Source: Lutjanus erythropterus (taxonomy: Eukaryota > Chordata > Actinopteri > Lutjaniformes > Lutjanidae). Taken from it: a stretch of 64,000 nucleotides of DNA. Position 1 is the first letter of the stretch. Every line of letters starts with the position of its first letter. Where the stretch lies: NCBI GenBank assembly GCA_020091685.1, contig CM034607.1, positions 25,479,753 through 25,543,752 on the forward strand. Direction: 5' to 3'. The translations under genes and the position numbers were made by a program. Shown here piece by piece: positions 1-64,000 of the stretch. The notes under the pieces are model-generated. The model saw only the letters and a list, made by a program, of their open reading frames with translations. It was not told the origin of the DNA and ran no database searches.

Positions 1-2035
1 ATTACTTTACTTGTTTGTAATGTTTGTCAAAAAGCTTATTTAACATGTTTTCTCAAGTATCCAACTGAACTAATATCTAATATAATAGTTTATTTGCCTA
101 TTAAAGTTAATTTGTTTTAAATGCCTGAACTTGTCTTTGTGAATTCAGTCAACTGCAAAGTTTTACAGCAGCCCAACACTAACTTTTCAGATTGTTCTTT
201 TCAGTTGAAACAAATAGTTTATTTTTACAGCAATTCTAGACAGCTTTTACAAAATGATTTTTGTCACATTCTGTTTTAAAACTGTAGAATATTGTAAATA
301 TATATTTTTATGTTATTTGTGAGCTTCATGTGGTGAAAATGTTTAGTTCATAATTCAAGAAAGTGTGTTTCTTTTAATTGTTTAGTGCAACAAATCCATT
401 TATTTACTAAAAATATGATTAAATCAAAGAAATGCTGTCATATTTTATACTGCCTCGAATAGATAAAGAGCAGAATATTTATATAGTTTATTTTTGCGGA
501 GAAATTTAAGAATTTTCAATACATGAATATCTAAAAATGCTAATATTTCTCTCACTGTAGGCATATTTTGGAAAAATGTCATATGTGAAAAAGAAAATGT
601 GATTCAATAATAATCATAAACAGCCTCACCGATTCAAAGAATAAATGAAAGCCTTTACAATTTATTTGATCTTTTCATTCACTGAGGGTAAAATTGTCTT
701 GCAGGGGCGATTCTCGGATGTCTCCTTTGTGGTTGAATTTATAAGAGGATTCAAACGCGGAGGATATAATCCATTAATCAAATAAAAGGTCCTTGTCGAG
801 TGGGAGCGTTTAACAGCAACATGCCCGGGTTGACTCCTTGCCTGGCGCTCCTCTCAAACGTTTCTTTTCTATTAATGACCGTGCAGATCAATTGGTCTCG
901 CTGTGTTTTTTTCTGCGAGGAGGCAACAAACAGCGTCTGCAGCTGCACCTGCTGCAGGGAAGCTGACTGCTCAATAAACCATAGAAACTATTCTTCTCAC
1001 AGAAAACAACTGCACAAGGCAAAAAGGGCTGCAGAAGCACTTTGTCTCTGTGCGAGATAATAATGCTGCGTGAATGTCGTAATGAATAATAAGACGGGCA
1101 AATGTCAGTCCACAAAAATGTTTTTAGAAAAATCTCTTTAAAAAGCAGGAAAACATTAAATATGATCATCTATGTAACTTAATACACACGCAGAGGCGTC
1201 TGTGTGTCTAAAGTATGAATTCAAGTCATTAAGCTCAACTTCATGCGTAAAAATTTGGATAAACTCGAAACAAATCGCTTGAAAACGACATATCATGTTA
1301 GAAAAAAACGTATTCAACAGGCCATTTCAAATTCGCACTTGACAAAATTGACGTAATTTATATAACATATATTATTTACTAATTTCTAAACACTTTTTTT
1401 TTAGAGAAAATAAACATTTTCTGATAATATTCTTGCAGAAAGTAATATTTCAGACATTTCATTCCATTCTCATTCATTCTTTTATTTTATTTATTAGTCA
1501 GGAGAAAGCGATGCACAAGTGTTTCCCTTCTGGTTTTGATATCAGATATCATATTTTTCGTTTAATTCTGGGGAAAAATCTGATAAAACAAGCTACAGGT
1601 CTGCATGAGGATTTAAAAAAAAGAAAACGAAAAAGAAAAACAAGTAAAAAATTTAAAAAGAAGAAAATGATTAATAAAATGTAGTATTTGTTAATTAAAG
1701 GTGTTAGTTACTAAAATAGATTTATTAATGTGGGCAATTTCATTTCATATTAAATTGTGTCGATTAAAGGAAAAAAAAAGAAATGACGATAAATTGCCTG
1801 AAGGCCTTGCTGACAACATCCACATTTTTTTTAGTATAAGAGATATTTTGCACTTGTTTTCTGTGACGTTTGTTATTATAAAAAAGAAGAAGGGATTTTG
1901 TTCATAAAGAGTTCATGTTTTTTGCGCACTGATCTTGAACCGTGTGACTTTTACGCACGAGTTTTCCCGGTGCGCAGCGCCAACGCCAACAAACCAGACG
2001 ATGGAAAACCAAAATAAATCAACAGATCAAGTCAC
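1..2035 (-). other. tfap2e: tfap2e intron 2 (partial)
   Basis: This is intron between tfap2e coding exon 2 and the next exon, which should encode the short DQxVIKK-type segment of AP-2 proteins. I searched the minus strand for that segment and did not find it, so exon 3 lies beyond the left edge. Most of the stretch is AT-rich with poly-A/T runs near 1610-1670. A more balanced block at about 620-1110 is listed separately. No coding exon is supported. Confidence 0.6.
620..1110. promoter_or_regulatory. Candidate conserved non-coding element in tfap2e intron
   Basis: Within otherwise AT-rich intron, this block has balanced base composition, no repeat-like periodicity, CTGCAG/CAGCTG/CACCTG clusters near 938-960 (E-box-like) and homeodomain-like TAAT runs near 767-780 and 1060-1090. 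Short open frames on both strands show no family resemblance. Developmental transcription-factor genes such as AP-2 often hold enhancers in their introns, so an enhancer is a reasonable guess. Conservation cannot be tested from this window alone. Confidence 0.25.
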
Positions 2036-5013
2036 CTGCAGATCCTCCAGGCCGTGGTGTCCCAGGTGCATCCCGAGAGGACCGTCCCCGAGAGCGGCGG
2101 CACCTTCCCCGAGCCCGTGCAGCAGCCGCGGGACAGCTGGATACTCCCGCCGGGGGTCGAGGCTCAGAGCCCGGTGCGACTGAGACAGGAGCCCCCCCTC
2201 CTCGGAGCGCGACCTCTGCGAGTGCCATGCCGCCTGCTGATGCTGATGGATGGAGTTGATGGAGGGGTAGGGGTCTGACAGGTGGGAATACGCTGAGTCC
2301 TGGCTCTGGGAGTACGGCAGGGAGGACTGGGGGTAGGGGGGAGGGAAGTACGGTGGCTGGAAGTCGGAGGCCGGAGTGTGGCAGAGCGGGGGAGCCGAGG
2401 AGTAGGCGGCCTGGTTGAGGGAGGACAGCTGGGATAGGCGCCCACTCGGCGAAGAGCCGCTTAGTCCGTCTGCGCGGTCCTGCAGAAAATTAAAGATGGA
2501 ATCAGTGGAATTTGTCTGAGCTGCTCGCAAACGCACCAGGACGATAACTAATTGTTGGGTCTAACTCCCAGGACGTCAAAATCGACGTTTTGTGTTGGTA
2601 AAGCGTCATTGGCACAGCAAAATAATGAGAAAATAAGGAAAAATCAGGCAGAGGGCAGGCTGTCTGCAGATACAGACACCACCACACACACCCACTTAGT
2701 GGGTCATAAGATTGATGATTGATGATTGAGGATTGTTTCAAAATGAGTCTGAAGATTTTTTAAGAGAATGTTTCTTATTGTGCCTTTAAAAAGTTTGCTC
2801 AAACGCCTTATTAACCAGAAAGGTGCAAAACTGGACTATTTCATTATGTCAGGCAGATCGAAAAACTTTTGAGCTTCGGAAAATGTACCATTTTTAAAAA
2901 CTGAAGCATGAATTTCAAGGGCTGCATTTGTCTATATAAAAGACACTAAAACACAAACTTAAAAAAATATAAAAACGATTTCCTTATGACTCAAAGCCGC
3001 ATTAAAACCCAAATAAACGTATTTCTATTTTTATTTACAAGACTGAAAATAGCAGCAGTGCTTGAAGTGATGCGCGCTGGCAGAAGACGCCCTTGGCATC
3101 GCTGCTCAACAGTGTCAGAGGGGTCACCGCCACCAAGAAGCTGCACAAAGGAGGACAGGCAGGTAACGCACAACAACAGACAACACGCTGCTCAGTGAGG
3201 GGACACAGCTGTAAATAATCTGTCAGCGTGTCAACCAAACCAGATTGACCCAGCGACTGAAAATTAAAGGAGGAAAAAAGGTTCTGTAGGCTGACAACAC
3301 GCAGGAATGTGGTTTCATTTTGACTTTACAAGTTTAACCCCTTATGTAAAATGAAAAAAAAAAAACATTTAGTCCACTAGCCTACATTTCTGCTCACATA
3401 CTTCCTGGTAAAATTGGATTTTTACAAAGCTGGGTCACCCAAATCAATGCTGCTGTGGTGTTTTAACAACGTCTGTCCATTATCTGGCAGCTGGAGAGGC
3501 CGCTGTCAGGTTAAAAGCACAGAGATGCACAGTATCAACCACACTGTGCAGGATTCATCATTTTACTCCAATAAAGTTGTGTACTCGAAGCTTTAAAACG
3601 CGTTAACACTCGTGCAGAAAGATGCACCATCCTCTGTCACAGTGTTTGCAGTGAGTGGACACCTCACTGTCAGCCGGTCTCACTCGCTGTGACACTGTAC
3701 AGACAAAGAGCATCTCCGCGGACAGATGTGCGGCGCCTGCAACACTAAACTCAGTGTCAGGAAACCTCACTCAGAAACATGGACAATTGACACTCATGAT
3801 TTCATAAAGAAAAAGTCAGATTTATCAGGAAAAAAATGACAAAGGACCATTATTCTCTGGAAGCTGACAGCTCATTCCAAAAACATAAAAATGCAACAAA
3901 TCACAGTCTTTTATCTGCGCATTAATTTACCCAAAATTCGTTGTTTTTAAGTGGGAACGGCACATTATGCGCATGTTCTTTATGACACTTGGTACAGAAA
4001 ATAAACTCTTCTCTAAAATTGCGTTACATTAATAATAAAGCACTCATCAGACATCAGCACTCCAAAAAAGCTCAAGTCTCCATCAAACTCACCATGGCCG
4101 AATAGGTGTGGATTAACATCTGGACCACTGTGAATACCCCCAAATTTCAAAACTAGACAGGACGCACGCTTCCAACAACGACTGAAAGATGTCACCAAAC
4201 GCTCCCAGATGTAATCCAGGCGTGTTTAACGGTCCATTAAATTCAGAGGCGTTATTTACTTTTCCTTATCTCTCCGCTTCTCTGTTTGACGGAGCTCTTT
4301 TACGCACAGATGAAAAAGCGGCTGCTGTCAGATACACGCACACACGCACAATACACAGTACAGACTCCTCTAGTCTCTCCATGAGCGCACTACTTATAGG
4401 TTTTGCGCGCACCCGGCAGAATGAGGGGAGGGGTCGACAGGGTCCACTTCTCTTAAAGAGATATATTCATTCAATTACCAGCCGTTAATTCACACACACG
4501 CTCTACTTTCACATTTATCTTTAGTTTCGTTTGAAAATATGCCAGTTAATCATATTCTAAATTTTACGCACCGAAGTAGACTTTAAAATATGATTGTTTT
4601 AATATATTTATTTGAGAAATTTCTGAACATAAATCCATTTAAACAAGAAAATCTGATTTTAACGTCCAAGTTAAGACTACAGTCGCTTTTACGCACAGGT
4701 GTCCAGATCATTCTAGTCGAAAATCTGCCTGCTTATTGGTTGTAAAGTTCAAATAATGTAATTTTCTCCAAACATTTCAACCAGTCTGAGTCGTTCATAC
4801 GTTTAATAACCGACAAGGTAATTTTCTGCTTCAGCCTCTATTTAAAAACAACCCAACAGGCCCAGCAGGTGCAGCCTTTTGCGCACACAAGATGGAATCC
4901 TACAGACAGTGAAGATGAAGAAAGGAAGAAAAATGCACCAAAGAAAACTGAAAACTCTGTGTTGTTTATTTTACCTGTAACCCGTCAGTCTTGGTTCGGG
5001 ATTTCCAGAGCAT
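2036..5013 (-). CDS. tfap2e: Transcription factor AP-2 epsilon, first two coding exons (partial)
   Basis: AP-2 proteins are nuclear, sequence-specific DNA-binding dimers that control neural crest and ectodermal genes. Coding exon 1 is 4975-5013 (13 codons, [13 protein letters not shown], then donor GTAAAA). Coding exon 2 is 2036-2479 (148 codons) after a CTGCAG acceptor and ends in LEDLQ before a GTGACT donor. The join is phase 0 and gives LQ-DRADG, the place where exon 2 starts in other AP-2 genes (DRHDG). Exon 2 is the proline-, tyrosine-, serine-rich transactivation region, with the PY segment [12 protein letters not shown] and the family signature DPRREY. The following [11 protein letters not shown] matches AP-2 epsilon better than alpha, beta, gamma or delta. 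The basic and helix-span-helix DNA-binding/dimerisation exons lie past the left edge. Downstream ncdn on the same strand supports tfap2e. Confidence 0.88.
2480..4974 (-). other. tfap2e: tfap2e intron 1
   Basis: The intron between the two tfap2e coding exons holds no supported exon. Its right part (about 3600-4900) is relatively GC-balanced. It carries repeats of the 9-mer TTTACGCAC at 4299, 4563 and 4688, all on the plus strand; a fourth copy at 1950 is in intron 2. Small open frames here (for example 4189-4488 plus) show no recognisable domain. Confidence 0.6.
4975..5013 (-). CDS. tfap2e: tfap2e coding exon 1 (13 codons)
   Basis: This short exon starts with MLWK, as do the main isoforms of AP-2 alpha, beta and gamma, and ends in CAG followed by GTAAAATA. 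It joins exon 2 in frame. The rest (SRTKTDGLQ) does not resemble the acidic YEDCE-type peptide of AP-2 alpha. Mammalian AP-2 epsilon is remembered as using an alternative MLVH-type first exon. I looked for a minus-strand MLVH exon upstream of exon 2 and did not see one, so an alternative first exon further upstream remains possible. Confidence 0.7.
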
Positions 5014-5479
5014 GGTGGTGCCGGTGGTGTCTCTCAGTCTGGGTGTCAAGCTGCAGCTGAGGGGTTAACGTGACGCGGTGGATGGTGGATGGAGAGGAGA
5101 CGGGCTGAAGGTACAGAGAGGAGTGAGTTAGTTTGAGAGACGATGCAGGAGTTTGTATGGATGGGTGCTGGGGAGAGGGTGGTGGAGGGGGGCAAAAGAA
5201 CAAACAGGAGGGCGGGAGGTGACAAGAATCGCGGATGGGGTGGCTAAAAACTTTTTGTCATGGTTTGTGAAAAGAGGACTGTAGGATCAGGAGTGAAGTG
5301 ATGAACAAGAAAAAAAAGCCCGGCCAAAGGATCACCAGCGTTTTATTAAAAGTAGGGGAGACAGGGGGCAATTGTAACATTTCTCCTTCATAACTCATGG
5401 ACTACCTAAAATTAGAGGTGGCAAACATACACACATTGTTCAGTCAAGTAGAAGTATAAAAACATATGTTAAATTGCTT

Positions 5480-5775
5480 TGTTACGTTTTTTTTGTTCTT
5501 TTTCGTCATTACATCTGTAATTTTTTTTGTCATTTTAAACCTTTTGTCTTGTTAAGTCTTTTCTGTCTTGTTGCACCTTTTTTGTCTTGTTTCAATGATT
5601 TTCTTCTTGTTTTGTAATTTTTTCATGTCTTTTTTGTCTTGTTTAGTTTTTTCGTCTCATCACTTTTTGCCTCATGTCTTTTTCGTATAGTTGAATCTTT
5701 TTTTTTTTTTTTTTTTTGCCTTGTAACATATTTTGCATCTTATTTCCTCATTTTTCTTCTTGTTATCTCTTTCAT
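5480..5775. repeat. T-rich low-complexity tract with TTTTGTCTTGTT units
   Basis: The plus strand repeats a degenerate unit close to TTTTTGTCTTGTT at irregular spacing, then a long poly-T run at about 5697-5718. It looks like a decayed simple repeat or minisatellite. The open frames across it are an artefact of this composition. Confidence 0.7.
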
Positions 5776-8046
5776 CTTGTTATGTCTGAGGTGTGATCTC
5801 TGTTCATGGATAAACCAAAGAACTGTTGTTTTAGTTTTAGTTTGAAATTGATCTTGATGTTGGGAAGGCGGTATGCAATGATGCAAAATAAAAATAATCA
5901 ATTATTCCCCACAATGATGAAATAAGAAACCGTTTTGAAAATGCAAGGAGTAGAAAGTACAGATATTTGAGTAAACATAAAACGTTGACAGAAAAATAAA
6001 TACTCGAGTAAAGTACAGATACCTGAAAACACTACTTAAAATATACAAGTTATCTTTTGATATAAGAAACATATATATGTGCACTTAATAATACAGTAGA
6101 TGTATTTATACTAGGACAAGACTATACTGAATTAATGCAAGAAGTCAAATAAAACAGTGGTTGGAAATTTTTAACAGTGAAAAAATTTGCATACGTAAGT
6201 ACTGTATCTAAAATAAAAGTACACCTTAAAGTAATCACATTACTGCCGTAGTGTCTACTAATGTTACTTTTTTGTATATAGTTCAAATTCTTTCAGATGT
6301 ATCTATCAGTCTATTTATATAGAAGACTAGACAACTATTCTAGTGGCAATTAGATTTAAATTTTTTGAGTTGAGTTGCAAGTAACTTTACACTTAATTTA
6401 GGGTAATAAGTTAATTTTCTAACGGAAAAGTCAACACAAACAAGGTGCAAGGTGGTCATGTGGCTCAGGAGCAACTGCAGCACAGAGTTCATGCAGCTAT
6501 GATAAAATCTCGTATGCAGCTAGCAACACCTACATTAGCATATATTGATAACCTAGAGATAAAATTGATAGAAATTTAAATTGGCATCCGTCTAGACTTT
6601 TGACTGCAGGAGGAAAATACCAGACATCTAAAAAGTAACTTACTACCTCAAAATCTTTTTTTTTTTTTTTTTTGTTGAAAACTTCTGCCAAGGTGAGATT
6701 ATACTCTTCCACAGGCAGAGAAAAAAATCCTACTAGGCATGTGCAGAGTAAGTGTCATCACTCTAGCTTGTTTCTGATTGGAGGAACTGAGTGTGTTACA
6801 ACTGCTCCCTGTTACAAATACCCCTGTCCTCCCCTATCATATTTTTCTTTTGAAAGACAGAGACAGTAGAAATGACATGACGTCTGCAGAAAAATAAAAA
6901 CAAATCTACATAAATTTTCTCAAGATTGAATCACTCACTTGTTTTCAACTAAATGCTGTTCTTTAACCACACCCTGTTTATTATATATCAAACTGAAAAA
7001 TGTAAAATTGTGGTGAATCTACATTTGTTTTAAAATCTTTTTATTCACCTATTTTCTACAACATTTCATTGCATGAAATGACAGAGTAGTTGTGTTCTAA
7101 AATTAGAGCCAGCATGCAGAATTAAGGGGGAAATCAAACAAGAAAAAAAACACAATCAAAAGTTTTACATTCAGCTCTCCCTCTGAAAATGTACAGATAT
7201 ATGTAGACAGAGGCAGAGCCAGTCTGTTATCAAGAACTTCAAGGTACATTAGAGCCAAATAAGTCTCAGTGCGCCATCTTGTGGTGGTTTACAGAAAAGA
7301 GGACTCTTGAATCAAATACAGGAAACAGAAGCCTGCCGTCCAAGCCTGCATTTCATTTATCCCATTTATATAAAACTCGGTAAATGCTACAGTTGTTTTC
7401 AGGCAAAGTAGTACACTTGTTATTTGAGATTTGGACTCGAGTAAGACACTTTTTCAATCCCAGAACAATAAAAAAAAAACAATAGCAGAGGAGCATTCTT
7501 TGCATTGCTTCACAGCTTTAATATTTAAAAGATCCCCTCCAGACATGTTTTATCATGCATATAAATTACTCTACTCTGAGTAATAACTTGCATCAGATAT
7601 GGTCTTTTTTTACAAAAAAGGTCAATTATCTTGTTAAAATCTTTGAAATTATATTTACTCCTCCTTCATTAAAAATCCAGATTCTATGAATTTAAGCATA
7701 CAATGAGATTTTCAGTGAGTACAAAGACAAAACATTGTGAAAACATCATTCTAGTGTAAAAGTTCTGCAGGAAGACTCAAGTATTCAACAAGAAGAAAAA
7801 ACTTTTTTTTTAATTATTAGGTCTGTGCCCTGAAAACACAACACTATTTACATAATTTAATGGCCAGCATTGAAATACATTTACGACTCACACCTTGATT
7901 TACAAGTTGCTTATGGAGACTTTAATGGTCAACAAATTCCATTTAATCTCTTTTAAATACTTCTTGACTTCCCTACCTTGACTGTGGCTCTCCAAAAACC
8001 TTTTCAAAGTGGTCACAAAATAAACTTAGAGCTGACCTGACAACCT

Positions 8047-8345
8047 TCAAGGACCGGTGTGTAGGATTTAGTGCCATCCAGCGGTGAGCTTGTTGACTGC
8101 CAACACCTCACGGCTCACCCTCCCTTTCCAAGCATGTAGGAGAATCTAGAGTGGCTGCAAAAAAAGCAAAAGGCCGCATCTAGAGCCGGTGTTTGGTTTG
8201 TCCATTCTGGGGGATAACAAAAACACAATGGTTCTTATTTTATTATGCACTGATAAAAACATACTTACGATTATTATGTTCCATTTCTGCCATATTCTCC
8301 CAATAAATCCCCATAAATCTGACACACCTTTAACTAGGACTTAAT
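8047..8345. mobile_element. Short inverted-repeat element (MITE-like), GTGTGTAGGATTTA end
   Basis: The left end reads AAGGACCGGTGTGTAGGATTTA in part. The right end is an imperfect inverted copy (AAATCTGACACACCTTTAACTAGGAC in part), about 300 bp apart. There is no coding capacity. A GTGTGTAGGATTTAGTG start is, from memory, a common dispersed non-autonomous element in fish genomes. Exact ends and target duplications could not be fixed. Confidence 0.6.
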
Positions 8346-8986
8346 AAGAAAGGCTTAACTTTTCAACTTGTTGGTGGCAAAAACAACAAAAATGAAAATG
8401 CGTGACCAAAAAGAGTTTATGGCTGATTTTCTGACAAAATAGCTCTTTATTAAAGCTTTTATTAACATTTCACAATTGACATGGAAGAACCTGGTTATGT
8501 TTTTTCAGAGCACAGACAGAGCTGTAGACACATTTACATCACTTTATATCGAAAAATGTTTGTGCTTCATAATATTTACTTCTCTTTTCAATTCAAAGCT
8601 CATTTGCAACAACCACCAGATCTTCATCTTTTCCTTACTTGTATTGAGGGTATGATGATGTCACAGTCGGGTGAAGTCACAGCAGTTACACCCACTGAGC
8701 GGCAAAAAGACGACTGAGCGGCAGTGTTGGCTTTCAGCTTGAATGGCACAAAAATGCAAAGAAACATATAAAATGGGAAAGAGCTGTTGTGGGATTGACT
8801 GGATAAATTGATTCAACAAGAAACTGTAGTGATGTTTTCACAAAATGCCAAAAGCTAAAGAAGAGAGAAGCGAATGGATCAATGCAATTCACAGAAACTA
8901 CTAGAATCCAGGCACTGAAACAGAGATTTGCGGTTGCCATTTTATGTCAGGTATGTTGCATTTTCGGGTAAAATCATTCCTTAAGT

Positions 8987-9212
8987 CAGTGGTTCCTCTA
9001 CTTTTTCTGGCAGCCCCACCTTCAGAAGCCAAAAAAGCATGCCCCACCCTGACCCAATAAAAATATTATCAGTCATTAACAATAATTGGGGAAGCAACTA
9101 AGAAAGGATTCATTTTGAATTTTTGTGAAATAATAGTCAGCATGATACCATTTTTGTTTCACTCCATTTTTCTCCCCTGGTCATCCACACCCCCCAGTTT
9201 GGGAACCACTGC
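8987..9212. mobile_element. hAT-like non-autonomous element remnant
   Basis: The left end CAGTGGTTCCTCTACTTTTT and the right end GTTTGGGAACCACTG form a terminal inverted repeat typical of hAT-superfamily short elements (CAGTGGTTCCCAAAC-type). The roughly 225 bp interior is non-coding. A related fragment may be present near 46735-46815. Confidence 0.65.
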
Positions 9213-9790
9213 CTCGAGTTATACACAGTATTGACTAATGTGACTTATGAATTAAATATTTAGCATCTTTCGTTTATATTCCATGCATTGCATTGCGCAT
9301 CCTCAACCATGCTGTAAGTGAACTTGTCTCTACAATAATTTCATAAAATAAAAATATTTGGTCAGACCGTCCACATACAACCTGAATATCCTTTGGTGTC
9401 CTTGTTATTTTAATTTCCTGCCTTGAAATGGTTACGACCAAGCGACCACTCTTGTATGCTTTCTTTGCTTTGTGTATTTCCCCAGCAGCAAGATCAGCTG
9501 TACATAAATGCCAGGAAACATGACTCTTTGCCAAATGTCAATGTCCATGAACCATTGTTTCTTTGTCAATTTAATTTACACAGATAATTGATTGTTTTAG
9601 TCCAGGTTTCACTGTTTCTCCTCCTAAAGGCAGCCATGTTGCAGGATGTTTTGCCAATCAGACTGACTGAGGGGGCATGTCCTGGTGGTAAAGTGACATC
9701 AGGCCATACCATCTACAGGAAAGTCTGGGAAAACAGGTAAACTTGGTAAACGTAACAAACACACAAGTTTGGCTCCAGTAAAAGCCCTTC

Positions 9791-9796
9791 TTTATT
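9791..9796 (-). terminator. ncdn: Polyadenylation signal AATAAA of ncdn
   Basis: The minus strand reads AATAAA about 75 nt after the ncdn stop codon. This predicts a short 3' UTR of roughly 90-100 nt. It is the first canonical signal downstream of the stop. Confidence 0.6.
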
Positions 9797-9868
9797 ACTT
9801 CAGTTTCAACCCTGTGAGTTAAAAATACTCAGTTAAAGAGCTCGTTGTCTGTCGGCAGCAGTTTGGTT

Positions 9869-12800
9869 TCACTTCACGCCCACTGACTCCTTCAGGCTCC
9901 TCATAGAGCTCAAAGCTCCTTTATCACTTCTCATCATGTCTCCGATCTCCAGTTTACAGACGGGGCACTGGTCTGCCGTGGCACACAGAGCTTCCTCTAG
10001 CGCCCCCTGCGTGTGCTGGTCAGGTAGAGCGGCGCACAGAGTCAGCATGGTGAGGGTGTGTTTGAGCCAACCTTCCTCTCTGACCAGTGTGGTGATCCAC
10101 GGTTGAGCGCGGATGCAGCCTCCCAGAGCCTGCAGACCCAACCTCCAGAGCTCCGCAACCTCGTCCCAACTCTCCTCCCAGCTGAGGCTCACCTTCACCG
10201 GACCGGGGCTGGAGCCAGAGTCCAGGGCCCCACGTAGGAACCGCAGAGCCGTGGAGAAGAAACGCCTCTGGCTGGCTTCAACTGAGCCTGGAAAACAAAA
10301 ATGTATGTTAGCAGTAGAGTCTAATATTTTGGAACTGAAGCTACAAATAATGGACATTTTGTGCAAATATTGAAATCCACAATAGGGATGTTGTTGCTTA
10401 AACATTAATCAATTAATTGCTGTTAAAAAATTAACAGATTAAAAATTTATTAATTGATTAAAGTTGAATAAAGAAAATTTGAACATCAACTTAAAATGAG
10501 ATAAAAGAGAGGAAAAAATGAAAATATGATCCAAAATATGAAAAATCCTTAGTTGCATTTTGTATCTTGTGAAGTAATGTTGATTAACCAGTTGTTAGTG
10601 TTAAAGAGAATGAACAAGATTTGCAACCCTAATCCAAAATGTGATATAAAAAAATCAATTTCTCATGAAGTTGTCTTAAGTAACTTGCTTATGTTGGCAA
10701 GCGATTGGCTACTTACCCATCATGCAGACACAGCAACATTAGACCATTTGGATTTGTGCCACTGATCACCTGATAAATTTAATATTCACTCTCTTGTTTG
10801 CTCCATTTTGAACACATCTAAACTACTCAGAAAAATATCTTGAAGGCTCAGAAGAGCTTCAGAACTGTGTGAAAATCTACCACGATTTTGGCCCTACCAA
10901 GCTCACAACACAGAGAGCCGGCAGACACATCCTCTGAGACTCGGTCAACATTCACTAAGTTTCAAGAGTAACAGTAAAGTTTACAGCCCCAATCTCCATC
11001 ATCAAAACTAGAGCCCACATGATCTGTATACCCACAGGGCTTTTTCAGTTATAGAAGGAAACACACACAAGGGGAACTAATAACATTAGTAATGGCTGCA
11101 TTCCATTGAGATTTGGCAGCTCCACGGCCCTGATGCAGGCGTTTTTCCACAGAAGACACTTTGACATGTCACAGGAGAAAAAAACTTGTACAAATAATCA
11201 AATTAATAATGGATGAATTCTGACTGTGAAGGATGTGTGTGTGTGCAAGAGTCAAAGTTCAAGGCACAATATTATGACAAAACAGGATGTCCCAGCTGTA
11301 TGCTGCTAACACTACATACTCTGAAAGAGCAGCTGTTAAGACTCGCATTTTAATGCCTTTCTTCATCACCTGTGATGTGAAAATCTGATGTTTTCAGATA
11401 AGTAAAACTGTAGTACAGTTATAAAACCAGCACACTGTGGAGCTTCTCTCCCGAGGCTGCAGCGCTGCGTCACCTGCCCTGCGCGCTATGCGCTCCTTCA
11501 CGCTGTGAATTAAAGGTTTATTTTGAGCAAACCAGAGTGGTTGATTGGCAGAACAGTAGAAAGACAAAACCAAGATGTTTTTGGTGAGTTTTATTTTGTT
11601 TGTCTCGTGTTAAAATGACGTAGGTATGTAATAAGAGTCTGGTGAGAACAAGGAAACAACTGTTTCTGGTCAAACAAACCGTATCTTACAGTGCACACCT
11701 GCGCTTCTATCACTCTTCTCAGCTTCCATCCAAGTTAGTTTTGTGGTTTGTGGTGACTTAGAGACGTGATTTGCAGAGTTTACAGCCTGCCATGCTGTTG
11801 AATTGCTCTGTGTACAATGACGCAGCTAACAGCTGAAACCAATCAGTTGTTTCACCTTCTTACATCCATCAACCAGCAGCACATGTTGTCACAAGGACTT
11901 TTCCAGACTTATCCAGATATTGTAATGCAATATGTCGCAACCAGCCAAACACAATTGGAAGAAACTTGGTACCAAGTGTGTGATTAACGAAAACAAAAGA
12001 CCACATTTTCACCTGAAGGAGCTGATTTGAGTCTGCCGATCATCAGTCCCAGTGTGCAGTAATTTGCTGCTAGGACCAGCAGGTGGGGCTTATGCACCAA
12101 TACAGGGAGTGCTTCACTGAGATGGGCCTCCAGAGTTCTGAAACATGGGTCCTTCCTAGACAACAAAACAGAAAAAGTTTCAATTTGCACCAACATAAAC
12201 TGCTGACATGAACAGTGATATCTCAGTATTAATGGATATAAATGAAACTCTTGGGTAATGACTTAAAAGCAACAGATCAGATGAGTATTTCTCTTTGTAG
12301 AGCAGCTACCTGACTCTCTCCGGCTCTGTGACGGTGAAGTTAAGGAGGGCGGAGCAGGCCGTCTCCATGCTGGGATCTCTAGTCGACACCACCCCACTTT
12401 TCCCCTTGAGTGAAGTCCAGCACTGCGAAAGGAAGTGCACCAGCAGGGCCGGGGTGTCGAGGGTGAGCAGCACCTTCCTGGGACCCTCCTCTGCTGACAG
12501 GTGGCACAGCGCCGGGAGGAGATACCTGAAGACAAGGAGGATAAAAGAGAAGAAGAGAAAGACTGCAGAATTAAAATACCCATGTTTAATTGTATTGTTA
12601 GGATTGATTCCCTCTGATATGTGTTGGGAGTTTTACCTGAGAGTCTCTTTACCCGTCCACGCTCCTCTCTCCTCTCTGACGGACATATCAGACATCCAAT
12701 CAGAGAGGCCCTGCTCCGGGCTCTCACCCTGCAGGTGGCTCCGGGAGTATCCGATCAGGAAAGGCAGCAGTGCAGTCACCTCCTCCTTCAGACAGGAAGT

Positions 12801-15412
12801 CTCCTCGGCCAGCCACGAGCACAGAGAGCGGAACGTGGCGAAGATAAAAGGGTCACCATAGCGACTTGGATCCACCTACGAGAAAAGAAAGAGTGCTGTA
12901 GAAAAGTGCATGGACTGGCCTCTGTGGAGAATAAATGTTTTACAAAGCACCATAACAAAACCACAAAATTTTGAAGAATAGTTTGCAAGATTTTTATATA
13001 ACTAAAGATTTATACACTCTCCTCGACTGGCATAAAACAGGAGTATTTTAACACGTACCGCGTTTGATGACAAATGTTTTATGCATGCTATTCTTTTACA
13101 AACTTCCTGCCAAAACATTTCATTCCTACATTTTTATCCCCTGGCAGTGCATGTTTTTTCCTGCCAAGGAAAAAACAAACCATGTAGTGACTGGACTGCC
13201 TTCCAAACACTACAGTCTCACACAGTAAAAGAGGATCAATAAAATTACTCAAGTCGCTCAACTATGTGCCATATTTGTTCTATTTGCACTATACCTGTTA
13301 TCATTACAGTTTTTGTTCTTTATGAGTCCCCAGCTTAACTTAAATATTCATTTTTATCTTGGTATTTTAAAGCCTTGTTGTTTTGTTTCAGTATTTTATA
13401 TACCAACACCAGGTTCTGAGTTCTTAATTTTAAAATTAAGTATTGCTAGCTAGTTAACAAGGTGTACTTATCATTTACTAAGTATTTTATGCCATAACTT
13501 GTGCCATTTTCTGGCACTGCAGTGCAAAGAATCCTTTGACGCATAATGAGGGATTAAACATCTAGAACAAGCACAAAGTAGCTTGCTGAATATAAACAGA
13601 AGCTTAACCGTCATCCTCTCACCTGTTGCAGGTAGTATATTAAAGCAGAGAAGGCCTCCTCCAGCACCCCGAGGACCTGCCGGCTCTGCTGCAGACTGAG
13701 GGAAGAGACGGAGCTCTGGGGAGAAGGCGCGGTGGTCTGTGAGACTCCCGGACAGCAGGCCTGCTCGATGGCAGCCTCCATGATCCGGTAACAGCCTGGG
13801 AATAATAATGAGGGAGGTTAATAAAGTTTAATCAAATCTTACCTGTGTGGTTTCACAACATGAGCTTACCACCTATTTTATGGCACAAGTCATGAAAGTG
13901 TCTATCAAACAAAAGAAAAAAAGAGATGACAAGGTTCAAAGTTTCTTTTTCAGGGACGTTTCAGCTTATTTCAGTTCAGGTATTAGACATTTTCCTGCAG
14001 TCGAAATCGTATATTAAGCAAGAATGAAAAGAAATTTCGCTTTCAAAACTTCAACAATCAGTGTTCTCAGTTCCCAAATACTTACTGAATGTTGTTAAAA
14101 AAAAAGGTGATGTATCCCTGTGGTAACAATGACCCTGTCCCAACTTTTTTGAAACATTCAAATTCAGACTGTATATTTACAAAAAAACAATAATTAATCA
14201 GTTTGAACATTAAATATCTTGTCTTTGTTGTTATTTGGGTTTGCACAATAAATACACTATTCTAATTAAGAACACTACCTGTCAGTGTGTGCTGCAGCTC
14301 TGGACTCAGGTCGTTACCAGGCGGTTCCTCCAAACCCATCCTGACCTCCACACAGGCCCGGTTCACCAGTAAACAGCAAAACTTTGGCGATCCCACTAGC
14401 TCCCATCCATATATATCCAGCAGACAAGCACTGAGGACAAGAATCGGCCCGATCTGACTCGGCGTCAGCTTTGCCTGCAACATTGGTCTGAGTACCCCCC
14501 ATACACGGGCCATGACTCCCTTCAGCTCCTCACTCTCTACTGCCACTCCCACTGGGGGGAGAAACTGCACCAACTGGACGCACATGTCCAGTTTGGTCTG
14601 GTCTGTGGCCTGGCAGAAGTCTTTGGAAAGCCGGACAAGCAGCGTGAGGAGTTCTGCAGGGTGTTTACTCCACACTTTGTCCTTGGTTTTAGCTGAGAGG
14701 AGGCAGCCAAGCAAGGCAAGGCCCTTCTCACGGCTGAGAGTCTGATTTTGTTCCACTGCTTGGCACAGAGCAGGTACGGCTCCCCTACTCAGCAACTGGT
14801 CAGGACCTCTGGGTAGCGCACACACAGCCGTGAGGACCTGGTAGCAGTCAGCAGCCATGGGCTCATCCAGCCTGGCGGACGGGGAGCTCTCTTGAAATGA
14901 TGATTCACTGCTGGCATCACCATCTTTCTTGCTGGTCTTGCCCTCTCCTGCTGATTTTGTGGCACTGGCAGGATTACTCTCTGCTGATTTGACTTTATAA
15001 TCTGGACCCTGCCCCATCTCTCCAGCTTGGTTCTGTTTCTGCTGGCTCACAGGACTGTTTGCTAAAATGCCCAGCAGGAGCGGGATGGTGGTGAGGAGCT
15101 GGGGATGGGAGGCCATGTCAGGGTCTGTGCTCAGGGCGGCCAGCAGAGCCGTGCCCAGCGAGAGGAGTTCATGTGGGGGTAAGCCAGAGTTGTCGCCCCC
15201 TCTGACTGCTGTCACCAAAAGCCGAGCTGGAAGGTTTAGACCAACAGCCTCGAACACACGCCTCAAGGTGGGTTTATCAAACTGGTTTGCTGGGCACAAA
15301 CGAGTTATCTGAAGACAAAGAGGAATACAACACCAACCTGTCAATGCTGAGGTCTGAATCAACAACTTGTTGATACTTGGCCTCTATATATCCCTATGAA
15401 GTTGAATCAGCA

Positions 15413-15454
<42 letters not shown>

Positions 15455-16788
15455 GGTAATATTACAAGGTGTTATTTGTGATGCTGGATACCATGTTGGT
15501 ATAATAAGAGGTGTTTTACACATTTATATTGACAAGGATAAACTAAATACTAAATGTGTTTATTAGGAGGTCAGCATTAGAATATTTAAGTTCATATAAA
15601 CAGAAAGTTTTTACATGTAAATCAATTGATCAATTATCATAACTGTTGAAAAAGAATTTCCTGTCCATTGACAGATCAATTAATTCTACACTATATATGG
15701 TTAGATTAAATTTAACAAAATGGATAAAAGTAGGGGAATCCATCTTGGATAGCAAACATTACCAGCAATTCTTCCACTTTTAACCCCTGCTCTCCTTCCA
15801 CTGTTTTTGTGGATTCTTAAATTAAACTAATGCTAATGTGAAGATTTTTCTTTTCACTAGCTTACAAAATATCCATTACAACGTTCTAATCAACAGACTA
15901 AAACTCATAAATATTCAGTTTACTATTTAGTGAGCCAAACAAAAGCGACAAATACTGACATTTGAGAGGCTGTAATTGGTGACATTTTCATGTGAAAAAA
16001 TTACTTAAAAAATTCATCCACTTTGTAAAAAGTTGCTGATTATTTCTCTGTGTATCAACTTCTTGCTTTAGCTCAACCTGTGAGTCTATCATATCAAAAT
16101 CAAGTACCTAATTATACCGCTAGCTAGTTAAGAAGCTATACTTATAGTTTACTGAGGATTTCCTAGGGCATTTATATTTTTTGGTGGAGCACTAGGAAGA
16201 ATCCTTTTGCGCACAATGAGTGATTAAATGTCCGGAACCAGCAACAAGTACCTTGTTGGGTATAAACAGAAGTTTAAGCTTCATCCTCTCACCTGCTGCA
16301 GGTGGTACATTAAAGCAGAGAAGGCCTCCTCCAGCACCCTGAAGACCTGCCTGCTCTGCTGCAGACTGAATGACCCCTCAATACTTGGTCTCTCTTTATA
16401 CACACATACATATATATTTTGTGGATTCCTAAATTAAAGTAATGCTAACTGAATGCAAAGACTTTTTAGATGGTAGATATTCACAAGTTAGCATAAATGC
16501 AGCTTTACAGGCAAACAGCTGGTAAACTAACAGAGAATCGGTGGAAATATTGTGTACTGTGTACCCTTGGTAAGAGACACTTACCAGAAGAAGAGCAGCC
16601 AATGTGTGACTGTCATTTTTAGCATGCTTGAGTGCATGAAGACATCTCTCCAACACCTCTGTTTGGGCATCAGTCAAACGACCTCCACCATCCGTCTCTG
16701 AACCTCCTCCGTCTTCCCCTCCTCCCTTCTCCTCTTTTCCAGGAGAGTGGCTGCTCCCGATAGGTGCCCTGTCGGCTCTGTCTGCCAT
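9869..16788 (-). CDS. ncdn: Neurochondrin, complete coding sequence in seven exons
   Basis: Neurochondrin is a cytoplasmic, leucine-rich, armadillo-like protein of neurons, linked to neurite outgrowth, CaMKII inhibition and glutamate-receptor signalling. Coding exons in transcript order are 16585-16788, 14279-15308, 13623-13795, 12637-12875, 12310-12525, 12013-12155 and 9869-10287. They join in frame (2424 nt, 807 residues plus stop). Diagnostic stretches include AKNDSHTLAALLL, RRVFEAVGLNLPARLL, YQVLTAVCALPRGP, VNRACVEVRMGLEE, SLCSWLAEETSCLKEEV, LLPALCHLS and LAANYCTLGLMIGRL. The start MADRADRAP is chosen because a strong pyrimidine-rich acceptor lies just 5' of it. The protein is longer than the remembered human length (about 729), mainly through a Lys/Ser/Glu-rich linker at residues 151-218. 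It is head to head with kiaa0319l. Confidence 0.95.
10288..12012 (-). other. ncdn: ncdn intron 6
   Basis: The intron lies between coding exons 6 and 7. It is AT-rich with an ATTAAT-rich stretch at about 10400-10460 that resembles the dispersed CGATTAAT fish repeat. I see no exon. A GC-richer patch at 11440-11510 (GCTGCAGCGCTGCG and neighbouring sequence) has no coding signal. Confidence 0.6.
12876..13622 (-). other. ncdn: ncdn intron 3, source side of an intragenic duplication
   Basis: This intron follows coding exon 3. Its exon-proximal part (about 13430-13622) is the parent of a duplicated block found in intron 1. No exon or full mobile element is seen in the remainder. Confidence 0.6.
14050..14270. 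repeat. Dispersed fish repeat (TTGAACATTAAATATCTTGTCTTTG family), copy 1
   Basis: This intronic block shares the core GAACATTAAATATCTTGTCT and the CCCAACTTTTTTGAAA block with copies near 31290-31520 and 44005-44240. The family is, from memory, a very common fish short inverted-repeat element. It has no coding capacity. Confidence 0.7.
14279..15308 (-). CDS. ncdn: ncdn coding exon 2 (largest, armadillo-like repeats plus variable linker)
   Basis: This 1030-nt exon encodes residues 69 to about 411. It starts ITRLCPANQFDK after a CTTCAG acceptor and ends in CTGACAG before GTAGTG (phase 1). Helical leucine-rich repeats at about 81-150 and 219-411 flank a hydrophilic linker rich in Lys, Ser, Glu and Gln. 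The linker lacks predicted helix-repeat pattern and replaces a much shorter loop in the remembered human protein. A minus-strand exon with conserved frame explains the open frames seen on the other strand here. Confidence 0.9.
15415..15454. repeat. (CA)n/(TA)n microsatellite
   Basis: Alternating ACACAC followed by ATATAT runs for about 40 bp in ncdn intron 1. A related ACACATACATATATAT tract sits at about 16395-16418, at the distal side of the duplicated exon-3 block. Confidence 0.9.
16110..16369 (-). pseudogene. Duplicated 3' half of ncdn exon 3 plus flanking intron, inside ncdn intron 1
   Basis: On the same strand as ncdn, 16293-16369 copies the last 84 or so bases of coding exon 3 (13623-13706), including the splice donor CAG-GTGAGA. 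Its minus-strand frame reads SLQQSRQVFRVLEEAFSALM in place of exon 3's SLQQSRQVLGVLEEAFSALI, with only a few replacements and no stop. The adjoining intron sequence (GCTAGCTAGTTAA, TATAAACAGAAG and CATCCTCTCACCTG blocks) also matches the intron next to exon 3, in the same order. The 5' half of the exon and its acceptor are absent. It is most likely a non-functional local duplication. Confidence 0.85.
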
Positions 16789-17002
16789 TGTGATCCTGGT
16801 AAAGGTAGAGAGAAGTCGAACTTTTAAAAATGAACTGAAAAGTAAACAGACAATCATGCCATTAGCTCCACATTGTTGTGGGAACAACGCGAGTGGCCAA
16901 ATTTCATGATTTTCTGTTGGTTTGCGGAGTCATTCTAAGTTACGGTTATCAGGAATGTGACAGTTAAAATTTGAATTAGTAAACATTCATAAAATAACTT
17001 AC

Positions 17003-17080
17003 TTTGTTGACAGCCCTCTCACACACTCAAACCACTCGTGAACACTTTCCGGAAGTGAACTGTCAAAATAACCCCACAAT
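17003..17080 (-). other. ncdn: Probable ncdn 5' UTR exon
   Basis: Upstream of the coding start the minus strand has a strong acceptor (CTTCTCTCTACCTTTACCAG) ending at 16796. Further upstream a strong donor, CAACAAA-GTAAGTT, has its GT at 17002-17001. Together they predict a 207-bp 5' UTR intron and a non-coding first exon ending at 17003. The exon's upstream limit (start site) is not visible and the given end is approximate. Confidence 0.55.
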
Positions 17081-17175
17081 CAGCCAATGAAAACGGTCAA
17101 ACAATGGACAAGAACCAATTGCAAGAGAGGTACTTAGAAGGCGGGGACGCCATTTTGGTCCGTGTTGAAACGTTG
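17040..17175 (-). promoter_or_regulatory. ncdn promoter region (ETS, CCAAT and YY1-like sites)
   Basis: The sequence has CCGGAAGTG (ETS core) near 17049, a CCAAT box (AGCCAATGAAA on the plus strand, ATTGG on the ncdn strand) near 17083-17093, and CGCCATTTTGG (YY1-like) near 17149. No TATA box is seen. This fits a CpG-type housekeeping or neuronal promoter. The start site is inferred, not seen. Confidence 0.45.
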
Positions 17176-17331
17176 GAGAAGCGAGGCCACGTTATTTTTG
17201 AGGTCATAGAAGACATTTTTACTCTTTCACCCTATTTCTAGCACTATTATGACACATTAATGACGGACGTTCAGCAGGTAAAGTGTTATTTTGGAGATGA
17301 ACCACTTCGCCATTGACAGATGGTCGGCCTA

Positions 17332-17575
17332 GTCGTGTCTAGATGGGAACCCCAGATCCACGAAGAATCTCGCGATAGGTAGATTATGATATTAACCCAA
17401 ACCATGCTCTTTTCTCAAACCCAAGCAAAGCCTTTTGTCCTTCAGACTAGGTAGATCTTTATCAGAGAGTTGTCACATAAATCATAATTGCTATGTGCTG
17501 CATACACAATAAATAAACAACAATTTCAAGTCTCGCGAGATTTAGCAAATTCCAGGGTCCCATCTAGACGCGATC
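17332..17575 (-). mobile_element. CGCG-core inverted-repeat element, copy 1
   Basis: The terminal inverted repeats share GTCTAGATGGGA at both ends (17337 on the plus strand; inverted at 17558-17569). Each continues through a looser stretch into a CTCGCGA core (TCTCGCGAT at 17369; exact TCTCGCGAGA at 17531-17540). The orientation is set by matching the single-sided interior motifs of the other copies: CATGGTTTGGG, TATGTGACAAC and GGATCTGGGGTTCC all read on the minus strand here. It is about 244 bp long and non-coding. It resembles a MITE; no transposase family is assigned. Confidence 0.75.
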
Positions 17576-17625
17576 ACTATCTGATCGGCAGGTGGCGCAA
17601 GGCGGAAGTAGTGGGATTAAGGGTG

Positions 17626-17869
17626 ATCATGTGTAGAAGGGAAGCGAAGATTTGCGAAAGTCTCGCGAGGTCTGTACCTGATTTTTCTTCAGTATGTTCC
17701 ATTTTCCCAAATAATCATGTTTTATAATATAACAACACTGTGGTTAAGATATGGGTAGGTTTCCGAACAAAAAAATCCTAGTTAGAATTAGGTGAAGATA
17801 TGGAATGGGTTAAAAGGATTACTCTCGCGATATATTTTGCGGATCTGGGGTTCCGTTCTGAACACGATC
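17626..17869 (+). mobile_element. CGCG-core inverted-repeat element, copy 2
   Basis: This copy has the same layout as copy 1 in the opposite orientation. The left end is GATCATGTGTAGAAGGGAA, then TTTGCGAAAGTCTCGCGAGG at 17651-17670. The interior has ACAACACTGTGGTTAAGAT. The right end is CTCTCGCGATAT followed by GGATCTGGGGTTCC and AACACGATC. The two outermost ends are inverted copies (GATCATGTGT and AACACGATC). It is non-coding and lies between the ncdn and kiaa0319l promoters. Confidence 0.75.
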
Positions 17870-18059
17870 TTAATTTTAAGAGTCTTTAGTTTAATTTAAA
17901 ATGCAGCAACACTCAACACTCGAATTGGACAAATTTTCTGTGCAGCTTGTAGCATAATTTGACTTACTTCATAATACTTCCTATAAATGCCGTTAATTTC
18001 AACCATTGTGCTGCTATCGGGCGCAAAACGCTCCAACCGTTTTACCTACATGCTTTATT

Positions 18060-18246
18060 CTGAAAAAACAGCCACCGGAAGCAGTATTTATCGCTCTGGC
18101 TGCTTTGACAGCAGTCACACAAGCACATCAGCTGTACAACAGAGAGGAACACTGACCTAATTAACTGCACTGAGGACAACAACAGCGACGACACAACACA
18201 TCACAGCGAGCGACCGAAGTGAAAGACAGTGCCGTTTGCTGTAACT
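18060..18246 (+). other. kiaa0319l: Probable kiaa0319l first (5' UTR) exon and promoter
   Basis: A balanced-composition block contains CACCGGAAGC (ETS core) near 18073 and ends in a good donor (GTAACT-GTAAGTCC, GT at 18247-18248). No long open frame or start codon is needed in it. I take it as the non-coding first exon of kiaa0319l, transcribed away from ncdn. The start site and exact 5' limit are not visible; transcript data would settle it. Confidence 0.4.
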
Positions 18247-21105
18247 GTAAGTCCCCGTTCACTTTTCTGCCTCTAATGGTGTCGTGACAGTTACCATTAA
18301 AACGCACGGGATGAATCCGTGTTCTCCAGCACGGTGTGTAGTGAAAGCGAGTGCCCGCAGCTGTTAGCCTCAAGGTGCCTTAAACGGGGGTGATCCCGGA
18401 TTATACAGGTGAAATACCGAATGGTGACCAAACTAAACCTTTCTGTTTCAGGACTCGGACTGAATGTGTATCGTTCAAGCGACACGAAGTACAGTTGGTA
18501 GATGCGAAGTGTCATATTATTGATTCAACTGGCTCTCAGTTGTAATTTAGTGATAGTGCAGCGGACTACGCAGGCTGTAGCTATCGGCCTATATTAAATT
18601 ATCTGACAGCTAAACACATCCTGCCTTCATTAAACCCCGACTGTTGTTTTCAGACTGCCAAGATACATAATGCAAGAGCCCACCATTTTGGATGAAATGT
18701 CTCAGAGATATTAACCCAGCGCGCTTTTACTCCTGCAGTTGATTGACAGACCTTCATTCATGCAGTCAATGATGCATTTATTTAATCAGTCAGTCAATTC
18801 GTACTCTGCCGAGTGGTGGATGCAGCTGCCAATGTTAGGGAGTTAAAACACTAAACAATGGTACCTCTAATAATTTTAAAATAAAAAAAATCACAGAGTA
18901 AACTATATGTATATATTTAACCTAAATGAAAAAAATATCAAATATACACAGAATGCTGCTTATAAAGCTATTAAAATAATCTACATTATTGCTAAAAAGT
19001 TTTCAAACAGTCACATATCAGACAACATATATGCTGATATAAATACAGAACAATATAGCTGTGATAGGCTAATATTTGGCCGATAATATAAGTTGACTAA
19101 TATATCGGTTGGACTCTGGTCTGTAAGATTCAATCAACACTTATTTTCGGAATTTTTTATTTTGTATTATCAATTTGTCATTGATGTGATAAACTAGAAA
19201 CAGTTATAGATCCCAAATAAAGGATGCACAACATGTACTTTTTTCAGCCAATACCAATAACCAATAATTACCTGCGTCTAATAACTGATACCAATAAAGA
19301 AACTGATTGTTTTTCATTTTTGTATTTAAAAAGGAGTTCATGTAACTTGTAGTCTATATACACCTGAGGGTAAGAAGATGTGGTGAGCAAAGATGGAGGA
19401 TTTATTGGGCTTTTATGCCTGTAATGGATAAGACTGCGGAAGTGAGGACAGGAGACGGGGAGAGAGTAGTGGGGGATGATGTGCAGCAAAGGGCTGCAGA
19501 CAGGTGTCAAACCCGCAGCCGCTGCAGATCACTCACTGCCTCAGTTTGTGGGGTGCACGCTCTACCAAGTGAGCTATCCAGCAACCAGATAATTTTATTT
19601 TTATGTTTTGTGGTTTATGTGGTGGAAACACTAACATTTCCATCCACAGAGGCCTCTATATCGACAGAATATGAAAGTTCCTTGTAGTAGTTTAATATGT
19701 ATGTATATTATGCTTCATTTGTGTTTGTTTTAATAGTTATTTCTAATTAGTAAAAATACTGGTGAAAGTTTACTGTCTAAGTGCCCTGAGATTTTGGACA
19801 ATAGATTTTATTGTTAAACTGTAAAATATCCTGCCTCCATTACATATCTTTGTTGTAAGTGTTTGAAGACCACATTTGAGGAATCATTGCAAAAAGTATG
19901 TATTTAGACAAGCATTTTACTGTATATACTCTATGTTATATTCTATTAAAATATATCTGCTATTATATTTATAACAGTTTTTAACTCTTTAATATCAGTA
20001 TTGGCTCCAAAAATCAAGTATAAGCAGGACCTAGTTCTGACTGTTCATTTGTTTTTTTCTGTAAAGTTTATCAAAAAACAAAAATACTTTTTGGCTTTGT
20101 AGTTGTAGTTTTTGTTGCTTAAAAATTCAAATTAATTTATTCCCCCGGGTATTTAAAGCTGCTGTGAGAAGTTTTAACTGGTTATTAAACAGTCACAATT
20201 TAGTTTTCATATTATCTTGTGGTTTTTAAGGTGGAAACGTTACTGCTTTCGTCCACAGGGGCCTCAAAAACCAACAACTGTTCTTGTAGTCACTTTAACA
20301 TGCATCCCTGTTGCAAACCATCAGAGCTTGAAATGATGAAAAGAAACTTTAGAATTATTCATCTTCAGTTTGAAAATGGTAGACATTCAACTCTTTGTCT
20401 TTGTGAGGCTTTAACCAGGCGATGTTTGGTATTAATGACCGGCTTTCATATGTTATATTGATCTGCTAATTAAGTTGTTGACAGTTGAATAAAGTCTTTA
20501 TAGTCCCGCATGGGAAATTTGACTTGCAGCATAGACATCAAAACAGGCTCATCCCTCAGTAAACAGAGTGAAAACCATTAATTACAAAGAGTGATGTCCA
20601 ATAGCTGTAAAACAATAAGTGACAACAATAGCTCAAAGTAAAAGGAGGAAAAGCATGAAATAAAATGCTAAAAGCAGCACAGCAACAAGAAAAGACATAA
20701 TGAAGGTTCATGTCTATTGGCAGCAACAGTGCATGCTGTTTATGCTGTTTCTATGAGACAAAATAGGTGTAGTGAATCAAAAAAGTGACCTAAATGGTGG
20801 TGAAAAATCTGTAAGAAGAGACTAATAACGTGCATTAAGGTTTTACACAGTTGTAAGATTAACCTATAATGGTCTCATTGTGTATTTAGATATTTTTAAC
20901 CTCCTATTATATTCCTATACACAGGGGTTTATGTTATTACATTCATTTAAATATGATCCCAGGATTACAATAGTTGTTGCTGTGAGGATGCTTCTGTAGT
21001 TGTCACAGCAAAATGGGAGGCTCATTATTATTTTGTTTTTGTCTTTTTCAAGCATTCTGCCTGGGAGAGAAATAAACCCAACTTAATTTTCCTTCCATGT
21101 AGCAG
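18247..21105 (+). other. kiaa0319l: kiaa0319l 5' intron, first
   Basis: This AT-rich presumed intron carries a tRNA-derived SINE (listed separately) and TATATCGG-rich decayed repeat sequence at about 19020-19110. No coding exon is supported. Confidence 0.4.
19385..19585 (-). mobile_element. tRNA-derived SINE
   Basis: Read on the minus strand, the element begins with GGATAGCTCACTTGGTAGAG, a polymerase III A box (TAGCTCACTTGG). About 40 bases later comes a B-box-like GGTTTGACACC. The tail reads CTTTGCTGCACATCATCCCC, then CTCTCTCCCC and finally AATAAATCC. This is the standard layout of a widespread fish tRNA-derived SINE family. It is a mobile element, not a functional tRNA gene. Confidence 0.85.
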
Positions 21106-21713
21106 CCAGAAGAAGCTGTGCGTGGGACTTTGTGGTGTCATTAAAGAAAGCTTCACCAACCTGTCTGCCTAGAAGCCAACACAGAGCTGACAATTGTGCT
21201 ATTGACTGCTGAAAGAGAGGAAGACAAGGAAGAAACAGCCAAAAAGAGAGAGAGAGAGAGAGAGCTGGTCCTTTCCTGGGTTTATTTGGTCACAGAGATC
21301 ATTGTTTTGCAGACGCTTCTCAAGGGAGAAGTAGTCATTGAAGGGTCTGTAATGGCTGAGCTGTCATCAGCCCAGGTGACCGGGTGCACCTGAGCGTTAC
21401 TCCTGCTGCACACACTCAAAGTCACCACCAGCCTCTGGGCAATTGGCTGCACAGTTAAAAAGCAAATCTGCTTTATCAAGGAGGAAAAAACGTGACTGAA
21501 GACCTGCAAAGCTTTTGTCTGGATTATTTTTACCTGCAACTTTTTTTTTTTCTGTTTTGTTGGCTTACCTGGGAGAGACAAACGAGCAGGAGGACAAATG
21601 ACGGTTTGTGGATTTGGGACTTACTGAGTTGTTGATTATATCACAGAAGGAGGCTGCTGCTCAAGCGTCTGTTTGCAGGAATGCAGATTCCCATATGGAG
21701 GAAGACCATACAG
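21106..21713 (+). other. kiaa0319l: Probable kiaa0319l 5' UTR exon 2
   Basis: The exon is bounded by a pyrimidine-rich acceptor (TTTTCCTTCCATGTAGCAG) and a donor ACAG-GTTAGTG. It contains no main open frame but four short upstream frames. They start at 21352 (13 residues), 21598 (9 residues), 21681 (MQIPIWRKTIQ, running into the next exon and ending after 14 residues) and 21695 (overlapping, 12 residues across the junction). An (AG)n run lies at 21248-21262. The acceptor could alternatively be used three bases upstream. Confidence 0.5.
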
Positions 21714-23257
21714 GTTAGTGTCGGCGTGTTCATGTGCTGCGAGTACATCTGTGCTGTTCTTTTTCTGTTGTAACACTATGCATTTTAACTGCAGACAAAA
21801 TGATTTGCTATTATGAAATTACAGCCAGGATTAGAAACCTACTTGCCCAAAGTCAATTTTTACTTATGCTATATAAATTGTTTTATTTATTAACAGTTAT
21901 GAAATAAGAACAAAGACTAAAGTAAGTTGTCATGTTGCTCTGGGGCTGCAACGTATAAAATGTATAAAAAAGATGGTGAAAAATGTCCATCCTAGTTTCT
22001 TACATTCTAAATTGATAATTTTAAGTGTCTTGTTTTGTCAGACTGAAACCTGAAGATGCTCAGTTTAATACACTAAAACATATTTTAGTGGCTGAAAACA
22101 TGATTTCCTGCATTTTTGCAAGAAAATCACTTTAACAATTAATCAATTATCAAAATAAATTAATATGTTAATTATTTTGTTATCACTTGCCCAATCAGGC
22201 GAGTGAGTTGCCTGATTTACTTGATTGATTATCAGAATAGTTTACTTTTACTAGCCCAACGTGGTATTTTACTTGCCTTGAGTAATGCTTATTGTTGAGC
22301 CCTTTTCCTGGAGTCATCTGCTGTCTTGAGCTTTTTACTGCAAAGTAGTTCTTCTGCAGAGAGTATCAGCATGTGCATGTGTTAAATACTGACTAATGGA
22401 GATAGAGGAAGATTACTTCACTGTATGGATATATGCTGTAGCATCTAGCTAACATTTGCACAGCACATGTTTTTGGTATATATCCATATTGCCTCATAGT
22501 TATCTCATGGTAAGACGTGGACAAGAGGCATGCTCACGTTTTGAACACAGTGTCCCAGGACCTGTACTGTTCACTCCCCCTCTTTTTTTTCATCCCCTTC
22601 TGCAATAAGAACTTGCATGAGAATTGGAGAGGGGAAAAAAAGTGCAGTGTGGCTCTTTTACGCAGACTGACTCCATGCATTCCTCATCAAATCGTAAGTC
22701 AGCTTTACTGAAGTGTTACTTTGCTGGAAATGGACAGAATTTATCATATTTATCATAGAATTAACATAATGAATGCAACAGTCTGCATCTCGCTCCTTTT
22801 ACTGTGGTTCATTGACATGACTGATGGACTTTATTATCTTAACTAATGACTTTGAAATGGGAAGTTTCCTCATCATGCTTCCTGGAGGAGAGGACATTAA
22901 GCATTAGGAGGTTAACTCAAGGATCTGGATGGCTTCTGACTGACTTAAGTACAGATGAAACACTATGAAAATATATCATGATTATAGTGAGCAAAATTCT
23001 CACACTTATCAGTGTTGTCTCTGAAACACGCTGAAATAATTTCACCAGGTTTTATATCGAAAACCTCTTAGCAGTTTGAAATGGTTTCATGTGCTTTGCA
23101 AATGTTTTCACTGATGCAAAACAAACCCACACTGTTGCTCTGCCTGCATCTGGGAGACTGTAACTTAAGTTGATGCTGCACGGTATTTACTGTCAGTTTT
23201 TCAAAGCTTAGTAATCAAACACAGTTTTAATGATAACTAAAATTTTAAATGATAACA

Positions 23258-23605
23258 AGTAGAACTGCAACAATTAATCGATTATTAATTAACTTTTAGA
23301 ATAATTGCAAACTATTTTGATAACTGATAAATTGTAAAAAAAAAAAAAATCCAAATTTTCTGACGTCAGTTTCTCAAATGTGAATATTTTCAGGTTTCTT
23401 TAGTCCTCTATGACAGTAAACTGAATATCTTTTGTTTTGGGGCAAAACAAGACATTTTAGGATGTCATATTGGGCTTTGGGAAACACTGATCAACATTTT
23501 TTACCATTTGCTGACATTTTATGGATGAAACAACTTATCGATTATCCGAGAAAATTATCAACAGATTAATCGATGATGAAAATAATCAGTTAGTTGCAGG
23601 CCTGA
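23258..23605. repeat. Dispersed CGATTAAT/ATTATC fish repeat, best copy
   Basis: The block runs from GAACTGCAACAATTAATCGATT to ACAGATTAATCGATGATG, with inner landmarks GTTTCTCAAATGTGAATATTTTC, GACAGTAAACTGAATATC and GGGAAACACTGATCAACATT (each partly quoted). Related copies lie near 22040-22170, 24035-24320, 37043-37215, 49985-50270 and 58383-58510. It is a very abundant non-coding family in fish, from memory. Confidence 0.75.
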
Positions 23606-25299
23606 TAATACTAATCATGGAAAGTTACTGTAGTTTCTCATGAAACTGGTAATCGTTTAATCCCTAGTGGAATATGTGAACCATTCTCCTGCGTGCAACG
23701 CAACAGTCTGCATCTTTTTCTTTCTTGTGACTCTCTGACATGACTCTGACTTTTATTATTGTTTATAAAAATGAGAAACATCCTCATCATGCTCTCTGCA
23801 CTAAGGACTTTAAGTATGAGGAAGTCAACTCAAGGATCTGGATGTCTTTAGCCTTCCATTGCCAGAGTAATTCACAAATGTGAATCCAGATTAGATTAGC
23901 CTGTGACCTGAAAACCAGATGAACCTGCTGAGTTCATGTTTTGTTCTGTCAGATAATTCACATTTGCAAACTAGCCTGAGGATGCCAGGTTACCTGTGTC
24001 TGTGTCATGAACATAATTTAAAGTAACTTTGTATCAAGGGCTGCAAATAACGATTAATCTATTGATTATTTTCTCAACGAATTGATTCGTTTGATCTGTA
24101 AAAGGGCTGAAAATGGTGCAAAATGTCAACCACCTCAAATGTCTTATTGCGTTCACAACCTACTGTCATCATGGACTAAAGAAACCAGAAATATTCACAT
24201 TTTAGAAACTGGAATCAAAAAAATTTGACTTTTTTTCTTAAAAACATGCTCAAACTGATTTAATTGGTAATCAAAATAATAGCAGATTTATTTCATAATT
24301 GATTAATTGCTTCAGCTCTATTTGTGTCCCACGTAGGACTGACCCAAGACTGTTTCTTTTTCACAGAGTAACTTACAACAAGTGTCACACAAAACTCAAA
24401 CAAAAGAAATGGAGGATCAGTGAGGGATGCAGATGTATGATACAGTTTCTGTGTTGAGTGATTGCTGTGGTGGTTGCACAGGAGGGAGATAAGAGGTAGA
24501 AATATTTTTTTTTCCATACAGCAACCCTCCAAAGTGTAATACCCCCAGATATTACTCATTTTCACATTCATTATGAACATACAGTAAGCGTGATAGATTG
24601 CAATGCTACAGGACTAGACATGAATAACAGATAGATTGAATAGTTCAGATTGTTTATGTTGCATGACGTGTAGAGCTATGTGTTTGCTAAGATAGACTGA
24701 TTGGACACCTGTCTTAGAAGTATTGTCCCTTTCTCACTTCCGTGTTGCTTCAGCTAATAGTTAAAAGGAGGGCGCTCACAGGATTGTGAGTCATGTTACT
24801 GTAAACAGGATATTATCAGAATTGTTGCATAATGAAACAGACTCAAACAGGGATATTTCTTTCTATGTTATAATTACAACAGAAGGCAGTAGCCTGGATT
24901 CTTGTGCAATGGGAAGGAGTGGAGTGTTTGCAACAGACCACTAGACTAAATTATCATTTAGTTTTTCCTTCTTTGTTTTTGATGATATAGTATGATACAC
25001 TGTTTGTCATTAACATCTTTTAAAGTTAAGATCAAATATGTCCCACACATGTAAATGTAAAGAGAAACTCACTGAAGTTTTGCTCTCTCTGCAGAGTTAT
25101 CTCCAGTTAAATGTTATTTGTATAAAATTTAGGTATCTAATCAATATGTTAAAGTTGATTCAAAATCTATGGAGTGCTTTTCTAAAGAGCTGAAGCACTC
25201 TAGTCTGTCAGTGATCAAGGTAGAGAAGGAGGACAGGCCTGAATAATTTATATTAGGGGAGCGATATGACTGAAATCACGATCAAAATATTAATAAGAA

Positions 25300-26010
25300 C
25301 ATTTGGTAACATTTCCTGTGAAGGATGTGTCGGTAATGCATCACATTTATAAGACATTATACTGCATTGACAAGGCTTTATAAACCTCTTTATACATGTT
25401 TATAATCCCACATGACAACTTATAACCAGGTTTATGGAGTACTGTAAGTGTTGGACATAATGTATACAAGTCCAGTATCCATAATGCTTTATAACTCCAT
25501 GCTAAAGTGACAACAGAGTTTGACAGAAGAATTTTAGTCCTGGGTTATACAGCACATTATAACGAGTATGTCTTGTAAATATAAATAATACGCTATAGCA
25601 TGAGTTTGTTAGCTTTAAGGAAAGTGACAGCACTGTATAAGGTTTTTAGTAATTGACATTATTCCATTTCAGAAACTATACACATTAAGTCCACCACTTA
25701 TTAACCGTATTGTAAGTTGTCATGTGTGGTTAGAAACATAAAGATGGTTATAAAGCCCTATAAATGCGTTATAATGACTCATGAACGTGCTTGTGATGAA
25801 TTGTAGGCTTTCATACAACGTGTTAAAATATTTTTATTAATATTTGTTATCATTTTGGCATAAGTGTATAAGGCATTATAATTGTTGAAATTGTAATACA
25901 TCAAGTTCACCAGTCACAATATTTTATAAAGCCTCATATATGAATTATAATGTGTTATGTATGTGCTTATAATACATTATTGACATGACCATTATAGAGA
26001 ATGCAAGTTT
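25300..26010. repeat. TTATAA-rich decayed repeat
   Basis: The block is built from recurring TTATAA-centred phrases such as ACATTATA, CTTTATAA, CCCTATAAATGCGTTATAATG and GTTATGTATGTGCTTATAAT in both orientations. This suggests a decayed fold-back element or an old tandem array. No coding content is seen. Confidence 0.55.
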
Positions 26011-26271
26011 GAATATTTTTCTAATTGGGGGGAAAAAAAAAGTTTTGTTCATTTCTCATTACATTTTGTATGGAATAATTAATTTTGGCATCAGAATTAT
26101 GTAACATAAAAACAAAATACGATCATATTCCATATAATAAATGTATAATAATAAATATCATATTCCAGTTCTACTACGAGTCAGTATACACGGATACTTA
26201 ATTACCACTCAGACCTGTTTGTCCACATCCATGCATTAAATCATTTTCTCTCTTTTTCTGTCACTCTCCAG

Positions 26272-26452
26272 CGCAGTGTTTGAGCAGCTGAGCCTGTGCA
26301 GGCCCGAGAGTCGGCCATGTTGGATCTCTTCCTCAGAGTGCTGGTGTTGACCTGTCTTCACCCGTCACCTCACAGCACCTTGCTGCCAACCTAACTCCTC
26401 CCTCCCTCTCTCTTCCCACATCTCTTTCTTCCACCGCCTGGCCGGGAGAAAG
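26272..26452 (+). other. kiaa0319l: Probable kiaa0319l 5' UTR exon 3 with uORF
   Basis: The acceptor is pyrimidine-rich (TTTTTCTGTCACTCTCCAG) and the donor is AAAG-GTAAGC. The exon contains an upstream frame at 26317-26394 (25 residues, hydrophobic, beginning MLDLFLRVLV) that ends before the main start. The MQIPIWRKTIQ frame from the previous exon stops here at 26281-26283. GC content is clearly higher than in the flanks. Confidence 0.55.
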
Positions 26453-26651
26453 GTAAGCATGACGTGTTTTGCAGCTTGTTGTTTTTGTTTAGTGTGCGTG
26501 CTTGACTTCATGCAGGCAGGTGTCTGAGTAAACAATCTATAGTTTCAGCTGGTTTGTTGGATTGACAGTTATTATTCCTGTGGGAGAGTTGTAAGGCAGA
26601 CCAGACGGTAACGGCCGATGGGAGATGTCTGAAAACTGAACGTCAGCCTGC

Positions 26652-27057
26652 TTTAAAGGGATCGTTTGGGTATTTTGGAGTGAAGTTGTATGAGGTAGTT
26701 ATTCATGCTGTATTACCTACAGTAGGTGGTGGTCAGCATGCCTCCAGTTTGAAGAAGCAGAGAGGAACACCAACATGGAAGCTAAGCAATTTACTGCTGT
26801 GGACAGAATCGGCACACATAAAAATATTCATATCAATATATATATCAATATGAAGGTTGTATTTAGAGTATTTTTACTGCTTTAGCTTGCCTTCCAACAG
26901 GAAACCACCATCATATTAGCCAAATATTGCTCTCTCTTGCTTGACCAGATTCCTTTTAAAAAAACAGTAATTTTATCTCACAGGACACTGGAGTTGCTAC
27001 TCTACTGTTTGTGTTATTGTGTGACTGTGGTGAATCTGAACTGATGTTTTAAAATGC
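26652..27057. mobile_element. Fold-back MITE family A, truncated copy
   Basis: The left end is TTTAAAGGGATCGTTTGGG, followed by GTTGTATGAGGTAG and the arm GCCAAATATTGCTCTC; it ends near the palindromic centre (GTTTTAAAATGCC). The right arm is missing. Other copies of the family lie at 34205-35550 (interrupted), 41918-42670 and 52785-53420. Confidence 0.7.
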
Positions 27058-27070
27058 CAAAGTATCCATC

Positions 27071-27271
27071 CAGATCAGGCATATCCAAACTATTCCACAA
27101 AGGGCCAAGTGCCTGCGAGTTTTCGCTCCAGCCAACAGCACACCTGACGCGACTAATCAGCTGTTTGAAGACTGAAATCAGTGAGTCGAGCCTGGTGTGC
27201 TCTGGCTTGGTAGGAACGAAAACCTGCAGCCACATGGTCCTTCAGGGAATAGTTTGGACATGCCTGATCTA
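27071..27271. mobile_element. MITE family C with AGATCAGGCAT ends
   Basis: The left end CAGATCAGGCATATCCAAAC and the right end (TAGTTTGGACATGCCTGATC) form near-perfect inverted repeats. The roughly 200 bp interior includes GGTAGGAACGAAAACCTGCA. Small open frames on both strands are by-products of the inverted structure. Confidence 0.8.
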
Positions 27272-27279
27272 GATAGTTT

Positions 27280-27511
27280 TGGTATGCATAGCGGTGTTTA
27301 GGCGACATTGGCCATGGAGATGCTGATTTCTCTTGAATATAATGGAGCTAAAGGACACTCAGCTTGTGGTGCTCAAAGTGCCAAAAATACATTTGAAAAA
27401 CTCAATAGCAATGACTTTTTCCAGAAAGGAACAATCTAGATATTTAAGGAGCACTATTAGCCAGAAATTAAATTTGTATTTTTGATTTGGGGGTGAACTG
27501 TCCCTTTAATT
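27280..27511. mobile_element. Fold-back MITE family B, partial copy
   Basis: The block shares GCTTGTGGTGCTCAAAGTGCC, CAATCTAGAT and the terminal GGGGGTGAACTGTCCCTTTAA with other family B copies (33178-33643, 34371-34890, 41228-41737, 54341-54660). The 5' end is degraded. Confidence 0.7.
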
Positions 27512-27999
27512 TTGCCTCTGTCAGCATCCCAACACTGGTTCTTAAGATGATTAGAACCACTTTCATGTCTGTACAGTAAATGTAAGGCTACTCAACTTGC
27601 ACAAAGACTGAAAACTGTGGGAAATAGTCCACTCACCAGCACCTGAAAAGCTCGATAATAAGTATGTTTTAGTTTTTTGGTGTAACCATCTCAAACTGAA
27701 GTAGAAAAACCAGAAGTCCTACTTTTACAAGGGATTATGTGCCAGGTTATTTTTGGCCTGGCAGTTTTATCTATCTAGTTGTTTACCCTTGTCTCTACTT
27801 TTTGTGCTACGCTAACTGCTGGCTGCTGGCAAATAGGCGCGTTTCCAAACATGCCTATATCTTCCTTTTTAACGTTTTGTTATTTAGGTATATTACTTTG
27901 ATTAGGTGGCCCATTTATGTTGAATGAATGTAGGGGAAATATAAAGCCACACTAACATAGTTTTATTTAATTGTTTTAGGTCCCTGGTCCTTGTGGAAA

Positions 28000-30900
28000 A
28001 TGTCCTATGCACGCCACAAGCTGCTTACCTGGAGCTTACCTCAACTCCTCCTGCTGCCGCTGACCTACCTCTGGCTGCTGGCTCCTCCCGCAGGTAAAAT
28101 ATACAGATTTTCACCCTGAACTCAACTGCCAAAACCACAATTGTTGACTGAGAACTGATAAGAAAATTCACGTGTGCCTGTTAAACTACCAGCACTTATC
28201 TGCACAGTAGGCTTACACACCTTTGATTACTCAGGGTGGGTCTGCATCCTTTTCGCAATCTTATTATGATACTTGGATGGCTTTAGGCTGTTAGTTGGTG
28301 TTTACTGTCCTCCTAATCTGAGGCGGAGAGACCGAAGACTGTTGGCACCCCTGCTGTGTTTGTATGTGTGCCTTCTTTCTGATGCCACTCCGCTCAGTGG
28401 GTTACAATGTGAAACAGGACAATAGGGGCTCTGTGAGTAGACATTGTGTATGTGTGTGTGTTGAGGGGTGGGGGACGGAGTGGACGAGGGGTGGGATGAC
28501 TAAACCAAGGCCAAAGAGTCCTTTCTCAAACAAACTGTGGTGCTTTTGTGTGTTTTTGTATCTGCGAGACCTGTGTTTTCCAAGACTTGAGTTACACTGA
28601 CTGATAAAGTCAACTTGAGCTCTTGTGTTGCCATGGTAGCAACAGTTACAAGTATAGCACCATCTGAGACAGTCTGATGAACTGTGTTTTTGTTTGTTTT
28701 TTAGTTTTGCTTTCCGCCATATCTGCTGATGGCCTTGCCGTGAGCTAGAAGAAGTGACTTATCTTGCACTCTGCACTCACTGAATATTATCTCAAAAGTA
28801 TCTAGAAATTTTGTTGCTTCTCACATTTATAGAGCACCAGGGTTAAAAGTGCTCATATTAAAACGTGCAATTCTTTTGATTTACATGAGTTTAAACCATG
28901 CCTGGGTGGTAAAACAGTAGTGATTTGTACCAGTGATAGACACTTTATCAGCGTAATAAAAAATGTTCGCTACAGTGTTAGAAAGTTGCACGTAAATGCC
29001 TCAAATGCAAACCGCCATGAAAGTGCACAACATGGCCCAGGCTCATAAACAACCTGTCATATCCCTTGAAAGTGGCGCGTGTTATGAGCGACACACAAAC
29101 AGCCATCATTTAACAGGTGTGTGTTGCTCAGTTGCACGGCTGATATGTGACACAGCAACAGAAACAGCATGGAGTGAGAAAATTAGTTCAAACGGTGTGG
29201 AAACTGTTCATAATAAAGGGCATGCCAGGTAGCGAGTATGGCGTTTTGTTTTGAAGTCTGACGAATATCAGATCACAGTTGTGTGTAGACTTTGCAGGAA
29301 TTAACTGATTGATTGATTGGAAGTGATAAATAAGGAGTTAAATTCAAAATAACATGGCTCAATACATTCTTCTGTCTCCTGGTCTTTATTAAAAATAGGT
29401 AATTGAAAGGGACCGATAATTATCAATATTGACTGAAGTGAAATGATAATGTTGATGGTCTGCTTTTTTTCAGCAATAGCTGTTCAGTGTATTTACCTTG
29501 TGTAATTACCTCTCTATAGTAGTTTGAATTGTTAGCGGTGGAGTCTGCCATGCCTACCTACACACCAGGGATTCACTGAAAACGGTGCAGAATATAATAC
29601 AGGGTTACTGTTTGTAATTTCATCCCATTGATATCAGCCTCACTGTTCACTCCCTGCAGCCATATCAAAGCTGTATTAAGTTCTTGTGAATGCAAACCCA
29701 ACATTTCCTACTGCTGCTAATGCACATTAAAAGCATTCAACTGACAAAACACAGGATATGAAGCAGTCAAAAGAAACTGCAATTATTTATAACTGAGGTT
29801 ATAACTGACAGCAATCAGCCATCAAAAATGCATCTACAAATCAAGACATGGATGTTTTTTTGACAGCAGATCAGTTTTAAATGTTGCAGGTTGCAAGCTA
29901 ACCAACACCTTTTATTGTACTCCTGTTGTGTGTGAAAACTACTTGAGTCAAGTACATCATGAGATCCAGTCATAGTTTTTCATGGAATGATGACCAGTGT
30001 TCAACCTCTTAATCCAAATTAGACAAATTGGTTTGGCTGCACTGTAAATAGATGCACCAGTTGCTTCTCTGTTGTTGTTTTGATAAGTAGATACTCAAGA
30101 AGTGTTTGTTGTCCCCGGAGGTCTGGAACTGTCTGTTACAAGCACATCAACCAGTGCTGAAATCTTCAGGATTATAACCTTAAATAAATTACTGGATAGG
30201 ATCAATGATAGAGATACCCTGTTCTCATGTAGGGATATCAGTATTGACTAGCTTAACACATATAAAAATAAAAATTAAGTTCAGATTTTCTTGATACACT
30301 GAAAAGCAAGGGCTTATACCAAGTAATCACCAAGCCCATTAGAGTGAGCAGTATTTGTGCTGCATTCACTGACAGCATTTTTCTAAAATATAGTTAAAAA
30401 CACCGTTCAATGGGGGCAGCTAATAAATGACACAAGTTGTAATTACTGGTGTTTGCAGTATATGATTATTGTGTGTATACAGACTATGGATTTGATCTGC
30501 TTTTGTGGGTCGACCACTCAGAACTACAAGACTCAATGACTCAGCTGTACTCCTTTGTCCTAGAGACTGTGATTCAAGGCTAGTTTGGCCCTGCGTGTTC
30601 ATTCATCTAAGTAGTGGTGAAATACAACCTCCCATTTCTGCCTCTTTTACTTTTATAGTCTGTGGCATTTTATAGTCTCTGCTTGTGTCTGTGTGTTTTA
30701 TTGTACCTGTCTACATAATGGATTTCTCATGCAGGGTAATGAATGGATTGAATTCTGCTTATTTGATACTGCAAAGGCTTGAATAAAAACAGTTTAACTA
30801 ACCAGAGCGGTGTTCATGCTAACTGTACCAGCTCACTGCACTGCTGATATGAGTCTGATATGGTCTGGCTCAGAGGGTGGACTTCAGCGCGTACTGCACA

Positions 30901-33900
30901 CTGTGCTTTGGGTTTTAATCAGTGTCTTGTTTTGTCAGGGAAAAGCCTCACTTCCTCTCTCAGCTGCTGACTTGGCCGACTGCTCAAATTGCGGCTGCAT
31001 GTCGGCTTTTCTGAGAAAATGTTCAGTCAAAGCCTAATCTGTGAAAAGTCTCACTAGTTGGGACCGGAATTCGCTGTGGGTTTCACTTTGCCCCTTTGCC
31101 TTGGACAATGCCAAGACTCTCAACAATGCCCTGATTGATATAAACGAGTAAAATCTTGAAAAGCCTGGGAATCGCTGCCTGCTGGCGGATCCATTATGTC
31201 GCCTTTTGATCAAACTACACGCTACACTAAGTGTTTTCTAGAATTTCTCTTCAGGGAAATAAGTTCATAACCCCTATTTCATGACTAATCTAGATACTGA
31301 ATGTTCAAAATGTCAGTAACCACACTGTTGTAACACATGCAGAACAAATTCAGAATGAGTGTATATTTACAAAAAGCAATAAAGTTTACTAGTTTGAACA
31401 TTAAATATCTTGTCTTTGTACTGTTTTCATTTGAATACAAGTTTTTGTGTATCATTGCATTCTGTTTTGCATTTAATTTTTAAACAACATCCCAACATTA
31501 TTGGATTTGTGGTTGTACAAACGGATTGATCTCCCACAGTGATTTGTGAAACTCATTTCACTCGTAGCTTTCAACATCAGTAAAGTGCATAATTGTTTTC
31601 TCCTTCCTCCTGTCCCTGTCCAGGTGTTTCAGCAAATTTCTGCCGGGTGACTGGCGGGGTGCTGGGGATACACTGGAGCAGCATCATCACTCTGGGCTGG
31701 CACCCTCTGGCAGACGGGAGAGGGGGGGCAACATGCTGGGAGTCCTGCTGCTTGAAGCCGAGCTGCAAAGCTGTTTGGAGCATCGGCGGGCGATGTGTGC
31801 TTCTCAGCTGCACACGGGACAGGGGTTGCCCCATCGCCTCCCTGCCCCAGCCCCACCAGGAGTCCCTTGGCCTCTTTCAGCTGCTCTCAAAGGTATAGAG
31901 TAGAGCCGTGATTTTGCGATTATTTTGACAGATATTGAGATGGCAGTATGATTCACAATTAGTGAGAATCATCATTTTAGCATTGAAACTTTCATTTTCA
32001 CTGTAAAAAATATCAAAATAATGATGATGTGATATTTGTTGGCATATTTGTTACCAAACAAACATGTTTTCTTACATGTGGAGAGCAAGATTTGTAGGCC
32101 AGAGCATCTCTGCAGCTGCACAGTGGCATTACTTCATTATAATGCTGTTTTGGCACATATTTTCCTTTATCAAAAAATTGAAGGTTCAGTGATTTGGATA
32201 TTGTCTCATGAACATAAGTGTGTTTTTTAAACATCAGCTATAGTTGCAGATGGTCGATATTTATGAGGTTTGTAAAAAGTCTTGTAAGTTTGGAAAATGT
32301 TTACTTTTAATCTTTACCTTGTCAAGGTTTGGAATATGCTTGAATTCAAATATAGTCCATAACAAATGCTGGAATTTTAATATAATCTGGTGTGTTGTGA
32401 CATAATCGCTCACGTAAACCAAAAAGATTGACTAACATGGGCCCAAGAATAAAGAGGGGGCGTTTTTGTTTTTTTTGTATTTTTTTGTTTGTTTGTTTCT
32501 GTTTGTTCCTGCATCACAATTTAGATGTGTAGATAAAGGCTTCAAAAGTCTAGAAATCTTTGGTTCTGGTTTGTTTTAAAAGTGCTCGATCTTTACTCTT
32601 AAAACGCCGTATGAACCCTGCACTTACGTTCTTAAGTGGATCAGGTATCGGCCAAATTCGATCCACATCAAATGCACTCAGTGTCGTTATAAAAATAAGT
32701 GTCTCTGCTATCAGTTCGCTGATATTGAAGAAAGACTGATTGTTGAGTCTTATTCCCAGGTTGTGAAATACTGACATTTGGAAGGAGACTCAGCTATCAA
32801 CTACCTTACTGACCTGTGCTACTTCAGCTTCACTATTAAATTACCTTGGATACAAACAATGCCATAATACACTGATTTCAAATTTGTCAGCCAAATGGAG
32901 CACTGGAGTAAGATATGGGATTGAACTGAAGTGTATATAGTTTAAAATATTTCCTAAACTTGTTTGTTCTCTGTGACTTCACTTTAAGGGTCCCGTTTTA
33001 ACAAGACGTAGAAGAGCTAGTCGTGCACAGCACCCAGGAAGCCACATATCACACACAAGACGACTAACCAGCACGGTAACTCCACAGAATATTGTTTGTT
33101 TGTTTGTTTGTCTGTAGCAGATTCTCGCATTTAAATAAGACGGCTTATAGTCTTCACCTTTCTTTAGCATTTTTCTGAAAGGGACAGCAAATCACCTCTT
33201 ACCTGAAATGTTATTTATCCATCTAGATCATTTTTGGTACGAGTTGCTGAGTTTTGGAGATATCAGCCGTAGAGATTTCTGCCTTCTCTCCAATATAATG
33301 CAACCAGATGGCACTCGGTTTGTGGTTCTCAAAGTGACAAGAAATACATTTGAAAAGCTCTGCGGCAATGACTCTTTAATGTTTAATGTAGAAACTGTTT
33401 TATTTCTAGTAGAAAAAGTGGTAGAAAGAGTCTACTGGTGGTATCTACTGTAGACACTAGTGTTGGGTTTGTCACATGGATTTTTTTGGTGGTTAGTTCC
33501 ATTATATTTTACACATCTTTAAACATGGCCAATATCTCCAATACTCATCCACTCACACCAAAACAATCTAGATGGATAAATAGCATTACAGTTAAGAGGA
33601 AAAAATATGTATTTTTGATTTGGGGGTGAGCTGTCCCTTTAAATCTTTCCCAACCCCATTCTTGCAATGGCACTAGTTAGATAAGAGTGTAGTATACAAA
33701 TAAATGATAAGCACCTGGAAATATGAATAACATGGCTCTTTGTTTATCTCATCATTAAACCTTACAATTTTTAACCATTTCTACAGGAAAGTTCTAAACT
33801 GGAAACAACCAAGCTCCACCCAACTCCTACAGTACCCAGCGCCATCACACTTCTTCAGGCAGCCCACAAGAACCTTAGCCAGTTAGCCAACGGGAGCGCA

Positions 33901-34030
33901 GACTCCGCTCCGCCGCCATCACAGCAGAACTCCATGGTGGACAACACCGCCGCTACTGCTGCGTCTTCCAATAGCAGTGATGTCAGCACGCCCACTGCGA
34001 CTGCTATCATCACTGCTCCAACACAGGCTG
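28000..34030 (+). CDS. kiaa0319l: kiaa0319l exons 1-3: signal peptide, MANSC-like domain, linker
   Basis: Exon 1 encodes a basic start (MSYARHKLL) and a leucine-rich core ending in APPAG, a typical secretory signal. Exon 2 encodes residues 32-121 with eight cysteines (NFCRV, TCWESCC, PSCK, RCVLLSC, GCP), the pattern of a MANSC domain. Exon 3 is a Ser/Thr/Ala-rich linker with three N-glycosylation sequons (NLS, NGS, NSS). It is far less conserved than the PKD exons. The start codon is supported by its position just after a good acceptor and before the signal core. Confidence 0.9.
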
Positions 34031-37000
34031 GTAGGGAAGCCATTATCTGAAGCTCAGACAGCGATCACCTATTTCAGGCTCATTCAGTAATATGTCTTGT
34101 TCTCATTTATTAATTATGAACTGATTTATAATGTAGCAGCACTGTGGTTTTGCAGCCTTGGAGGAAGATATTACATGACTCTCAGGTCCTTTCTTTACTT
34201 AAGTTGATTCAAAATACAAAATGGGTCGTATGAGGTATGTATCTACAGTCAGTGTATTTCCTAGAGGAGATGGTGGTCTGCAGGCCTCCACTTTGGAGAA
34301 GCTGCAGGAGCACCAGTGTAAGAAGCTAAGCAATGTACTGTACCATTTTAAAAAATAAAAATCAATAACAGCTTAATGGGACATGTATTTATCCATCTAG
34401 ATTCTTTTTGGTGAGTTTTGGAGATACAGGCTATAGAGATGTCTGGTTCTCTCCAATAGAACAGGACTAAATGTCATTCAGCTTGTCTCATTTAGCACCA
34501 AAAAATATGTTTGATTAAAAAAAAAAACTGTGTCTGTCTCTTTCCAAAAATTCATGATCCAGTTAGTCAAGATAATCCACACACATTGTTCCTAGCAGTT
34601 TCATGTAAGAACTATTTTCTTTCTTCTAGAAATGTAGCTCCTACATAAAACTGCTCACAACAAGGTCGGTGGATTATCTTATCTTAGTGGGTCATAATAT
34701 TTGGAAAGAGACACTGGTTTTAAATTTTTCAAATGTTTTTTTTTTTTGGTGCTTTGAGCACCACAAGCCGAGTGCCATCTGGTCTTATTATATTGGAGAG
34801 AACACAGACAACTCTATGGCTGTTATTTCCAAAACTCTGCAACTCACACCAAAAATATCTAAATGCATAAATTGAATAAAACATGTATTTTTAAATGTAC
34901 GTATTTGTTTTCACCTCTTTACTTTGCTGCCACACTGTCATTTCTGATGGGAATCCACCTGTATTTAAGCCAAATTTTTCTCCCTCCAAACCAACCAAAC
35001 TCCAAAGGAAAAATCAGTAATTTTACCTCACAGAACACAGGAATTGTTGCTCTTCTGCAGCCTTGATCTGTTAGTTTGTTTTACTTTGCTCTTTTAAAAG
35101 GATAGTTCACATTCCCCTGATTCACAGAAATCACACAATAACACATAACAAAGTGACAAATTGAGGCAGCGGTAGATGAACAACTGCCACATTCTGGAAG
35201 GTAAAATTACTGATTTTGCCTATGGAGATTGGTTGGTTTAGAGAGAGTGATATTTGGTGTATATAATTGCAGTTTTCCATCAGAAAAGGCTGTCTGATGC
35301 CAAAGTAAAGTGGTGAAAATATTCTGAATATAGCGTACATTTTATCTGTTATTCTTTTTCAAGGGGAGCCTTTTATAAATGGCAGAAAAGATGTTTTGTT
35401 GTAGCAGTTTGTTGCTTAGCTTCTGTGCCAGTACTCTTCTCTGCTTGTCCAAACTGGGGGCGTGTCGACTGCCATCAACTATAGCTAATACACCAATTAT
35501 CAATAAGCATCTCATACACCACTTCAGATAATCCAAACTATCCCTTTAAGCTTGCATTTTTCTGTTGCACACACTCAAAATTTGCAAATATCCTTTACTG
35601 TTTCTTCTTTGTGTCTGTGTCAGCTGATGTTTGACCAAATGTAGATGTACTTTGCCCACAAATTTTATGGCAGACTGCTCAGATGTTATTTTTCCAGATG
35701 AAAGCAACATGTACTGTGGGTGTGAAACCAAATGAGAGTAAGCATTAGGAATGTGCTGAGACACGCTGGACTTCTAAAAACAGGAGTGACTTGTATGATC
35801 AGTTTCTCCTCCCTGAAGGACAATATCTCCATTTAACAATAGCAACAGTGCACATGTAAAATAATGCCTGTCATTACAAATAAAATCGATTTAGCTTTTA
35901 CACCTAACCACACATTTACTAGAGCAAACAGTAACAAGCTGAGCTGATAGAAATGAAATTGCAGAAGTTGTACAAAGGTCATCTGCATTTTATGAGGAGC
36001 TTAAACTTGCATACACAACAAGAACCTGTGATTCTGAGAGAGGACATCTCATAAAGCCGTCGTCACCTTGCGCAATTCACAGTTTGATTTAAAGGGAACC
36101 CAATTTTACACATCGTGATCAGTCTCCTCATCATGAGGAGTCAGGCTGTGAGAACAGTTGCATAATATCTCCTGTGGTTTTAGAGGGAGTTTAATCAAGT
36201 CTGAGAAAATAACCCTGACAGTGTTATGAGTTATTTATTTATTGCATTTCAGTTTGGGCCTGAGAGAAGAACATTTTAAATGGGAGGCATGTGTTACTAA
36301 TTGGTCTGTGGAATGGGTGACATACTGTGAGTGTATACAAGGCAGGGAGGGTCTAGGGAATAGAAAGTGTGAGCTTCATTATAGGAATTGTACAATGTTG
36401 TGTGAAAAGTAAATAAAAACAGAATTCAATGTTTGGCAAATTCCTTTTGCCCTATATTCATTTGATTACAGTACAAAAGCAAGATATTTTATGTCCAAGC
36501 TGATCAAACTTTATTGTTTTTGTAATTATACATGTTTTTTTTTGCAGTCGGTGGTAGGATTGCCCCAAACTAGGGACTAAAATTCCCTGTTGCATTAATT
36601 ATTTGTTAGCACTTATGTTTTTTGCATGAGTATATTCACAGGTGATGTGTAGTAGTTAATGTGAATATACCACATGCTGATATGCTGAAGGACTGTAGTA
36701 CATCTTGCTGTAAATACAATTGTATATCATTTCTCCAACCTCACCTCCATCCTCATCCCTCATTCAAATATCCAAAACCCTCCCTCTGATGATACTTGGG
36801 ACTAAAATATGTGATGGAGGCAAGCAGGATACATTACATTTATTTTATTTGCTGGGAATTTAATAATTATAAATAAGTATGAATTTAAAAATTCATCTGT
36901 AAGACCTGTTTAAGAGGTTACAATCAAGTACAGGTAGACATTTTTTAATCTTTTCATTTTGTACTAAAAAAAAATACTTTATGTGTTAACTGACCTATGA

Positions 37001-37926
37001 TTTTGTTATTTATTTGCTGTTCTGCTAGTTCTACTTTTTTGTAGAGTTGCAACGATTAGTCAGTTTATCAATTAGTTGATTTAAAGAAGATTTGCCAATT
37101 ATTTTGGTAATTTTTCAGGAGAACAATATCAAATATTTGCTGGTTCCATCTTCTTAAATGTAAGGATTTGCTGCTTTTTTTTGACCTAATAGACTAAACA
37201 TAACAATTATTGAATAGTGAAAATAACCTGCAGAAGAATAAATTATGAATACATGCTGTACTTTTGTCATCATCTCCTGTCCTGTGTTGTTTTCCGCGAC
37301 AGTGAGGGAGCTGGTGGTGTCGGCAGGAGAGAGTGTGGAGGTCACGCTGCCCAGCAATGAGGTCGAACTCAACGCCTTCGTGGTCCCAACTCCTCCACCA
37401 GGTAAAAAAAACATGGAAATATTAAATTAAGTATTGCAACACATTACTTGGAAACTACCTGGAAATTTGAAACACACTGTTAATTAAGCCATACCATTAC
37501 AGCAGTGTTTTATAATTGTTCTTCTGTCTGGAAATAAATTAAAAATGAATTTGAATTTTATTTGGCTTAATGGCAGACCAACCATCAATTATAGGCGTGT
37601 AACAATGTATCAGTACAGCAATAAAAATGTCTGGATACTAGACTGTGACAATATTGACCATGATATTACATGGTTAATTATTATATTTTATGAAATGACT
37701 GCTCATGAGTCCTGCACTGTTTTTGTTTTGATGTTACATACGTAATTCAAATATTTATCACCAAAGACAGTTTTTTGCACATGCTGAGGTCGTGGTCAGC
37801 TACTTTGATTTTATTTTGCTTGTATTGAAGAAGAAAAGCAGAAGCACTTGTAATAATAATTTTCCACCAACAAAAATGCTGAGTACATCAGTTTGTTATT
37901 TAATAAAGGACATTTTGTCAAGTCTT

Positions 37927-37962
<36 letters not shown>

Positions 37963-37993
37963 ATATATATATATATATACGTATATATATATG

Positions 37994-38027
<34 letters not shown>

Positions 38028-41000
38028 CATATATATATACAGGATAAATTGACTTTTTATCGAGGTATTATCATACTGGGAGTTTTTCGTATCATTACAT
38101 CCCTAATAAGTTAACATGTTGTGATATATTTGGTGTTCAGTGAAGGATTTAAATTCAACCCGCTTGACAGTTGTATTCCTGAGTCACCATCTGCATACTG
38201 TGCATCACACTGAACACTTGCCAGAGAATTTTAAATCCAGACAGAAAAATGATTATACAGTTAGGGAGGAGGACGGCACGTCATCATTTTGTTAATCCCC
38301 TGATCCCTCCTCAACATGCTCTCTAACGAAACTAAAATCTTTCATCTGGAAATTATCCTTATCTGCTAGATTTTAATTAAGTGCATGAGCAGTTTTGTTT
38401 ATTACACTTATTTACTTATTGTTACTCCTTCTTTACAGGGACAAACTATGCATTTGACTGGCGTCTGATCACTCATCCCAAAGATTACAGCGGGGAGATG
38501 GAAGGGAAGCACAGCACGACACTTAAACTCAGCAAGGTACAGATCACAGCTTTCATATTCATGTTCTGCTAAAAATAAAACATGCAGCTGCAGCTCTGTT
38601 GAATGTATAAACAGAAGGTTTCAGTACATCACTTCTTCTTCCTGTTTGCTTGATTCGCTCGCTCTCTCCTCTTTCTGTCTCAGCTGACTGTGGGCCTGTA
38701 TGAGTTTGAGGTGGCCGTGGACGGGGAGGGGGCCCATGGAGAAGGTTATGTCAATGTCACAGTCAAACCAGGTGAGGTCCAACATGCAGCACACTGATCT
38801 TATTAGCTGTTTGCAGGGGGACGTGTTTATGTGCAGACATGAAACAACCAAAACACAATGAAATGAATTAGCTTCAGCGAATCAATGAGCACACGCAGTG
38901 TTTCCTACCCAGTGGGGATCTCCCTTCATCACGAGTATGGATGTAGACACATCAAATCTGATGACACCTGTTCTCATAACAAGTACATTATCTGCACTGC
39001 ATGTTTCAACCTTACAAAACGCAATTGCAAAAAAAAAGTTTCTTCTTTTTTTTTAAGAGTTAAGCAAAAATACTGTTAAATGTGCTCCAGCTCATCCTTT
39101 TAGGACGTTTTAATGACTCCCCTTTCAGTTTCATTATTTAGTTTTTCTGTGTATGGAATATGTTGTCAGGATTAAAATTTTAAGACTTGTGCCACATCAC
39201 ATAATTTTGTAATTTTTTCTGCTGCTGCACCACCAGTTCATGCAGTGTAAATAAATTAAAAAGGAAATCCGTCGTGCGGCTCAGGTCTTGTCTGTTTCAG
39301 CGCGCCTGGAAGTTGCTTAACATCCTCCCAAATCTGTGTTCTTAATCTGTGATTACAAACACATGACCTCTATTGTGTGTCTGTACATCTTGACAGTAGA
39401 ATCCCTCTTCTCTGTTGTTCTGCTAGTTTTTTTCCTCCATTTTATTCCCTGTTAAAGATTATTTTGGGAGTCTTTCCTTATCTGAATCAAGAATTAAATG
39501 ATTACCACTGTAAAATTGTTAGTGTAATGATTTCAAATTTTGTGCGATTAATGCGCTTTGGGAAAAAAAAAACTCAGTAAATACTGTCCAACATCAACCA
39601 AAGTTAGCAACAGTCTTTCAAACACAGGCGCAGCAGTAATGTGGGTTTGTTACGCATCACTGAAAACACTGACATGTCAAAGGGCATTGTGTCATTTCAA
39701 ATTGTTGAGGTTATCAATAGAAAACCTGATTTCAGTGTGTGTATCAACACTTTTTAACATACTGTGATAATACTGATAACTGTGATAACCACGATAATCA
39801 TGACCTGAACTTTTCATACTGCTTCATCTCTAAATAGAATTGAGACTCTAAGGCTGGAAGGTGTCATATGCTTTTCAGATTGTAAAATACTTTGAGGCAA
39901 ATTTGTGATTTATGATACTGGGCTGTATTGACTAATGTGCTGAAGTGAAAATCTGTGTGGAAAATCGTGGAGACGTATGACGAACATTGGAAGGCAAAGA
40001 GGAGCAGTCACAAATGACTCTCAGTAACACTGATTGAAAGAGTTTTTATGGAGTAACAACAGTACAGTGTACAGACACAACAGTGATTTTTATTGTCATT
40101 ATTGTCACTCCTGTATGAAATGTGGTTTTGATATTGATGCTTTCACGTTTCTGTTTATATTATTGTAAAAAATATTTTAAAGTCCAGATGAAACTGCATT
40201 TCAAGAGTATCTAGCTTCCGTATTGCAACGTCTATTTAGGTTTTTAACAACATACATTGTTAAATAGGTGCACAATATGAGTGTGATTCGATCTAAAGTG
40301 GTTAAAAAGACACTTTTCATTTCATCTTGACTTTCAAAAAGCTATAAACCCCCTAACTTTATGTGCTTTTCTTTTATTGCAGGACTGTTATAATGCATGT
40401 GATTGTATCTAGTTATCTGTTCAGTGCTTTCTTCTGTGGAAATTCCAGCTTGATTTTAACAGTGTGTTATAGTCCATGTACTAATTTTAGTCAAGCTAAA
40501 CAATAATGTGGTGTAGCTCTGTTGCTACAGTAGGTCTTCATAAGGCCATGACTAATGTTTGAAGGTATTGTGTTTCCTAACAGTCAGTGTAAATAAGGAA
40601 TGAGTCCTCTGTTCATGTTCACTGAATAAACTTTGATCTTTCACGCTGGAAGACGAGGCTGCTTTCCTCCCACACACAGTTGTATTTGTGACTTTTGCCA
40701 AGGCAGCGGCTGATTTGTACATACTGCCTCAGTTGCAAACAACTGATTTACAGCTCAGTAAGCGACTTAATTTCTTGTTTTCCACCTGACAGAGCCGCGG
40801 GTAAACAAGCCTCCTGTTGCCGTAGTTTCCCCAAAGTTCCAGGAGATCTCCTTGCCAACCAGCTCGACCTTCATCGACGGCAGCCGTGAGTGTCTCGCAT
40901 GACAAACATATTTAACACCAGCAAAAGAGAAAGGCTTGCTTACCATTGCGTTCCTCGTCCTCTTTCCTTCCTTCCTTCCTCCTCTGCAGAGAGCACCGAT

Positions 41001-44000
41001 GATGACAAGGTGGTGGCGTGGCACTGGGAAGAGGTTAAAGGTCCCCTGAGGGAGGAGAAGGTCTCTGCTGACACTCCTGTCCTCAAACTCACCAGCCTGG
41101 TGCCCGGGAACTACACATTCAGGTACAGATGGACGTTAATCATCCTGTAGAGATGGATGACATTGTTTTAACTTTGAGAAGACCCAAGCTTTCTGGTGTG
41201 TTTTAGACAGACACGTTTTTCCTCCTGCCAATAGTGCTACTAATCCATCTAGATTGTCTTGCTCAGTTTTGGAGACATCAGCTGTAGAGATGTCTGCCTT
41301 CTCTCGCATGTAATGGAATTAGATGGCACTCGGTTTGTGGTGCTCAAAGTGCCAAAAAAAAAACACATTCGAAAAACTCAATGTCTCTTTCCAGAAATCA
41401 TGACCCAGTTACTCAGATAATCCACAGACCTTGTTGTGAGCAGTTTCATGTAGGAGCTATTTTCTTTCTACCAAATTACACTCGTGCCCGTGGCAGAGCG
41501 GGACGTAAATAGTTATGGTGATCTAGCTAGCACGGTGATATGGTTGGTGTGTGTAGTTCAGTAGAATTAAAATAGTGGTAAGAGACATTGTTGTTGAGTT
41601 TTTCAGACATCTCTACAGCCGATATCTCCAAAATTCTGAAACTCATACCAAAACAATCTAGATGAATAAAAAGCACTATAAGCAAAAGGGAAAATATGTA
41701 TTTTTGATTTTTGGGAGTCACCATCCCACCCAAGCCGTTCAGTTTGTGTATTTAACCTAATGAATGTTCTCTCTCAGTTTGACAGTGACAGACTCAGACG
41801 GAGCCACAGACTCAACACAGGCCACCCTCTCTGTCAACAAAGCCAAGGACTACCGACCTGTGGCCAACGCCGGCCCTAACCAGGTCCGAAGTGCTTTCTG
41901 TCATCATGGCTCTGTTCTTTAAAGGGATAGTCGGGATTATTTGAAATGGGATTGTATGAGGTACCTATTTATAGCTCATTTATTAGCTAAAGGAGTGCAG
42001 CAGGAGGACAGGATCAGTAACATCAGTAATCTATTTTAATCAGTATCAGTTGAAGTGTACACTATTTAAAATATTTTCACCACTTTACCATCCCTTCAGG
42101 CAGCCTTTTCAAACAGGAAACAGACATTATATAAGCCAAATATTGCTCTCTGCAAACCAACTAAAGTTCTTCTGTGAAATCAGTAATTTTACTATTTATA
42201 TTACTATGTTAATTTACTAGTTGTTGGTCTTCCGCTGCCTTTGGTAAGTTTGTCTGTGTTACTGTGTAACTTCTGTGTTTTAAAAGGTTAGTTTGGATTC
42301 ACCGAAGTCACACGATAAGATAAACAAAGTGACCATTTGAGGCAGCGTTAGACCAGCAACTCCCTTATTCTGTGAGGTAATATTACCTGCTTTGCTAATC
42401 GAGTCTGGTTGTTATGGAGAGAGCCTTATTTGGCTTAAATAATTTCAGTTTCCCTTTGGAAAAGACTGCATGCTAGCAAGGTAAAGTGGTGAAAATTTTC
42501 TAAATATAGAATGCACTTAAATCCATATCGATTTATTTTTAAAGGCTAAAAACTTTTGCTGCTAACCCTGTCCTCAGCAGTGCATTGCTTAGTTTCCTTG
42601 CACAAAACACTGACTAACACTAAGTACCTCATACAACCACACGTCAGATAATTCAAACTGTCTGTTTAAACTTGAAAAATATTAAAATGCCATTTCAGTT
42701 ACTTCATAACCAATGGCAGGTCTTTCTTTTTACTTAATCCAGGCCATCCAGTTGCCACACAACTCCATCACTCTGAATGGCAGCCTAAGCACCGACGACC
42801 ATGACTCCCTGTCCTATGAGTGGTCCCTCAGCCCTGAGAGCAAAGACAAGGTGGTGGAGATGCAGGTGAGATACCATAAGACTCTACTTATAACTAATTA
42901 TCATGTTTCAGTTTATTTTTCCCCTGCATAAGAGAATCATTGCTAACAGAGGAATCTTTTTATGCTTTTAGGGCGTACGGACACCCATCTTGCAGCTGTC
43001 TGCTATGCAGGAGGGAGACTACACCTTCCAGCTGACCGTGACGGACTCAGCTGGGCAGCAGGACACCGCCCAGGTCACCGTCAATGTGCAACCAGGTAAA
43101 CAGCTGCAGAACAAAAAGAGCTCTTGTTGAAGCACCACCTTAGGAATTTGGATTAGTGTGCTCAGTGAGACGTTGAGAAGAATATTTGGTTAATCAGCTG
43201 TTAGAGTTTTTGCTTCATATTTCCTCAGAACTGTTTTAATAGTCATTGACTCATGTGTCTTAAGTCTACTTATTCAGCTGCACACACTTATGTAAACACC
43301 ACTTCTTGTTTGCCCTTGCCCTCTTTCGCAGGCTTTGTACAAATATACACATGAAGTGTGAAGGGCACACTGAGCAACAGTACATACGGATTTATACTTG
43401 GCCTCTATAATGTGTGAAGCTGATGTCAGTACTTAAACTGCTGATAGGAAATTGTATTTGTTGAACGTTTGTTTAATAGCGTTCTGCCTCAGTGAATGGG
43501 CGCATGATAAGCAGATAGTGTAGACTGCAAACACACACTGGCCCGGTGATCTTTCAGTGTTTGAGCAGGAGGTCTTATGTGAACTCACATCCACCTGTAA
43601 GGTCAGACCATGTCAACCATCTGAGTAATAATACCTGAAAGAAATGTCAGCGTGTTGTTAGTCAGAGTCTGTAATTCAGTAATTTCAGAGCAGGACTGCT
43701 GTTCTTTGATAAAACAAGTTGACCTTTGTGTACTGAAGATAGTCGCCCATTTAATCCCACAGTGTGTTTTTCTGGGATGTTATGAGTTTTCAGTAGATTT
43801 TTTTTTAAGTTTGTATTATTCATTAAGAAGCTTGTTGCTCTTTTCTTGATTAAAATATTGGTCCATCTGCCAAACCATTGATTTGTCAGGAACTGATCTG
43901 ATTTGGATGAAACCTGGAGAAAATTATGCTTGTTGACCTCGTTGATAGATCTACAACATTGAAGTGTCCATATCAGCTACACAGTTTCTTTGTGTGTCTG

Positions 44001-46225
44001 CTTTAGCATAACCCTGATTTGAAAACGGTTGGGATTCTGTTAAAAAGTACATAAAAACAGAAGGCAATGATTTGTAAATCTTTTTTGACCTGTATTCACT
44101 GAATATGGTGCGAAGAAGAGCTACTTAATTCATTGTTTTTTTGTAAATATCCCCTCATTCTGAATTTGATGCCTGCAACAAGTTTCAAAAAGCTGGGACA
44201 GGGGCAGCAAAAAATAGGGGAAAGTTGTGGAATGCTAAACAAAAACATGTTTAGATCATTCCACATAAACAGATAAATTGATATCAGGTAACGGTATCAT
44301 GATTGGTTATGAAAGAGGCATCCTTGAAAGTCTCAGTCGTACCCCTTAGATGGCACTGTGTTAAAAACTGCATTTAAAAACCCACATGATTGTATAAAGC
44401 AGAGGTCCCCAACAGGCGGACCGCGGTCCGAGTCCAGACCCAGACACCGTCCTATACGGACCCGGACCTATAACCAATAAATTATTAGGAGATTTTAAAT
44501 TTTGACGGGACGCTTCTATTTTAACTGGCGTGACTTTTCTAGTCTTTCCGGCGCTGGTTCAGCTGATCAGGAAACGCACAAACCAACTGCAGAGAAGCTG
44601 CGTGTGGAGGAGACTGTCGTTAATGACGGAGTTTATTACAACAGTCGAAACTAACATGAGGGTCACCGATGTTTTTAATGTGGTGGGCCGCCATAAATAA
44701 AAAACTATTCACTGATCACTGACCTGCTGTGATGGAAAAAATACTCAGATTCTTTACTTAGGTATTTTTACATTGTGGTATTAGTGTTTTTACTTAATAA
44801 CAATTTAAATATTTTGCATGTTATTGTTTCCTTTTTTGAAAAATCTAATTTTATTGCTGTTGTCGTACTTAAATGGTATTCTTAATGGTATTTTTTGATG
44901 ACGAAATACAGACCTGCAAACTCATAAGAGGAGAAAAAGGTGGCATGTTGGTAAACCAGTCCCCTGTCCCCTGGGGGTCTGGGGGCGTCTGTCCTGCTCC
45001 AGAAGAAAAATGTTGTTTTAACATGTTAACAAAACATCTGGTGACTGTTTCAGTTAAGAGTTAGTTCCATCTTCTGTTTGTGGTTTCTGCAGACAAATAA
45101 AGTGAAAACAGTAAAAGTAACGTTACTTTACTGAGTATTTTTACTTTAGTAATTTATAGTTGTTCATTTAATAGACCTGTCTTATCTTCTCTTTTGTATA
45201 TTACCATTGAACAAATTGCCCTAATTTTCCTCACCCTTCTCTCCTTCCTCAGCTATTGTACTAGCTAATCTTGTAGTCACCACCAAATTGACACCATTTA
45301 TTCTGAGGGTAGCTAACGGGGGCTTCATCTGATTGGCCAAATGGTGTGAATGCACGGCCCGCGTATCCAAGAGTCTGATAGGTCAAATGTTTGCATGGTG
45401 AATGTGAATGTGTGTAAATGAAATGTGATGTGTTTGTCACGCATTTAATATCATGATGATAAAGAGAATTTCACAGTGTGACAGCCTTTAATTGCTGCTC
45501 TCTTTGCTCCAGTTTGAGGATAATTGAGGGATGAAGTGTTTTGTTTGCTTTGCTTGTATTAGTTGTGGAAGTAATACTTGATGTGGTTTTCATTTAAGCT
45601 CAGACGACAACCACCCACTTTTAACAGCCATTAAGCCACTTAGTACTGAATCTTTCATTGTGCGATGGAGATTAATTTTTAGTGTTCTCATCCTGGTGTC
45701 CTTCTCACTTTGTCCTCTAGAAAATAATAAGCCACCAGTAGCAGATGCAGGACCAGAGAAAGAGCTGACGCTGCCAGTGGATCGAACCACGCTGGACGGA
45801 AGTAAGAGCAGTGATGACCAGAAGATCGCCACCTACCACTGGAAACAAACCAAGTCAGTCTCACGCAGACTTACACACACATCTGTGCAGGCAGTTTGCA
45901 TTAGCTGCAGGCTGTGAAAAATCAGTCAGTTAACAGCTTAACTGCAAATACGGTTAAATTTAAATGTACAAAAAAATTTGATTTAAAAAGCAAACTCTTC
46001 CCTCTCCAGTAAATTGTCCTTCATACTCTCTCTTTCTGTTCTGTTTCTGTCCGTCTGTTCCTCCGCCAGGGGTCCTGATGGTGTGAAGATTGAAAATGCA
46101 GACAGCGCCGTTGCCACGGTGACAGGTCTCGAGGTCGGCACGTACGAGTTCACCCTGACGGTAACGGATGAGAGGAAGCTGCAGAGCAGCGACACTGTCA
46201 CGGTCATCGTCAGAGAAGGTTAGGA

Positions 46226-46269
<44 letters not shown>

Positions 46270-49200
46270 ACTAATCCTTCTCTCTCAGCTGGCAGCGGTT
46301 GGATGCAGACAGGTGAACATTATGGATGATATTGTGAAGTATGAATTTAGGGAAGCATTTACACAGGTTTTCTTAGTAGTATAGAATTTGATTTTAGTCA
46401 TTTTCAGGTCTGGATAAGTATTGTTTTATTGTTTTCTGTTTTCTAAGATCTAAAATTCAGAATTTGTAACTGATCTTGCAGTGTTTTTCGTGGTGTTTGG
46501 AGCACACAGCCAGTGTAGGACATGTTGTCTAAGTTGTCATATGAGTAAATTGTAGGCTTTGCCTCAGCCTCACATGGACATTTTACAAATGTCCTGCTAT
46601 GCTTTTGTGTTTTTTGACATCGACCACATACACAAACTTATGTCAGATGCCCTAATTGATTTAATGACTCTCACTTACAAAAGTTTTGATCATTTAGGAA
46701 TGGCAGTGGTTTTATTATTATTTTTTTTGTGGCCAAAATTTTTCTCCAGGGGGTCACGCTCCTGGACCCCCCAGCTTGCTACTTTGACCCCACTGGCTGC
46801 CCCACTTCATTCTGAAGAGCCCTGCATATGTTTTAGGCAGCATTACTTGACTTTTTTTCCAACTCTTTTTGGTTCTTATTTTTAAAAGAGACAAAAAAAT
46901 ACGGGTGAACAATAATGTAATATTATGTTTCACACTAGGAACAGTTTGTTCTGAAGGCTTGTTGGCATTTTAAATATTACAGTTTCTACCTTAATAAACA
47001 TTTCATGATGAGTGTTTGACCTCAGTGTCTGTAATACTGTTTATCTACCAGAACTGGACCAGCCGCCGGTGGCCCATGTTGTGTCGAGTCCACCCATCGT
47101 TCTGCCTGTCAGGACGGCCATTCTGGATGGATCTCACTCCACTGATGACAAAGGCGGAGTCAGCTACCTGTGGACCCGAGACGACAGCAGCCCTGCAGCT
47201 GGGGTGAGACTGGACATTGTTAATGGTTGACAGAATATAAAACTAAAGAAGAATCCACTTTGTAACCCCTAAAGCAAGAAAATTATAAGCATTTTAACAC
47301 ATCTGATTTTTTTGTTTGCTTGTTTGTTTCAATAGGATGTCCTGAACAACTCTGACCACCAGGCAGTGCTGTTTCTGGGAAACTTGGTGGAAGGGAAGTA
47401 CAGCTTCACCCTGACTGTAACTGACAGTAAAGGACAGACCAGCATCAGCAGGGGAACCGTGGAGGTCAAACCAGGTAAAGTGAACACACACAAACACATG
47501 CACACACAAACTTACAGTATAGACACACAGATTTGCTGATGTTTAGCATTCAAAAACATTTTCAATCTGGTGAAAAAATAGTTTGCTCTCTCGCTTGCGG
47601 GACACGTCATCTGGGAGAGACTGGCCTGATCTGAGGGATTTTTCAGTTGGGTCGAGATGACTGGTATAAACCTTTGATAATACGTTCAAGGTAATTGCTC
47701 CTAATAGCCACAACACTTGAGCTGATCATTTCTCTGTCGTTATATTCTTCCTGCAAAAGTTAGTCCGTGTGGGGGTAACATTAAGTGATGTAGCTGATAC
47801 AGACTTTCATCTTTGATGGGTGGGTGAAAACTGAGCAAAGCTGTGCAGAAGTTGGTTTGAGGCCTCTAATGTAAACAGTTAAAGTTGGAATCTGTAATTG
47901 GAATGATTTTAATTTGGTTGAAGAAGTTTGTCCACGTAACAGCAGCTAGGGTTGTTTTGTGAAGGCTGTTTTCAGGCTATTTTCAGGATAAGTGGGTACA
48001 TCGAAAATTAAATCACAGTATTAAATCACATAATATCTCTCAGGATGTACTGAAGGTTATTTTTGCCTTCGAAGTAGTTTGTGCATTCAAATGGTTTCCA
48101 CACAGCAAGAGACTCAACATCCAACAGCACAAGGTTGAGCGGGTCAGCGTGCAGCATACGGTGAACAGACACAGACTAATCTGTCACTTGGTGCTTTGGC
48201 CTCTCTCCCAGATTTCAGAGTGTCAGATGAATCCTGCCTGCAATCAGCCTGTTTTTCTCATGGCCATTTCTCCCTCCCCTCGTTACTCCCCCCCCCCAAC
48301 CACACTGCTCTCTACCCTCCCTCCTCCTCGTCCACGTCTCCTCTGTGTCTATAATCTCCTTTCTCGCCTTTTTTGTTCCCTCTGTTTATCAGACATTTGG
48401 GAGCATGACCTTGTGGAGTTGGTGCTGGAGGTCTCTGTATCCCAGATCTCCCACCGCCAGCGCGACATGCTGCTGCGACAGGTCGGGGTTCTACTGGGTG
48501 TCCTCGACAGCGACATCATTGTGCGAGAGATCAGTGCGTTTAATGAGCATAGGTGAGTCGCCCAAAGTGCATGACATAAAAAAGATGGGAACTAAATCAT
48601 TTTCATCTTCTATCTGGGGCCCAGTGAAATGAAACAACCAACATATATTCACACAGAAATGAAAATATATCACTTTAAATTAATTTAAATAAAGAGGCAA
48701 CTCCTTCAAGAATATAGTGAAACTCAGGGATTTAAGTAGAAAATAACATCAATTTATTGGAGAAAAATTCCAGATTTCTGTCCTCTATTATGGTTGTAAA
48801 TTACTGTATAAGTAAGTATTTTTCCCTTTGTCCTTCTTCCTCAGTACTCGTTTGGTCTTCCTGGTGTCGGGCGGTCCAGGGCGCCCTCCTCTGTCTGGCC
48901 GCAGCGTTGCACTCGGCTTACGCAACAAACTGCGCAAACAGAAGAATGACTTCCTCATCTACAAGGCCCGACGGGTGGATACAGTCAGTGAGTTCCGGAT
49001 AAATATAGTTTGCAGAAGACACACACAACTAAGGAAAAGAAGAAAAGAGAAGGAAAATGCACTTTTTCAGCAGAATTAAGTAGCACTTTGCTGGACATGA
49101 ATTATAAGATAGTTTCAGTTAAAATCATATAATAGTCAGTCAGTTTCTTGTTCTTTGTCTTTTCAGAATTTGTTTGTGTGCTTTTTCTTTTTACTTGAGG

Positions 49201-51476
49201 CTCACTTTTGCCAGACACCTCAGGCAGGTCATGGGGTCTGATTTTTCTTTGACCTCTTGACCTCTGTTGCCTTAGATAATGGTCCCATAATGAAAGATGA
49301 GATTCACAGGTCAACTCTTTAAGATTTTTGAGCTGTCACTGCAAGTTATATCTTAACGTCTCCTTTTTTTTTTCTTGCCTCTGTTGTGAAACCTGTGCAC
49401 CAGATTTGGGCAGTATCAAGGTATTACAGTATACCAGTGTGTTTAGAAATTCCAAAGGTATTATTTTCAAAACCATCTAAAATAACAGACACTCCTCTTT
49501 CTATTGAACTGCACTCTGCCTTCTGCCTTAAAACAGGTCATATGACATCAACAATGTGTTACAACAATTATGATTTATAATAAGGGCAAAGGAAAACACG
49601 TCAATAATACTGCAGACATATTTTAACTAAAAACAGGAATTATAGCCAACATTAGTGATTTGATCAGGATATTTTCATGGATTCAGAAAAACTATGAAAT
49701 GGTTTTCTCATTAGTCATTACAGCAGCAGCTTGTTGTCCATGTTTCCAGTATGTTATTAATTATTCAAGACAATTAAGCAGTGCTCCAAAATACACCATA
49801 CGTGTCACCGAGTCAGGTCTTCTCAGTGTTTTCACCTTCATCTCACTGCACACAGGCAGCCTGTTTTAGCTTGTTTAATTTTCAGTACACACTAGACGGG
49901 TTTTGAGATTTGGGACAACTGCTTGTAATTTGTGATTGTCCTGAATTTTCCAGGAAATCTGGTAACCCTACTGGCACGCGATCTCTGTTCAACCCACTGA
50001 TGTTTCTATATCAAATGTCCAAAGAAATTTTGAAAAAAGCTTAAACAATTATGAGCCCAACATGACGTCTTCAGATGTCCAAAACCCAAAACTCTTCATT
50101 TGCTATTACAAATGACAAAGAAAAGCAGCAAATCCTCACATTTTTAGAGGTTGGAACAAGCAAACTCTTTTCATTTTTGTTTGAAAAATGACAATTAATC
50201 AACAAAATAGTTGGCAACTAATTCTCTTTTGATTGAGTATTTTATTAACTGACTAATCATTGCAGCTCTGTGTGTCAGTGTCAGCTAAGTGTCATTGAGT
50301 CCTGCAGCAAGAATCTGTGGAAGAAGGACGTTTATTTCCTATCTATTCATTATTCTATTGGTATTTAAACCCAGCAAGACTTGTCAGAGTAGGCTAACTG
50401 CTTATTAGCCTCACAAAATTGTAGGTAAGACAATGTCATACATGCTATAATGACTCGTCAGGAAAATAAGAAAAAATAGACACCACCCTAGCCTGCTGTA
50501 CACTGTTATCTTCTTTTAATGCACCTATTGTAGGTTTATTTTCTATAATATGCTGATGGTCTGTTGTGGCTCCTTAGTTCTCTCAGTCTGTGTTCAATAA
50601 GATAAGACACCATTTCATCTGCTGCACTCTCTGCCTCTCTTCTTCCTCAGTCTGCCAGCTGAACTGCTCGAGTCACGGGGAGTGCGACTCGTTCACACGC
50701 CGCTGCGTCTGCCACCCGTTCTGGATGGAAAATTTCATCAGAGCTCAGCTGGGAGATGCAGAGAGCAACTGTGGTGAGCTGAGATGAATCATAATTAAAT
50801 ATTTTGTCGGTCATTTAAGGCGTCAGATGTGGCAACATATAATGACATGCTTTGCTTTTTTGTCTCACTAAATATTTAATTTTCAGAGTGGAGTGTACTG
50901 TATGTGACCATTGCATCCTTTATGATTGTGGTTGCTATAGCAACAGTTGTCTGGGGGATGGTGTGTTGCTGTAACAGGTGAGTACACATACAGTATAAAC
51001 ATCATTTCAATTAAAGTATGTTCTTGTTTAACTATGTGAACACCAACTGATGATATGTGATGTGTTTTTATTTCCTGACAGGCGTAAGAGTAAAGTGCGC
51101 AGAAGCAAAAGCAGATATAAAATACTAGAAGCTGATGAGCAGGACAGTCTGGAGCTACAGCCACCTAGAGCAGGTAACACACTCTGGTCCTTTTAAATAA
51201 TGGGCTGAATAAAATATATGCTTAGTGCAAGTTTGACAGCATCATTTTGACATTATACTGTCTCTTTCTCGCCCACCAGCCCGCCTGAAGCCCGTCCCCG
51301 CTCCCACCTCCTCTGCCCTCATGCACTCGGACTCTGACCTGGACAGTGATGACGGGCAGGGCGGGGTCCCGTGGACGGAGCAGGAGCGCGGGCATCTCCT
51401 GCGGCCCCAGAACGGCTCCCTGAGGAACGGCCAGGGGCCGGTCAGGGGCAAAAAGCAAAGAGAAGAGCTGCTATAG
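28000..51476 (+). CDS. kiaa0319l: KIAA0319-like protein (PKD-domain type I membrane protein; AAV receptor orthologue), complete
   Basis: The mammalian protein cycles between the cell surface and the trans-Golgi and is the entry receptor of adeno-associated virus (AAVR). Coding exons: 28000-28093, 31624-31892, 33787-34030, 37303-37401, 38439-38536, 38684-38771, 40793-40885, 40990-41122, 41778-41883, 42743-42865, 42972-43095, 45721-45853, 46070-46218, 47052-47203, 47336-47474, 48393-48552, 48845-48987, 50651-50773, 50887-50977, 51082-51173, 51280-51476. They total 2850 nt, 949 residues, with every join in frame. Order of parts: signal peptide (residues 1-31), eight-cysteine MANSC-like domain (32-121), Ser/Thr-rich linker, five PKD domains (about 204-682), Cys-rich membrane-proximal region, one membrane segment (about 826-850) and a cytoplasmic tail. 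Human residue length is about 1050; most of the shortfall is in the linker. Synteny with ncdn excludes the KIAA0319 paralogue. Confidence 0.96.
28094..31623 (+). other. kiaa0319l: kiaa0319l intron 1
   Basis: This 3.5-kb intron holds a dispersed repeat copy at about 31290-31520 (GAACATTAAATATCTTGTCT family) and a short (TG)n run near 28448. Nothing else with structure is seen. Open frames such as 28996-29232 and 30810-31037 lack any family resemblance and splice support. Confidence 0.6.
31290..31520. repeat. Dispersed fish repeat (TTAAATATCTTGTCTTTG family), copy 2
   Basis: It matches copy 1 (14050-14270) through ATTCAGAATGAG, ATATTTACAAAAA, GTTTGAACATTAAATATCTT and ends CAACATCCCAACATTATTGG. 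Non-coding. Confidence 0.7.
33178..33643. mobile_element. Fold-back MITE family B, full copy
   Basis: The ends AAAGGGACAGC and GCTGTCCCTTTAAA are inverted copies. Inside each end lies a second inverted pair: TTATCCATCTAGAT with GAGATATCAGC on the left, and the complement (CAATCTAGATGGATAAATA with ATATCTCCAA) on the right. The middle is unpaired. It is non-coding, in kiaa0319l intron 2. Confidence 0.8.
34205..35550. mobile_element. Fold-back MITE family A, interrupted by family B
   Basis: The left part (34205-34370) carries GTATGAGGTATG, GATGGTGGTCTGCAGGCCTCC and TGGAGAAGCTGCAGG. The right part (34891-35550) carries the arms TTTCACCTCTTTACTTTG, AAACCAACCAAACTCC, GAGGCAGCGGTAGATGAAC and AAAGTAAAGTGGTGAAAATA, and ends AACTATCCCTTTAAG. 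The interruption is a family B element, so A was present before B inserted. Open frames in this span are spurious. Confidence 0.75.
34371..34890. mobile_element. Fold-back MITE family B nested inside family A
   Basis: The ends are inverted copies: GGGACATGTATTTATCCATC on the left; AAATGCATAAATTGAATAAAACATGTATTT (partly quoted) on the right. They enclose GAGTTTTGGAGATACAGGC and its complement near 34820. The host family A sequence resumes immediately at about 34891 (AAATGTACGTATTTG). Confidence 0.7.
35551..37302 (+). other. kiaa0319l: kiaa0319l intron 3, distal part
   Basis: AT-rich intron with a CGATTAGT-family repeat at about 37043-37215 and nothing else that I can support. The neighbouring exon 4 begins at 37303. 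Confidence 0.6.
37303..38771 (+). CDS. kiaa0319l: kiaa0319l exons 4-6: PKD domain 1
   Basis: The three exons encode about residues 203-297: [20 protein letters not shown], then [20 protein letters not shown], then [10 protein letters not shown] and [11 protein letters not shown]. The order and wording follow human KIAA0319L closely. In human AAVR, PKD1 and PKD2 are the domains bound by AAV capsids. Intron 4 holds an AT/GT microsatellite. Confidence 0.93.
37930..38042. repeat. (AT)n/(GT)n interrupted microsatellite
   Basis: About 110 bp of alternating purine-pyrimidine, mostly TATATA with periodic GTATAT and ACGT interruptions, in kiaa0319l intron 4. The hydrophobic IYIYIY open frames over it are artefacts. 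Confidence 0.95.
38772..40792 (+). other. kiaa0319l: kiaa0319l intron 6
   Basis: A 2.0-kb AT-rich intron. I see no exon, mobile element end or repeat array in it, apart from scattered poly-A/T runs. Confidence 0.55.
40793..42865 (+). CDS. kiaa0319l: kiaa0319l exons 7-10: PKD domain 2 and first part of PKD domain 3
   Basis: Exons 7-9 encode PKD2: [20 protein letters not shown], then [20 protein letters not shown], then [20 protein letters not shown]. Exons 9-10 begin PKD3: [20 protein letters not shown] and [21 protein letters not shown]2 carries the principal AAV-binding surface in the mammalian protein. Introns 8 and 9 are each almost wholly a fold-back MITE. Confidence 0.93.
41228..41737. 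mobile_element. Fold-back MITE family B filling intron 8
   Basis: The left arm has AATCCATCTAGATTGTCTTG and GTTTTGGAGACATCAGCTGT. The right arm has GACATCTCTACAGCCGATAT and CAAAACAATCTAGATGAATA, the inverted partners. It occupies about 510 of the 655 bp of intron 8 and ends about 40 bases before exon 9. Confidence 0.75.
41918..42670. mobile_element. Fold-back MITE family A filling intron 9
   Basis: The left end has TTTAAAGGGATAGTCGGG and GATTGTATGAGGTACC. The right end has AAGTACCTCATACAACCAC and CTGTTTAAAC, in inverted orientation. The arms pair through most of the element (AGCCAAATATTGCTCTC with GAGAGAGCCTTATTTGGCTT; TTTTCACCACTTTACC with GGTAAAGTGGTGAAAA). It takes up about 750 of the 859 bp of intron 9. 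Confidence 0.8.
42972..47474 (+). CDS. kiaa0319l: kiaa0319l exons 11-15: end of PKD 3, PKD domains 4 and 5
   Basis: Exon 11 ends PKD3 ([20 protein letters not shown]). Exons 12-13 encode PKD4 ([47 protein letters not shown]). Exons 14-15 encode PKD5 ([57 protein letters not shown]). Each repeat keeps the WxRDD/YxWS-type core and final TLTVTD strand. Exon 13's donor is followed within about 10 bases by a long TG repeat. Confidence 0.93.
44005..44240. repeat. Dispersed fish repeat (same family as 14050), inverted copy 3
   Basis: Landmarks are AACGGTTGGGATTCTGTT, ACATAAAAACAGAAGGCAATG, TTGTAAATC and CAACAAGTTTCAAAAAGCTG. These are the reverse-orientation counterparts of the family. Non-coding. 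Confidence 0.7.
44400..44710. mobile_element. hAT-type element remnant
   Basis: It starts with CAGAGGTCCCCAACAGGCGG, a characteristic hAT terminal sequence, followed by GGACCGCGGTCCGAG and, near 44680, GGTGGGCCGCCATAAATAAA. No transposase frame remains. The right end is not clear. Confidence 0.55.
46228..46268. repeat. (TG)n microsatellite just after the exon 13 donor
   Basis: About 20 TG units begin roughly 10 bases downstream of the GTTAGG donor of kiaa0319l exon 13. TG repeats bind CELF/TDP-43-type splicing factors in other genes, so length changes could affect exon 13 use. Confidence 0.9.
47475..48392 (+). other. kiaa0319l: kiaa0319l intron 15
   Basis: A 0.9-kb intron without an identified element. 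It ends in a long pyrimidine-rich stretch (48240-48390, including a C10 run) before the exon 16 acceptor. Confidence 0.55.
48393..51476 (+). CDS. kiaa0319l: kiaa0319l exons 16-21: membrane-proximal region, membrane span, cytoplasmic tail
   Basis: Exon 16 has [20 protein letters not shown]. Exons 17-18 end in a six-cysteine EGF-like segment ([27 protein letters not shown]). Exon 19 encodes the membrane span ([20 protein letters not shown]) followed by CCCNRR. Exon 20 carries [14 protein letters not shown], with a YxxPhi signal (YKIL) typical of endocytic sorting. Exon 21 has the acidic [10 protein letters not shown] and ends KKQREELL before TAG. Endocytosis and retrograde traffic of human AAVR depend on its tail. 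Confidence 0.94.
48988..50650 (+). other. kiaa0319l: kiaa0319l intron 17
   Basis: A 1.7-kb intron holding a decayed CGATTAAT-family repeat (about 49985-50270). No exon is supported. Confidence 0.55.
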
Positions 51477-52784
51477 CAAGGGAGGAGGGGGGAGCTCGCC
51501 GCTGCCCTCACACACATACGCACCTCCTCCTCCTCCAGCTGTCACACCCCCTCTGTTCCTCACTCTTCCTGTTTCTCTTCTGTTGTTCTTTCTACACAAA
51601 AACCTCACACCTCTTATCCATGAAGACAAAACTGGATTAAGGATGAGGATGAGAGGAAAAACATGCTGGAAACATGTTGTCCCACTGTCACAGAAAAAAA
51701 CACCACTGAACTGAAATTTCCCTGCTCCCACGCTGAGCCATTATGGAGGAAAAAAAACTATAATTTTGCTGAGAACTAGGGGTAAATGGTATAAAAATGT
51801 AACATACACCCTTATAATTTAACACAGAGACCTGAAGAATGTACTGTTACCCCTCTGACTGATGGCAGATGTTGGTTAGAGACTGAGAGAACGTAGCCTG
51901 AGTGACACTTGACTTTCTGGATTTAAAAAAACAAAAAACAAAACAAAAAAAAAACAACCAAGCTTCAATGACACGAAAACCAGCCACTTGACACGCTCAC
52001 ACCTTGCCTCTTGTAGACACGCATGTATGCACACAAAGACGTCGTATTCACACTGTTCCAGGTCAAACTGATGCTACCAAACACTGCCATGTTGAAAACC
52101 AATGGTTAATTCTGCTCTGATGATTCAACGCAACCAAAACAGAGCTACCAACAGCAATGGACCCTTCTCCCAAAAAACAAAAAACAAAAAACATACAAAA
52201 AAATGTGCATGAAGAGTGGCAGATTGTATTTCTGGTACAATCTGATACCGGAATGATCGCCTGCATGTTTGTATGTTGGGTGTATGTGTGGATTTTTTTC
52301 TGGCTGCTGAGCCAAAAGATGTTTCTTCAGAGCAGTTTGTATGTTTTTACGTCTGTTATTATTAACCCACGGAAGAGTCACATTGTTGTCGGTGAATATG
52401 GCGGTCAGAGGCAGAGATCTTTGGAAAAAAAAAAAAAAACGTCTTGCTTTTATCTTTTAGTCTGAAGGCTTCCCTGTGGATTAAATCGCTGTAACACACA
52501 CTGGAATACACAACGTTAATGAGTTTAGTCTCATCGGAGACGATAATGAGGGGTTCACAACACAACAAATGGGAACGACTGGACACTGCTTCCTCACCTC
52601 AATGTTCATTAATGTAATGATTGCTTGAACCATGAAAACCACTGAGTTTGTGTTTTGTTTCTGTTATTTTTTTACAAACACCTATTAGGCTGTGATTAGA
52701 TGTCGATGCACTTTGACTTCATGTCAATCAGCTTCGGTCTCATTTTGTCTCTTGTTGGTTGAAAAGGGAGGTCTCTTGACAGTT

Positions 52785-53420
52785 AACGAGGCAGTTTTGA
52801 CTATTCAGACTGGGGTTGTATGAGGTATTTATTCCTAATCAGTGTATTAACTCCAGTAGATGGTGGTCAACATGCCACCAGTTTGGAGAAGCAGCAGGAC
52901 TACTGGTGTAGGAAGCTGAGCAGTGTAAGTGTATGCCAAATTTAGAACATTTTCATGATCATACTTTGCCATCTGAAAGCTGGGAAACTGACTTTACATG
53001 AGCCAAATATTGTTCTCTCCAACCCAACCAAACTCCATTAACAAAAATAGTAGTTTTCCCTCGCAGAACATGGGAGTTGTTGGTCTACCGCTGCCTCAAT
53101 CTGTTAGTTTGTTTGTGTTACTGTGTGACTTTGGTGTTTTAAAAGGTTAGCTTGGATTCACTAAAGTCACTCAATAACAAAAACTAACTAACAGATTGAG
53201 GCAGCGGTAGACCAGCAGCTCTTGTGCTCTGCAAGGTAAAATTATTGTTTTTGTCAATGGAGTTTGGTTAATCAGGTAAGAGTGATATCTGGCTTATATA
53301 ATGGCGGTTACCTGTCAGAAAAGCCAGTCTGATGGCAAGGTAATATTCTAAATATAGCATACACTTAAACTAAGAACTTCATACAACCCTAGTTCAAATA
53401 ATCTGAACTCTGCCTTTAAA
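52785..53420. mobile_element. Fold-back MITE family A, copy in the kiaa0319l 3' region
   Basis: The left part has GGGTTGTATGAGGTATTTA and the right part ACTTCATACAACCCTAG, with arms AGCCAAATATTGTTCTC and GAGTGATATCTGGCTTATAT in inverted order. The centre includes GTGTTTTAAAAGGTTAGC and GAGGCAGCGGTAGACC. If transcribed, it would form a long hairpin. Confidence 0.75.
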
Positions 53421-54340
53421 GATGGAAAGTTCAGCCATAAACACCGGACCTGCATTCGAAAAAATACTTGATTTCCTTGACTTTAGAGATAAAAGGAAAG
53501 GATATATTTACATGAAGCTAAAGTCCAGAAGCACCTCAGTAATTGTTACATATCTGTAGGCTTGAATGAAAACAATGGCGTCAGCTTAATGTTTGACAAA
53601 GTGTGACTTTTTAATCCTGTGAGGTAATTATACTGCTTCCTCTGTGCAGTTTCTGCGACCAGTTATATAATTTGTTTGGCTCCAAACTTGTCTTACTTGC
53701 CACTTGGCAAAAGTACCACAAAAACAAAAGGGAAAACTGAGTGACATGATCAAGAAAAACATTAGACTTCAAAACAGACATCACTTAACTTCCATTAGAT
53801 ATGAAATTGAGTTGTGTGACGTGAAACTGTGTTAAATCCTGAAAACAAATTATTTCTTCCCACAAACAGGATAATAGTCTGTTCTTATTCTATTTACAGA
53901 AAACTTGTTTAATCTGAGGGATGTTTTGCCATAAATGCAAAAGGTACAGGACGCAGAGGAAGGCTCAAAGAAAAACAGCAGAAGCTTCATCTGCTTCTTC
54001 GGCGTATCAGCAGTGGTGACGGGTGTTTCTGAGGGAGAACTTTAACCAAATGACTCTTCCCTGCAGCAAATCAGTGCGTTTGCATGTGAAAGTGGCCTGT
54101 AAGTCACCTTTTCTTTGGTTGTTGAATGTTAAAAGGGTACACCATTGAGACACTTCAGCGTGTACTCTGTGTGAAATAAGCAATCGTTTTTTAAAAAAAT
54201 TGAGAAAAATGTCTGTTTCTCACGGTGAAGTCATCTCATGCTCATGTCAGTTCTGCTGCTGCACTAGTTTGGTCTCAAAGCACCCAGAGGAGACTTGCTG
54301 AATTTATCTGGCCATCTTTTGCCAACTAATGTGAGGCAAT

Positions 54341-54660
54341 TTAAAGGGACATTTCACCCCGGCATGAAAAAAGTACGTATTTTTCCTCTGGTCTGTAGTG
54401 ATATTTATCCATCTAGTTTGTTTTGGTGTGAGTTCTTTTTACCATAGAAAGAAAACAATTCCAATATGAAACTGCTCACAACAAGGCCTCTCAGTTGAGT
54501 ACCTGAGCCTACCTAGTTCCATTTTACTTGAGAGAAGGCAGACAACTCTACAGCTGATATCTCCAAAACTTGGCAAGTCTCACCAAAACAATCTAGATGG
54601 ATAAATAGCACTACAGGCTAGAGGAATAATATTTATTTTGTGGTGAAGTGTTCCTTTAAA
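54341..54660. mobile_element. Fold-back MITE family B, short intact copy
   Basis: The ends TTTAAAGGGACATTTCACC and GGTGAAGTGTTCCTTTAAA are inverted copies and give the clearest view of the family B termini. Inside are TTATCCATCTAG and its inverted partner CTAGATGGATAAATA. Confidence 0.85.
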
Positions 54661-55102
54661 ATCAAGTGCACCCAAGTGCCAACTCTGTAAAATGCCATCT
54701 TTTAAATACTAATTATAATTCTTCTTGTGTTTTTTAGCACATAATATGGCTTTTGGAGTAATTGCAACGATTTGATGTTCACTCTTATTGATCTGTGTAT
54801 TTTTTTTCCCCCAAAATTAGCAGTGAAAAAGAAAAAACTTTTTAAGGATAATTCTGCAAAATTCAGCCTTTTTTTCCTGTTACATTTACCAGTCACTTTT
54901 GGGATTTATAGAAGTGAATTGACCTCGACTCTGATGGAGTCCACTGTGAAGGCGGACAAAGAAAATGGGGAGCAACTGTAAAATGAAGGGAGTTTAATTT
55001 AAAACGTTTTAGATGAGATTTTAAGTGAAGGATTTACAGCCCTTCTCTTTCTCCTGTGTGAGCAGACCTGATGCAACTGGATAATCTGTAAATTATAATA
55101 AA

Positions 55103-56690
55103 ATGTTTCAGTTTGTTCTTGAATTATTTTTTTTTTTTTTGAGAGATGTGTGCTTGTTTCTCGCTCTGTTCTGAGTAAAAACTTTGATTAAAGCCTGAGG
55201 CAGAAACTGGAGTTTTCTTTCCCCATTTTGTCCTGACTTTGCACTTTGTCCCAGCTTGCACACGTCAAATGAGAGGAGCATGTGGTGTGACACTAAAATT
55301 TAAATGTCATGGGACTTCACCAAAGCCTTTATAAGGTCCTCTAACATTTGAAGCTGGAATGAATTCATCAATTAGCTATCTATTAAATTCATCAGCAACC
55401 AAAAGGTCAGAATTCTCTGATTCCAGCTTCTTAAATGTGAATATTTTCTGCTTTTCTTTAAAGTTTGTCCACGCCTGGTTTAGATATTACAAACAGTCCA
55501 TGTTCCCTCACAAACAGCGGTGAGCACAAGTTAAACCTGCCTCTTTGAAGTCCTGGAGCAGCTCTAATCCTCCATCAGTCCAGAACAGGATAAATATGAC
55601 CGTTGTAAGATAAAACTGTGCGAGTCACTTTGAATTCTCTGATGAGATGATGTCAGATTTCAGGATCATCATCATGCAGCTTTATATTACAGAGTTCAGT
55701 CATGGGCTGCTAAAAAGACACACGTCCCATCGGTGTTGTCTTGTGGCCCAACTGGCTCACGATTGTCACGTTTTGATCCGCAGAGAGAGAAGAAAATATA
55801 AAACAGCTCCAGGTCACTCTGTGGTTTTAGAGGTTCAATAAAACAGAGTAAATGGTGGTGGGATATGCATGAAGGAAACTAATTTTTATTCTCATTTGGC
55901 AAAACACACTGAATACAATTTGTATTAATTCAAAGACAAATAAATTTTAACTTTTAAGGGTGATCCAAGACCGACTGTATGTGAAAGTAAGCTGTGTTTT
56001 ACAACAGTATCTGCGTTTGGAAAAATCTCTCTTTAGCCTTAGATATCCCATTTCTATGAATTGATGATGTGTATTTTCTAACATAATTTAGATTATAAAT
56101 ACATAATTTATTGTCCCAAAACAATGACAAGGTATCTCAAATAACAACTTACTTACTTACTATAAGATAATGAGTTACTATTGTAAAATAATGAGTTAGT
56201 GTCCTAAAATAATGAGAAACTTTTTCAGGATAATGACTTAGATACTAACTCATTGTTCTGTGACAGTAAGTCATTATTTAACTCATTATTTTGTGTATTT
56301 TTATAATGACTTTTTCCATCAGCCTGTTATGTACATACTTTGAACATTATGTTCAGTGAGTTTAACTCCAGTATCCTCACACTACAGGCCAGGACACCCA
56401 GCAAACATGTTGGAACCCGGCAGAGCACCAGAAACATGCAACACTGAGATGCTCCTACTGTCTTCATGCAAACTGCACATGCCTGCAGATGGATGCACAG
56501 TGTTTGACTTTTCTCTCAGAGGCATTAAGCCGAGTATTCATTAATAAAGGAACATTAATGTCATGGTGACATCTGTTTACTGTGGTGCCTTCAGATATAT
56601 CACAAGAGGAAGGAAATCAGTTGTTTCGTCTTTTTTCCCTTATATTGCTGCCCTCTGCCTCTCACACTCCTTATATGGGAAAGGAATTAG
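55103..56690. other. Intergenic region between kiaa0319l and cap1
   Basis: AT-rich. At 56110-56310 the phrases ATAATGAGTTA and TAACTCATTAT recur in both orientations, a decayed fold-back or palindromic repeat. No gene is supported. Confidence 0.6.
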
Positions 56691-56846
56691 TTGCGCGAAC
56701 AAGGGCGGAAACGCGGCGCGGTGACAGCTGGGTAAATTCACCACATACAGGAAGAAAAAGACGAAGCCCAGTGAGTCTGTCCTGCAAAACCTGCACACTC
56801 CCACGGCGATATAAAACACCAAATCACTGCTTGACCAGTTTAGCAG
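56690..56846 (+). other. cap1: Probable cap1 5' UTR exon and CpG-rich promoter
   Basis: CpG-rich sequence (GCGCGAACAAGGGCGG, ACGCGGCGCGG) at about 56692-56721 is followed by a block ending in a strong donor, TTTAGCAG-GTAAGC. No start codon for a long frame is present. It is the only good promoter-plus-donor candidate upstream of the cap1 start codon exon. The 5' limit is approximate. Confidence 0.5.
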
Positions 56847-59800
56847 GTAAGCGGCATGCAGTTGTTGCGATGTGTGATTTGTAGCACATTTAACGGTTCA
56901 GCTCAAGCGTTAAAATGAAGCCAAAGAGACGAACAGTGTGTCGCCGCGGCATCGAATCATTCAGAAATTATTTATTGAAATCGGTGTGATGCTAACACAC
57001 CCGGCTAGCCGAGGCTGCTAGCTAGACTGTTAGCCGCAAAATCTGACGCTTGACCGTTAACTAACACAGATCTTTAAATGTGTTCAATCTCCCGTTAATT
57101 TCAGACTTCTTCTCTCTTTGGTGAGACGCTGAAATGTAGGAAGTTCAGTTTTTTTCCTGACATTAGCTAATAGAGGGAGGGGTGTGTAAGAGAGGAAAAA
57201 AAGATCCAGGAAATGCCGATACGGCTCCATGCTAGAAGGTAACCCTAGTTTTGTAGACTTCTCGCGAGATTTGTACGCCTTGTTTATTTAATGAGCACAC
57301 TGTACAAACTAATTACATGTAATTATGTGACAACACTATGATTAAGGTTTTCTTACGAATAGAGGCCGAAATCACTTGATTAGGGTAAGAGAAATCATGG
57401 TTTGGGCGTAAACCATAACTCTCGCGACATCTTGTTCTAGTCTGGGGTTCTCCTCAAGAGCTTGCAGCTGCTACTCAAACAACAGGGAGGGGAAAATAAC
57501 AGACATAAATACTTCTCATAAATATTTGCAGCGTTGTCAAACAGAAATATCTATGAGAAGTTGGCGTAGATTATCTTAAGATAGCTTTCATTATCGCCGC
57601 TGGTGTTCTGACATACTTTGTATCCCTGCAGACTGGTTCCTCATCAATGAAGCGACCGTCTAGAACAAGTTAATGTAATCTAGGGAAACCTGCTCACTCT
57701 GGGTAAAACTCAAGCTGTCAAAATGTTTGCTCGGTCTCATAATTAATCGAGTCTTAACTTGTAAGTAACGGTTTGTGGGCTGGGGGAGACTAAACTTGCT
57801 GGGGACTCCGAATTTTGCACAACACCCACCGGTTCTGCTCGCTAGCTTTAGCCACGCTAGCATCTCTCGGCCGTCTGATTGAAACCCCGGTGATCGCATT
57901 AAGATCAGCGGCTTGAACTTGATTTGTTGGAACCTTTAGCCCACCGCAGGAGGACTGCTAGGAAGGTCAGAGCTCACCGCCATTGCTTTGGCCTACTTCT
58001 GCCTCTGCGACAAAGCAGAGATGATTTGAGTTGTTTTGTTTTGTCCAATGCAAAATAGACAGAAAAGGCAACACGCACACTGAGCTGGAGCCTGCCGTCT
58101 TTATGTCTGAACGTCTCGCCCCCAGGCAAAAACACTGACACAGGCCTAACCTACTTCTCTGGCCCTGCATGCTGGTAGTGCTCAATGCAGAGGATTTCTG
58201 CCACATGTCCAGAAAAGTAGGTCTATGAGTACAGTTACAGTTTGCAGGCTTGCACATACTGGAGGAAGACCAGCAGGACCTATAAAGCAGAAAAAAAGCC
58301 ACGTCTAAATGCATATTTCTATAGAGTAGGGGCTCTTGATGTCTGGAAGGATATTATTTATGCAACTCCAAACTACTTTGGATAGGGCTGCAATAATGAT
58401 TATTTTCATTATCGATTAATTTGCCAATTATTTTTACGATTAATCATGTGGTGTACAAATTGTCCAAAAAATGTGAAAAGTGCTCATCACAATTTCCCAG
58501 AACCCAAAGAGACTTCTACAAATTGCTTATTTTCTGCAACTGACTCTTCAGAACTCAGACTCTTCCCAGCCTTGCAAACTGTTGGCTTGTTGGGTTGTTT
58601 ACATGTACAGAGCCTAAGGTAAACAGGCAACAGGACGTGTGTCACAAATTGCAGTAAAAACACAAATTGAGACGCGTGAGCTGCATACACGTCTAAAGAA
58701 TACTCCTAAAACCTGCATATTGCATTTACTATATGTCCTACTCAGAAAATTGTCTTTTTATGTAATTTGTTAACAAACGGAGTATTATCAGGCTTATCCT
58801 TTCACTATAAAGGTCCCATCTTATGCAAATTAACACATTTTCTTAAATTCTAGCTAAAACAGCTGCTCTAGGCTCTGATTCTTCCACTTGTGACGACGTG
58901 ATTAAGCTCCAGTTTTGGCCTTTTATAGAGCTTTAAGGAAAATGTTATGAAAGGCACGATTCCCTGGCTTGAGTCATAGCTATATCTGCCCTCATGTCTG
59001 TGGAAAGTTGTTTCTCCTTCCTTGACAGTGAAGTTTCCTTTATGGTCAGCGCTTTGCTTGAACATACGTGCTCACTTTACTGTAGTGCACTTTAGGAAAG
59101 CATTTAAACTGATGTTGCAGGAAATCCAGTAAGCTCAAATATGTCCCACTGAGGGATTTGCAATTTGGCATATCCGGAAGAAGTTTCCAATGTTGTTTAT
59201 AAACAGTACGGTCGGTCATCTACAGTTCGTTTTACGAGCAGCTACACATTTAGATGCTTGTTTTTTTGGTGACTATTACTGAACACACACCTTTAAGGGG
59301 CCACTCCCTTCCTGTGTTGCTTGCTGATGAGTCATCTCTTAGACCAGGACGTGGTCTCAGTTGAACTCTGGTATCTGGCTGCAGGTGTATCATAAATGCT
59401 GCTTAACATTCAGGCATTTAGGTCAAGGATAGTAGGGGTGAGTCCTGCTATGATCTAATTTTGTCTCCACGCCTTGTGGAGAAATTAATCTACAACTCTG
59501 TCTGAATGAGTGAGTGATGCAGAAACAGGGAAGTTGAGATATTTTGAATGGAACTACTATGTCTGCTGTAGGAATTAAACTCTGTTAGCCACCACGAGTC
59601 TCTCAAAATGAGTTGTCTTTTGTTTTTAAATGATACACTAGTATTAGAAATATTGATTCTGAATATTTAAATGCTTTCATTACTCATTTTCTACACTGCC
59701 CACATAGCTTGCCTTCTTTGATTATGGTCAGAAAGAAAGAAATTAAGTTAGATGTTATTGTGCTTAACACACAATACTATGCATACATCAATCTGGATTA

Positions 59801-62800
59801 ATCTGTCAATTCGATGTTAAAAAATCTAATATGATCAAAGCAAACTGAAAATATCTGTGATGTCATCTTTAAGATATGCCTTTATTTTGAAATTCCCATG
59901 GTGTGCTTGTGTCACAGATATCTGGAAGAGTTCAGTCATTAAATAGTCAAATCATAGTTGCTCTTTGTGAGTTGACTTAAATGTAACTGATTATGTTACA
60001 TGAACATATGATATTGTCTATTGATTGCAGGCCCCTGAATTGACTTTGTGATATCAGCAAATATTGTATTGTTGTCCAAATTATCAATGTAATATCGTAT
60101 TGTTGTAAAACTTGTGATTTACACCCCTTAGTACTGACAACTTTACTTAATTTCTGAGATTATTATTATTTTTTAAAGGCCTGATATAAAGAGAAAAACA
60201 ACAAAAAAACAAATGTTTCTAAAAGAATTCAGTTTTTCATTGTCATGTTATATCCTTGTATTTATCTGTTCATAAAAATCTAAAATTATCTGCCCTCAGT
60301 TTTTCGAAAGTGTCGAAAGTGGAATATATCAACATTTCAAAGTCTTGTATGAAAGATAGAAATTACAGTATTGTGACACCTCCTCCAGTCGACTTTTTCG
60401 GTTTTAGTAATAAAATGCTTCATGACTTCATTTAACAGCCTCGGGGCTGACATGATATATAACCTGCCTCGCCCTGTTTTTAAGGCACCATTATTCTGTT
60501 TACCACAACATGATTAATACTGACATCAATTGAAATTTTGAGTCATATGATAGCACAATGCTCTTGAAACTTTTCCAGCATGCCATCAATAACAATTTGG
60601 ATCTCCTTAAGGTTTGAACTTGAAGTTTGGGCTTAAAGATTTAGTGGAGGCACAAATGTCAGCACAGGCCTGTATTGTTTGATGCCAGTGTTGATGTAAC
60701 ACCTGAGATCTGATAACGATTTTTCTATAACTTGAGACACAGGGAGAAAGATTTAAAAAGCCTTTTTTTATTTCTAACAGACACCAAAGTTCTCACCTTA
60801 AATGCTGTCCAAAGACGTACATTTCTACAAGAACTTTTGCTCTTTTCATATTAGTGCTGATAAATTACAGAAAACGGGTTATGATTTAGATATATATATA
60901 CCCAGCCCTACTCTTATGTCTCCAAATTACGTGGCTACATATTTATACAACAAAAACTCATTTTTCCTCCAGTATTACAACCAGGAAAGTGCGAGCAAAC
61001 TCTAGCTTCATCTATCACAGCCAAAGACGTTAAGCGCTGTCTCAGTCATTAGATATCTACAGATTTAGTTCGATCCCTGTGTAGTGAAAGTGAGATGGCA
61101 GGTTTCTCTTGCGTGGACTCATTAGTGAGAGTGGTCTATGTGTCTCCATTCACCGTCGGACAGGTGTAAGTACCTGAGACTGGAAACACTCTCAGTCACA
61201 CAGATGAAGGCAGCGTCAGGTTACAGCCGTCTTATGTAATGTTAGCCTCTCTCATTAGGTGTGTGTCCGTCTATCCGTAAGTGTAAGATTATGCTAGACT
61301 TGGATTGAAGTTACTTAATCTTGTACTTAAAGGGGTAATCTAGGAGAATCAGTTAGCATGTTGGCACACAGCATATGCAGACTGTATTCACACTGTAGCT
61401 GCTACCCTTAAAGTTTGAAGCTGTTTTGTTGTGAAACATCCAAGCATCTGCAGGAGGCACAGTTCAGATAACAAGGCAAGTCTGCACTCTGCAGAGAGTC
61501 TGCAGTAACATAATGATCCACATACCTTTACTCAGCAAGTCCTGACCTGTTTACCAGAAGAGACCCATCCTTCTTTTCTGTTACTCAATCACTTTAAAGG
61601 TGGAATTCAGTGGCTTCCACTGCAGGGCCAAGAAGTTCTTCCTTAAAATATGCAATATTTGGATCTATTTATATAAATTCTGGAGGACTTGGTCTGTGCA
61701 GGCAATGTAGGATAATGACTATCATTATAAAGTGGTGTGCACGAAATATCTATGCAGACTATTTTAGTTCCAAGTGAATTCCCATGTATGTTAGTTTTAA
61801 AATTTCCTCTACATGTTCGTGTGATAACTGCAACCTTGCAGTTTAATTTTCCTGTCATCCTGCACATGACGGGTCTGATACATCGGCAGTCTCTAAACTG
61901 GGTGTTGCAAGATAAATCTGAGGGGTCACAAGATGGTTAAGAAAAGCAGTGAGAGAGGATGCATTTCTGCTACACAAACTGATATTTTTCCTGTTCATTT
62001 TATATCCTTTTTAGTGTTTTTCGTTATGAGTAAGTGGATTATTTTAGCTATTTTGACTTCTGAAAAACCTGGTCAGAAGAAACCATTTACACATATAATT
62101 GGTGACCAAGGGTCAGAGGGAAGGGTGCAAATTTTGTGCATTTTCCTTAAACAATAGTTGAAAATACTAACAATCAATCAATCAATCATTAATAAACAAT
62201 AAGTTACAAAACATTTCTTTCTATTTAAAGTTCTTAAAGTTTTCTTATTCACCAAATGTCTCAGCCAGACAGAATAATGTCAGATGAGGCACGATCACTA
62301 CCATTTCTAGACTACTGATTAATATTAATACAGAAAATTAATTTGATAGTTGACAGTATATCAACTTATCATTGCAGTTTTACATCTTTCATACAGATCA
62401 CTGCAAAAATCCGACCTGTAATGTATATTTCAAGGAAAATGAGAATGATATAAAAATGATCTGTGCCAAAATTGCACATTTACAGGTGACAACATCTGAA
62501 TCAATTTCAGGACACAAACTCTAGATGTGGGACTTATTGAAGTAAAGGCACTGGTGTTGACCTCTGAATGCAGGCAGTTGCACTTACTTCTACCAAGCCT
62601 CAAAGGACTAATCAAAGGAAAAACTTGCCCAGCGTCCACAGTCCTGCTGTTTGTTATCCTACCAAAGTAGCTAATTTTTAATTGCCGTCACCCTGTGTCT
62701 CTGGAGTATTTCAGGTCCCAATTAGAGACGACTAGAACAAGAAGTACCACTGTGTCTTGATGATTAAGAACAGCTGACCTCACGGCAAATATCAACAGGG

Positions 62801-63068
62801 CGGCAAACACGAAAGATATACGTAATGTAATAACATCAGATTCAACTTACTGGAGGACATACTTCCTCCTGTGTAGGTTAATATTCATAGAGAATATACA
62901 TAACTGGGCCAGATAACATTTCACACATGAAAACTTTTTTGTATGTGGCCTGTTGTACCAATTAAGAGCTGCTGAATGACCTGTGGCTGCTGTGTAGTGT
63001 GACCAGGAGCTAGTTCGCCTAAGCCTTGTACTTGTACCTCATTAGTCCATTCTTTGCACCTTCCTCAG
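56847..63068 (+). other. cap1: cap1 intron 1
   Basis: A 6.2-kb presumed intron. Near its start lies CGCG-element copy 3. A CGATTAAT-family repeat lies at about 58383-58510. The rest is AT-rich and I see no exon; open frames such as 57967-58314 (minus) show no known domain. Confidence 0.5.
57216..57466 (+). mobile_element. CGCG-core inverted-repeat element, copy 3
   Basis: The left end is GCTAGAAGGTAACCCTAG, then TTCTCGCGAGATTTG with the exact TCTCGCGAGA at 57260-57269. The interior has TATGTGACAACACTATGATT and CATGGTTTGGG. The right end has CTCTCGCGAC and TAGTCTGGGGTTCTCC. The order and spacing match copies 1 and 2 (17332-17575 inverted, 17626-17869), though the outermost ends are more decayed. 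It sits about 0.4 kb downstream of the cap1 first exon. Confidence 0.7.
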
Positions 63069-63070
63069 GT

Positions 63071-63173
63071 ATGGCTGAGTTGGCGAGTCTGGTGCAGCGG
63101 CTGGAGGTGGCGGTGAGTCGCCTGGAGTCCATGAGCCCTGGAGGCGCTGGAGGTTCAGGTTCAGCCGGTGGAC
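63071..63173 (+). CDS. cap1: Adenylyl cyclase-associated protein 1, first coding exon (partial gene)
   Basis: CAP proteins bind monomeric actin and cofilin, speed actin filament turnover and, in yeast, bind adenylyl cyclase through the N-terminal coiled coil. The exon starts after a TTCCTCAG acceptor (coding from 63071) and encodes 34 codons plus one base: MAELASLVQRLEVAVSRLES followed by a Gly/Ser-rich stretch, before GTAAGT. LVxRLExAVxRLE is the oligomerisation motif at the extreme N terminus of vertebrate CAPs. The motif alone does not separate CAP1 from CAP2; linkage to kiaa0319l (both on human 1p34) favours CAP1. The rest lies beyond the right edge. Confidence 0.8.
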
Positions 63174-64000
63174 GTAAGTCTTCTTATTGTTCTTATTTTT
63201 TTATTTATTATTCTTATTATTCTTATTATTATTCCTTAGTGTGGAATAATTCCACTTACCATAAATAAAATGTCAGGTAATGGTGTTTCTCACTGTTGGT
63301 CAGATAAATTATTTCGAGTATTTACGTGTAGATGCCAAAGCTCAGCCTAAGACACCTTTTTGGGTTGTTCTCTTTGTAAGAAGTCAAAACATGTTCATGC
63401 ATCACTTCTGCCACAGCCATTCAGAACAGTCACGTATTTGACTTCCCTTCTCATTAAGCAGTTAAAAGAAACCACTGCTACCGCTGCAGAGAAATAATTT
63501 GTTCTGGATGTCAGTTATGATTCCTGTGAACTCCTCAGGATGAAGTGATGCAGCTCAGATCATCCAGATGCTGTGTTGACACGCTGCCTACCAGCTTTTA
63601 AGTAATGTTTTCAGTTGCTTAGCAATGGATGAGCTGCAGCTAGTGAGTGTCGCACACCTATCGGTTTTACAAAGTCACTGAACACTGCTGTTGTTAACCC
63701 CCTCATAAGAAATAGGGATGCCCAGACTGATCAGGTGACGACTATTATTGGCTGATATTCAGTAATCAGGACTAATGCTTTCTAGTTGCTGGTTGCAGAA
63801 ATCCGACTGATGAAGCAATAAACTTGAAACATTTCTCAGCTGTGCTGGTGTCATTGTCATATGCTAACTAGCTTCATCTGCAAAATGATTTGTACAAATT
63901 ACTCACCCTGTGTCGCCTTGAATTCGTGAAGCTTTTTTTTTTTCTTGCATGCCAATGCCTCTACATGAAGGTAGAATAAATCCAAAACATATAGACTTGT
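63174..64000 (+). other. cap1: cap1 intron 2 (partial)
   Basis: Intron after the first coding exon, with a short TTATTC-rich run at about 63180-63236. No further cap1 exon is found before the right edge. Confidence 0.6.

What the first reader, a model, noticed from the sequence alone, without database searches (positions are those of the whole stretch)
17332..57466. A three-copy MITE-like family that carries the TCTCGCGAGA promoter motif
Three blocks of about 240 bp (17332-17575 inverted, 17626-17869 and 57216-57466) share the same order of motifs: a CTAGAAGG/CTAGATGG outer end, a CTCGCGAG core, ACAAC.CT...TTAAG and (in copies 1 and 3) CATGGTTTGGG in the middle, a second CTCGCGA core, and CTGGGGTTC at the far end. 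In copy 1 the outer ends are clear inverted repeats. TCTCGCGAGA is a known vertebrate core-promoter element (bound by ZBTB33-type factors). A mobile element that places two such cores per insertion near promoters would be a way of spreading promoter sequence. I do not recognise the family from memory.
Basis: partly seen in the sequence, partly recalled or inferred. Interest (0 to 1): 0.8.

Follow-up and report, generated by a model that had tools for sequence, protein, structure and literature searches.

The report
Jumping DNA that carries promoter switches
A small, old fish transposon, apparently present in thousands of copies, carries two copies of a known gene-start switch, and in the copies checked that switch survives mainly where the insertion lies in promoter-like DNA, which suggests that some were taken into use.

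Summary
The three blocks are real: old copies of one 245-bp non-coding transposon (MITE), with apparently thousands of copies in this 938-Mb fish genome, not three. Its terminal inverted repeats (22 bp perfect, imperfect to about 45 bp) each end in TCTCGCGAGA. A 9-bp target duplication is clear over 41 copies with both ends, though not visible in the window copies. Homology holds with the cores masked. All six TCGCGA of the window lie in the copies. Genome-wide there are 2,938 TCTCGCGAGA (reversed control 438); 563 pairs have the element's spacing (control 0). Of 49 examined among the first 50 sites of contig 1, 44 lie in this family, 5 in another repeat, none elsewhere. In the fetched copies, core CpGs survive in CpG-rich surroundings (159/166) and decay in CpG-poor ones (4/35); other CpGs of the same copies give 166/279 and 9/65. 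Copies 1 and 2 sit between divergent genes NCDN and KIAA0319L; copy 3 lies in a CpG-rich stretch upstream of CAP1. TCTCGCGAGA is the BANP motif. I conclude: an old MITE dispersed paired BANP sites, and promoter-resident copies keep them, probably by selection. BANP binding, promoter activity and transposase remain unshown. No repeat library could be searched.

The parts
17331..17575 (-). Copy 1 of the MITE, in inverted orientation
   Evidence: nhmmer to the 245-bp consensus, positions 3-244, E 8e-32; ends extrapolated
17625..17869 (+). Copy 2, head-to-head with copy 1 (53 bp between aligned ends)
   Evidence: nhmmer positions 3-244, E 3e-37; ends extrapolated
57224..57466 (+). Copy 3; both ends are degraded
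   Evidence: nhmmer positions 8-238, E 2e-33; ends extrapolated
17531..17540 (.). Copy 1 left core TCTCGCGAGA (perfect)
17368..17377 (.). Copy 1 right core, TCTCGCGATA as read on the + strand
17661..17670 (.). Copy 2 left core TCTCGCGAGG
17823..17832 (.). Copy 2 right core TCTCGCGATA
57260..57269 (.). Copy 3 left core TCTCGCGAGA (perfect)
57420..57429 (.). Copy 3 right core TCTCGCGACA
16801..18600 (.). CpG-rich stretch (CpG o/e 0.87-0.93 in 600-bp bins, copies included) between the divergent genes NCDN (-) and KIAA0319L (+), holding copies 1 and 2
   Evidence: bins; genes
56401..57600 (.). CpG-rich stretch (o/e 0.74-0.84 in 600-bp bins, copy included) upstream of CAP1 (+), holding copy 3
   Evidence: bins; CAP1 N-terminus at about 63.07 kb by Pfam CAP_N-CM
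16429..16788 (-). Start of the coding part of NCDN (neurochondrin)
   Evidence: Pfam PF05536: E 5e-4 for this ORF (19.1 bits, below the family's cut-off of 22), 1e-45 for the downstream ORF in 14262-15383

Best explanation
The blocks are three copies of an old, non-autonomous cut-and-paste DNA transposon (MITE, 245 bp) whose terminal inverted repeats each end in the promoter motif TCTCGCGAGA. Steps: (1) shown: the family transposed, with 9-bp target duplications, and is dispersed in large numbers. (2) Shown on a sample of one genome: it is the main carrier of exact TCTCGCGAGA. (3) Shown: copies fall into two states, CpG-intact and CpG-decayed, and in the fetched sample the intact ones lie in CpG-rich, promoter-like flanks. 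(4) Inferred: the motif in the element was bound by BANP, which kept the element open and unmethylated and may have favoured insertion into, or next to, already open promoters and earlier copies. (5) Inferred: where a copy lay in an unmethylated promoter, its two BANP sites became part of the promoter and have been kept by selection or by constant occupancy; elsewhere methylation erased them.
For: Inverted ends: 22 bp perfect, imperfect to about 45 bp, ending in the cores. Target duplication: in 41 copies with both ends, match of flanks at 9 bp is 0.534 against 0.268 (sd 0.023) for shuffled pairs; lengths 4-8 and 10-12 stay within the range of the shuffles; 4 of 41 exact, 14 of 41 with 7 or more of 9. 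Copy number: consensus query 5,043 first-look candidates, 40 scored, these 81-89% identical, so no young copy among the best. Motif: 2,938 exact TCTCGCGAGA against 438 for the reversed pattern; 563 pairs at 135-160 bp spacing against 0; of 49 examined among the first 50 listed sites 44 in the family, 5 in another repeat, 0 elsewhere. CpG state and context in fetched copies: flank o/e below 0.45, core CpG 4/35 and other CpG 9/65; 0.45-0.65, 49/71 and 59/115; 0.65 or more, 159/166 and 166/279 (without three fragment rows and the window copies 4/33 and 8/62, 49/67 and 58/111, 147/154 and 159/261). Matched to CpGs that the search query also had, flanks 0.60 or more: core 158/165 against 71/99, p 6e-8. 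CpG-blind samples: 100 listed of 107, core CpGs both/one/none intact 50/18/32 where independence predicts 35/48/17; first 100 listed of 268, core pair intact 56, neighbouring CGCG pair intact 34, discordant 28 to 6, p 2e-4. Flank gradient: o/e 0.69 within 300 bp, 0.32-0.35 beyond 1.5 kb, 45 loci; o/e 0.65 or more in 22 of 40 near flanks, 0 of 80 far ends.
Against: No chromatin, methylation, expression or binding data. Most fetched copies were found by likeness to copies 1 and 2, which have all cores, so their core retention and CpG-rich flanks are inflated; the CpG-blind counts show 32 of 100 and 27 of 100 copies with both CpGs of the right core lost. Non-CpG letters of the cores are about as conserved in CpG-poor (101/110) as in CpG-rich flanks (462/494), both above other columns (0.843, 0.818), which points to some search bias rather than promoter-specific selection. 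In flanks under 0.60 core CpGs are also kept somewhat more than query-matched others (42/95 against 19/62). No target duplication is visible for window copies 1 and 2, and copy 3 has degraded ends. Insertion preference is not separated from survival in unmethylated DNA. A second, unrelated-looking repeat also carries the motif. One genome only.
Confidence: 0.72

Rival explanations
1. The element is a MITE, but the retention of its cores is passive: copies that fell into unmethylated DNA simply escape CpG decay, without use by the host.
For: Core CpG state follows flank CpG content; in CpG-poor flanks cores decay like any CpG (4/35 against 9/65). Non-CpG core letters hardly separate the two groups.
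Against: In the same CpG-rich copies other CpGs are kept at 166/279 while cores are kept at 159/166; query-matched 158/165 against 71/99; CpG-blind discordance 28 to 6.
Confidence: 0.2
2. The blocks are convergent or shared CpG promoter architecture, not a mobile element.
For: All three window copies lie in CpG-rich bins and the motif is a known vertebrate promoter element.
Against: Homology over 240 bp with cores masked, inverted ends, 9-bp target duplications, many dispersed copies including CpG-poor places.
Confidence: 0.01
3. The cores serve the transposon itself: they are binding sites of its transposase or of a host factor needed for transposition, and promoter location is only insertion bias.
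For: Each core is the inner part of a terminal inverted repeat, symmetrically placed; close pairs of copies at 27-53 bp suggest insertion into already open or already occupied sites.
Against: Does not explain preservation of cores long after transposition ended. No transposase is tied to the family: PF10551 has no match in the genome, PF12762 has seven, and the best of these shows no family ends in 2.2 kb.
Confidence: 0.07

Closest known systems
BANP motif / CGCG element (TCTCGCGAGA) of CpG-island promoters
   Same: The same ten letters, in promoter-like CpG-rich DNA, also between divergent genes; in human reporters one motif drives bidirectional transcription and activity rises with motif number (PMC6192621, passages); zebrafish Banp is reported to activate genes with the motif near their starts (PMC9363121, passages).
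   Different: There the motif is described as a conserved part of promoters; the term 'transpos' does not occur in the main text of either paper. Here all 49 exact motifs examined lie inside repeats, 44 of them in one transposon family, often as a pair about 160 bp apart.
Merlin superfamily of DNA transposons
   Same: Inverted repeats beginning with GG, length within 24-462 bp, 8- or 9-bp target duplication (PMC8101967, passages); the genome holds seven matches to its transposase domain.
   Different: None of those matches is tied to this family; the best one has no likeness to the family ends within 2.2 kb, the other six were not examined.
Mutator-like (MULE) elements
   Same: 9-bp target duplication and longish inverted repeats; preference for gene starts in plants (recalled).
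   Different: PF10551 (MULE transposase) has no match in this genome.
Transposons that disperse transcription factor sites, for example human THE1 elements with BANP/ZBTB33 motifs
   Same: A repeat family carrying a CG-containing factor motif whose activity depends on methylation (PMC10474299, passages).
   Different: THE1 are long terminal repeats (recalled) studied there as enhancers; here a DNA transposon carries a pair of promoter motifs in its ends.

Membership tests
MITE (non-autonomous DNA transposon) | Terminal inverted repeats | tested here: met
   22 of the first 22 bp identical between consensus ends, imperfect to about 45 bp
MITE (non-autonomous DNA transposon) | Target site duplication of fixed length | tested here: met
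   9 bp, 41 copies, match 0.534 against 0.268 sd 0.023; not visible in window copies 1 and 2
MITE (non-autonomous DNA transposon) | Short, many dispersed copies, too short to code for a transposase | tested here: met
   245 bp; 5,043 candidates, 40 scored; 563 two-core pairs
Merlin | Ends begin GG, 8- or 9-bp target duplication | tested here: met
   GGTCGTGTCTAG..., 9 bp; definition from PMC8101967 passages
Merlin | Related autonomous element with a DDE_Tnp_IS1595 transposase | tested here: inconclusive
   PF12762: 7 matches over the cut-off in the genome, 8 candidates scored; 1 of 7 places fetched (2.2 kb): best match to the 22-bp end 12 of 22, no family hit of note
Mutator-like | MULE transposase in the genome | tested here: not met
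   PF10551, 3 candidates scored, 0 matches
BANP-bound promoter element | Sequence TCTCGCGAGA | tested here: met
   Two perfect motifs in the consensus; 2 of 6 window cores are perfect, the other 4 keep TCTCGCGA in one reading direction
BANP-bound promoter element | Lies in an unmethylated CpG-rich promoter | tested here: inconclusive
   CpG-rich flanks and gene context, but no methylation or start-site data
BANP-bound promoter element | Bound by BANP and activating transcription | not testable with these tools
   Needs ChIP, CUT&RUN or reporter assay

The most novel reading that the evidence does not exclude
One old MITE wrote most of this fish's BANP target map: it jumped preferentially into open promoters, opened its own sites through paired BANP motifs so that later copies landed beside earlier ones, and so placed hundreds or more genes under a cell-cycle and housekeeping activator, an abrupt rewiring of promoters by one transposon burst.
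Probability: 0.35. Interest if true: 0.87.

Novelty: new variant of a known kind. Interest (0 to 1): 0.72.

Why it matters
How a promoter motif comes to sit in hundreds of unrelated promoters is usually told as slow selection (recalled). Here a transposon offers a direct mechanism: each insertion delivers two motifs, and the many copies in CpG-poor and CpG-rich places form a natural experiment on which BANP sites are kept, whether BANP protects DNA from methylation, and whether promoters can be built from a transposon. The pair spacing (563 exact pairs) and the decay of related copies outside CpG-rich DNA make these questions testable with fish methylome and accessibility data.

Tried and rejected
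Chance likeness of CpG promoters: rejected. Three-copy family: rejected. Element-made CpG islands (the copy itself raising CpG of its flanks): thought unlikely, because flank CpG is often raised on one side only (left-right correlation 0.03 over 45 loci; both sides above 0.6 in 14, one side in 20, neither in 11) and because copies only about 18% diverged leave little time to gain CpGs (argument, not computed). Relatives in other collections: 0 in viral contigs; one hit in genome contigs, in a Prosthecobacter bin, matches only the pattern's blocks (profile score 10.9) and is taken as chance. Mutator transposase: none. Merlin transposase: present but not tied to the family. Use of GGTTTGGGTTAAAAT as a copy counter: given up, only 107 of 1,056 occurrences carry the core in place, so the 15-mer probably also sits in another repeat. 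Literature searches: TCTCGCGAGA with transposable element (one paper on L1 and Alu), with zebrafish, with promoter/BANP, Mutator-like/teleost/MITE, BANP/transposable elements, MITE/teleost/CpG island, sequence strings (none), MITE/TFBS/zebrafish, Merlin: in their listings I saw no description of this family; passages were read only of PMC10474299, PMC6192621, PMC9363121 and PMC8101967. The library lacks most subscription journals, and no repeat library (Repbase, Dfam, FishTEDB contents) could be searched, so the family may be listed there.
Full report
What was claimed and what is there. Reading the DNA confirms this. Alignment gives 61% pairwise identity over 231-244 columns. Each copy used alone as a query finds the other two and nothing else in the window below E 0.05; with nine letters masked at each of the six cores the E-values are 9e-6 to 2e-11. 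All 6 TCGCGA and both TCTCGCGAGA in the 64 kb lie in the three copies, while CpG o/e of the window is 0.43.

The family in the genome. The window is part of a 937.6-Mb assembly of 444 contigs. Copy 1 as query gave 140 candidates with 40 scored, copy 2 gave 439 with 40 scored, and a consensus gave 5,043 with 40 scored, these 81-89% identical. So the family looks large and old; the candidates beyond 40 were not scored, so 'thousands' rests on them and on the motif counts below. I fetched 40 loci of 6 kb, 20 of 0.6 kb and had 7 of about 3.2 kb from the first search, besides the window's own. After dropping seven loci that duplicate others (L003, L009, L050-L054), 71 rows remain, the three window copies included. 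Three of the 71 are fragments: two halves of one short copy in L039, and a partner in L061 cut by the fetch, which entered the later alignment as an empty row. Divergence from the consensus is 18% on average.

It transposed. The consensus is 245 bp. Its ends are inverted repeats: the first 22 letters are identical, and the likeness continues with small gaps to the TCTCGCGAGA at 37-47 bp from each end. Of the 71, 41 have both ends. Their flanks show a 9-bp target duplication: mean match 0.534 at 9 bp, 0.268 (sd 0.023) for shuffled partners; 4-8 and 10-12 bp stay within the range of the shuffles; 4 of 41 are exact, 7 of 41 have 8 or 9 letters, 14 of 41 have 7 or more. The target shows no motif beyond an A+T-rich centre. 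Window copies 1 and 2 show no duplication. GG ends and 9 bp fit Merlin (definition in PMC8101967, passages) or Mutator. The MULE domain PF10551 has no match in the genome; the Merlin domain PF12762 has seven over its cut-off, which leans to Merlin, but 2.2 kb around the best of the seven hold nothing like the family's ends (best 12 of 22 letters), and six were not looked at. I leave the superfamily open.

It carries most of the exact BANP motifs that I examined. TCTCGCGAGA occurs 2,938 times, its reversed (not complemented) form 438 times. Two exact motifs at a spacing of 135-160 bp occur 563 times, control 0, so up to 1,126 of the 2,938 sites are in two-core copies. For a closer look I took the first 50 sites of the listing, all on contig 1: 28 are in 14 pairs. 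Of these 14, the 80 letters printed for one strand match the family profile in 13 (scores 18-63, best of 420 shuffled controls 9.4); the fourteenth gave no match there and is counted by its spacing and by eye from the other strand. Of the 22 single sites I fetched 20. Ten are full-length or nearly full-length copies with one exact core (218-245 letters aligned). Five are short versions that keep the ends and lack most of the middle; three of them share their flanks, as do the other two, so they sit in DNA that is itself repeated. Five belong to one different, young repeat (92% mean column identity). Family scores were 42-210 against a best of 12.0 among 400 controls that kept the core and had shuffled flanks; the other repeat scored 12.9-14.6, just above the controls. 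One of the two unfetched singles (12822781) is in a family copy; the other (13284011) was not examined. So 44 of 49 examined sites are in the family, 5 of 49 in another repeat, 0 elsewhere. This covers 15 Mb of one contig and is no genome-wide census.

Two fates. Core CpGs follow the flanks: with flank CpG o/e (up to 300 bp each side) under 0.45, 4 of 35 core CpGs remain and 9 of 65 other consensus CpGs (cells that are CG, TG, CA or TA); at 0.45-0.65, 49 of 71 and 59 of 115; at 0.65 or more, 159 of 166 and 166 of 279. Leaving out the three fragments and the window copies (65 rows) gives 4/33 and 8/62, 49/67 and 58/111, 147/154 and 159/261. Because most copies were found by likeness to copies 1 and 2, I compared only CpGs that the query also had: flanks 0.60 or more, core 158/165, other 71/99, p 6e-8; flanks under 0.60, 42/95 and 19/62. 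Less biased are two patterns that accept CpG, TpG, CpA or TpA at the core. In the first, 107 matches, 100 listed: both CpGs of the right core intact in 50, one in 18, none in 32, where independence predicts 35, 48, 17. In the second, 268 matches, the first 100 listed (contigs 1-7): core pair intact in 56, the neighbouring CGCG of the same inverted repeat intact in 34; core-only 28, neighbour-only 6, p 2e-4. Against a simple selection story, the non-CpG letters of the cores are about equally conserved in poor (101/110) and rich flanks (462/494).

Where the kept copies lie. Flank CpG o/e is 0.69 within 300 bp and 0.32-0.35 beyond 1.5 kb over 45 loci; 22 of 40 near flanks reach 0.65, 0 of 80 far ends do, 13 of 106 window bins do, and all three window copies lie in such bins (bins count the copies' own CpGs). 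The excess is often one-sided (left-right correlation 0.03), as expected if copies landed inside existing islands. Gene context in the window: NCDN on the minus strand (start codon at about 16788), a KIAA0319-type gene on the plus strand, taken as KIAA0319L from its neighbours (recalled), CAP1 N-terminus at about 63.07 kb on the plus strand; copies 1 and 2 are thus between divergent genes and copy 3 is upstream of CAP1, about 5.6 kb before its first recognised coding exon. The start sites themselves are inferred. In the fetched loci, Pfam supports coding exons within about 3 kb of copies in L038 (RRM+SPOC, RBM15-like), L025 (FEZ), L012 (FHA, FOXK-like), L007 (F-box), L036 (BTB), L015 (aminotransferase V) and L039 (kinase; a CpG-poor copy): 7 of 20 ORFs that I chose by eye from 19 loci gave a match. 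I also read FASTKD2/MDH1B, CFAP298, GSTZ1 and KAT7 from translations by recall; Pfam gave no match for those ORFs. There is no random-site control for genes.

Close pairs. Copies lie side by side more often than expected: gaps of 53 bp (window), 34 (L026), 27 (L049), 39 (L061, one partner cut by the fetch), and 40 and 34 bp for two places on C13. If about 6,000 copies were spread evenly, about 0.1 such case would be expected in the roughly 100 copies looked at; if half of the copies were confined to 5% of the genome, about 0.8 (my estimates). Orientation is mixed: three head-to-head, one tail-to-tail, two direct.

Reading. The element is a MITE whose ends carry the BANP motif. In passages of PMC6192621, one motif drives bidirectional transcription in reporters, more copies act more strongly, and methylation stops it; in passages of PMC9363121, zebrafish Banp is held to open chromatin at such sites. 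A MITE with two of them would be expected to act as a small methylation-sensitive promoter wherever it stays unmethylated. That it does so here, and that selection keeps it, is inference from CpG retention.

Noticed in passing
L072-L075, L081 (contig 1 of the window genome, 430 bp each): A second, young repeat (mean column identity 92%) also carries TCTCGCGAGA, followed by CATCTCGCGGGACGCGATTTCACGTGATC and what looks like a first exon with a splice donor: perhaps the promoter of a recently active transposon that uses the same motif independently.
   Followed up: partly
L070, L071, L082, L083, L084; also L039:197-327: Short versions of the MITE, both ends with little middle; three of the five on contig 1 share one set of flanks and two share another, so they were multiplied with the repeats they sit in.
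   Followed up: partly
Genome-wide, pattern GGTTTGGGTTAAAAT: 1,056 exact copies of this internal 15-mer (control 1), but only 107 followed by the core in place: another abundant repeat probably shares the middle block.
   Followed up: no
Window 17331-17869; L026, L049, L061; C13:25432483-25432966, C13:33930196-33930711: Copies of the MITE lie side by side with gaps of 27-53 bp, in mixed orientation, more often than even placement predicts.
   Followed up: partly
C17:6508655-6509011 and six other places of the window genome: Seven matches to the Merlin transposase domain PF12762, six without a stop inside: possible helpers or relatives; one place was read for ends, without result.
   Followed up: partly
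Window 1-64000: Gene order TFAP2E-like (recalled from the ORF at 2027-2560, no Pfam match), NCDN, KIAA0319L, CAP1; the first three are neighbours in human 1p34 too (recalled).
   Followed up: partly
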